From Verrucomicrobiota bacterium (lineage in GTDB: Bacteria > Verrucomicrobiota > Kiritimatiellia > Kiritimatiellales > Tichowtungiaceae), in assembly GCA_016342445.1 (NCBI GenBank), contig JAEIOF010000005.1, positions 1-41,350 on the forward strand: DNA of 41,350 bases. The letters run 5' to 3'. Shown here piece by piece: positions 1-41,350 of the stretch; within the stretch, counting starts at the first letter, position 1, and every line of letters starts with the position of its first letter. Below the pieces are notes generated by a model. That model was given only the letters and a program-made list of their open reading frames with translations. It did no database searches and was not told the origin of the DNA. The position numbers and the translations under genes are program-made.

Positions 1-1634
1 TCTTCTATCAGCGCATTGTATTTTTCGCGCTTGGTTTTATAGATCTGGTCGTTGATGTCGACGCGGCGGATGGGGCGGTTGGTGGGAATCACCACCACAT
101 CGAGGCTGTAGATTTCGTGGAATTCAGAGGCTTCCGTTTCGGCGGTTCCGGTCATGCCGGAGAGTTTTTCGTACATGCGGAAATAGTTCTGAATGGTGAT
201 GGTCGCCAGCGTCTGGGTTTCGCGCTCGATCTTCACCCCCTCCTTGGCTTCGATGGCCTGATGAAGACCGTCGGACCAGCGGCGACCCGGCATCAAGCGG
301 CCGGTGAAGGTGTCGACAATCAGCACCTGATTGTCCTGCACCACATATTCCACATCTTTTTCGTAGACGCAGTGGGCGTTGATCAGCTGGTTGACCGCGT
401 GAATGCGTTCGCTGCGGTGCGCGAACTCGTCCTGCAATTTTTGGCGGCGGACCATTTTTTCCTGTGCGGAGAGCGTGGTGTTGCCTTCGAGCTCGGACAT
501 GGACGTTGCGAGGTCGGGCATCAGGAAGTGTTCCGGATCATCCGGGTTGAGCGCTTCGCATCCTTTATCGGTCAGGTTGGCGTCGTGGCCTTTTTCATCG
601 ATCGTGAAAAAGAGCTCTTCGCGCAGTTCGCGGGATTGTTCCTTATAGGAATCGGTGATCATCATGTTGTTCACCTGCTCGAGCAACCGGCGGTTGGCGG
701 GTTCTTCGACCAGCTTGGCGAGCTGTTTGTTTTTCGGCGTTCCCTGATGCACTTGATAGAGGCGGAGCTGCGCGCCGTCTTTGTCGCCGGCCGCGAGAGC
801 GTCGATGGCCTCTTTCATGAATTGATTGCAGAGCGCGGTTTGTTGACGGACCAGACTGCCGACGGTGCTGTTGAGTGAGCGGTATTGCTCGTCAGCCGAG
901 TAGGGGGCGGGGCCGGAAATAATCAGCGGCGTGCGCGCCTCGTCGATCAGGATTGAATCGATTTCGTCGATGATTGCGTAGTGATGGCCGCGTTGCTGCA
1001 CCATATCTTCGGGCCGCATCGCCATGTTATCGCGCAGATAGTCGAACCCGAACTCGCTGTTCGTGCCGTAGGTGATATCGCAGTCGTACATTTCCCGGCG
1101 CTGCTGCGGCGGCATCTGATTTGACAGACAACCGACGCTCAGGCCGAGGTAGCGGTAGACATGGCCCATCCATTCGCTGTCGCGCCCGGCCAGAAAGTCG
1201 TTGGTGGTGATCACGTGAACGCCGCGGCCCGCCAGCGCATTGAGGTAGACCGGCATCGTCGCGACCAGCGTTTTGCCTTCTCCCGTTGCCATCTCCGCAA
1301 TCCGTCCCTGATGGAGCGTCATTCCGCCGATCAGCTGCACATCGAAGGGCACCATTTCCCAGGCCAGATCGTGGCCGGAGGCGTGGGCGGTGGTTCCGCA
1401 CAGGCGGCGGCAGGCGTTCTTCACAACCGCGAAGGCTTCGACCAGCAGATCGTCGAGCGTTTCACCGTCGGCAAGGCGCTGTTTAAACTCCGGCGTCTTC
1501 GCCTTCAGCTCCTCCTCCGAGAGCGCTTGATATTTGATCTCCTGCGCGTTGATCTGATCGACCAGCGGTTGCATGCGCTTCATGTCGCGCTCGGTTTTCG
1601 ATCCGAAAATTTTCTTTAAAATCGTATTGATCAT
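1..1634 (-). CDS. secA: Preprotein translocase subunit SecA (N-terminal part; gene runs off the window)
   Basis: Reverse-strand translation from ATG at 1634 gives [21 protein letters not shown]..., [76 protein letters not shown], all typical of SecA. Confidence 0.97.
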
Positions 1635-1751
1635 GTAGGTCCCGGTTTCTGATTAAAAGTCATTGATTAACAGGGGAGAGAAAATACCTGCCGAACCTGT
1701 GGAATACACGGAAAAAATGGAGGGGAACCGGGGCGCCTGTCCGCAAGGGGC

Positions 1752-3152
1752 TTACCAGTAATCCGGATTGTCTTTATCCGGACTCCAGGCGCTTTCCGGA
1801 GGCGGCGTTTCGGGCGGGTTTTTTTTAGACGATTTTGATCGGGCGGCCCGATCTGCCATAAGCTCTTTATTTTTCTCAAGCAGGAGCGCCTTGAACGAGG
1901 ATCCCTTTAGTTGCTCGCGGTGACTGGCGATGGTGCCGGCGCGAATGCCCTCCCCGACCGCTGCGACGATGTGCGCGGGTAACGCTTCTTTGGTGATCAT
2001 ACCGTTGTCGGCGGAGGAAATGGCGTGCCGGATGGTTTCTTGGAGCTCACGCACATTACCGGGCCAATCGTAGTTGTAGAGGACGTCCTTCGCTTCGAGA
2101 TTTAGAACAGGCGCGTCGGCACCGGCTTCGATCTGTCGGCTCAGAACCCGATTCGCCAGCGGGAAAATATCCTCCCGCCGCTGTCTCAGCGGCGGAATAT
2201 GGATGCAAAGGGCATTGAGTCGCTGATAGAGCTCCGGGCTGAAAGCGCCCCGTTTGGTGAGTGCTTCCAGATCTTCGTGGGAGGCGGCGACAATCCGCAC
2301 GTTGATCATGATAGGAACCGGGCTCCCGAGGTTGCAGATTTTCTTTTTCTCGATTGCGGCGAGGAGTTTGGCTTGCAGGTCGAGCGGCAGCGCGTCGATC
2401 TCGTCAAGAAACAGGGTTCCACCTTGCGCAGTCTCAAACAGCCCCGCCGTGGTCGCGGTGGCTCCGTCGAAGGCGTTTTTTTTATATCCGAACAGCTCCT
2501 GTTCGAGCTGCTGCGCGGGGACGTCTGCGCAGTTGATGGATTTAAAGGGGGCGTTTTTCCGCGGACTGTAGCGATGGAGGGAGAGGCCGACGAGTTCTTT
2601 GCCGGTGCCGCTTTCGCCGCAGATGAGCACCGGGATATCGGTGGGGGCAACGCGCTCGACCGTTTGGCAGGCTTTGCGCATGCTGGCGCTTTGCGCCACA
2701 AGGCCCGCCAGCGGTTCCGGGTTTTCCGGCCGCGCCTTGAGCACCTTGTTCTCCGTTGTGGCGGTGTAATATTCCAGCATGCGCTCCACGGTCAGAAACA
2801 GCTCATCCAGCTTGAAGGGCTTGACGATGTAATCGAAGGCCCCTTTTTTCATCGCCTCTACCGCCGTGTCGATGGTGGCGTGGCCGGTGAGCATGCTGAC
2901 CCCCATATCGGGATAGAGCTCGCGGACTATGCACAGGAGCTCCATTCCGTTCATCGGCTCCATGCTGACATCCGAAATCATTAAATCGAACGTGTGGTTT
3001 TGAAGAACCTGAAGAGCCTCTTCCCCGCTTTCGGCGGCGGTGATGTCGTAGCCGCGTCCGTTTAGGAGATTTGTGAGCACCTTTCGGAAAATGGGTTCAT
3101 CGTCTACGATCAGAATACGCGGCATGGTGTAGTCACCTCTGGTTTTCGGCAC
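1752..3152 (-). CDS. Response regulator: receiver + sigma54-activator-type AAA+ domain, degenerate GAFTGA loop, no recognisable C-terminal HTH (start may be the internal ATG of MPRILIVDDE)
   Basis: PRILIVDDEPIFRKVL receiver, GESGTGKE Walker A, GGTLFLDEID Walker B; loop reads KKNAFDGA. Confidence 0.9.
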   Translation of the reverse strand: MPKTRGDYTMPRILIVDDEPIFRKVLTNLLNGRGYDITAAESGEEALQVLQNHTFDLMISDVSMEPMNGMELLCIVRELYPDMGVSMLTGHATIDTAVEAMKKGAFDYIVKPFKLDELFLTVERMLEYYTATTENKVLKARPENPEPLAGLVAQSASMRKACQTVERVAPTDIPVLICGESGTGKELVGLSLHRYSPRKNAPFKSINCADVPAQQLEQELFGYKKNAFDGATATTAGLFETAQGGTLFLDEIDALPLDLQAKLLAAIEKKKICNLGSPVPIMINVRIVAASHEDLEALTKRGAFSPELYQRLNALCIHIPPLRQRREDIFPLANRVLSRQIEAGADAPVLNLEAKDVLYNYDWPGNVRELQETIRHAISSADNGMITKEALPAHIVAAVGEGIRAGTIASHREQLKGSSFKALLLEKNKELMADRAARSKSSKKNPPETPPPESAWSPDKDNPDYW

Positions 3153-3308
3153 GGGTTGCGATTAAAAATTTGGTTTTAGAGGGAAAAGGCGAGGGACCTC
3201 TTCACCCATAAAATACTTCTATACCTCGCCGTCCGATTCATCAACTCTCGAAATAAAATTTGAAGCCCCGCCGTCGCCTTTCGCCACAAGGGATGATAAA
3301 TAATCCGG

Positions 3309-3749
3309 ATGGGACGAAATAACACAGGGAAAGTCCGGGGGCGCGGCGGCGCGGGGCAGAACCGCTCCGAGACCGATGCCTTCCTCCGGAAAAACCGGCA
3401 GAGGTCCGATGTCATTGAAACGTCCAGCGGACTGCAATACACCATTCGCGAAGAGGGGACAGGCAAGCGCCCCGACGAAAGGAGCACCGTCGAAGTCAAC
3501 CAGCGCATCCTGTTGGTGGATGGCACCGTCATCAAAGACACCTATCACGGCGCCGAGACGGATCGCTTTACCCTCGCCGAAGCCATCGACGGCCTTAAAG
3601 AGGGCCTGCCGCTCATGAGAGAAGGGGCTAAATTCCGGTTTGTCGTTCCGCCGGATCTCGCGTGGGGCAAACGCGGCGCCGGCAGCCGAATCGGCCCCAA
3701 CACCACCCTCATCTTCGACATCCGGCTGGAGCGGGTTATCGATGGATGA
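3309..3749 (+). CDS. FKBP-type peptidyl-prolyl cis-trans isomerase (start uncertain)
   Basis: SGLQYTIREEGTGKRPDERSTVEVNQ...LKEGLPLMREGAKFRFVVPPDLAWGKRGAGSRIGPNTTLIFDIRLERV. Confidence 0.9.
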   Translation: MGRNNTGKVRGRGGAGQNRSETDAFLRKNRQRSDVIETSSGLQYTIREEGTGKRPDERSTVEVNQRILLVDGTVIKDTYHGAETDRFTLAEAIDGLKEGLPLMREGAKFRFVVPPDLAWGKRGAGSRIGPNTTLIFDIRLERVIDG

Positions 3750-3792
3750 CCCTTGGCTCGCCGCCGGAAAACCCTGAACTCAGGCGCCCGGA

Positions 3793-5190
3793 TCAAATCC
3801 ACTCAAAGGCGGCGGGCTCGTCAGGCGCGATTCCGCTTTGTTCCGGAAGCGCGACCTCCTTTTCGCGGGCGGGTGGCTCCTCGGAAGCCCGCGACTCCTT
3901 GTCCAGTCGCGCGTGGATCCGGTCCAGAATCTCTTTTTCCTTGTCGTGCAGGAACGCCCGCAGCGACCGACCTTTAAATTGCGCGCAGTGGCTGGCGAAT
4001 ACGCCGGCGGGAGCGGTCGCCTCGGCCGCTTCAACGATACCGGCGGGAAGCATCTCTTTGGTGATCACGCCGTCGTGAACGAATGTGAGTGCGTGCTGAA
4101 CGGCCTCTTCTACTTCGCGCACATTGTTGGGCCATGCATAGCTCTCCAGAATCATTTCTGTTTCGAGATCAAGGGCCGGCACTTCGGCGCCGGCGTCGAG
4201 CTTCCGGCGGAGGGCCTGATCAATAATCGGGAGCAGATCCTCCGGCCGGTTGCGCATCGGAGGGATGTCGATATGAAGGGCATGAAGGCGATGATAGAGG
4301 TCTTCGCAGAAGGTGCCCTGTTGGATGCGGGGCTCCAGATTTTCACTGGAGGCGACGATAACCCGCACATCGATCGGAACGGGATCGCCCCCGCCGACTT
4401 TGAGGATTTGTTTCTCCTGCAGTGCGCAGAGAAGTGAGGACTGGGCGGCGAGGGGCAGGGCGCCGATTTCGTTGAGAAAGAGGGTTCCGCCGTGCGCGGA
4501 TTCGAAAAGGCCCGGCTCGGAAGCGGACCCGTCTGAAATGCGCCCGAACAGCTCGGCCTCGATCCGCCGGACGGGCAGCGCCGCGCAATTGACCGCCAGA
4601 AAAGGGCCGCTCTTGCGCTGGCTGTCGCGGTGGAGATCGCGGGCGACCAGCGTCTTACCGGAGCCGCGTTCCCCGTGAATGAACACCGTCGTGTCGGAGG
4701 GGGCGATGCGTCGAATCAGTTCGCACACCCGCAACATGGCGGGGCTCTCGGCGATAATGCCCTGAAGTTTTTCCACGTGCTCCCGATATTCCGGCGGGGT
4801 CCCGAGCGGCCGGTGCTTCGTGATGGCCCAGTGATATTCCAGCGCGTGCCGTACGGCTTGAAGCAGCTCGTTCAGCTTAAACGGCTTGGTGAGATAGTCG
4901 AAGGCACCCTGCTTCATCGCCTCGACCGCGGTGGCGAGCGAGTTGTCCGCAGTGAGCATGATGACGCTCATCTGCGCATACGATTCCAGCGTCTTGCTCA
5001 ACAGCTCCATTCCGCTGACGGGACTCATGTGAATGTCGGCAATCATCAGGTCGAAGGCCTGATCCTGAAGAACGTGAAGGCCCTCTTCGCCGTTGTTGGC
5101 GGTGGTGGTTTCATATCCGCGACTGGTCAGGAGGTTGTTGAGAACCAAGAGAAGGACTGGGTTGTCGTCTACAATCAGAATGCGCGGCAT
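3793..5190 (-). CDS. Response regulator: receiver + AAA+ domain of the NtrC type with GAFTGA loop missing and altered Walker B, no recognisable HTH
   Basis: PRILIVDDNPVLLLVL receiver, GERGSGKT Walker A, GGTLFLNEIG; loop region is ELFGRISDGSASEPGLFESA; paralogous to 1752..3152. Confidence 0.9.
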   Translation of the reverse strand: MPRILIVDDNPVLLLVLNNLLTSRGYETTTANNGEEGLHVLQDQAFDLMIADIHMSPVSGMELLSKTLESYAQMSVIMLTADNSLATAVEAMKQGAFDYLTKPFKLNELLQAVRHALEYHWAITKHRPLGTPPEYREHVEKLQGIIAESPAMLRVCELIRRIAPSDTTVFIHGERGSGKTLVARDLHRDSQRKSGPFLAVNCAALPVRRIEAELFGRISDGSASEPGLFESAHGGTLFLNEIGALPLAAQSSLLCALQEKQILKVGGGDPVPIDVRVIVASSENLEPRIQQGTFCEDLYHRLHALHIDIPPMRNRPEDLLPIIDQALRRKLDAGAEVPALDLETEMILESYAWPNNVREVEEAVQHALTFVHDGVITKEMLPAGIVEAAEATAPAGVFASHCAQFKGRSLRAFLHDKEKEILDRIHARLDKESRASEEPPAREKEVALPEQSGIAPDEPAAFEWI

Positions 5191-5481
5191 AATTTTTGCC
5201 CCCCGGCGGTTATCTTTGCCGGCGTGGTCTGCAGGCGCTGTGCATCCAGCCTGTCGCCCACACCTGAGCCTCTTTTATACCCCTGCCGCCCGGGGTTGCA
5301 ACCCTTCGTTTGGGGCGGGGTAAAATTCAGGAGAAAGGGATCAGTTAACCGATCGCAGTTGGCGGTTAGTTGTTTAGTTTCAAACCTTAAACCCCGGATC
5401 TCAGCATTCGCCGTTGTCTAATAAGTTGACGGGTCGTTGTCTCATCGTTTCCAGCCCTCGGAACGTTCACCACCCGCTGCG

Positions 5482-5604
5482 CTAGAGGACACAGAGAGCA
5501 CGGCGGGGGAGTTTTTGACGGGATTACAGGATGTTGCAGGATGGTGTTGGGAATAAACGACCCCGAATCTTCGGGGAAGTCCTGTGTACCTCCGTGGCCT
5601 CTAG
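5482..5604. repeat. Small element bounded by imperfect ~22-bp inverted repeats
   Basis: CTAGAGGACACAGAGAGCACGG at 5482-5503 versus CCTGTGTACCTCCGTGGCCTCTAG at 5581-5604; internal hairpin CCCCGA-ATCT-TCGGGG at 5561-5576. Confidence 0.5.
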
Positions 5605-5677
5605 TGAGGGTTTCCCGAATGGTGGTAAAAATGATCCTGCTGATCCAGTTGTCCGGTCTAAAAACAGATGTCTGAAA

Positions 5678-6037
5678 TCAGTAGTCCTTATAGACCGCCA
5701 GCCCTCGTTCAACGAGCTCGTCGTTGATGTTCGTGTAGCCGCCGTTCTCGGGCAGCCAGATCTCCGCAATGTAGCGGCCATACTTACCCTTCTTGTCCTT
5801 AAGGGTTTCAATCAGCACCGACCGGCCGACAATCCGTTCGCGCAGCCAGTCGCGCGACACCTTGCCCGCCTCTTTTTCGTCGCCGCGCACCTCCGGAGTA
5901 TTGATCCGGTTGAGCCGAAGCTTCTCGCCCTTCACAATCGTCTTAAGGCCCAGGTCGATGTCCGCCGTCACCGTATCGCCGTCATACGCCGCAGTAATCA
6001 GCGCCATGTAGTGATAAAGAAGACTTTGATCTTTCAT
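5678..6037 (-). CDS. Staphylococcal-nuclease-like (SNase/thermonuclease) domain protein
   Basis: ITAAYDGDTVTADIDLGL...KLRLNRINTPEVRGDEKEAG...KYGRYIAEIW...NDELVERGLAVYKDY. Confidence 0.85.
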   Translation of the reverse strand: MKDQSLLYHYMALITAAYDGDTVTADIDLGLKTIVKGEKLRLNRINTPEVRGDEKEAGKVSRDWLRERIVGRSVLIETLKDKKGKYGRYIAEIWLPENGGYTNINDELVERGLAVYKDY

Positions 6038-6080
6038 GGGAAGAGGTTAACCCCGAATCCACACGAATGAACACGAAATT

Positions 6081-6127
6081 TTCCAAACCTTGGAAAAAAA
6101 TATGACCGGAGTTTCCAAACATTGGAA
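6081..6127. repeat. Iterated palindrome pair: TTCCAAACCTTGGAA (6081-6095) and TTCCAAACATTGGAA (6113-6127)
   Basis: Exact matches to TTCCAANNNTTGGAA, start-to-start 32 bp, intergenic. Confidence 0.95.
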
Positions 6128-6216
6128 AAAACCGTCTCAAACGAGACCGATAGTCTGTAGATGGATAGTCTACATCCGCGTTTAATCATCCAACGTCCGC
6201 AAGGAGGGCACACCCC

Positions 6217-6501
6217 GTGAACATCGAAAAAACATTCGGCGAAGAATTGCAGAAAATCCGTAAAGAAAAAGGGCTCTCTCAGGAGCAACTCGGCGGAACA
6301 CAAATTAATCTTACTTCTCCGGTTATAGAAAACTGTTTCCGTTGCTGTTGTGAGATGGAGTCAGAAACGGTTGAGGTAGTTTGTCCTTTTTGCGGGGAAG
6401 TAAATATCTGTTGCCATGCATGTGAGGAGTGGATCGAAGAGAGAACGGAAAATTGTTATCGATGCGTCAATGGATCCTGTTTTGTTGAGGGCGGGCATTA
6501 G
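6217..6501 (+). CDS. Small protein: truncated XRE-type HTH N-terminus joined to a Cys-rich (zinc-ribbon-like) segment
   Basis: GTG start after AAGGAGGGCAC; FGEELQKIRKEKGLSQEQLG, then CFRCCC...CPFCGEVNICCHAC...CYRCVNGSC. Confidence 0.65.
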   Translation: MNIEKTFGEELQKIRKEKGLSQEQLGGTQINLTSPVIENCFRCCCEMESETVEVVCPFCGEVNICCHACEEWIEERTENCYRCVNGSCFVEGGH

Positions 6502-6516
6502 TCGGGTGTGAATATT

Positions 6517-6573
6517 TTCCAACCATTGGAAAAAACGGACTCGAAACCGAAACCGCTTTTCCAAACCTTGGAA
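6517..6573. repeat. Iterated palindrome pair: TTCCAACCATTGGAA (6517-6531) and TTCCAAACCTTGGAA (6559-6573)
   Basis: Exact matches, 42 bp apart, immediately upstream of the methylase core. Confidence 0.95.
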
Positions 6574-6606
6574 AACCGGTATGAAGAACGCCAACTTCAG
6601 GGTGGT

Positions 6607-7695
6607 ATGACAGCAAGCAAAATGAAATTAACAGCAATCGATCTTTTTTCCGGGGCGGGGGGCTTTTCCTTGGCGGCGAAAAAGGCGGGCTTTCAGGTGC
6701 TTGCTGCAGTCGAATATGACAAGTGGGCGCAGGAAACGTATAAGCACAATTTCATTAAAGGCCGCAAAAACCCGCCGAAACTGTATGGCGACATTTGGGG
6801 GGTAGACCCGTCGCAGGTTCTTAAGGATGTTGGGATTAACGCTGGCGAGTTAGATGTTCTTGTGGGGGGGCCGCCGTGTCAGGGATTTTCATCGCATCGA
6901 CTTAATAATGCCGGGGTGGATGATCCTCGCAACAACTTACTTCTTCGGTATTTCGATTTTGTAAAGCAGCTGCAACCAAAGGTATTCGTTGTTGAAAATG
7001 TCTCGGGGATGCTTTGGGCGCGTCACAAGCCCTATGTCGACCGGTTTAAAAATCTGGCCAAACGGAATGGCTATCAGATTATCTCGGGAGAACCGCAACT
7101 GATTAACGCCCGTGACTTCGGCGTTCCGCAAAACCGGAAGCGTGTATTTATCTTAGGTGCGCGCTCCGATATTAATTTGCCGGATGGGTTTGAGTGGCCG
7201 CCAAAGGCGACGCATTTTGATCCGAATTCAGATGAGGTAAAAAAAGAAGGTAAAAAGAAGTGGGTTCCGGCTTCTACGGTTTTTGGAAAGTCGTTGGATT
7301 CTAAAGACCCCAACAACATCCACATGATTCCTGGGTCGGATATGCTACAGCGGTTTAAGGACACGCCGCTGAACGGCGGCAGTCGGGCAGACAGCGGGCA
7401 TGTACTCACTTGCCATGAAGATCACACTGGGCACAAAGATGTATACGGGCGCATTGACCCGAACAAGTCTGGGCCGACTATGACGACGGGTTGCATCAAT
7501 CCCTCTAAAGGCCGGTTTGTTCATCCGACAAAACATCATGGCATCGCAGCCCGACACGCAGCGCGGTTTCAAACCTTCCCAGATGATTTTTATTTTGAAG
7601 GCGGTTTAGGAAGCACCGGAAAGCAGATAGGAAACGCCGTTCCGGTTATGTTGGGGCAACACATCTTACAAGCATTAGCAATGGAGGGACTGTAA
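6607..7695 (+). CDS. DNA (cytosine-5-)-methyltransferase, Dcm type (possible upstream GTG start at 6508)
   Basis: AIDLFSGAGGFSLAAKKAGF, VLVGGPPCQGFSSHR, FVVENVSGM, ARDFGVPQNRKRVFILG, RFQTFPDDFYFEG, KQIGNAVPVMLG. Confidence 0.96.
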   Translation: MTASKMKLTAIDLFSGAGGFSLAAKKAGFQVLAAVEYDKWAQETYKHNFIKGRKNPPKLYGDIWGVDPSQVLKDVGINAGELDVLVGGPPCQGFSSHRLNNAGVDDPRNNLLLRYFDFVKQLQPKVFVVENVSGMLWARHKPYVDRFKNLAKRNGYQIISGEPQLINARDFGVPQNRKRVFILGARSDINLPDGFEWPPKATHFDPNSDEVKKEGKKKWVPASTVFGKSLDSKDPNNIHMIPGSDMLQRFKDTPLNGGSRADSGHVLTCHEDHTGHKDVYGRIDPNKSGPTMTTGCINPSKGRFVHPTKHHGIAARHAARFQTFPDDFYFEGGLGSTGKQIGNAVPVMLGQHILQALAMEGL

Positions 7696-9329
7696 TGTCA
7701 GATGAAACACCGCTTTTACTACACTTTGAACCGCGAACCATCGAGCACCTTGGGGTGCGTATGTATTCCACACTTCCGCCAGCACTGGCAGAGCTTGTTT
7801 CGAATGCGTATGATGCTGATGCGGAAAGCGTACAAATAGAACTCGGTCAAAAAAATAACGAACCCCTCTTTATAAAAGTGACGGATGATGGCTTCGGAAT
7901 GAGCGCCGACGACATTCGGAATAAATTTTTGGTAATAGGTCGAAATCGAAGGGTTGATGATGGTGATGAGCCCTCACCAAAGTTTAAGCGTCGGGCAACG
8001 GGGAAAAAGGGGCTAGGGAAGCTGGCGCTATTTGGTCTAGCTAAAACGATTTCGATTACTACAAGAAAAGCTGGGTTTGAAAATACGTTCAAATTGTCCT
8101 GGAACGATCTGATGAGTTCCTCGGGACAATATAATCCCGCATGGTTGGTGAAAAATCAGCCCACAACCGGGCGGACCGGTACGGAAGTCATATTGGAGGA
8201 TTTGAAAAGAAAATCACCGTTTGATTTGGATGCGATTTCCAAAAGCTTGGCGCTGATTTTTTACTTCGATGACAACTTTAATCTGACAGTAAAAGACAGT
8301 CAGGGAAATGTCGCTATTGTCAACAATGCGCAGAAATACACAGCCATTACAGAAGAGTTTTCGTGGGATGAGAAGCTCTGGCTTCCTGATGGCTGTGAAT
8401 ATCCAAATTTGAAGGGAAAAATTATTTCTGCGGAAACGCCCATTTCGCCGCGGTCGGGACTTCGGGGCATTACGCTTTTTTCGCGAGGCAAGCTGGTTAA
8501 TGCTCCTGAATTTTTTTCAGAAAGCACATCGAGCCATTTTTACCAATATGTAACTGGATACATCATCGCTGATTTTATTGACGAACTTCATGAGGACGTA
8601 ATCTCAACGAATCGTCAGGCCGTTGATTGGGAACATCCGGATATGGTTAAATTCAGAAAGTTTCTTTCTGCGACGGTAAGCCAGGTCAATGCATCGTGGC
8701 GTGCGAAGAGGAAAGAAAAAAAAGATGAGGAAGTAAAAGAAGCAACGGGAGGGATTGATAGGGAAGATTGGCTATCAAAACTACCCGAAGACACCAAAAA
8801 CAGCGTAGCCGCTATTCTGAGTAGCCTTGGGGGCGACGAAGCTATAGGGAAAATCGCGCCAATAATTAAAGAGCTCCATAATATTGCGCCAGAATATCCG
8901 CAACTCCACTGGCGGCATTTACATGTCAGTATAAAAGATAGAATCCGCGTTTATTATGAACAGAGTCAGTACGGGTTGGCTGCACGCGAGGGCGTCCTTA
9001 TTTATCTTGAAGTATTGAGAAATTTGACCGGACTAAAAGAAGATGGCCGGCCATTGGTTGATGGATTGTTCACATATAACAAAAATAAAACCCCGCCCGG
9101 CCTCCCTAAAATTCAGCTGAACAGCTTGCAAACCGAGAGTGAGGAAAATATTCAAGACGGACATTCTCACTTTTCAAGAGGAGTTGTAACGGGTTTTAGA
9201 AATCCAATTCAACACCGCCCGATAGACTCTGCGGTTCCTGGGCTTTTCAGCGAATTAGATTGCCTGAATATTTTAAGCTTAATTTCATATCTTTTGGGGA
9301 AACTGGACAACGCTGTTGTAAATTCGTAA
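7695..9329 (+). CDS. GHKL (HSP90/MORC-like) ATPase with C-terminal TIGR02391/Ymh-like region
   Basis: ALAELVSNAYDADAESV (N box), VTDDGFGMSADDI, GKKGLGKLALFGLA; C-term FSRGVVTGFRNPIQHRPID. ATG overlaps the methylase stop. Confidence 0.85.
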   Translation: MSDETPLLLHFEPRTIEHLGVRMYSTLPPALAELVSNAYDADAESVQIELGQKNNEPLFIKVTDDGFGMSADDIRNKFLVIGRNRRVDDGDEPSPKFKRRATGKKGLGKLALFGLAKTISITTRKAGFENTFKLSWNDLMSSSGQYNPAWLVKNQPTTGRTGTEVILEDLKRKSPFDLDAISKSLALIFYFDDNFNLTVKDSQGNVAIVNNAQKYTAITEEFSWDEKLWLPDGCEYPNLKGKIISAETPISPRSGLRGITLFSRGKLVNAPEFFSESTSSHFYQYVTGYIIADFIDELHEDVISTNRQAVDWEHPDMVKFRKFLSATVSQVNASWRAKRKEKKDEEVKEATGGIDREDWLSKLPEDTKNSVAAILSSLGGDEAIGKIAPIIKELHNIAPEYPQLHWRHLHVSIKDRIRVYYEQSQYGLAAREGVLIYLEVLRNLTGLKEDGRPLVDGLFTYNKNKTPPGLPKIQLNSLQTESEENIQDGHSHFSRGVVTGFRNPIQHRPIDSAVPGLFSELDCLNILSLISYLLGKLDNAVVNS

Positions 9330-9441
9330 TAGACTTTGGGATGGTTTCTTGGACAGCGCCCTTCTTTGTCCGCACGCCCAGTTTTTACTGGTTTCATCGG
9401 GAGAATAGATTTTGCGGGTAAATTTTCTTATGGAGGCGGAG

Positions 9442-11010
9442 ATGAGCGAGAAATGTTTATGTTGTGAACACGGAAGCCCGGTTGCGGGACGAAGAGTCTG
9501 TCCGTTGTGTGATTATGTTTTTCAAGGGAACGGTTGGGACGGCATAGATGCTCATTGGAGAGCCAAGCATGAACACATAATGCCGTATCGTCAATTTTGG
9601 GATTCCTTGTGTGAAGGTCACGGGGGCGCTCTATCAGTGGCGGTCGATCCGGAACTTTTGGAGAAGCACGCAACTTTATTGAAAGCACTACTCGATAGGC
9701 AGGAAAACTTTTTGCCCCGTATAAAATCCCAAAAACATAAAAAAATTGAGAATGGCTATTACTTCATTGGAGCAGACGGTTATCTACAAACAACTTTTTG
9801 GTCGGGCAGAAACAATAAGGAGAAGATTTATAATATTGCGTTTGTTATTTTAGCCGATGGTTCAAGTTATTTGGAGTTGGCCGGAGAAACCGAGGGGAAG
9901 TATCAATATCTTGATCTCTTGCAAAATGCAGTTGGTGAATTCCGTGTGCCTTCCAATCGTAAGCGTCGATGGATCAGGGATTTTAAAGGAGAGAACTATA
10001 TTGCGAACCTTGATTTATTTCTACGCGATGTAAAACCGAAGATAGATGATTTCCTTCAGGCAAATCCAAACGAGTATTTCCAAGCATTGGAAAAAGAAGA
10101 CTGCCAAAAGTATATCGGAAGGGTGGCAGATGCCTTTCGTGACCGGAAAGGGGTGGGTCGGGATCAATATCCCCAATACATGGACGAGCAGAATGCGGAG
10201 GGGAGCAACAAAGCCTCTTCTTACGTTCGGGCGTTGGAGTTACTGGGGCCGATTTTGGCAAAGCGCTCGGCCAAATTTTCAAAGTATTCAGACGTTTTTG
10301 CGATTCAGTCGGTGCAGCTGATAGATGAACTGTACGAATACATTCTTGAACAGCAAAACCTTGGCGATGATGGTATTTTTGAGACGGCCTATAAACCGAG
10401 TTACTGGCGCAGTCGTTTTTATTCCGCCGCACTGAAAAGCTATAAGAAGTTTTTGATCCTCCATCCTTATGAGCAGCGGCTTTGGGATTTATACAATGAG
10501 CCGGATGTCCAACCTGCGGAACTGTCGAAACGGATGGAGGCCGCAGAGGTTGATTCGCTTGAATCGTTGATTGATGATCGCGACATCGATTTTTCGACTA
10601 AAGAAGGCAAAGAGGTTTTGCGTGAAACCAAGGCGCGGGTGAATCAGGGATTTTTCCGGAAAATGCTACTCGATACCTACGAAACGCAGTGCTGTGTGTC
10701 CGGGCTCAACATCCCCGAAGTTTTGCGGGCAAGTCACATTGTCGCGTGGTCGGATGATGAAGAAAACCGCCTCAACCCAACGAATGGCCTTTGTCTCTCG
10801 GCAACTTATGATGCCGCGTTTGACCGTCACCTGATTTCTTTTGATGAAGACTACCGGATGATTTTCAGTCCAGCGCTGAAGGAGTTCTACAGCAACGACG
10901 CTTTCAAAACACAGTTCCTCGCCTTTGAGGGCAAACAGATTTCGAAGCCGAAGCGCTTCTGCCCCGATCAGGAATTCCTTCAGAAGCATCGGGACAAAAT
11001 GCCCTTCTGA
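9442..11010 (+). CDS. HNH endonuclease with N-terminal Cys/His zinc-finger-like segment; probable restriction nuclease
   Basis: CPLCDYVFQ...DAHWRAKHEH; C-term CCVSGLNIPEVLRASHIVAWSDDEENRLNPTNGLCLSATYDAAFDRHLISF (HNH_2-like); GGAGG precedes ATG 9442. Confidence 0.85.
   Translation: MSEKCLCCEHGSPVAGRRVCPLCDYVFQGNGWDGIDAHWRAKHEHIMPYRQFWDSLCEGHGGALSVAVDPELLEKHATLLKALLDRQENFLPRIKSQKHKKIENGYYFIGADGYLQTTFWSGRNNKEKIYNIAFVILADGSSYLELAGETEGKYQYLDLLQNAVGEFRVPSNRKRRWIRDFKGENYIANLDLFLRDVKPKIDDFLQANPNEYFQALEKEDCQKYIGRVADAFRDRKGVGRDQYPQYMDEQNAEGSNKASSYVRALELLGPILAKRSAKFSKYSDVFAIQSVQLIDELYEYILEQQNLGDDGIFETAYKPSYWRSRFYSAALKSYKKFLILHPYEQRLWDLYNEPDVQPAELSKRMEAAEVDSLESLIDDRDIDFSTKEGKEVLRETKARVNQGFFRKMLLDTYETQCCVSGLNIPEVLRASHIVAWSDDEENRLNPTNGLCLSATYDAAFDRHLISFDEDYRMIFSPALKEFYSNDAFKTQFLAFEGKQISKPKRFCPDQEFLQKHRDKMPF
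10078..10092. repeat. Iterated palindrome TTCCAAGCATTGGAA
   Basis: Exact match inside the HNH gene, encodes FQALE. Confidence 0.95.
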
Positions 11011-11134
11011 TTGTTTTTTGCGTTCTGTGCGCTCTCTTGCGGCTAATACTTTCCCCATCGGTTTGGATCAGCGGCTAAACGTTTCTGCTCCGGGATGCCC
11101 CGCCGGGTTTTCAACCGGTTTCAGGGTCGATCGC

Positions 11135-11176
11135 TGTCGGGGAAAGAGCCTCAAGAGGTGAGGCATTTCCCCGACA
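11135..11176. other. Long nested hairpin, intergenic
   Basis: TGTCGGGGAAA-GA-GCCTCA-agagg-TGAGGC-A-TTTCCCCGACA. Confidence 0.8.
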
Positions 11177-11254
11177 TGCGGTTGTCTTTAAAAAAGCATA
11201 AACTATGAACGTTCTACAGCGGGGAGAATGACTTCCGGGAAGCACCAATAAGGG

Positions 11255-11692
11255 GTGATGATGGCGAACGTTCTTGTGATTGATGACGATGAGGATCTCC
11301 GGATCGCAATTGAACAGTTTCTGAAAAGGTTCGGTCATATCGTTACGCTGGCGGCGAATGGTCGTGAGGGGGTGCGTCTGTTGCGGCAGAAAACAGCAGA
11401 CCTGGTGATTACGGATATTTTTATGCCGGAGTTTGATGGGCTGGAGGTTATTTTAGAGGTTAGAAAGTTGTGCCGTGAACTTTTTAGGAGCATCCCGATT
11501 ATTGCCATCTCCGGGGGTATGAGTATGGGGAGCATGACCCCGCTCTGTTTCCTGCGTCAGGCGAAGGCGTTCGGCGCCGATCGGGTTTTCCCCAAACCGC
11601 TCGATTTTACCGGGATGTGCGTCGCCGTTCAGGAGCTTTTGTTGCATTGCGCGGACACGCCGGCGAACTGCGGGCCGCAGGCGGCTCTATAG
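11255..11692 (+). CDS. Single-domain response regulator (receiver only)
   Basis: MANVLVIDDDEDLRIAIEQFLKRFG...DLVITDIFMPEFDGLEVI...IPIIAISGG...RVFPKPLD. Confidence 0.9.
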   Translation: MMMANVLVIDDDEDLRIAIEQFLKRFGHIVTLAANGREGVRLLRQKTADLVITDIFMPEFDGLEVILEVRKLCRELFRSIPIIAISGGMSMGSMTPLCFLRQAKAFGADRVFPKPLDFTGMCVAVQELLLHCADTPANCGPQAAL

Positions 11693-11808
11693 CTCGGGAC
11701 TACAGACCCAGGGCTTTTTATGCATTGAGAGGGTTGCGGGGGCCCCTCGCGGAACATCAAATTCCGCTTTCATTTTTCTTCGCTCATCCCCCATACTCCC
11801 CCTCTTTC

Positions 11809-11885
11809 GCCTCGGTAGCTCAATTGGATAGAGCATCGGACTTCGAATCCGACGGTTACAGGTTCGATTCCTGTCCGGGGCACCA
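11809..11885 (+). tRNA. tRNA-Arg (anticodon TCG), CCA encoded
   Basis: GCCTCGG/CCGGGGC acceptor stem, TCGGA-CTTCGAA-TCCGA anticodon arm, GGTTCGATTCC T arm. Confidence 0.95.
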
Positions 11886-11920
11886 TTTTCAGAAGGATGA
11901 GCGGTGGCGGAGCCTCGTCT

Positions 11921-12334
11921 CTATTCTTCTCGTTTCATGCGGCGGGAGGGTTCACCGAGGGTTTCCCAGACCGTTCCGTCGGTCCACCAGCCTTTGCCGG
12001 TTTCGGTGTGGAGCACATAGACGCCGCCGCGCCGGTCGGAGAGCAGGGTGTAGGTTCCTTTGCGGCTGGAATTGGCACCGCGCGGCGAGCCGAGAAAGAT
12101 CCACTCTTTGACCGCAGGATCGAGCCGCCACAGGTCGCCGGCGCGGGTGTCGAGCCAGTAGAAGCCGGAGCCGCCAATGTTTTCGCAGGATGCAAAGCGG
12201 GCTTCCTCCTGTGTCAACGAAACGCTGTAGGTTGGGCGGAACAGGGCTGGCGGGTGGGCTGGCGGGTGGGGCGACGGGTCTTCGGCCGCCGCAATTGCCG
12301 CGAGAATCAGCAGGGACAGCAGGGCTGGTTTCAT
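11921..12334 (-). CDS. Hypothetical secreted protein
   Basis: Signal-peptide-like MKPALLSLLILAAIAAAE; WLDTRAGDLWRLDP... Confidence 0.6.
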   Translation of the reverse strand: MKPALLSLLILAAIAAAEDPSPHPPAHPPALFRPTYSVSLTQEEARFASCENIGGSGFYWLDTRAGDLWRLDPAVKEWIFLGSPRGANSSRKGTYTLLSDRRGGVYVLHTETGKGWWTDGTVWETLGEPSRRMKREE

Positions 12335-12447
12335 TGGAGCTCCTTTCTGTTCGGAACACGGGCATTTTGAACCTCATGGCCTTGGAAAGCAAGCGGGGGT
12401 TGTTTGAGGCTCGGGGCGCGGATCCGCCAGCGGGACGGATATGATAT

Positions 12448-12999
12448 TTATTCGCAGGCCGTTTGTCGCAGCGCACGGCGCAACGGGTCTTTCACGCGGG
12501 CGAGCCGGTAGTGCCCCCCCTGCTTCTTTACGAAACCTCTCGCCGATAGCTTCTCTAAATGATTCCACAGCGCGGACGGCGACATCCCCGTTTTTTCCAG
12601 TAGCTCCCCAAAGGACTGCGGCCCCTCGGTCAGTATGCGGACAATCCACACACGCCGGTCATGTGTAAATGCCGTGCACAAATGAAAAACGGTTCGTACG
12701 GGAGTCTTTTTCTCAAAAGCATTCCGAACCGCCTCCAGCAGGGTGGGGGCGGCGGACAGCTCCCCATTCGCCTCCGCGCGGTAAATCACTTTTTGGTTTT
12801 CGCGCCGGAGAGTAATCAGTCCGCGGGCATTGAGCGCGCGTAACTGGGTGCTGGCATTATGAGCGGATATCCCCGTCAGATCCGCCATCTCAGACACACA
12901 CAGCTCCCCCTTTTTAAACAGAAGGCGAAGCATCTCCAGTCGTGTTTCACAGGCCAGAACCCGGCAGGTTCTCCATAAGGTCGGACGCAGTTTGTTCAT
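12448..12999 (-). CDS. Tandem winged-helix (ArsR-like) transcriptional regulator
   Basis: ETRLEMLRLLFKKGELCVSEMADLTGISAHNASTQLRALNARGLI plus a second wHTH RRVWIVRILTEGPQSFGELLEKTGMSPSALWNHLEKLSARGFV; GGAGGGG precedes ATG. Confidence 0.85.
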   Translation of the reverse strand: MNKLRPTLWRTCRVLACETRLEMLRLLFKKGELCVSEMADLTGISAHNASTQLRALNARGLITLRRENQKVIYRAEANGELSAAPTLLEAVRNAFEKKTPVRTVFHLCTAFTHDRRVWIVRILTEGPQSFGELLEKTGMSPSALWNHLEKLSARGFVKKQGGHYRLARVKDPLRRALRQTACE

Positions 13000-13019
13000 A
13001 AGACCCCTCCGTTTTGTGA

Positions 13020-13116
13020 TACCTCTAGAGGTACTGAATAATGACCGTATATTTTATTTTTAAGTAACTTATGACAAGAACTTTATGGATTTCATATTCT
13101 CGTACCTCTAGAGGTT
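13020..13116. promoter_or_regulatory. Two ACCTCTAGAGGT palindromes (13021-13032 and 13104-13115), putative operators
   Basis: Perfect 12-bp palindromes 83 bp apart, upstream of the wHTH regulator starting at 12999. Confidence 0.8.
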
Positions 13117-13244
13117 CGATAATGTGCAGAAAAAAGAGGGTGAAATTCGAAGTGTAAGGTTTTTTAGAGCGCCAGATTTCAGATGCTTAAATCCGAAACT
13201 ATAACCTAAGGCCTCAAGCCCCGCATCGGCGGGCAGGCCGCCTG

Positions 13245-14456
13245 CTAATCGCCGAAGCCGTAGTTTTCGGTGACAAAATCCAGATCTTTGTCGCCGCGGC
13301 CGGAGAGGTTGACGAGGATGCTTCCGTTCCCCATCTCGTTGGCTTTTTTCATGGCGAAGGCGACGGCGTGCGCGCTTTCGAGCGCGGGGATGATGCCTTC
13401 CCGTCGGCAGAGGGTGTAGAAGGCGTCAAGGGTCTCTTTGTCGTCGGCGGTGGCGTACTGAATACGACCGGCGTCTTTGAGGTGACTATGCTCGGGGCCG
13501 ACGCCGGGGTAATCGAGGCCGGAGGCGATGGAGTAGACGGGGGCGGGTTCGCCGGCGTCGTCCTGCAAGAGGTAGCATTTGAAGCCGTGGATGATGCCGG
13601 GCATGCCGTAGGTCATGGTGGCGGCGTGGTCGCCAACGGCCGGTCCGCGGCCGAGGGGTTCGACGCCCCAGATTTCGCAGGGGTCGTTGAGGAAGGCGGA
13701 GAAGATGCCCATGGCATTGGAGCCGCCGCCGACGCAGGCGGTGACGACGTCCGGCAGGTTGCCGGTCATTTCCTGAAACTGCTCGCGCGCTTCGATACCG
13801 ACGACGCGCTGGAAGTCGCGAACCATCATGGGGAAGGGGTGCGGGCCGACGACAGAGCCGATGCAGTAGATGGAGGTTTCGGGATCGGCGAGGTAGGCCT
13901 GGAAGGCGGAGTCGACCGCTTCTTTGAGGGTTTTGAGCCCGTGGGAGACGGGGACGACGTTGCAACCGAGCAGTTTCATCCGGATGACGTTGGGATGCTC
14001 TTTGGCAATATCGATTTCGCCCATGTGGATTTCGCATTCGAGGCCGAAGTAGGCGGCGGCGGTGGCGAGCGCGACGCCGTGCTGCCCGGCACCGGTTTCG
14101 GCAATGAGCTTCTTTTTGCCCATGTGCTTGGCGAGCAGGGCTTCGCCCATGCAGTGGTTTATTTTGTGCGCGCCGGTGTGGTTGAGGTCTTCGCGTTTGA
14201 GGTAGATTTCGGCACCGCCGCAGAGTTCGGAGAGGCGCTTGGCGTGGTAGGTGGGGGTGGGGCGGCCCTGGTAGTGTTTGCGAATGGAGCGCAGCTCGTT
14301 GATGAAGTCAGCCGAGCGGCTGATTTTGAGGTAGGCTTCGTGGATCTCTTTCATGGGGCCGATGAGCTGCGGGGGGAGGAAGGCCCCGCCGTAGTCTCCG
14401 AAGTTGCCTTCGGCGTCGGGGGTGGTTTCGAGATAGGCGCTGTAATCCTTTTTCAT
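13245..14456 (-). CDS. trpB: Tryptophan synthase beta chain (copy 1)
   Basis: [57 protein letters not shown]. Confidence 0.93.
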
Positions 14457-14651
14457 CTGCTCAACTCCTTGCTTAGACGGGAACTGGAAAAGCCCGCAGG
14501 GTAGGCCAAAAAAATGCGTGAGGCAAGAATCGAGTGACCGGGGCTTAAAAGCGGGGCGGAAAACAAAGAAACACTTGTGCCGCGCCCCGCGCCGCTGTTA
14601 GAGTCCCGCCGTTAATTTCCCCGTTTAGAAAAACCTAAGGAGTGTTCCCGA

Positions 14652-15299
14652 ATGAATATTTTGCATGTGTGCGCCAATCCGAAAAATATTGAAGAGTCTG
14701 TCTCCAAACAGCTCGCCGCCCGCTTTTTCGGGAAACTGATGGAGCTCAATCCCGATGTGGAGCTCGTCAACGTTGATCTCTATCAGGACAAGCCGCCGTA
14801 TTACTCCAACGATCTCTACCGCCGCATGTGGAACCCCGTGTTTGATCCGACCTATGAGCCGAGCAAAGCCGAAGAGGCCGCCGCCAACTATGCCATCAAG
14901 CAGGCCGAGGATTTTAAAAAGGCCGATGTGCTCGTGCTGACCATGCCGATGTGGAATTTTTCCGCCCCGGCCGTGATGAAAGCCTGGATGGATCAGGTGC
15001 TGGCCCCCGGAATGGTCTTCGACCTCACCGAAGACGGTCCGAAACCGCTGCACAACATCACCACACTCGTTTTGCTGGTCGCCTCCGGCGGCATCTATAA
15101 GGAAGACGACGAGCGCGATGCGCTTAGCCGCCAGGTGAAGGCGGCCTTCGGCTTCATCGGTATCGGCGATATCCGGATCGCCTGGGCCGACGGACAGAAC
15201 TCGATGCTCTTCAGCGATGGTGCCGTTCGCCGCGATATGGCCTTCGAAGCCGCCGAGGAACTCGCTGAAGATCTGGCCGAGGAAGCGGCAGAGGGATAG
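14652..15299 (+). CDS. azoR: FMN-dependent NADH-azoreductase-like flavodoxin-fold protein
   Basis: MNILHVCANPK...SVSKQLAARF...ADVLVLTMPMWNFSAPAVMKAWMDQVLAPGMVF. Confidence 0.85.
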   Translation: MNILHVCANPKNIEESVSKQLAARFFGKLMELNPDVELVNVDLYQDKPPYYSNDLYRRMWNPVFDPTYEPSKAEEAAANYAIKQAEDFKKADVLVLTMPMWNFSAPAVMKAWMDQVLAPGMVFDLTEDGPKPLHNITTLVLLVASGGIYKEDDERDALSRQVKAAFGFIGIGDIRIAWADGQNSMLFSDGAVRRDMAFEAAEELAEDLAEEAAEG

Positions 15300-15307
15300 A
15301 TCGCCTT

Positions 15308-15940
15308 ATGAGCGTTTTTATTAAAATCTGCGGAATCTGCTCCCGGTCCGACCTGGAGCAGATTTGCGCGTTAGGGCCCGACGCCATCGGCTTTGTCTTC
15401 TGGCCCGAATCCCCGCGCTACGTCCGCCCCGAACAGGTCGCCCGCTGGATCGACAGCATCCCCGACTCCGTTAAAAAAGTTGGGGTGTTTGTTGAGCCGA
15501 CCGCCGATTTTGTGGAAGAGACCGCCCGGATGTGCCAGCTTGACATCATCCAGGTCCATCTGATTTCCAATGATTGGAAAATGGATCGTCCGCTTTTCCA
15601 AGGGTTGGAAGCCTGGCTTTCGCCGCATATGGAAAAGGGCGTTTCGCCGGACATTCTCGCCGCGGTTCAGCCCGAACCCGCCGTGTTGCTGGCCGATTCG
15701 TTCGATGCCGACTGCATCGGCGGCACCGGCCGGCTCGGTAACTGGGAGCGGGCAATTGCCATGAAGCAGGCGCTCGGCAAACCGATGATGCTGGCGGGTG
15801 GGCTGAACGCCGATAACGTGGGCGGGGCCATCGCGGCCGTTCAGCCGTGGGGTGTCGACGTCAGCTCCGGCGTCGAAACCGTGCCGGGCATCAAAGATCT
15901 GCGCAAAGTGGAGAAGTTCATCTCCGCAATTCGTGGCTAA
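15308..15940 (+). CDS. trpF: Phosphoribosylanthranilate isomerase
   Basis: FIKICGICSRSDLEQI, PDAIGFVFWPESPRYV, VKKVGVFVEP, MLAGGLNADNV, GVDVSSGVET. Confidence 0.95.
   Translation: MSVFIKICGICSRSDLEQICALGPDAIGFVFWPESPRYVRPEQVARWIDSIPDSVKKVGVFVEPTADFVEETARMCQLDIIQVHLISNDWKMDRPLFQGLEAWLSPHMEKGVSPDILAAVQPEPAVLLADSFDADCIGGTGRLGNWERAIAMKQALGKPMMLAGGLNADNVGGAIAAVQPWGVDVSSGVETVPGIKDLRKVEKFISAIRG
15565..15610. repeat. Iterated palindrome pair TTCCAATGATTGGAA (15565-15579) and TTCCAAGGGTTGGAA (15596-15610)
   Basis: Exact matches 31 bp apart in trpF, read in two codon phases (SNDWK and FQGLE). Confidence 0.95.
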
Positions 15941-16063
15941 AAACATCGGATTAGTTTTTGGCCCGAATGGGATTATCGACGACCCCTGAGGCCGGCGTTC
16001 CGTCTGAAAAATTAAAAGCCTTTTGGTGGAAATGAAGCGGAGCTTCGCATATCTTCAGTCGAT

Positions 16064-17266
16064 ATGAAACCGACTCAACCAGACAGACAGGGACATTTCG
16101 GCCCGTACGGCGGTATGTTCGTTCCGGAAACATTGATGGAACCCCTTAATGAGCTGACGCGCGTCTATAAGGAGGCGCGCAAAGATCCGGCCTTTAAAAA
16201 GGAACTCGACTATTATCTGCGCGAATACGTCGGCCGTCCGACCCCGCTCTATTTCGCCGAACGCATGACCCGCGAGCTGGGCGGGCCGAAAATTTATCTC
16301 AAGCGCGAAGACCTTTGCCATACCGGCGCGCATAAGATCAACAATTCGATGGGCCAGATTCTGCTCGCGAAGAGGATGGGTAAAACGCGGATCATCGCGG
16401 AGACCGGTGCGGGGCAGCACGGCGTCGCCACGGCTACGGTCGCGGCGATGTTCGGCATGGAGTGCGTGGTCTACATGGGCAAAGTCGATATGGAGCGCCA
16501 GGCGCTCAATGTCTTCCGTATGGAAAGCCTCGGGGCCAAAGTGGTCGCCGTGACCGCCGGGCAGCAGACGCTCAAAGAGGCCGTCAACGAAGCGATGCGC
16601 GACTGGGTTTCCAATGTTCGGAACACCCACTACATTCTCGGCTCCGCACTCGGCTCGCATCCCTATCCGATGATGGTGCGGGACTTCCAGAGTGTGATCG
16701 GCAAAGAGGCGCGCAAACAGATTTTGAAAGCGGAAGGCCGTCTGCCGACCGCATTGATCGCCTGCGTTGGCGGCGGGAGCAATTCGATCGGCCTGTTCCA
16801 TCCCTTTATTAAGGACGAAGGCGTCCGCATGATCGGCGTCGAGGCCGGCGGCCTTGGTATCGAAACCGGCGAACACGCCGCGCGTTTCGCCGACGGCAAG
16901 GTCGGAATTCTGCAGGGGACACAAAGTTATGTCTTGCAGGACGACGACGGACAGATCCGTCTGACCCATTCCATTAGCGCAGGGCTCGACTACGCTACCG
17001 TCGGGCCGGAACACAGCCTGCTTCACGATCTCAAACGCGCCGAGTACACCTCGGTCAACGATGTGGAAGCCGTGATGGGCTTCGATAAACTCGCGCAGTG
17101 GGAAGGCATTCTGCCCGCGCTCGAAAGCTCACACGCCGTCGCGTGGGTCATCCAAAATGCCGGGCAGTTCACTCCGGACGACCTGCTAATCATTAATATT
17201 TCCGGTCGCGGCGACAAAGATGTTCAGCAGATCGCGGCCTGGAAGGCGGAACACCGTGGCCATTAA
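16064..17266 (+). CDS. trpB: Tryptophan synthase beta chain (copy 2)
   Basis: [67 protein letters not shown]. Confidence 0.97.
16609..16623. repeat. Iterated palindrome variant TTCCAATGTTCGGAA
   Basis: One mismatch, inside trpB copy 2 (SNVRN). Confidence 0.75.
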
Positions 17267-18143
17267 AAGCATGACAGGATTCGGCGCGGGCAGTGCGCGC
17301 GCAGCCGGCGTACAGATTGCCGTTGAGCTCAGCAGCGTAAACCGCAAGCAGCTCGAAGTGGTGCTGCGTCTTCCCCAGCAACTGGCTCCCTTTGAAGTGC
17401 AGGCACAGAAGATTATTCAGAACGCGCTGTCGCGCGGGCGGATTTCCGGAACGGTCCAGCTGGAGATGCCCGCAGGGGAGATGGTTGTTGCGGTGGATCA
17501 AAAACGCGCGGCGGCTGTGGTTGAAACGTTGCGCAGCTCCGCGAAGAAGCTGAAGCTGGAAGATGATCTCAGCGCATCGATGCTTCTGAAAATTCCGAAC
17601 CTCCTTGATTTCCAACGCTTGGAAAAAAATATGCAGGCCGGATCATCCGGCTTCCAATGCTTGGAAAAAGCGCTGAACGCTGCGCTGAAAAAATTGGTGG
17701 CGATGCGTTCGCTCGAGGGCCGTGCGCTGGCGGACGATTTATCGGCCCGGCTGAACGGACTTGAAGCGATGCTTCATGAAATTGAAAAAAGGGCACCGCA
17801 GGTGCTTTCCAATCATCGGAACAAAATGTTCCAAGGGCTGGAAAAACTCGGGATTGAAAATCTCGCGCAGGACGAACGGGTGCTCAAAGAGATCGCGTTG
17901 TTCGGCGAGAAGAGCGATATCGCCGAAGAGATCACGCGGCTGACCAGTCACATTAAACAGTTTCGCGCGAGCCTGCGGTCGGCGGAGCCGGTTGGGCGCG
18001 AACTCGATTTTCTGCTGCAGGAGTTTTTGCGCGAGATCAACACGATTGGCTCCAAAGCCAATGATCTGGAGATCACCCGGCAGGTGGTGGCGTTTAAAAC
18101 CGAGCTCGAGCGCATCCGCGAGCAGGTTCAGAACGTCGAATAG
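17256..18143 (+). CDS. yicC: YicC family protein
   Basis: [11 protein letters not shown]-terminus; C-term [52 protein letters not shown] start overlaps trpB. Confidence 0.95.
17610..17666. repeat. Iterated palindrome pair TTCCAACGCTTGGAA (17610-17624) and TTCCAATGCTTGGAA (17652-17666)
   Basis: Exact matches 42 bp apart in yicC (FQRLE, FQCLE). Confidence 0.95.
17807..17843. repeat. Iterated palindrome pair TTCCAATCATCGGAA (17807-17821) and TTCCAAGGGCTGGAA (17829-17843)
   Basis: One mismatch each, 22 bp apart, in yicC, two codon phases. Confidence 0.85.
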
Positions 18144-18159
18144 GCCCGGTTCCCCGGGG

Positions 18160-18196
18160 TTCCAAGCCTTGGAAAAAAAGAATCCAAACATTGGAA
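18160..18196. repeat. Iterated palindrome pair TTCCAAGCCTTGGAA (18160-18174) and ATCCAAACATTGGAA (18182-18196)
   Basis: Exact plus one mismatch, 22 bp apart, between yicC and the hybrid kinase. Confidence 0.92.
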
Positions 18197-18246
18197 ACTT
18201 TTTAAAAAGGAGCTAAGATGTCCGTCGAACACGACGGAGAAGCCAT

Positions 18247-21200
18247 ATGAGGGAAACCACCGGCCCAAACCAAACCCCGCTTTCAAAAAAAGGACGATCC
18301 TTGATTTGGGATCGGATTCCTCCGACGTACAGGCGCATCGGTGCGCGCCGCCGATTCTTCTCTCTGATCCTTATTATGATCGGAGTTTGCGTGATGGCGA
18401 TGGTGGCCATGACAACCATCCTCTATCGGCACACCCTTCATCAGCAGGGGCGCTTGTTGCAAACAACCGCTCAAAGTCAGGCCCGATTGATTGAGGCGGT
18501 TGCTCAGAATCAAATTGAAGAAGAGCGGGAGTTGATCGATGAAAACCCTGATTACGATGCATTTGCGGCAACGTTGGGGCAGGTCATGGATGCGCATGAG
18601 AATTATAAGGGATTCGGCGCGACGGGGGAGTTTACATTGGCTCGGCGCGATGGAGATTCTATTGTATTCGTTTTGCGGCAACGGCACGGGAGCGTTGAGA
18701 GCCCGGGGATAGAAGCATTTGATTCGGAATTTGCTGAACCGATGCGGCGGGCGCTCACGGGGCTTTCCGGAATTGTTAAGGGGCTCGACTACCGCGGAGA
18801 AATGGTTTTGGCCGCGTATGAACCCGTAGATGTATTGAACCTGGGCATTGTGGCGAAAATTGATCTGGCGGAAATTCGTGCGCCGTTTATCCGCGCGTGG
18901 TTTTTCGCGGCGGCAATCGCTCTTATTTTTATTTTAATCGGAACGGTTCTGTTTTTTTGGATCGGTCATCCGATTATCGAACGGCTGGAGGCCTATTCGC
19001 GCAATCTGGAAAAAGAAATCAAGGCGCGCCGGCAGTCTGAAGAAGCCCTTGTGAAAAGTGAGGAGAACCTTTCCATTACGATGGACTCCATCGGCGACGG
19101 GGTGATCGCCGCGGATCTGGAGGGGCGGATAACCCGGATGAATCCGGTGGCGGTGAAGCTGACCGGCTGGCCGGCGGCTGAGGCGGTTGGGCATTCTGTG
19201 GACGAGGTGTTTCATATTGTGAATGTTCTTTCCCGCGCGAAAGTAGAGAGTCCGGGGCAGCGGGCGCTTCGCGAGGGTGTGGTTGTCGGGTTGGCCAACC
19301 ATACGGTTTTGATTCGTCGCGACGGTACGGAATCCCATATTGCTGACAGCGCTTCACCGATCCGGAATGCGCGCGGCGAGATGACCGGCGTGGTGCTTGT
19401 TTTTCGCGACGTGACCGAACTCTATGGCAAGGAGGAGGCGATCCGGAGGAGCGAGAAAAAATACCGAACTTTTTTTGAGAATTCGGCCGATGCGATGCTC
19501 ATCCTTGAAAACGGTGAGTTTGTGGATTGTAACGACGCGGCGATTGCGATGCTCGGGTATGACTTGAAAGAAGAGATCGTTCATATGCATCCATCCGGAT
19601 TATCGCCTGAGGTTCAGCCGGACGGGCGTCTTTCCGCAGAGAAGGCGGATGAATTAATGCGGTTGGCAATTGCGCGGGGCGGTCTCCGGTTTGAGTGGGA
19701 TCATATGCGAAAGGATGGAACAATTTTTCCTGTGGCCGTTTCTCTCACGGCCATCGAAACGGATCGAGGTGTTGTGCAATTGCATACGGTCTGGCGCGAT
19801 CTGACGAAGCGCAAAGCGGCAGAGAAGGAGCGCGAGCAGCTGATGCTGGCGATCGAACAGATGGCAGAGATTGTGATGATTACGGACGCCGAGGCGAATA
19901 TTCAATATGTTAACGCTGCGTTTGAACGGGTGACGGGGTATTGCCGGGCAGAGGCTCTCGGGCAGAACCCGCGGATTCTCCAAAGCGGGCAGCATCCGCC
20001 GGAGTTTTACCAAGAGATGTGGGACATCCTCACGGCCGGTAAAATCTGGAGCGGGCGATTGGTCAATAAGAAAAAAGACGGGCACGTCTATACGGAAGAC
20101 GCTGCGATATCTCCTGTAACGGGAGCGGATGGTACGATTACAAATTATGTTGCCGCCAAACAGGATGTGACTCGCGAGATGGAATTAGAAGAGCAGCTGC
20201 GGCAGGCACAGAAGATGGAGGCGGTCGGGCAGATGGCCGGCGGGATCGCGCACGACTTTAACAATTTGCTTCAGGTGATCGGAGGGTATGCCGAGCTTTC
20301 ACAAATGAGGCTGGCGCCGGATAGTTCAATTGCCCCGGCAATCCAGGAGATTGAAAAAGCCGCCCGGCGCGGCAAGGGCTTGATTAATCAGCTGCTCGCG
20401 TTCAGCCGACGACAGGTGATCCGTCCGGTGGATCTGAATCTGAATGAAATGGTGAATCAGCTTTTGAATATGATCCGCGGTCTGCTCGGCGAGCATATTG
20501 AGTTGGACTTTATTGAGGGCCGCGGCCTGGGAACGGTTTATGCTGATCACGGGTTGATGGGGCAGGTGTTGATAAATCTCTGTGTGAATGCGCGTGACGC
20601 GATGCCTGAAGGCGGCAAGCTGACGATCGAAACGGAAAATGTTGTGATCGCCGGAGAGTATATTCAGGCCCATTCATGGGCGAAGGTCGGCCGGTATGTC
20701 CTGTTGAGTGTAACGGATACCGGATGTGGAATGGATCCCCAAACAACCTCCCGGATTTTTGAGCCGTTTTTTACAACCAAGGAGGTGGGGAAGGGTACCG
20801 GACTTGGACTTTCCATGGCGTTCGGGATCATCAAACAGCATGGCGGGCATATCATCGTCTATAGCGAGGTCGACAAGGGGACGATTTTTAAAATTTATCT
20901 TCCGACGGTTGAGCGGCACGCAACAGTGGTTCCCAACAGCATTCCCGGCCCTGTTGTTGGCGGAACCGAAACCATTTTGATTGCCGAAGACGATGAAATG
21001 GTTTTGAAGCTGGCGGAACAGATATTGAGTCAGGCGGGGTATACGGTGTTGACGGGTAGAGATGGCGAGGAAGCCGTTCGGCTTTTCGAGAAGCGCGCCG
21101 ATACAATTGATCTGGTGATCATGGATGTTGTGATGCCGCGAATGGGCGGCAAAGAGGCGATGGATCAGATTCTCAAGTTGCGCCCCGGAATGCCCCATTT

Positions 21201-21339
21201 TTTTGCCAGCGGCTATAGCGAAAACGCAATCCACACAAATTTTATTCAGGAGCGCGGGATGCAGCTGCTGAGTAAACCGTATCAAAACGAGTCGTTGTTA
21301 TGCAAAGTCCGGGAAGTGATCGACTCGGCATCTGAATGA
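18247..21339 (+). CDS. Membrane-anchored multi-PAS hybrid sensor histidine kinase with C-terminal receiver
   Basis: N-terminal TM segments, PAS repeats, GGIAHDFNNLLQVIGGYAEL H box, NLCVNARDAMPEGG, GTGLGLSMAFGIIKQHGG, then ILIAEDDEMVLKLAEQIL...DLVIMDVVMPRMGG. Confidence 0.95.
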   Translation: MRETTGPNQTPLSKKGRSLIWDRIPPTYRRIGARRRFFSLILIMIGVCVMAMVAMTTILYRHTLHQQGRLLQTTAQSQARLIEAVAQNQIEEERELIDENPDYDAFAATLGQVMDAHENYKGFGATGEFTLARRDGDSIVFVLRQRHGSVESPGIEAFDSEFAEPMRRALTGLSGIVKGLDYRGEMVLAAYEPVDVLNLGIVAKIDLAEIRAPFIRAWFFAAAIALIFILIGTVLFFWIGHPIIERLEAYSRNLEKEIKARRQSEEALVKSEENLSITMDSIGDGVIAADLEGRITRMNPVAVKLTGWPAAEAVGHSVDEVFHIVNVLSRAKVESPGQRALREGVVVGLANHTVLIRRDGTESHIADSASPIRNARGEMTGVVLVFRDVTELYGKEEAIRRSEKKYRTFFENSADAMLILENGEFVDCNDAAIAMLGYDLKEEIVHMHPSGLSPEVQPDGRLSAEKADELMRLAIARGGLRFEWDHMRKDGTIFPVAVSLTAIETDRGVVQLHTVWRDLTKRKAAEKEREQLMLAIEQMAEIVMITDAEANIQYVNAAFERVTGYCRAEALGQNPRILQSGQHPPEFYQEMWDILTAGKIWSGRLVNKKKDGHVYTEDAAISPVTGADGTITNYVAAKQDVTREMELEEQLRQAQKMEAVGQMAGGIAHDFNNLLQVIGGYAELSQMRLAPDSSIAPAIQEIEKAARRGKGLINQLLAFSRRQVIRPVDLNLNEMVNQLLNMIRGLLGEHIELDFIEGRGLGTVYADHGLMGQVLINLCVNARDAMPEGGKLTIETENVVIAGEYIQAHSWAKVGRYVLLSVTDTGCGMDPQTTSRIFEPFFTTKEVGKGTGLGLSMAFGIIKQHGGHIIVYSEVDKGTIFKIYLPTVERHATVVPNSIPGPVVGGTETILIAEDDEMVLKLAEQILSQAGYTVLTGRDGEEAVRLFEKRADTIDLVIMDVVMPRMGGKEAMDQILKLRPGMPHFFASGYSENAIHTNFIQERGMQLLSKPYQNESLLCKVREVIDSASE

Positions 21340-21410
21340 TTTGAAAAGATGCTGCGGACTGTGAGAGGGTGATCCCGAATTTTTAAATCTTCTGGAAGGG
21401 TGCGAACGAC

Positions 21411-22019
21411 ATGACAGAAAAAAAACAGGCGTTGCTTTTGGTTGTCTCCGCGCCGTCGGGCGCGGGCAAGTCGACACTGTGTAATCGACTCGTTGAAAAA
21501 TTTCCCGGAATGACCTATTCGGTTTCGTGCACAACCCGCGCGCCGCGCGGTGAAGAAAAAAATCATGAACACTATCACTTCATTTCCCGCGATGAATTTT
21601 ATGAGCGCGTACGCAACGGAGAGTTTCTTGAGCATGCCGAAGTGCATGGAAATTTTTACGGCACGCTCAAAACAACGGTGCAGCAAGCGCTGACCGAAGG
21701 GCGCGATCTGATTATGGATATCGACGTGCAGGGCGCGGCGCAGATTCGAAAAGCCTGCGAAAAACTTGCGCCAGAAGATGTTCTGCGCAAAGGGTTTGTG
21801 GATATCTTTATCGCGCCCCCGTCCATGGAAGAGTTGCGTCGCCGGTTGCGCGGACGGTCAACCGATACCGACGAGGTGATTGAAAAACGCATGCGCAATG
21901 CGGAAGAGGAAATGAAGGAGCGCGATGCGTATCAGCATCTCATCATCAACGATGATCTGGATGTCGCGCTGGAAAAAATGGTGAATATGATTCGCGCGGA
22001 GCGCAAAAAACGCCGCTGA
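21411..22019 (+). CDS. gmk: Guanylate kinase
   Basis: LLLVVSAPSGAGKSTLCNRLVEKF, YSVSCTTRAPRGEE, DIDVQGAAQIRK, IFIAPPSMEELRRRLRGRSTD. Confidence 0.97.
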   Translation: MTEKKQALLLVVSAPSGAGKSTLCNRLVEKFPGMTYSVSCTTRAPRGEEKNHEHYHFISRDEFYERVRNGEFLEHAEVHGNFYGTLKTTVQQALTEGRDLIMDIDVQGAAQIRKACEKLAPEDVLRKGFVDIFIAPPSMEELRRRLRGRSTDTDEVIEKRMRNAEEEMKERDAYQHLIINDDLDVALEKMVNMIRAERKKRR

Positions 22020-22148
22020 TTTTTTTTGCGCTTTGCGCGAAACGTTGTTGCATGAAAAAGCGTTAGCCGTTATATGATTCGTTCAGCCCAAGCGTATGCG
22101 ACTTGTTGAAGAATGGTTAGGTTAACCCAGCCCAAAAGGAGGCAGAAC

Positions 22149-22478
22149 ATGGCAGCGAAAAAAGTGGCGAAGAAAAAAGCGGTAGCGAAAAAAGCTCCGG
22201 CTAAAAAAGCAGTAGCCAAAAAAGCAGTAGCGAAAAAAGCTCCGGCCAAAAAAGCGGTAGCAAAAAAAGCTCCGGCTAAGAAAAAAGCTCCGGCCAAAAA
22301 AGCAGCAGCAAAAAAAGCTCCAGCTAAAAAAGTAGCTGCCAAAAAAGCTCCGGCTAAGAAAAAAGCTCCGGCTAAAAAAGCGGTAGCGAAAAAAGCTCCG
22401 GCTAAGAAAAAAGCTCCGGCTAAAAAAGCGGTAGCAAAAAAAGCCCCGGCGAAGAAAAAAGCCGCTAAAAAGAAATAA
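22149..22478 (+). CDS. Histone H1-like Lys/Ala/Pro-rich repeat protein
   Basis: [25 protein letters not shown]... tandem [14 protein letters not shown] units; AAAGGAGG upstream. Confidence 0.85.
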
Positions 22479-22502
22479 ATCTTTTTGATTTATTCTGTGC
22501 TC

Positions 22503-22531
22503 CAGCCCCGGGTTCCCGGGGCTGTTTTTTT
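22503..22531 (+). terminator. Rho-independent terminator
   Basis: CAGCCCCGG-GTT-CCCGGGGCTG followed by T run. Confidence 0.9.
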
Positions 22532-22607
22532 GTTCCATGGTTTTTCATTTCCTTTTCAGCACGCAGCGGGCTATGCTCCCGCCATTTAAGAGAATGGGGC
22601 TTATACC

Positions 22608-23063
22608 ATGAAGTGTCCGAAGTGTGAGCATCGTGAAAACAAGGTGATTGATAGCCGGGAGGTGCGCGAGGGGGCAGCCATTCGCCGCCGACGCCTTTGC
22701 TTGAATTGCGGCCATCGCTTCACCACCTACGAAGAGGTTCTGCGGGCGGCGTTACAAGTGATTAAGCGTGACGGACGCCGCGAGGAGCTGATGCGCGAAA
22801 AACTGATGCAGAGTTTGGTGATCGCCTGTCAGAAGCGCCCCATCAGCGTTCAGCAGATCGAGCAGATCACCAACACGATCTTTACCGAGATCGAAGCGGA
22901 ATATGAACGTGAAGTTCCTTCGACCGCGATCGGTGCCAAAGTGATGAGCCTGCTCGAGAAAGTCGACGAAGTGGCCTACGTTCGCTTCGCCTCGGTCTAT
23001 CGCCGGTTCAAAGATGTCAACCAGTTCATGAATGAAGCCGAAAGGCTGATCGGACGCGAATGA
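22608..23063 (+). CDS. nrdR: Transcriptional repressor NrdR
   Basis: MKCPKCEHRENKVIDSREVREGAAIRRRRLCLNCGHRFTTYEEV... ATP-cone. Confidence 0.97.
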   Translation: MKCPKCEHRENKVIDSREVREGAAIRRRRLCLNCGHRFTTYEEVLRAALQVIKRDGRREELMREKLMQSLVIACQKRPISVQQIEQITNTIFTEIEAEYEREVPSTAIGAKVMSLLEKVDEVAYVRFASVYRRFKDVNQFMNEAERLIGRE

Positions 23064-23719
23064 TTGATGTGCACCAGAACCGCGCACACACATCCCGCAA
23101 CCTCTGGTCCGGGACGATTAAGAAGCTTTTCCAAACCCTGGAACTTCAGGACCGCCCGGCGGCTTCGGCGATTTCAGAAAGTCTCGCCGTCTTTTGTCAG
23201 GAGCACCCTCGAATGCCGGATCACGCGCTTTCGATTTTAATGGCTCGCTCCTTTTGTGTGTCCGGCGATGTTGAAGCGGCTGAACAGATTCTGCGTCACG
23301 ACGGTGCGTACCGGCGGCATACCGGCTCGTGGCTTAATGTGCTTTCCGTTGAATATCCTTTTCCCGAACTCTATCCGCTTTTTTCCGCGCGCGTCGTGCG
23401 GCCGCTGAATCTGAATTCCGCCGGCCGCGCATGGGTGCTGGACCTCGAAAAAATCCAACTTACCGAGGCGGACCGGCATGAGCTGATTATTTTTCAGACC
23501 GTCCGCCGGTTAACCGAAAACATTTCCAATGTTTGGAAAAAAACGAACGGTCAAGGCGTTCTCGGTGTTAAAGGACTCCGACGGTTTTCTGAATTTATGC
23601 GCCCGCGCGGCGCGCAGCCTCCCGTGCAACTGTGCGGCCACCTGCACGATGTTCTTGCCCGGTGCGCCAGACAAAACGGATGGGATCACACGCCATCCGT
23701 TCTGCAGATCGACTTGTGA
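23060..23719 (+). CDS. Hypothetical protein, translationally coupled to nrdR
   Basis: ATGA overlap with the nrdR stop; long open frame. Confidence 0.6.
   Translation: MIDVHQNRAHTSRNLWSGTIKKLFQTLELQDRPAASAISESLAVFCQEHPRMPDHALSILMARSFCVSGDVEAAEQILRHDGAYRRHTGSWLNVLSVEYPFPELYPLFSARVVRPLNLNSAGRAWVLDLEKIQLTEADRHELIIFQTVRRLTENISNVWKKTNGQGVLGVKGLRRFSEFMRPRGAQPPVQLCGHLHDVLARCARQNGWDHTPSVLQIDL
23129..23143. repeat. Iterated palindrome variant TTCCAAACCCTGGAA
   Basis: One mismatch (FQTLE). Confidence 0.75.
23524..23538. repeat. Iterated palindrome TTCCAATGTTTGGAA
   Basis: Exact match (SNVWK). Confidence 0.95.
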
Positions 23720-23735
23720 CCCCCGGCCTCTCATC

Positions 23736-25286
23736 ATGAAAAGAATCATTCCCATAGCCGCCGCTGTGCTTTCCGGAGTTCTGCTGTTTCTGAGTTTCCC
23801 GCCGTTTGAAATCGAATTTCTCGGGTGGGTGGCGTTGATCCCGCTGATCCTCGCCTGTGCGGGGGCCGCGCCGCGCCGCGCGGCCGGGCTCGGCTGGTTG
23901 GCCGGCGCGATCTTTTTTCTGGGGACGCTGTTCTGGCTTCGGCACGTTACGTGGTTTGGCTTTGTCGCCCTCGCGTTTTATTGTGCACTTTACATGATAC
24001 CATTCGCGACGTTCATTTCTCTGCGCTCTTGCGGATGGCGCAGTATGGCGCGCGTGAAAAATCTGGCGTGGATCATCGGTGCGGCGGCGGTCTGGACCGC
24101 TTCGGAATATGTGCGCGCGACCTTCATCACCGGATTTCCCTGGAACCCGCTCGGCGTCAGCCAGTACGCGCAGGGCACACTGATTCAGATTGCAGAGTGG
24201 GGCGGGGTGTACTTCCTCTCCGCGCTGATGGTGTTTGTGAATGTTGCGAGTGCCGTGACACTTCTTCAATATATTTCCGGACTGCGGAGCTCGGGCTATC
24301 GGTTACATGTTGAACTGATGAGCGCCTTGTTCCTGCTCGCCCTCGCATCCTCCTTCGGCCTCCGCGTGCTGCTCGCGGAAGAGGCTTCGTCCGAGCCGGT
24401 TCGTGCCGCGCTCATCCAGCCCAATGTTCCAGAGGTTGGAAATTGGGACGTGCCCGACCCCGAACTCATTTACGAGCGACTCGAAGAGCTCACCGACATC
24501 GCCGGACATATGCTGGATCTTGATCTCATCATCTGGCCCGAAACCGCCCTGCCCGATTGCGTTCGGTACAGCGCCCGAAGCGCCGGGCTCGTCGAACAGA
24601 CAACTCGGATCACCGGCGTGCCGCTGCTCGCCGGAAGCATGGACTATATTTGGCGACCAAGCGGCACCCCCGATTTTTATAACGGCTCCATGCTTTTCAA
24701 CACGCGCGGCGAACTGCTCAGCAGCTACTACAAGCAGCACCTCGTTCTCTTCGGGGAATACATCCCTTTCGACGGGCAGATCCCCTTCGTCAACGCCCTC
24801 ACGCCCATCGGCTCCAGCTTCACGCCCGGGCACCAGACAACTCTGTTTAAACTGCCCGGTGATCCGCGCGGGTTTTCTGTGCTGATCTGTTTTGAAGACA
24901 CGCTTCCCTATCTCGCCCGCCGCGCCGCGCAGCGCGGCGCCACTTGGCTGGTCAATCAGACCAACGACTCGTGGTTCGATCCGGACTGCGGCTCTAAGCA
25001 GCATCTGGCCAATGCTGTGTTCCGCTGCATCGAAACCCGTCTTCCGATGGTGCGCTGCACCAACACCGGCATCACCTGCCTGATCGACAAGAAGGGGAGA
25101 ATCACGCAAACCATCGCCCCGCGCGTCGAAGGCGTCCAGGCGGTCGAAGTGACACCGGCTGATCCTGCGCGCGCACCCACAATCCACACCCGTTTCGGCG
25201 ATTGGTTTGCACAGGCTTGCCTGCTCGGCAGTGTTGCGCTATTTATCGTGGCCCTGATAAAAAGAAGAAAAACGACTCATGCTTGA
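23736..25286 (+). CDS. lnt: Apolipoprotein N-acyltransferase
   Basis: FLSFPPFEIEFLGWVALIPL, FPWNPLGVSQY, IWPETALPD, LVLFGEYIPF, VLICFEDTLP, LVNQTNDSWF. Confidence 0.96.
   Translation: MKRIIPIAAAVLSGVLLFLSFPPFEIEFLGWVALIPLILACAGAAPRRAAGLGWLAGAIFFLGTLFWLRHVTWFGFVALAFYCALYMIPFATFISLRSCGWRSMARVKNLAWIIGAAAVWTASEYVRATFITGFPWNPLGVSQYAQGTLIQIAEWGGVYFLSALMVFVNVASAVTLLQYISGLRSSGYRLHVELMSALFLLALASSFGLRVLLAEEASSEPVRAALIQPNVPEVGNWDVPDPELIYERLEELTDIAGHMLDLDLIIWPETALPDCVRYSARSAGLVEQTTRITGVPLLAGSMDYIWRPSGTPDFYNGSMLFNTRGELLSSYYKQHLVLFGEYIPFDGQIPFVNALTPIGSSFTPGHQTTLFKLPGDPRGFSVLICFEDTLPYLARRAAQRGATWLVNQTNDSWFDPDCGSKQHLANAVFRCIETRLPMVRCTNTGITCLIDKKGRITQTIAPRVEGVQAVEVTPADPARAPTIHTRFGDWFAQACLLGSVALFIVALIKRRKTTHA
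24427..24441. repeat. Iterated palindrome variant TTCCAGAGGTTGGAA
   Basis: One mismatch in lnt (VPEVGN). Confidence 0.65.
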
Positions 25287-26400
25287 AGAACTAAAAGAAC
25301 AAACCGTCGCCGTTCGCGCTCGCCTCATCGAAATGCAGGGCTACCTCGGCATCGACGAAAAACGCGCCGAAGTTGCGCGCCTCGAACTCGAAGCCGCTGC
25401 ACCCGATTTTTGGAACGATCAAAACGCGGCCAATGCCAACTTTTCCGCCAGCAAAGCCGCCAAAGCGGTCATCGCCCCGTTTGAAAAAATCGAAGCGGCT
25501 CTAGATGACGCCGACGTCATGCTCGAACTCGCAGAAACCGAAGACGAAGCGGGACAGGTGCAGGCCGCTAAAGAAATTGAACAGATGCTCGATGCCTGCG
25601 AAGCCAACTTCCAAACCCTGGAAATGCAATCGCTGCTCGGTGAGCCGCTCGATTCAAAAAATGCCTACTTGAGCCTGCATGCGGGCGCGGGCGGCACCGA
25701 GTCCTGCGACTGGGCCGACATCCTCTACCGCATGTACACGCGCTATGCTGAGCGCAACGGGTTTAAGGTCGACATCATGGACTATCAGCCCGGGGAAGAG
25801 GCCGGCATCAAAAGCGTGATGTTTCAGATTTCCGGCGATTACGCCTACGGACGTCTCAAAGGCGAGCGCGGTGTCCACCGGCTTGTGCGCATCAGCCCCT
25901 TCGATTCCGCCTCGCGCCGCCACACCTCTTTCGTCGCGCTCGACGTCACCGCCGAGCTCGACGACGATATCGAAGTGGAGATTGCCGAGAGCGATCTGCG
26001 CATCGACACCTACCGCGCACAGGGGGCAGGCGGTCAGCACGTCAACACCACCGACTCCGCCGTCCGCATGGTCCATTTGCCGACCGGCATCATCGTGCAG
26101 TGTCAGGCCGAGCGTTCGCAGCACAAGAATCGCGAGAAGGCCATGAAGGTTTTGCGCGCGAAAGTCTACGAGCACGAACTCGACAAACAGAAACAGGCCG
26201 CCGAACAGTTTTACGGGTCCAAGGGAGAGATCGCCTGGGGGCATCAGATTCGTTCTTACGTTATGCAGCCCTACACCATGGTTAAAGACCATCGCACCGA
26301 TGAGCAGATCGGCAATGTGCAGGGCGTCCTCGATGGCGCCATCGATCCCTTCATCGAAGCCTATCTCAAACTCAAACAAAAAGAGGCGGCGGGCGCATGA
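25279..26400 (+). CDS. prfB: Peptide chain release factor 2, continuous frame
   Basis: SLHAGAGGTESCDWADIL, RISPFDSASRRHTSF (SPF motif), AQGAGGQHVNTTDSAVRM, QCQAERSQHKNREKAM. Confidence 0.97.
   Translation: MLEELKEQTVAVRARLIEMQGYLGIDEKRAEVARLELEAAAPDFWNDQNAANANFSASKAAKAVIAPFEKIEAALDDADVMLELAETEDEAGQVQAAKEIEQMLDACEANFQTLEMQSLLGEPLDSKNAYLSLHAGAGGTESCDWADILYRMYTRYAERNGFKVDIMDYQPGEEAGIKSVMFQISGDYAYGRLKGERGVHRLVRISPFDSASRRHTSFVALDVTAELDDDIEVEIAESDLRIDTYRAQGAGGQHVNTTDSAVRMVHLPTGIIVQCQAERSQHKNREKAMKVLRAKVYEHELDKQKQAAEQFYGSKGEIAWGHQIRSYVMQPYTMVKDHRTDEQIGNVQGVLDGAIDPFIEAYLKLKQKEAAGA
25609..25623. repeat. Iterated palindrome variant TTCCAAACCCTGGAA
   Basis: One mismatch in prfB (FQTLE). Confidence 0.75.
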
Positions 26401-27209
26401 ACATCCTGAATGAAATAATAGAAAACAAGCGGCTGGAGATCGAAACGCCCGGATATTTCCAAGCCTTGGAAGACGTGCTCGAAAATATTCCACACCTTGG
26501 AAAAAATGCACCGCCGTGCAGTGAAAAAGTTCCAACCCCTGGAAAAATCGATTTTGTCGCCGCGCTGAAAGCCGCGCCGATTGGGTTGATTGCGGAAGTG
26601 AAGCGGCGGTCTCCCTCCGCCGGGCCGATCCGAGAGCCGTTCGATCCCGCGGCCATTGCTCGCGCCTACGAAGCGGCGGGCGCACAGGCGATTTCCTGCC
26701 TGATGGATGCGAAGTATTTTGGCGGCGGCGAAGCGCAGTGGAACGAAGTTCGTGCGGCCACCGGCCTGCCGATGCTCTATAAAGAATTCGTCGTCGATCC
26801 GCGTCAGATTTTTCACGCCGAAGCGCTCGGTGCCTCCGCCGTGCTTCTCATCGTCGCCGCGCTCACCGATGATGAGCTGCGATCCTTCATACAGCTGGTC
26901 GACGCCTCCGGGATGACGCCGCTGGTCGAAGTGCATACTGAAGAGGAGATGAAACGGGCCGTTGACGCCGGTGCGCAGTGCATCGGGATTAACAATCGCA
27001 ACCTCAAAACCTTCGAAACGAAAATTGAAACCACGCTCCGCTTGCGCGAACTCGCTCCGGCGGACTGCATCTTGATCAGCGAAAGCGGAATCCGTACAGC
27101 CGATGACATCCGGACGCTTCAGGCCTCGGGGGTTTCTGCCGTCCTCGTCGGCGAAAGTCTCCTTCGTCAGCCGGATATCGGGGTGGCGGTAAAGAACCTG
27201 ATGATTTAA
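26397..27209 (+). CDS. trpC: Indole-3-glycerol phosphate synthase
   Basis: LIAEVKRRSPSAGPIRE, FVVDPRQIFHAEALGASAVLLIVAAL, IGINNRNLKTFE, LISESGIRTADDI. Confidence 0.96.
   Translation: MNILNEIIENKRLEIETPGYFQALEDVLENIPHLGKNAPPCSEKVPTPGKIDFVAALKAAPIGLIAEVKRRSPSAGPIREPFDPAAIARAYEAAGAQAISCLMDAKYFGGGEAQWNEVRAATGLPMLYKEFVVDPRQIFHAEALGASAVLLIVAALTDDELRSFIQLVDASGMTPLVEVHTEEEMKRAVDAGAQCIGINNRNLKTFETKIETTLRLRELAPADCILISESGIRTADDIRTLQASGVSAVLVGESLLRQPDIGVAVKNLMI
26457..26544. repeat. Iterated palindrome triplet: TTCCAAGCCTTGGAA (26457), TTCCACACCTTGGAA (26488), TTCCAACCCCTGGAA (26530)
   Basis: Spacings 31 and 42 bp in the trpC N-terminal region; peptides FQALE, IPHLGK, VPTPGK. Confidence 0.9.
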
Positions 27210-27263
27210 TTTTTTTCCGCTTGAAATTGGAGCGAAGCTGTCTATTCTCTCCCTCTCTTCGGT

Positions 27264-27340
27264 GGGGATGTAGCTCAATTGGTTAGAGCGCTAGCCTGTC
27301 ACGCTGGAGGTTGCGGGTTCGAGTCCCGTCATCCTCGCCA
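27264..27340 (+). tRNA. tRNA-Asp (anticodon GTC), CCA encoded
   Basis: GGGGATG/CATCCTC acceptor stem, CTAGC-CTGTCAC-GCTGG anticodon arm, GGGTTCGAGTCCC T arm. Confidence 0.95.
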
Positions 27341-27346
27341 CCCTTT

Positions 27347-27374
27347 AGCACACTCTTTTCGAGTGTGCTTTTTT
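27347..27374 (+). terminator. Rho-independent terminator after tRNA-Asp
   Basis: AGCACACTC-ttttc-GAGTGTGCT then T run. Confidence 0.9.
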
Positions 27375-27546
27375 CATTTCTGAGATAAACGCGGGGGGTT
27401 GTCTCCGACAGTGAATAATAATATACACTTTTCATTAAGGGATTTCCGCCACGAGCCAAGATGGCCGGAAAAACGGAACAATTAGTGCTTAACAATCCCA
27501 GAGGATTTAAATACGATCCAAACGGTCGCAAATAAAAGGAAGACCA

Positions 27547-27810
27547 ATGATTTTAATGGGCGATAGAGTTCCGATGTACAAGATGAGAGCTCACCGGGGG
27601 CTGTTGTGGGCAGCCGCGTTGATCTTCGTTGTCGGGGGTCTGCTGGCAGCATATTTTTATGGTGAAGATACCTATTCATCGAGCAGTACTCGCGGCCTGT
27701 TCACTCTCATCGTCACCTCGGTTTTAAGCCTGTTTTTGATCATTGCAGCGACAGCGCACTTCTGGTTTGCCCATCTCTGGCATCATCGCCCCGGCTATAA
27801 ACGCGGATAG
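27547..27810 (+). CDS. Small hypothetical membrane protein
   Basis: Two hydrophobic stretches (LLWAAALIFVVGGLLAAYFYG; LFTLIVTSVLSLFLIIAATAHFWF). Confidence 0.6.
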   Translation: MILMGDRVPMYKMRAHRGLLWAAALIFVVGGLLAAYFYGEDTYSSSSTRGLFTLIVTSVLSLFLIIAATAHFWFAHLWHHRPGYKRG

Positions 27811-27869
27811 AAACCTTTCAGCGTTTGACTTTCCTTTTGGATTTCGCATAATCCCGCCTCTTTTTTAAC

Positions 27870-27944
27870 GCCGGCGTAGCTCAGTGGTAGAGCAGCTGAT
27901 TTGTAATCAGCTGGTCGGGGGTTCGACTCCCTCCGCCGGCTCCA
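27870..27944 (+). tRNA. tRNA-Thr (anticodon TGT), CCA encoded
   Basis: GCCGGCG/CGCCGGC acceptor stem, GCTGA-TTTGTAA-TCAGC anticodon arm, GGGTTCGACTCCC-like T arm. Confidence 0.95.
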
Positions 27945-27968
27945 CAGGCCACCCCGAACTTTCGGGCC

Positions 27969-27986
27969 GGTCGGGGGTTCGACTCC
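27969..27986 (+). repeat. Direct repeat of the tRNA-Thr 3' segment (copy of 27913-27930)
   Basis: GGTCGGGGGTTCGACTCC present at both positions, 56 bp apart. Confidence 0.9.
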
Positions 27987-28054
27987 GTGACCCTGCGGGC
28001 TCCGCCGCAGGCACTTTCTGCGCGTGCGCCTCAGGTCGCCGGCTTCAGCACTTA

Positions 28055-28090
28055 AAACCCCTCGCTTTTACGGTAGGGGTTTATTATTTT
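28055..28090 (+). terminator. Possible terminator
   Basis: AAACCCCT-N12-AGGGGTTT followed by ATTATTTT. Confidence 0.6.
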
Positions 28091-28099
28091 CACCCAGCT

Positions 28100-28972
28100 A
28101 TGAACACCGCAGTACAAAAGGCTCAACAGATCACGTGGGTCGGATTTGCCGTCAACCTTTTGCTGGCGGGTCTTAAATTTACGTTTGGATTTTTCGGCCG
28201 TTCGCAGGCCGTGCTGGCGGATGCGGTTCATACGCTCTCCGATATGGTGACCGATCTGTTCATCCTGATCGGCATAAAATTCTGGTCCGCGCCCGCCGAT
28301 AAATGCCACCCGTACGGCCATCAGCGCATCGAAACCATTTGCACGGTTGGGATTGCGTCCCTGTTGGCTTTTGCTTCCATGGGGATCGGCTGGGATGCCG
28401 TGCAGCGGATGTCTCATCCGGTTTGTCCTCCGCTTTCCTTTGTTTTTATTGCCCCGCTGATTTCGATTATCGTGAAGGAAATTCTTTTCCGCCGCACGCG
28501 GGCGGTGGGGCGGCGCATCAATTCGCCCGCGGTGATAGCCAACGCCTGGCACCACCGGAGTGATGCCATCAGCTCCATCCCTCCGCTCGTCGCGGTGGTG
28601 GCGGCCGCAATGAATCCCAAGTGGGCCTTCCTCGATCCGGTTGGGGCTCTGATTGTTGCTCTGCTGATTCTCAAGGTGGCTTGGGAGATCGCTGCGCCGG
28701 CGCTGGCGGAGCTGACGGAAAAGGCCGCCGCGCCTGAAGAGATTCAAGAGATCGAAGCCCTGGCGCTTGCCGTGTCCGGCGTACATTCCATTCACCGCGT
28801 TCGGACACGGCGTCTGGGCGCCGGCACCTTCGTCGATCTGCACGTGGTTGTTGACGGCGGGATCTCTGTATATGCCGGACATGAAATTGCCAACGCAGTG
28901 CAGCTCCGGCTTTTGAATGAGGGTCCGGCGGTTGTCGACGTTACCGTACACATTGAGCCGGACGAAAAATGA
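28100..28972 (+). CDS. Cation diffusion facilitator family transporter
   Basis: SQAVLADAVHTLSDMVTDLFILIGIKFWSAPADKCHPYGHQRIET; NAWHHRSDAISSIPP; LDPVGALIVALLI. Confidence 0.93.
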   Translation: MNTAVQKAQQITWVGFAVNLLLAGLKFTFGFFGRSQAVLADAVHTLSDMVTDLFILIGIKFWSAPADKCHPYGHQRIETICTVGIASLLAFASMGIGWDAVQRMSHPVCPPLSFVFIAPLISIIVKEILFRRTRAVGRRINSPAVIANAWHHRSDAISSIPPLVAVVAAAMNPKWAFLDPVGALIVALLILKVAWEIAAPALAELTEKAAAPEEIQEIEALALAVSGVHSIHRVRTRRLGAGTFVDLHVVVDGGISVYAGHEIANAVQLRLLNEGPAVVDVTVHIEPDEK

Positions 28973-30012
28973 AAAAACGCGCAGCGGTTGGAATGAGTGG
29001 CGGGACGGATAGTTCTGTAGCGGCGGCGCTGCTGGTGGAGCAGGGCTACGAAGTGATCGGCTTGACCGCCCACATGTGGAAAGAGGGCTCGCGCTGCTGT
29101 TCCCTTGAGGACGTCACCCGTGCGCAGAAAGTTTGCGCCGCGCTTGGAATCCGCCACTACGTCGTCAACGCGCAGGATCGATTCACCGAGCGGGTTGTGA
29201 ACCCGTTTGTCGAGGAATACGTCGCGGGCCGTACGCCGTCGCCCTGTATTTCCTGCAACCAGTTCATCAAATTCGGGTTTTTACTCGACCGCGCCGCGCA
29301 GCTCGATTGCGACATCCTCGCAACCGGTCACTATGCCCGCATCGAAGAGCGCGGCGGCTCATTCCATTTGTTACGCGCCGCCGATCCCAAAAAAGACCAG
29401 ACCTATTTTCTGAGCCGCCTTTCGCAGAAGCAGCTTGCGCACATCGCCTTTCCGCTCGGCGATTGGACGAAAGAGCAGGTCAAGCAGTGGTCGACCGATC
29501 ACGATCTGCCGATCGTTCCGCGCGGCGAAAGTCAGGACCTCTGTTTTGTGGAGGCGGGAAAATATGCCGAATTCATTGAAAGCCGCGTTCCGGACGTGAA
29601 GAAAAAAGGACATGTTGTCGACGACAACGGCAAGATTCTTGCCGAGCACGAAGGCATCCACCGTTTCACGGTCGGCCAGCGCGGCGGAACCGGTGTCGCC
29701 ACCGGCGAGCGGGTTTATGTCAAACACATCGATGCGGACGGTAATAAAATCACGCTCGCCCCGCGCGAAAAAATGATGCAGCCCGAGTGCATCGTCACCG
29801 ATGCGCATTGGATCAGCGGGATGTTTCCAATGGTTGGAAAAGTGACGGTTCAGCCGCGCTACGGCCATAGCGGCGCGCCCGCCGCGATTGAAAAAATCAG
29901 CGACACTGAATTCAGCGTCCGCTTCGACGAACCGCAGTTCGCCCTCACCCCCGGCCAGGCCGCCGTCGTTTACGACGGCGACGAAGTCCTCGGCGGAGGA
30001 TGGATAAAATAA
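28969..30012 (+). CDS. mnmA: tRNA-specific 2-thiouridylase MnmA
   Basis: AVGMSGGTDSSVAAALL, GRTPSPCISCNQFIKF, ATGHYARI, KDQTYFLSRLSQKQLAHIAFPLG, GESQDLCFV. Confidence 0.93.
   Translation: MKKRAAVGMSGGTDSSVAAALLVEQGYEVIGLTAHMWKEGSRCCSLEDVTRAQKVCAALGIRHYVVNAQDRFTERVVNPFVEEYVAGRTPSPCISCNQFIKFGFLLDRAAQLDCDILATGHYARIEERGGSFHLLRAADPKKDQTYFLSRLSQKQLAHIAFPLGDWTKEQVKQWSTDHDLPIVPRGESQDLCFVEAGKYAEFIESRVPDVKKKGHVVDDNGKILAEHEGIHRFTVGQRGGTGVATGERVYVKHIDADGNKITLAPREKMMQPECIVTDAHWISGMFPMVGKVTVQPRYGHSGAPAAIEKISDTEFSVRFDEPQFALTPGQAAVVYDGDEVLGGGWIK
29825..29839. repeat. Iterated palindrome TTCCAATGGTTGGAA
   Basis: Exact match in mnmA (FPMVGK). Confidence 0.95.
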
Positions 30013-30016
30013 GGCA

Positions 30017-30130
30017 GGAATAATGGAATACCGGAATACAGGATTGCCGGAAAAGAGGAGCACGCACGGCGCTCCGTCTGGCACCCCATATTTCTCCATT
30101 CCAATATTCCGGGGGAGGGGATAATGGAAT
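30017..30130. repeat. Intergenic element of GGAATANN octamer repeats with inverted counterpart
   Basis: ggaataat-ggaatacc-ggaataca-ggattgcc at 30017-30048; inverted ctccattccaatattccggg at 30094-30113; aatggaat again at 30123. Confidence 0.6.
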
Positions 30131-30873
30131 GGTGGATCTATCCTCTTTTGGTGCTGGCCGGTTTCATGGCCGGGTTTGTCAATACGCTGGCGGGCGCGGG
30201 GTCGGTGGTGTCGCTGGCGGTGCTGAATCTGGCGGGACTTCCTCTCGGTGTGGCGAACGGGACGAACCGGGTGGCGATTCTGTTTCAGACGGCGCTGGCC
30301 GTTGGCCGGTTTAAGAAACAGGGCAAGCTGGAGGTTCGTCCGCATCTCGGGATTATTCTGTCCGCGGTGGCCGGCGGAATTCTTGGCGCGCTGATTGCCG
30401 GACAGGTGAGCGGCGCGGTTTTGCGCCGGTCGATTGGCATCTGCATGGCGCTGACGCTGGTTCCGCTTCTGTTGAGACCAACCCGCTGGCTGGAAGGAAA
30501 TCCTGAGCGGGAGAAAAAAGGTGCCGGGCCGGTTCAGATGATTTCGTTTTTTCTCGTCGGTGTTTATGGCGGATACGTTCAGCTTGGCGTGGGCGTGTTT
30601 CTGCTGACGGCGCTGGTGCTGGTGGCGGGGCTCGACCTCGTGCGAGGGAACGCCGTGAAACTGTTGATTGCGTTTTGTTACACGGTTCCGGCGCTGGCCA
30701 TTTTCGTGATGAACGATCTGGTGCGCTGGGATCTGGGGCTGACGCTTGCCTGCGGCAACATGCTCGGGGCGTGGGCGGCGACTCACGAGGCGGCTAAACG
30801 CGGAGCGCCGTTTATCCGTTGGCTCTTGATCGTTGTGGTGATTGCCGCGGCAACCCGCTACCTGTTTTTCTGA
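30124..30873 (+). CDS. TauE/SafE (DUF81) family membrane transporter
   Basis: GFMAGFVNTLAGAGSVVSLAVLNLAGLPLGVANGTNRVAI; second half GGYVQLGVGVFLLTALVLVAGLDLVRGNAVK. Confidence 0.92.
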   Translation: MEWWIYPLLVLAGFMAGFVNTLAGAGSVVSLAVLNLAGLPLGVANGTNRVAILFQTALAVGRFKKQGKLEVRPHLGIILSAVAGGILGALIAGQVSGAVLRRSIGICMALTLVPLLLRPTRWLEGNPEREKKGAGPVQMISFFLVGVYGGYVQLGVGVFLLTALVLVAGLDLVRGNAVKLLIAFCYTVPALAIFVMNDLVRWDLGLTLACGNMLGAWAATHEAAKRGAPFIRWLLIVVVIAAATRYLFF

Positions 30874-31763
30874 ACCGGGTTGAGCACCCAGCGTTTGTTG
30901 AACCAGAAATACTGTTCGGGATGCTCGCGGATCAGGCCGTCAAACACAGTGATGACTTCCTGCATGATGCGCTGCCGGTCGGCGGATTTGTCGGCTTCGG
31001 GATTCGGAAGAATGGGTTCAAATACGCGCGCTTCGTGCAGGGTCCACCCCTTGCGGATCACCGCGACCGGCAGGATCGGGCATTTGGCCATCTGGGCGAA
31101 AATCGCGGTGCCGGGGCCGAGGCTGGCGCGGCCGTTCAGGAAGTCGACGCAGACATCCGACTCGCGGGAGCGTACATCGGGGAGAATGGCCAGCACTTCG
31201 CCGCTTTTCAGGCGACGCACCACGTTTTGCAGAATGCGCGAATCGTTGAGCACCACATCCATGCCGGTGGCGTTGCGCATCTGGTTGAGCAGTTCATCGG
31301 TTAGCGGGTTTTTCTGACGGCGGGCGATCGAGAAGATCGGCAGGCCGTCGAGTTTGGCGGCGACACCGGCGAGATCCCAGTTGCCCATGTGCGCGGTGGC
31401 GAAAATCAGCGGGCCTTTTTCCTGATGATATTTCTGCACCTGCTGCATCTGCTCATAGAGCGGCATGGCGCACAGGGCTTCCGGAGTCAGTTTTTTGAAG
31501 CGGGCGGCCTCGATGGCGTTAAAGCAGATGTTTCGAAACGAGATCCATGCGATATGCCGGCGCTCTGCGGCGGAAAACCGGTCGCCAAAAACCTCGTGGA
31601 TCCGCCGTTGCGCTTCGACGGAGCGGAAGCGCAGCACGTAAAAGAAAAAGGCTCCGACCAGCCAGCCGACGGCCAGTGCCGCGCGCAACGGCAGCACATT
31701 GACGAAGCCGAGGAGTCCGCGCAGCATCACGTATTCAAAAATATGTTTCGGGCGGTGTTTCAT
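30858..31763 (-). CDS. Lipid A biosynthesis lauroyl acyltransferase-like (LpxL/HtrB family)
   Basis: FATAHMGNWDLAGVAAKL, NPLTDELLNQMRNATG, GPGTAIFAQMAKCPILPVAVIRKG, PEQYFWFNKRW. Confidence 0.92.
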   Translation of the reverse strand: MKHRPKHIFEYVMLRGLLGFVNVLPLRAALAVGWLVGAFFFYVLRFRSVEAQRRIHEVFGDRFSAAERRHIAWISFRNICFNAIEAARFKKLTPEALCAMPLYEQMQQVQKYHQEKGPLIFATAHMGNWDLAGVAAKLDGLPIFSIARRQKNPLTDELLNQMRNATGMDVVLNDSRILQNVVRRLKSGEVLAILPDVRSRESDVCVDFLNGRASLGPGTAIFAQMAKCPILPVAVIRKGWTLHEARVFEPILPNPEADKSADRQRIMQEVITVFDGLIREHPEQYFWFNKRWVLNPVQKNR

Positions 31764-31839
31764 GAAAAGTTCAGGGTTCGAGGTTCACAATTCGGAGTTT
31801 GTTGTTCCTGGGCGTTGTCCGCAAGATTGCTTTTGATTT

Positions 31840-31854
31840 TTCCAATCCTTGGAA
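31840..31854. repeat. Iterated palindrome TTCCAATCCTTGGAA
   Basis: Exact match in the dnaE-acyltransferase gap. Confidence 0.95.
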
Positions 31855-31870
31855 ACTCCGACCCCGGGAT

Positions 31871-34800
31871 TTATCCCTTTTTCTGCCAGCGCTTCTTTTT
31901 GGGTTCGGCCAGCATGGCGCTGGCGCTGGCACCCACGTACACGCACTTTTCGCCCAGCAGATGCTCGAATTCCAGAACCAGTTCGTGCGTGACCGTAACG
32001 AAGTGCTCGCGGTGGGTTTTGATGAACACCTTTTCGCCGGAGTCGAGCTGGACGCAGACGGTGATGGGCGTGTTGCCCGGATGGCGGGCGGCAATTTCCC
32101 GCACGCTTTGAATATGCGTCGCGGTCACTGCTGCCTCGGTCAGGTGCACGGCAAGCCGTTGAACGAGCTTCTGGTTGGCCTCCGCCAGCGGAATAATATC
32201 GGCGACCTGAACCTCCAGTTCATCGCGAAAATCGTGCACCAGCTTGCCGCCGACCATCACGGCGGAGCCGTCTTCCAGCAGGGGCTCCATCCGCTGGAAA
32301 TCGTCCGGCCAGACCACCGCATTCAACGTACCGTCGATTCCCTCGAGGCAGAAGCGGGCATAAGGCCGCGGCGGATCTTTTTTGGTGAAGACCTTCCGGT
32401 ATTTATCCACCAGTCCGCCAATGCGAATCATGGTTTCGTCGGCCACCTCATCGAGTTTGCCGATGCGATGCAGGGCGAAGGTGTTGAGGGCCCATTCGTA
32501 CTGGGCGAGCGGATGGCCGGAAATGTAGAAGCCGATCAGCTCTTTTTCGGCGGTGAGCATTTCGTTTTCGTGCCACGGTTCGGCGTCGGGCAGTTCTTCG
32601 TCTGTATCGCTTTTCGCTTCGCTGCCGCCCATCAGGTCGAACATCGAACACTGTCCGCTGGCGCGATCCTTCGCGGTTTCGGCGGCGCGGCCGAGCGCGG
32701 TTTCGATGCCGTTAAAGAGCCGAGCGCGGTGGATGCCGGTGAAGTCGAATGCACCGCACTGAATGAGGCTTTCCAGCGTCTTGCGGTTCACTTCGCGCGG
32801 GTCGACGCGCTGGCAGAAATCGATCAGCCCCTTGAACGGGCCGCTGGCTTCGCGGTCGGCCACGAGGGCTTCCACCGCGCCGCCGCCCACGTTTTTAATT
32901 CCGGCCATGCCGAACAGGATGGCGTCTTTGACAGGGCGGAAGCGGGCGATACTTTCGTTGACGCTCGGCGGGCGCACCTCGAGACCCATTTCGCGGGTTT
33001 CGGCCAGCACCAGCGCGAGCTTGTCCGGCGTGCCCATTTCGCAGGAGAGCAGGGCGGCCATAAATTCGGTCGGATAGTTCGCCTTCAGGAAGGCGGTCTG
33101 GAACGAGATAAACCCGTAGGCGGTGGAGTGCGACTTGTTGAATCCGTACTCCGCGAACTTCTCGATATTGGAGAAAATCTTTTCCGCCTTGGCCTTCGGG
33201 ATGTTGTTCACCCGGGCGCAGCCCTCGACAAAATTTCCGCGCTGCTTGGCCATCTCCTCCGGTTTTTTCTTACCCATGGCGCGGCGCAGGATATCCCCTT
33301 CGCCCAGCGAGAACCCGGCCAGGTCGCGCGCGGCCTGCTGAATCTGTTCCTGATAGACAATGATCCCGTTGGTTTCCTTGAGAATCGGCTCAAGGATCGG
33401 GTGGTCGTACTGAACTTTTTCGTGCCCGTGCTTGCGCTTGATATAGGTCGGGATGAACTGCATCGGCCCCGGCCGGTAGAGCGCGAGAATCGCGATGATA
33501 TCTTCTATGCAGTCCGGCGCGACCTGCCGCAGCGTGTCGCGCATCCCGGGACTTTCCAGCTGGAACACGCCCGAGGTATCCCCTCGGCAGAAGAGCTCGA
33601 AGGTTTTCTGATCGTCGAGCGGCAGAGCCATGGCGTCGAGTTTGACGCCGTGATTTTTCTCAATATGCCGGATGGCTTCCTGAATAATGGTCAGGTTCTT
33701 AAGCCCCAGAAAGTCCATCTTCAGCAGGCCGATATCCTCGGTCGGCCCCTTTTCGAACTGAACAATCGTCAGCCCCTCTTTGCGCTCCTTCGTCAGCGGG
33801 ATAATTTCGATCAGCGGTTTTTCGCCGATCACCACCCCGGCGGCGTGCACCCCGGTATGGCGCGGAAGGCCCTCGAGCCGCGGCGCATACTTCATGATCT
33901 GTCTTGCGATCTCATCGTGTGCGCAGGCCCGCTTGAAGTCGGGGCTTTGCTCCAGTGCTTTATCCAGCGTCATCCCCGGCGATTCCGGAATCAGCTTCGC
34001 GATCCGGTCGCATTCCGGGAGCGGCAGATTCAGCACGCGCCCGATATCACGCATCAGCGTCTTCGCGCCGAGCGTTCCGAAGGTAATGATCTGCGCGACG
34101 CAGTCCTCGCCGTATTTATCGCGCACGTACTTGATCACGTCCTGACGGCGCGTCGGGCAGAAATCGATATCGAAGTCGGGCGGCGACACGCGGTCCGGGT
34201 TCAAGAACCGCTCGAAAATCAGGTTATATCTCAGCGGGTCAATCGCCGTGATGCCCAGCGCATAGGCGAGAATGGAGCCGGCGCCCGATCCGCGGCCCGG
34301 CCCCACCGGAATATCCTGATCCTTTGCCCACTGAATGAAGTCCTGAACCACGAGGAAATAATTGACGTAGTTGGTTTTCTTGATAATCCCGACTTCATAT
34401 TCAAACTGGGCCTTCACCCGTTCGCCGAGCTCATCGACCGGATTGTCGAAATCCTTGAGCTTATAGAGTTTTTCCAACCCCGCCTTGCCGATTTTGGAGA
34501 GATACTCCTCCTTCGTGATATTCTCTTCCGGAAGCGGATAGACCGGGAAGTGGAGGCGCTCGGCGGGCAGATCGAACTCAAACTCCACATTGCAGCGCCG
34601 GGCAATCTCAACGGTGTTGGCAAGCGCCTCCGGCTGACCGGGGAAGAGCCGCTCCATCTCCGCGCCGCTCTTCATATAAAACTGATCGCCCGAATATCGC
34701 ATTCGGTTGGTGTCGGAGAGCAGATTGCCCTGCTGCAGGCAGATCAGCACATCGTGCGCCTCGTGATCCTTTTGGCGGATGTAATGCACATCGTTGGTCG

Positions 34801-35407
34801 CCACCAGCGGCAGCCCCGTGATCTTCGCCACCTCCAGAAGGTGCTTATTGGCCTCCTTCTGCTCCGGCATCCCGTGATCTTGAATCTCCAGAAAGAAATT
34901 ATTTCCCCCCAGAATCTCCGCGTATTCATTGGCCAGCTCGACCGCTTTATCGATCGCGCCCCCGGTACAGGCCTCCGTCACCTCTCCTTTCAGACAGGCG
35001 GAGAGACCGATCAGTCCCTTGCCGTACTGACGCAGCAGAGTCTTATCAATACGCGGCTTGTAATAGAACCCATCGAGATGGCTGAGGGACACCAGATGCA
35101 TCAAATTGTTGTAGCCCTCTTGATCCTCCGCCAGCAGCACCAGGTGCATATTATCGCTCTGCGAGCTCTTCTCGTCCATCCCGTTGCGGGCAACGTACAC
35201 CTCGCAACCGATAATCGGTTTAATCCCGGCCGAAAGCGCCTTCTTATAAAACGCCACCGCGCCGTAGAGGTTCCCGTGATCGGTAATCGCCAGATAATCC
35301 TGCCCCAGCTCCTTGGCGGTTTTCACAGCCTCAGCCACCTTGCAGGTACTATCCAGCAGGCTGTATTCCGTGTGAAAATGAAGATGGCAGAACGGTACGG
35401 ATTTCAT
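31871..35407 (-). CDS. dnaE: DNA polymerase III subunit alpha (start at MKSVPFCHLHFHTEYSLLD; open frame extends to 35617)
   Basis: HLHFHTEYSLLDS PHP domain, VGPGRGSGAGSILAYALGITAIDPLRYNLIFERFLNPDRVSPPDFDIDF, RRAMGKKKPEEM, FNKSHSTAYG. Confidence 0.97.
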   Translation of the reverse strand: MKSVPFCHLHFHTEYSLLDSTCKVAEAVKTAKELGQDYLAITDHGNLYGAVAFYKKALSAGIKPIIGCEVYVARNGMDEKSSQSDNMHLVLLAEDQEGYNNLMHLVSLSHLDGFYYKPRIDKTLLRQYGKGLIGLSACLKGEVTEACTGGAIDKAVELANEYAEILGGNNFFLEIQDHGMPEQKEANKHLLEVAKITGLPLVATNDVHYIRQKDHEAHDVLICLQQGNLLSDTNRMRYSGDQFYMKSGAEMERLFPGQPEALANTVEIARRCNVEFEFDLPAERLHFPVYPLPEENITKEEYLSKIGKAGLEKLYKLKDFDNPVDELGERVKAQFEYEVGIIKKTNYVNYFLVVQDFIQWAKDQDIPVGPGRGSGAGSILAYALGITAIDPLRYNLIFERFLNPDRVSPPDFDIDFCPTRRQDVIKYVRDKYGEDCVAQIITFGTLGAKTLMRDIGRVLNLPLPECDRIAKLIPESPGMTLDKALEQSPDFKRACAHDEIARQIMKYAPRLEGLPRHTGVHAAGVVIGEKPLIEIIPLTKERKEGLTIVQFEKGPTEDIGLLKMDFLGLKNLTIIQEAIRHIEKNHGVKLDAMALPLDDQKTFELFCRGDTSGVFQLESPGMRDTLRQVAPDCIEDIIAILALYRPGPMQFIPTYIKRKHGHEKVQYDHPILEPILKETNGIIVYQEQIQQAARDLAGFSLGEGDILRRAMGKKKPEEMAKQRGNFVEGCARVNNIPKAKAEKIFSNIEKFAEYGFNKSHSTAYGFISFQTAFLKANYPTEFMAALLSCEMGTPDKLALVLAETREMGLEVRPPSVNESIARFRPVKDAILFGMAGIKNVGGGAVEALVADREASGPFKGLIDFCQRVDPREVNRKTLESLIQCGAFDFTGIHRARLFNGIETALGRAAETAKDRASGQCSMFDLMGGSEAKSDTDEELPDAEPWHENEMLTAEKELIGFYISGHPLAQYEWALNTFALHRIGKLDEVADETMIRIGGLVDKYRKVFTKKDPPRPYARFCLEGIDGTLNAVVWPDDFQRMEPLLEDGSAVMVGGKLVHDFRDELEVQVADIIPLAEANQKLVQRLAVHLTEAAVTATHIQSVREIAARHPGNTPITVCVQLDSGEKVFIKTHREHFVTVTHELVLEFEHLLGEKCVYVGASASAMLAEPKKKRWQKKG

Positions 35408-35457
35408 AGGTTGGCCGCCCATTCTACCGATCCCGCCCGCCGGAAAAAGACCGAAGT

Positions 35458-35503
35458 TTCCAACCTCTGGAACTTTTTCCGTAAACCCTTCCAACCCTTG
35501 GAC
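35458..35503. repeat. Iterated palindrome pair TTCCAACCTCTGGAA (35458-35472) and TTCCAACCCTTGGAC (35489-35503)
   Basis: One mismatch each, 31 bp apart, in the dnaE upstream region. Confidence 0.8.
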
Positions 35504-35618
35504 CTGAGCTGTTGCGAAAGTGCTTTTGAGTGTTCTTAAAAGAAGCGACCCGCAGGGGAGCGGCAAAAACACCGTAAAATTTTTCCGGACAGTGGAAAAC
35601 AGAAGAGAAGGGTGCACG

Positions 35619-36131
35619 ATGAAGCTCGGCTTGATGGGATTGCTATTACTGTTGCTGTGCGGCTGCGCAGGAGTTCCGAAAGGGATTGAGCCGGTGACGG
35701 GGTTTGATCTGCCGCGTTATCTGGGCACGTGGTACGAAATTGTCCGGCTTGATCATTCCTTTGAGCGAGGGCTGAGCCATGTGTCGGCAGAGTATTCAAT
35801 GCGACCGGACGGCGGCGTTCGGGTTTTGAACAAAGGCAGGGATGCCACTGATTGGAAAACGGCGGAGGGCCGGGCTTATTTTGTCGGTGACGCCGGGACG
35901 GGACATCTGAAAGTTTCCTTTTTCGGTCCGTTCTACGGCGCGTACATCATCTTCGATCTGGACAAGGAAAACTATCAGACCGCCTATGTCTGCGGCCCGA
36001 ACCGAAAGTATCTCTGGTTGCTGTCGCGCACGCCTGTTTTGCCGCAGGACGAGATCGACCGCTTTATCCGACAATCCTTCGCGCTGGGCTTCGACACCGA
36101 CGCCCTAATTTTCCCGGATCAGAAGCGATAG
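35619..36131 (+). CDS. Lipocalin family lipoprotein (Blc-like)
   Basis: Lipobox LLLLCGCAG; GFDLPRYLGTWYEIVRLDHSFERGLSHVSAEYS; YVCGPNRKYLWLLSRTP. Confidence 0.93.
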   Translation: MKLGLMGLLLLLLCGCAGVPKGIEPVTGFDLPRYLGTWYEIVRLDHSFERGLSHVSAEYSMRPDGGVRVLNKGRDATDWKTAEGRAYFVGDAGTGHLKVSFFGPFYGAYIIFDLDKENYQTAYVCGPNRKYLWLLSRTPVLPQDEIDRFIRQSFALGFDTDALIFPDQKR

Positions 36132-36335
36132 GTCGAAAGACTCGCGCGGATAAAAGTATCTGCATCGGAATCTCCTTGCAGGTTATGATCATCCGAGCCG
36201 CGGGGTGGAATGTGGAGTTTGTGGACGGGAGAGAAGATCTAGAAAATTAGGCTTTTTGTTTATTTTTGTGGGACAACAGGGGAATCTTCTACAACCGCTG
36301 ACGCCAGTTCCAACGAGGCACTAGTTGGAAAAAGA

Positions 36336-36363
36336 AAAAGCCCGGCAGAGATGCCGGGCTTTT
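36336..36363. terminator. Bidirectional Rho-independent terminator
   Basis: AAAAGCCCGGCAgagaTGCCGGGCTTTT. Confidence 0.9.
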
Positions 36364-36387
36364 GTGTGTGGCTGATGAGCTGGACTG

Positions 36388-36552
36388 TTAGCTTTTATTG
36401 GTCAGCACCAGCCAGAGGGCGTGGATCATGCCCGGCACACCAAAACAGAGCGTCAGGATGATGTTGATGACGAGGTGCTTGGTCGCCCCGACCTGCATGA
36501 AGGCCGCGACCGGCGGCAGGAAGATGGCGAGAATGATTTTTACAATCTGCAT
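36388..36552 (-). CDS. YqaE/Pmp3-family small membrane protein
   Basis: MQIVKIILAIFLPPVAAFMQVGATKHLVINIILTLCFGVPGMIHALWLVLTNKS. Confidence 0.92.
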   Translation of the reverse strand: MQIVKIILAIFLPPVAAFMQVGATKHLVINIILTLCFGVPGMIHALWLVLTNKS

Positions 36553-36717
36553 GCGAACTCTCCTGTTTTTATCCCCATCCGACCGCCGGACGGAACGCGG
36601 AAACTTTAAGAAAAACCGCCGGACTTGTCTAGGATGAAGCATCGCGCCTCAACACTTTCAATATCTGGGGAAATGGCCTACTGTTCGCCCGTAGCTGTAA
36701 AGTGAGAGGCGGATAAA

Positions 36718-38184
36718 ATGACCGTAGCGCGAACGAAAGAGTATCTAACAGGATTGCTAAAAGAGCTGCTCAAACTCCCGAAGGAAACGGAGTGGGTCGA
36801 GTTCAAGCACGATAATAAAAACCCCGAGTTGATCGGTGAGTATATTTCGGCATTGGGCAACTCAGCGGCCCTGTTGGGTAAGCAGTGCGGCTATATGGTG
36901 TGGGGTGTTGAAAATGAGAGCCACAAGGTGCTTGGAACGACGTTTAATCCGGGATCAATGAAGTATAAACAACAGGAGATGGAGAGCTGGCTCCTCCAGA
37001 AGATTGCTCCCAAAATCCACTTCATGTTTTACGAATTAGTCTTCGATGATCTGCCTGTTGTCATTTTGGAAGTTCAGGCGGCCAGCCATATTCCAGTGGC
37101 GTTTGACCAGGTTGAATACATTCGCGTTGGCTCCTATAAGAAGCGGCTGAAAGAATTTCAGGAAAAGGAGCGGGAGCTATGGCGCATTTTCGACCGGGTT
37201 CCTTTTGAAAAATTGATTGCTGCCGAGCATGTCGGTGGTGAAGAGGTGCTGAAGCTGTTAGATTATCCAGCGTATTTTGATTTGACGGAACAGCCCCTTC
37301 CGGAAGACCGTGCGGGTGTCTTAACCCGGTTGGCCGATGATGAATTGATCACAAAGAATGTTTCCGGACGGTGGGACATTACTAACCTTGGTGCGATTTT
37401 ATTTGCTCGGCAATTGAAAAGTTTTAGCCATTTGCGTCGCAAATCGGTGCGTTTAATTTTGTATCGAGATAACAGCCGGGTGGAAACGGTGCAGGAAATA
37501 GAGGGGGTTAAAGGGTACGCTTCAGGATTTAGCGGATTGATTGAAACAATAAACAACCTGCTCCCGAAAAATGAAGTGGTAGGGCAGGCATTGCGGAAGA
37601 CGGTTCCTATGTACCCGGAGTTAGCGGTACGTGAATTGGTGGCCAATACCATTATTCATCAGGATTTTGGGGTTACAGGAACTGGTCCGATGATTGAAAT
37701 ATTTTGTGATCGCATGGAGATCACTAATCCGGGAGTTCCGCTGGTAGATACCCAGCGGTTTTTGGACTCACCGCCCAGAAGTCGCAACGAGGTGTTGGCG
37801 TCATTTCTTCGACGGGTAGGGATTTGCGAGGAGCGGGGAAGCGGGATAGACAAGGTGGTTTTTCAGACCGAGCTTTACCAGTTGCCAGCGCCGGTTTTCG
37901 AACAGACGGATTTGCACACCCGGGCTATTTTATTTGCTCATCGTGACTTCAAGAAGATGAGCAAAGAAGACCGAGTCAGGGCCTGTTATTTGCATTGTTG
38001 TCTTAAGTATGTAAACCGGGAAGACATGAATAATACCACGCTGAGGGAGCGGTTTGGAATCGACACAAAAAACAGTGCGATGGTGAGTCGGATAATTAAG
38101 CAGGCGACTGATCTTGAATGGATTAAACCTTATGACGCAACTGCGGGCAGTAAAGCAATGCGCTATGTCCCCATTTGGGCGTAG
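36718..38184 (+). CDS. AlbA_2/Schlafen-like putative DNA-binding + ATPase domain protein
   Basis: ETEWVEFKHDNKNPELIGEYISALGNSAALLGKQCGYMVWGVE; AVRELVANTIIHQDFGVTGTGPMIEIFCDRMEITNPGVPL; RRVGICEERGSGIDKVV. Confidence 0.9.
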   Translation: MTVARTKEYLTGLLKELLKLPKETEWVEFKHDNKNPELIGEYISALGNSAALLGKQCGYMVWGVENESHKVLGTTFNPGSMKYKQQEMESWLLQKIAPKIHFMFYELVFDDLPVVILEVQAASHIPVAFDQVEYIRVGSYKKRLKEFQEKERELWRIFDRVPFEKLIAAEHVGGEEVLKLLDYPAYFDLTEQPLPEDRAGVLTRLADDELITKNVSGRWDITNLGAILFARQLKSFSHLRRKSVRLILYRDNSRVETVQEIEGVKGYASGFSGLIETINNLLPKNEVVGQALRKTVPMYPELAVRELVANTIIHQDFGVTGTGPMIEIFCDRMEITNPGVPLVDTQRFLDSPPRSRNEVLASFLRRVGICEERGSGIDKVVFQTELYQLPAPVFEQTDLHTRAILFAHRDFKKMSKEDRVRACYLHCCLKYVNREDMNNTTLRERFGIDTKNSAMVSRIIKQATDLEWIKPYDATAGSKAMRYVPIWA

Positions 38185-38212
38185 GAGATTTGCTTGACCG
38201 TTGTTTGATTGA

Positions 38213-38254
38213 GATGGGCGTAAATGGGCGTAAATGGGCGTAAACAGGCGTAAA
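38213..38254. repeat. 10-bp tandem repeat ATGGGCGTAA, about 4 copies
   Basis: atgggcgtaa-atgggcgtaa-atgggcgtaa-acaggcgtaa. Confidence 0.9.
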
Positions 38255-38302
38255 TGAGTATTGATTTGCTTGACTGGCGGGTGATGAAACAGAGAAAAAC
38301 GA

Positions 38303-39163
38303 ATGGCTGAGAAAATTCAACTCATTTGGAACTGCCGCGGGCGCGAAGTGGTTTGCGGGCCGCGCACGCTGGTGATGGGCATTCTGAATGCGACGCCGGA
38401 TTCGTTTTCCGACGGCGGAGTTTTCCAAGGTTTGGAAAAAGCGGTGGCGCGCGGCCTTCAGATGGTCGAAGAGGGGGCGGATATTATCGATATCGGCGGC
38501 GAATCGACCCGTCCCGGCGCAAAATCCGTCCAAACTCTGGAAGAAATAGAGCGCACGGTTCCAATCATTGGAAAACTGCGTGAGAAAACAGACTGTTTGA
38601 TCTCCATCGACACGCAGAAAGCGGAGGTGGCCCGCGCGGCGATTGCGGCGGGTGCGAATATCATCAATGATGTCTCGGCGCTGGCCGATCCGGCGATGGC
38701 GAAGGTCGCGGCGGAGACGGGTGCGGGGTTGGTTTTGATGCATATGCTCGGTACGCCGGAAAATATGCAGAACGATCCGCGTTACGACGATGTGGTTTCC
38801 AATGTTCGGAACTTTTTGGAGGAGCGCGCGGCCTTGGCGGTCGCCCGCGGTGTGGCCGAGGCGCAGATTGCGCTCGATCCCGGCATCGGGTTCGGCAAAA
38901 CCGATGCGCACAATCTGGCGCTCCTCAACGGGATCCCCGCACTGGCGGCGACGGGGCGGCCGGTGCTGATCGGCGCGAGCCGTAAGAGCTTTCTCGGGCG
39001 GCTGACGGGGCGCGAGGTGAACGACCGGCTGGCGGGCTCGCTGGCCGCCGCAACGTTCGCGGCGATGCAGGGCGCGCACATTTTGCGGGTGCACGATGTA
39101 AAGGAATCTTGCGATGCCATCGGGCTTGTGGATAAACTGCGCGCTCAAGGAACGCACGAATGA
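38303..39163 (+). CDS. folP: Dihydropteroate synthase
   Basis: VMGILNATPDSFSDGG, GADIIDIGGESTRPGA, ISIDTQKAEVARAAIAAGANIINDVSAL, LDPGIGFGKT, GASRKSFLG. Confidence 0.97.
   Translation: MAEKIQLIWNCRGREVVCGPRTLVMGILNATPDSFSDGGVFQGLEKAVARGLQMVEEGADIIDIGGESTRPGAKSVQTLEEIERTVPIIGKLREKTDCLISIDTQKAEVARAAIAAGANIINDVSALADPAMAKVAAETGAGLVLMHMLGTPENMQNDPRYDDVVSNVRNFLEERAALAVARGVAEAQIALDPGIGFGKTDAHNLALLNGIPALAATGRPVLIGASRKSFLGRLTGREVNDRLAGSLAAATFAAMQGAHILRVHDVKESCDAIGLVDKLRAQGTHE
38423..38437. repeat. Iterated palindrome TTCCAAGGTTTGGAA
   Basis: Exact match in folP (FQGLE). Confidence 0.95.
38528..38573. repeat. Iterated palindrome pair GTCCAAACTCTGGAA (two mismatches) and TTCCAATCATTGGAA (exact, 38559-38573)
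   Basis: 31 bp apart in folP, two codon phases (QTLE, VPIIGK). Confidence 0.85.
38797..38811. repeat. Iterated palindrome variant TTCCAATGTTCGGAA
   Basis: One mismatch in folP (SNVRN). Confidence 0.75.
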
Positions 39164-40002
39164 ACTGGCTGAACAGCATTGAAATTCCAGGATGGACCGG
39201 CCTGCTCGAGATTCTGATTCTCGCGACGGTTTTTTACTATTTGCTGAAGTTTTTCCAGGGGACGCGCGGCTCCGCCATTCTGACCGGGGTGATCATTCTG
39301 TTTGTGGTGCTGATCGCGGTTACGAAGTTCACCAATCTGCCGGTTCTCAGCTGGCTACTCGAAAAACTGATGGTCTATCTGGTGCTGGCACTGGTTGTGA
39401 TTTTTCAGCCGGAAATCCGCCGCGCGCTTGCGCGGCTCGGGCGGCAGGGTAATTTTATGGCGGGCAAGGCGCGGCGCGCGCTGGCCGACCCGATTGCCGA
39501 TGCGGTGCTGCTGATGGCATCGCGCAAGATCGGCGCGCTGATTGCCATCGAACGCGAAGTGGGAACCAAGGCGATTCAGGACACCGGAACTCCGCTGAAC
39601 AGCGAGGTGACCGCCGAGCTGCTGGCAGCGCTCTTTTTTCCCGGCACGCCGCTGCATGACGGTGGCGTGATTATCAGTGAAGACCGTATCGCGGCCGCCG
39701 GTTGCGTTTTTCCGCTGACGCAGAATGATGATATTGCCCGCAACCTCGGAACCCGGCATCGTGCGGCGATCGGAATGACCGAGGAGACGGATACGGTTGT
39801 GGTTGTGGTTTCGGAAGAGACCGGCGTGATCTCGATTGCCTATAACGGGCGGCTGAAACGCGGATTCGACGCCTCGCATCTGCGCCGTATTCTTTCGACC
39901 TTCCTCGGCCGTGAAACCAGCGGCATCCGGAATGTGACTCGGCAGACACGCTCCCGTCGCGGCCAAATGAATTTTATTTTCGGGGAGGACTTCCATGAGT
40001 AA
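39160..40002 (+). CDS. cdaA: Diadenylate cyclase (CdaA/DacA type)
   Basis: Three N-terminal TM segments, TPLHDGGVIISEDRIAAAGCVFPL, LGTRHRAAIGMTEETD, VVVVSEETGVISIA. Confidence 0.95.
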   Translation: MNWLNSIEIPGWTGLLEILILATVFYYLLKFFQGTRGSAILTGVIILFVVLIAVTKFTNLPVLSWLLEKLMVYLVLALVVIFQPEIRRALARLGRQGNFMAGKARRALADPIADAVLLMASRKIGALIAIEREVGTKAIQDTGTPLNSEVTAELLAALFFPGTPLHDGGVIISEDRIAAAGCVFPLTQNDDIARNLGTRHRAAIGMTEETDTVVVVVSEETGVISIAYNGRLKRGFDASHLRRILSTFLGRETSGIRNVTRQTRSRRGQMNFIFGEDFHE

Positions 40003-40975
40003 TCAAACAGGAAGGCGTCTTCGGAACCCGGCGAGGTTGAGTTTGGCCCCGGTGCGGCGTGCGATGACCCGCAACTGGATTCTAAAACTGCTTTGTCTGG
40101 CGCTCGCGTTTGCCGTCTGGCAGGGGATCCGCGAGAACACCAGTTTTGAGGTGGTGCTGGCAGATATTCCATTGGTGGTTAACGCCGGCGCCGGCCATGC
40201 GGTGCTGGATCAATCCAGCGATGTGGTCAGCATCCGGTTCCGCGGTTCGCGCGAGGAAATCAGCTATATCGGACGCGATCAGGTTTCCGTCGGAGTCGAT
40301 GTTTCCGAAAACTCGGGCCAGCTTCGCCAGTCGATCAAGCTCGTTCCGCGCCATGTCAAAACCCCGTCTCGGGCGCACGCCATTCGGTTTTATCCGGCGG
40401 AGCTGACGGTGACGATCGACCGCGAGGTCGAACGGGTTCTCCCGGTCAAGGCGATCTTCGAGGGGGAGCTTCCGGCGGGTATTCAGCTCGAGAAAGCGGT
40501 GTGCGAGCCGGCGTCGGTTCGAGTTCGCGGAGCCGAGCAACGACTGCTCGCCCTCGAGCAGGTTCGCACGGCTCCGATCAGTTTAGATGGCCGCTATAAT
40601 TCGTTCAAAACCCATGTCGCCGTGGCCGCGAATGGACAGCCCTGGACGGCGGATCCGGAGCGGGTGTCGGTACAACTGGAGCTGGTTGAACGGGTGGCGA
40701 CCCGCCGAATTGAAAAAAATGCGGTGCGTCCGTTGCTGGCATCTGACGATACACGCGTGGTGAAAATCCGGCCTGAAAAGGTGGATTTGGTTCTGCGCGG
40801 CAGTCCCCAGCGTCTCGAAAGTTTAAATGATGCAGATGTGTATGCGTATGTGGATTGTACGGAGCTGACGGAATCGGCTGAATATGAAGTGCCCGTCCGC
40901 GTCGATGTGCCGCCGGGTGTGCAGGTGGAAAAAATCGAGCCGCCGGTTGTTCAGGTGGTTGTTAAAAAAATGTGA
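39995..40975 (+). CDS. YbbR-domain protein (CdaR-like)
   Basis: NWILKLLCLALAFAVWQGI membrane anchor then YbbR-like repeats; overlaps the cdaA 3' end. Confidence 0.85.
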   Translation: MSNQTGRRLRNPARLSLAPVRRAMTRNWILKLLCLALAFAVWQGIRENTSFEVVLADIPLVVNAGAGHAVLDQSSDVVSIRFRGSREEISYIGRDQVSVGVDVSENSGQLRQSIKLVPRHVKTPSRAHAIRFYPAELTVTIDREVERVLPVKAIFEGELPAGIQLEKAVCEPASVRVRGAEQRLLALEQVRTAPISLDGRYNSFKTHVAVAANGQPWTADPERVSVQLELVERVATRRIEKNAVRPLLASDDTRVVKIRPEKVDLVLRGSPQRLESLNDADVYAYVDCTELTESAEYEVPVRVDVPPGVQVEKIEPPVVQVVVKKM

Positions 40976-40983
40976 CATTGATT

Positions 40984-41350
40984 ATGCGAAAACTACTTTT
41001 CTTTTTGATCGGGCTGGGTCTGGCGCTTCCGCTGCTGGCGCAGGACGTTTCGGACGAAGCTTCCGAGATGAAGATCCAGGCTGAAGAGGCGCCGCCGCCT
41101 CCTGCCGGTACGAATGCGCCGGGGGTCGCGGCGACGAATCAGGTTTCGGACGCGCACCTCACCTTTTTGGTGAACACCGGATCTCGATATCATGAAGAGG
41201 GGGAGTATGAAGAGGCTGAACGCGCCTATCTGCGTGCGCTGGAGGCCGCGCCGGGGAACGCCTCCGTTCGTTTTCGGTTGAGCACGCTTTACGTCACGAT
41301 GGGCCGTTACACCGAAGCGGTTCCGATTCTGGAGGAGTTGGTGGAAGAGT
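40984..41350 (+). CDS. Secreted TPR-repeat protein (partial, runs off the window)
   Basis: Signal peptide MRKLLFFLIGLGLALPLLAQ; TPR-like YHEEGEYEEAERAYLRALEAAPGNASVRFRLSTLYVTMGRYTEA. Confidence 0.85.
   Translation, partial: MRKLLFFLIGLGLALPLLAQDVSDEASEMKIQAEEAPPPPAGTNAPGVAATNQVSDAHLTFLVNTGSRYHEEGEYEEAERAYLRALEAAPGNASVRFRLSTLYVTMGRYTEAVPILEELVEE

Follow-up and report, generated by a model that had tools for sequence, protein, structure and literature searches.

The palindrome TTCCAA-N3-TTGGAA is iterated throughout a genome of the class Kiritimatiellia in great excess over chance and under selection at the level of DNA, its close neighbours are set at whole turns of the double helix, and it recurs as altered dialects in related lineages. 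Judging from these sequence patterns, we propose that the sites probably serve as cooperative binding sites of a dimeric, chromosome-wide protein with an architectural role.

An iterated palindrome within and between genes

The window, i.e., the whole stretch of 41,350 nt analysed here, holds 16 exact and 12 one-mismatch copies by pattern count, matching every start position listed in an earlier note on this DNA, against means of 0.00 for exact copies and 0.15 when one mismatch is allowed in dinucleotide shuffles of the same sequence. The genome-wide count that the note had proposed gave 793 exact copies in the 2.09-Mb draft genome of the window (G000, which contains the window as part of G000:C165), whereas the reversed pattern, taken as control, gave 2; genome statistics in this work combine sampled stretches with whole-genome counts. 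When spaced palindromes with six-base half-sites and gaps of 0 to 12 were scanned without bias, TTCCAA-N3-TTGGAA ranked top. The view of a palindrome iterated genome-wide, in genes and in intergenic DNA, is thus upheld. The note had also treated the sites implicitly as independent and had held that the N3 centre varies freely, and neither assumption stands: close neighbours are helically phased, and about 98% of the G000 sites have C or G as the second of the three central bases. The G000 sites are preceded by T (followed by A) in about 74%.

Helical phasing of neighbouring sites

Allowing up to one mismatch, 109 neighbour pairs in G000 lie 16-160 bp apart, where 25 would be expected of independent sites, and 108 of them deviate from a multiple of 10.5 bp by no more than 2 bp (p = 5e-38 against an expected 43%, a value which like all phasing p-values here assumes independent pairs, and those within one array are not fully so). 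Out-of-phase pairs are below chance, with 1 observed against about 14 expected. Elsewhere, in-phase pairs make up 45 of 48 in G010 and 36 of 37 in G048. The commonest neighbour spacings are 22, 31 and 42 bp, and phasing remains evident over distances of 56-160 bp and is less pronounced over 161-400 bp. Arrays of at least three sites in 31/32-bp steps, with unlike spacers, were found in 32 of the 146 class genomes.

Within the window, two exact sites, 6081 and 6113 (6081..6127), with a spacing of 32 bp, immediately precede a nuclease-like gene, and another two, 6517 and 6559 (6517..6573), stand 42 bp apart before the likely start of a C5 DNA methylase gene, which sits in an apparent restriction island. 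An exact site lies within an HNH-domain ORF (10078..10092). The trpF-like gene, identified from its own sequence with no family search, contains exact sites 15565 and 15596 (15565..15610), 31 bp apart and in two different reading frames, and a one-mismatch site lies within a trpB-like gene (16609..16623). Within yicC there are two exact sites 42 bp apart (17610 and 17652; 17610..17666) and two one-mismatch sites 22 bp apart (17807 and 17829; 17807..17843), while between yicC and a sensor-kinase-like ORF the exact site 18160 is followed 22 bp on by the one-mismatch site 18182 (18160..18196). Single sites come next at 23129..23143 (one mismatch), 23524..23538 (exact), 24427..24441 (one mismatch, within an lnt-like ORF) and 25609..25623 (one mismatch, within prfB), the last of which is exact in the relative L020. 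A phased cluster within the 5' portion of a trpC-like gene (26457..26544) is made up of the exact site 26457 and the one-mismatch sites 26488 and 26530, in steps of 31 and 42 bp, and all three recur in L020. Further exact sites were found within an mnmA-like ORF (29825..29839) and directly past the end of a dnaE-like ORF on the minus strand (31840..31854), and upstream of the likely dnaE start there are two one-mismatch sites 31 bp apart (35458 and 35489; 35458..35503). The folP gene, for a pterin-binding enzyme, contains two exact sites 136 bp, or 13 turns, apart (38423 and 38559; 38423..38573) and a one-mismatch site (38797..38811). Each of the ten close spacings in the window (32, 42, 31, 42, 22, 22, 31, 42, 31 and 136 bp) is at most 1 bp from an integral number of 10.5-bp turns, and the sole off-phase gap below 160 bp between neighbours is that from 17652 to 17807 (155 bp, 2.5 bp off).

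Origin of the copies and constraint on the DNA

When the window was compared with the relatives L019 and L020, the sites fell mostly in ungapped alignment and differed by point changes; the trpF-like pair, for example, differs from L019 by base changes only. Gapped alignments, at yicC (17610-17666) and at the two later sites of the trpC-like cluster against L019, were uninformative. Mostly ungapped orthologous alignments with point changes indicate that the sites are not inserted units, and an insertion element was rejected on these grounds. The statement of the earlier note that the copies are not parts of a larger mobile repeat therefore holds for this genome, where substitutions and not insertions were seen, but does not extend to the distant genome G057, in which some arrays share longer flanks and belong to dispersed repeats. 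The relative L019 has zero exact copies in 21 kb, but near-copies persist; several differ at synonymous positions only, and they look like decaying sites.

Most copies are intragenic, at about 0.1-0.3 per kb. Site density is higher between genes than within them, by 3.5-fold in G000, 3.9-fold in G010 and 7-fold in G048, figures that are approximate since the gene calls came from a simple longest-ORF picker. The intragenic sites of G010 are divided 29/30/28 among the reading frames, and when synonymous codons were shuffled with the amino acids fixed, the 103 sites observed in G000 compared with 3.0 and the 68 in G010 with 1.8. A protein-level repeat (an FQxLE peptide) would explain neither the use of every frame and of intergenic DNA nor the 30-fold lower counts after synonymous shuffling, and was rejected. 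In the closed 3.88-Mb genome G010, sampled at 40 places, the sites are spread round the genome with no ori/ter trend, and an ori/ter or terminus system of the MatP, SlmA or Noc type was discarded owing to this lack of polarity.

Distribution and dialects in Kiritimatiellia

The prfB gene of the window has its closest relatives in Pontiellaceae and Kiritimatiellales assemblies, which places the organism in the class Kiritimatiellia. Only in this class, whose genomes are mostly metagenome assemblies, does the motif reach high counts. The number of exact copies per genome spans 62 to 778 within the genus of G000, 0 to 1177 within its order and 0 to 1339 within the class, and is 0 to 5 in other families of the Verrucomicrobiota. 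A site-rich relative, Pontiellaceae bacterium B1224 (L021), whose record is not marked as a MAG, carries 7 exact copies in 21 kb. Counts are patchy within the class, even inside genera, and the patchiness inside genera is hard to explain if the reader protein is important.

An unbiased scan of G225 recovered a dialect, TTCCGA-N3-TCGGAA, which by class-wide count is iterated in family f18, with up to 364 copies, and reaches at most 27 elsewhere. In the two f18 genomes for which pair positions were listed, G435 and G442, a search that allowed any spacer of 1 to 30 bases listed pairs at distances of 31 or 32 bp only, and in G069 of the same family 168 pairs at 31-32 bp were counted among 364 sites. 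Genome G139 has no TTCCAA copies; its sites read TTCCAY-N3-RTGGAA and, although only five in number, include one pair 31 bp apart. The outer core that the forms share, TTTCC-N7-GGAAA, is 40- to 200-fold over control in most f20 genomes, is also raised in some genomes without the TTCCAA form (G278, G096), and is near background in f11, f21, f32, f23 and others. In the dialects both arms are altered jointly, while centre (N3) and step length (31/32 bp) are retained, as would be expected if one dimeric reader shifts its specificity. Helical phasing and lineage dialects were absent from the earlier note, and we regard them as the strongest mechanistic clues.

Proposed mechanism and alternative explanations

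We hypothesize that each TTCCAA-N3-TTGGAA would be bound by a single dimer of a chromosome-wide protein that recognises DNA by its sequence, and that adjacent dimers would touch, or would wrap or loop the intervening DNA, only when they lie on the same helix face. Such a requirement would lead selection to hold neighbours at whole turns, mostly two, three or four. If the specificity of the protein drifted, both half-sites would follow and give rise to dialects, and if the protein were lost, the sites would decay. The spread over the whole chromosome, the lack of a bias towards divergent promoters and the themeless neighbouring genes are not regulon-like, and we infer a dimeric protein whose dimers cooperate and whose role is architectural (nucleoid) rather than that of governing a regulon. 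A bolder version, in which a Kiritimatiellia chromosome-organising protein wraps or stitches DNA via the hundreds of phased palindromes in a nucleosome-like manner and its site code has been rewritten more than once across whole genomes, is put forward tentatively and may well be wrong; if true, it would be a sequence-specific bacterial counterpart of nucleosome-like packaging.

The main rival is a very large classical regulon, in which a global factor would act at paired promoter sites and intragenic copies would be tolerated or weakly functional. It accounts for the higher density between genes and for the phased pairs, which are typical of operators of cooperative regulators such as the Lrp family (PMC2995911). 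Some clusters do occur in the likely promoter regions of dnaE, methylase and lysA-like genes, and the arrays found ahead of the lysA-like genes of G000, G003 and G148 also speak for it. However, the majority of copies are intragenic, far above the synonymous shuffle, and the sites show no preference for divergent promoter gaps and adjoin housekeeping genes that have nothing evident in common, which makes such a regulon rather unlikely.

A DNA uptake signal, by which transformation would prefer motif-bearing DNA, recombination would spread the copies and dialects would form as in Neisseriaceae, has a smaller chance of being correct. Hundreds of copies over-represented within and between genes, gained by substitution, with lineage dialects and patchy loss, are what such a signal would leave. 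The parts of the Neisseriaceae account consulted likewise describe DUS with hundreds to thousands of genic and intergenic copies, eight lineage dialects and, in Simonsiella, dyad-symmetric pairs, but in those parts there is no description of the helical phasing that dominates in our motif (PMC3630211). Such a drive predicts neither helical phase nor 4-fold clustering of neighbours, and the independence of sites that we would expect of an uptake sequence, by our own inferred and unpublished criterion, is at odds with 108 of 109 pairs in phase. ComEC is encoded in nearly all these genomes, as transformation would have it, but its presence in 139 of 146 class genomes, site-bearing or not, fails to discriminate between site-rich and site-free genomes.

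Among known proteins, Lrp-family dimers bind inverted repeats of 13-17 bp that form clusters on a single face of the helix, at intervals of two or three turns (PMC2995911), and Lrp/AsnC site clusters on one helix face are associated with DNA wrapping (PMC2995911, PMC10201364). The motif shows this operator geometry, in size, inverted-repeat form and same-face spacing, and the Lrp/AsnC protein of the class was therefore examined as a candidate reader that would act as a nucleosome-like wrapper. The protein (PF01037) is found in 123 of 146 class genomes, in single copy in most; the triple-array genomes carry it, and both it and the motif are absent from families f3 and f23. Against this, many Lrp-bearing genomes are without the motif, the recognition helices vary freely within one dialect (EVTACIADYE, EVKKQIADFE, EVERKIADYE, EVRKRIAEYE), and Lrp was not detected in G426 and G442 of f18, which carry 135 and 70 dialect sites but are only 85-88% complete. 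Moreover, known Lrp/AsnC clusters are promoter-sized and degenerate, whereas the motif forms hundreds of near-perfect sites chromosome-wide, many of them intragenic. On these comparisons the class Lrp/AsnC protein is disfavoured as the reader of the sites, and we consider this assignment very unlikely. An XRE regulator encoded beside a four-site array (L110:11677-11949) failed as a candidate, having no match in the site-rich genomes G003, G018 and G048, and no reader protein was found. NrdR was also considered, since its gene lies in the window and its boxes too are three or four turns apart, but it was set aside in view of an apparently canonical DNA-binding ribbon and a wide distribution among bacteria.

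A mutational or repair bias like that behind HIP1, in which a methyltransferase and mismatch repair would make and maintain the palindrome with alternates by lineage, is highly improbable. Cyanobacterial HIP1 (GCGATCGC) and the alternate HIPs share with the motif the character of a short iterated palindrome, patchy and replaced by lineage-specific alternates, each matched by a methyltransferase (Elhai 2015, PMC4390886), and the motif is likewise far over chance genome-wide, within and between genes, with a C5 methylase gene in the window. However, HIP1 consists of eight contiguous bases and is associated with orphan methyltransferases, and our motif, which has a 6-3-6 form with only the half-sites fixed and neighbours in phase, is neither GCGATCGC nor another uninterrupted GC-rich palindrome. 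Its 12 fixed bases and N3 gap are longer than the usual methyltransferase target, a bias of this kind would not phase neighbours, and the methylase of the window appears to belong to a restriction island. A restriction-modification motif was also judged unlikely, as inferred from the motif length.

REP/BIME and Rickettsia palindromic elements are also numerous dispersed palindromes, the rickettsial kind occurring inside genes as well, but they are inserted units, whereas the sites described here arose by substitution, mostly without change of length; the mostly ungapped L019 and L020 alignments gave no sign of unit insertion, and the G057 arrays lie partly in longer repeats. Hairpins of RNA or single-stranded DNA, as terminators or REP/RAYT-type mobile palindromes, are scarcely credible: the palindromes can fold into short hairpins with runs of A and U on either side, the joint half-site changes of the dialects are also what a hairpin needs, and the longer repeats of G057 would suit them, but copies in conserved genes and in every frame have arisen by substitution, nothing about a hairpin calls for 10.5-bp spacing of neighbours, most copies are intragenic with A/T-rich stems, while intrinsic terminators have a G+C-rich stem and T run at gene ends, and no Rfam family matched at the sites, tRNAs being the only known RNA families found.

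Novelty and implications

Neighbour phasing is left unexplained by DNA uptake signals, REP elements, terminators and HIP1. Our literature search on the motif and on repeats of Kiritimatiellales and Pontiella yielded no report of it, in agreement with the earlier note, whose author could name no known system, and published work on the Kiritimatiellia nucleoid was not found either. Because the motif fails a defining or expected feature of HIP1 and DUS, and is no more than a candidate Lrp operator, we rate it as new as a genomic phenomenon, cooperative DNA binding itself being an already known principle; on a stricter view, it could be classed with the highly iterated palindromes.

With about 800 near-identical palindromes in helical register, many of them in housekeeping genes, the putative reader must matter chromosome-wide. 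The dialects would represent natural genome pairs in which reader specificity has shifted along with the sites. This would allow a covariation search for the reader and make the change of code of a global DNA-binding protein testable. Among viral contigs, close site pairs were seen on only three, some of them apparently Mu-like.

Motif clusters in other settings

Phased clusters of the gapped palindrome TTCCAA-N3-TTGGAA, in which neighbouring sites lie near whole multiples of 10.5 bp, occur immediately 5' of lysA-like genes in genomes G000, which contains the window, and G003 (family f1), and in G148 (family f20), the stretches being L108:15787-15927, L190:1501-1578 and L184:297-425; this recurrence could be due to chance, given the number of comparisons. 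Outside the class Kiritimatiellia, the outer core TTTCC-N7-GGAAA, i.e., the part common to the lineage dialects of the motif, modestly exceeded the control (50-72 versus 0-8) in six genomes of families f44 and f50 (G078, G087, G092, G098, G114, and G133), which perhaps reflects a further dialect, or else composition.

Phased arrays are also present on viral contigs (L283:650-767 and L285:10589-10634) that are apparently Mu-like. Some arrays of G057 have longer flanks in common, and a second element resembling AACTTCCAAATCCCGCC...GGCGGGAGAAGTTT repeatedly lies near them (L155:8430-8620, L158:1950-2400, L162:1-260, L163:7900-8150, and L166:9150-9600). In G417, an ORF (L197:1943-2992) that appears to be similar to a REP-associated tyrosine transposase is located near an array. 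G225 carries a 215-bp tandem repeat that contains the two palindromes CCCGTG-N6-CACGGG and CACTCG-N8-CGAGTG (L275:1622-2140).

Other genes in the window

Genes in the A+T-richer island at 6508-11010 (GC 0.44-0.48) apparently form a restriction-modification-like defence set: they encode a C5 DNA methylase, an HNH protein, and a HATPase/Hypoth_ymh protein with matches to models of restriction enzymes. Adjoining nrdR, a short protein built of AKKAPAKK repeats (22113-22478) resembles histone H1-like tails and is possibly a non-specific DNA-binding protein. Diverged trpB-like genes (13245-14456 and 16064-17266), which cross-match in the comparison with the aligned relative L019, lie on opposite strands on either side of a trpF-like gene. 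Two consecutive genes (1752-3152 and 3793-5190) are predicted from their sequences to encode response regulators that resemble each other and have AAA domains of the sigma-54 type.
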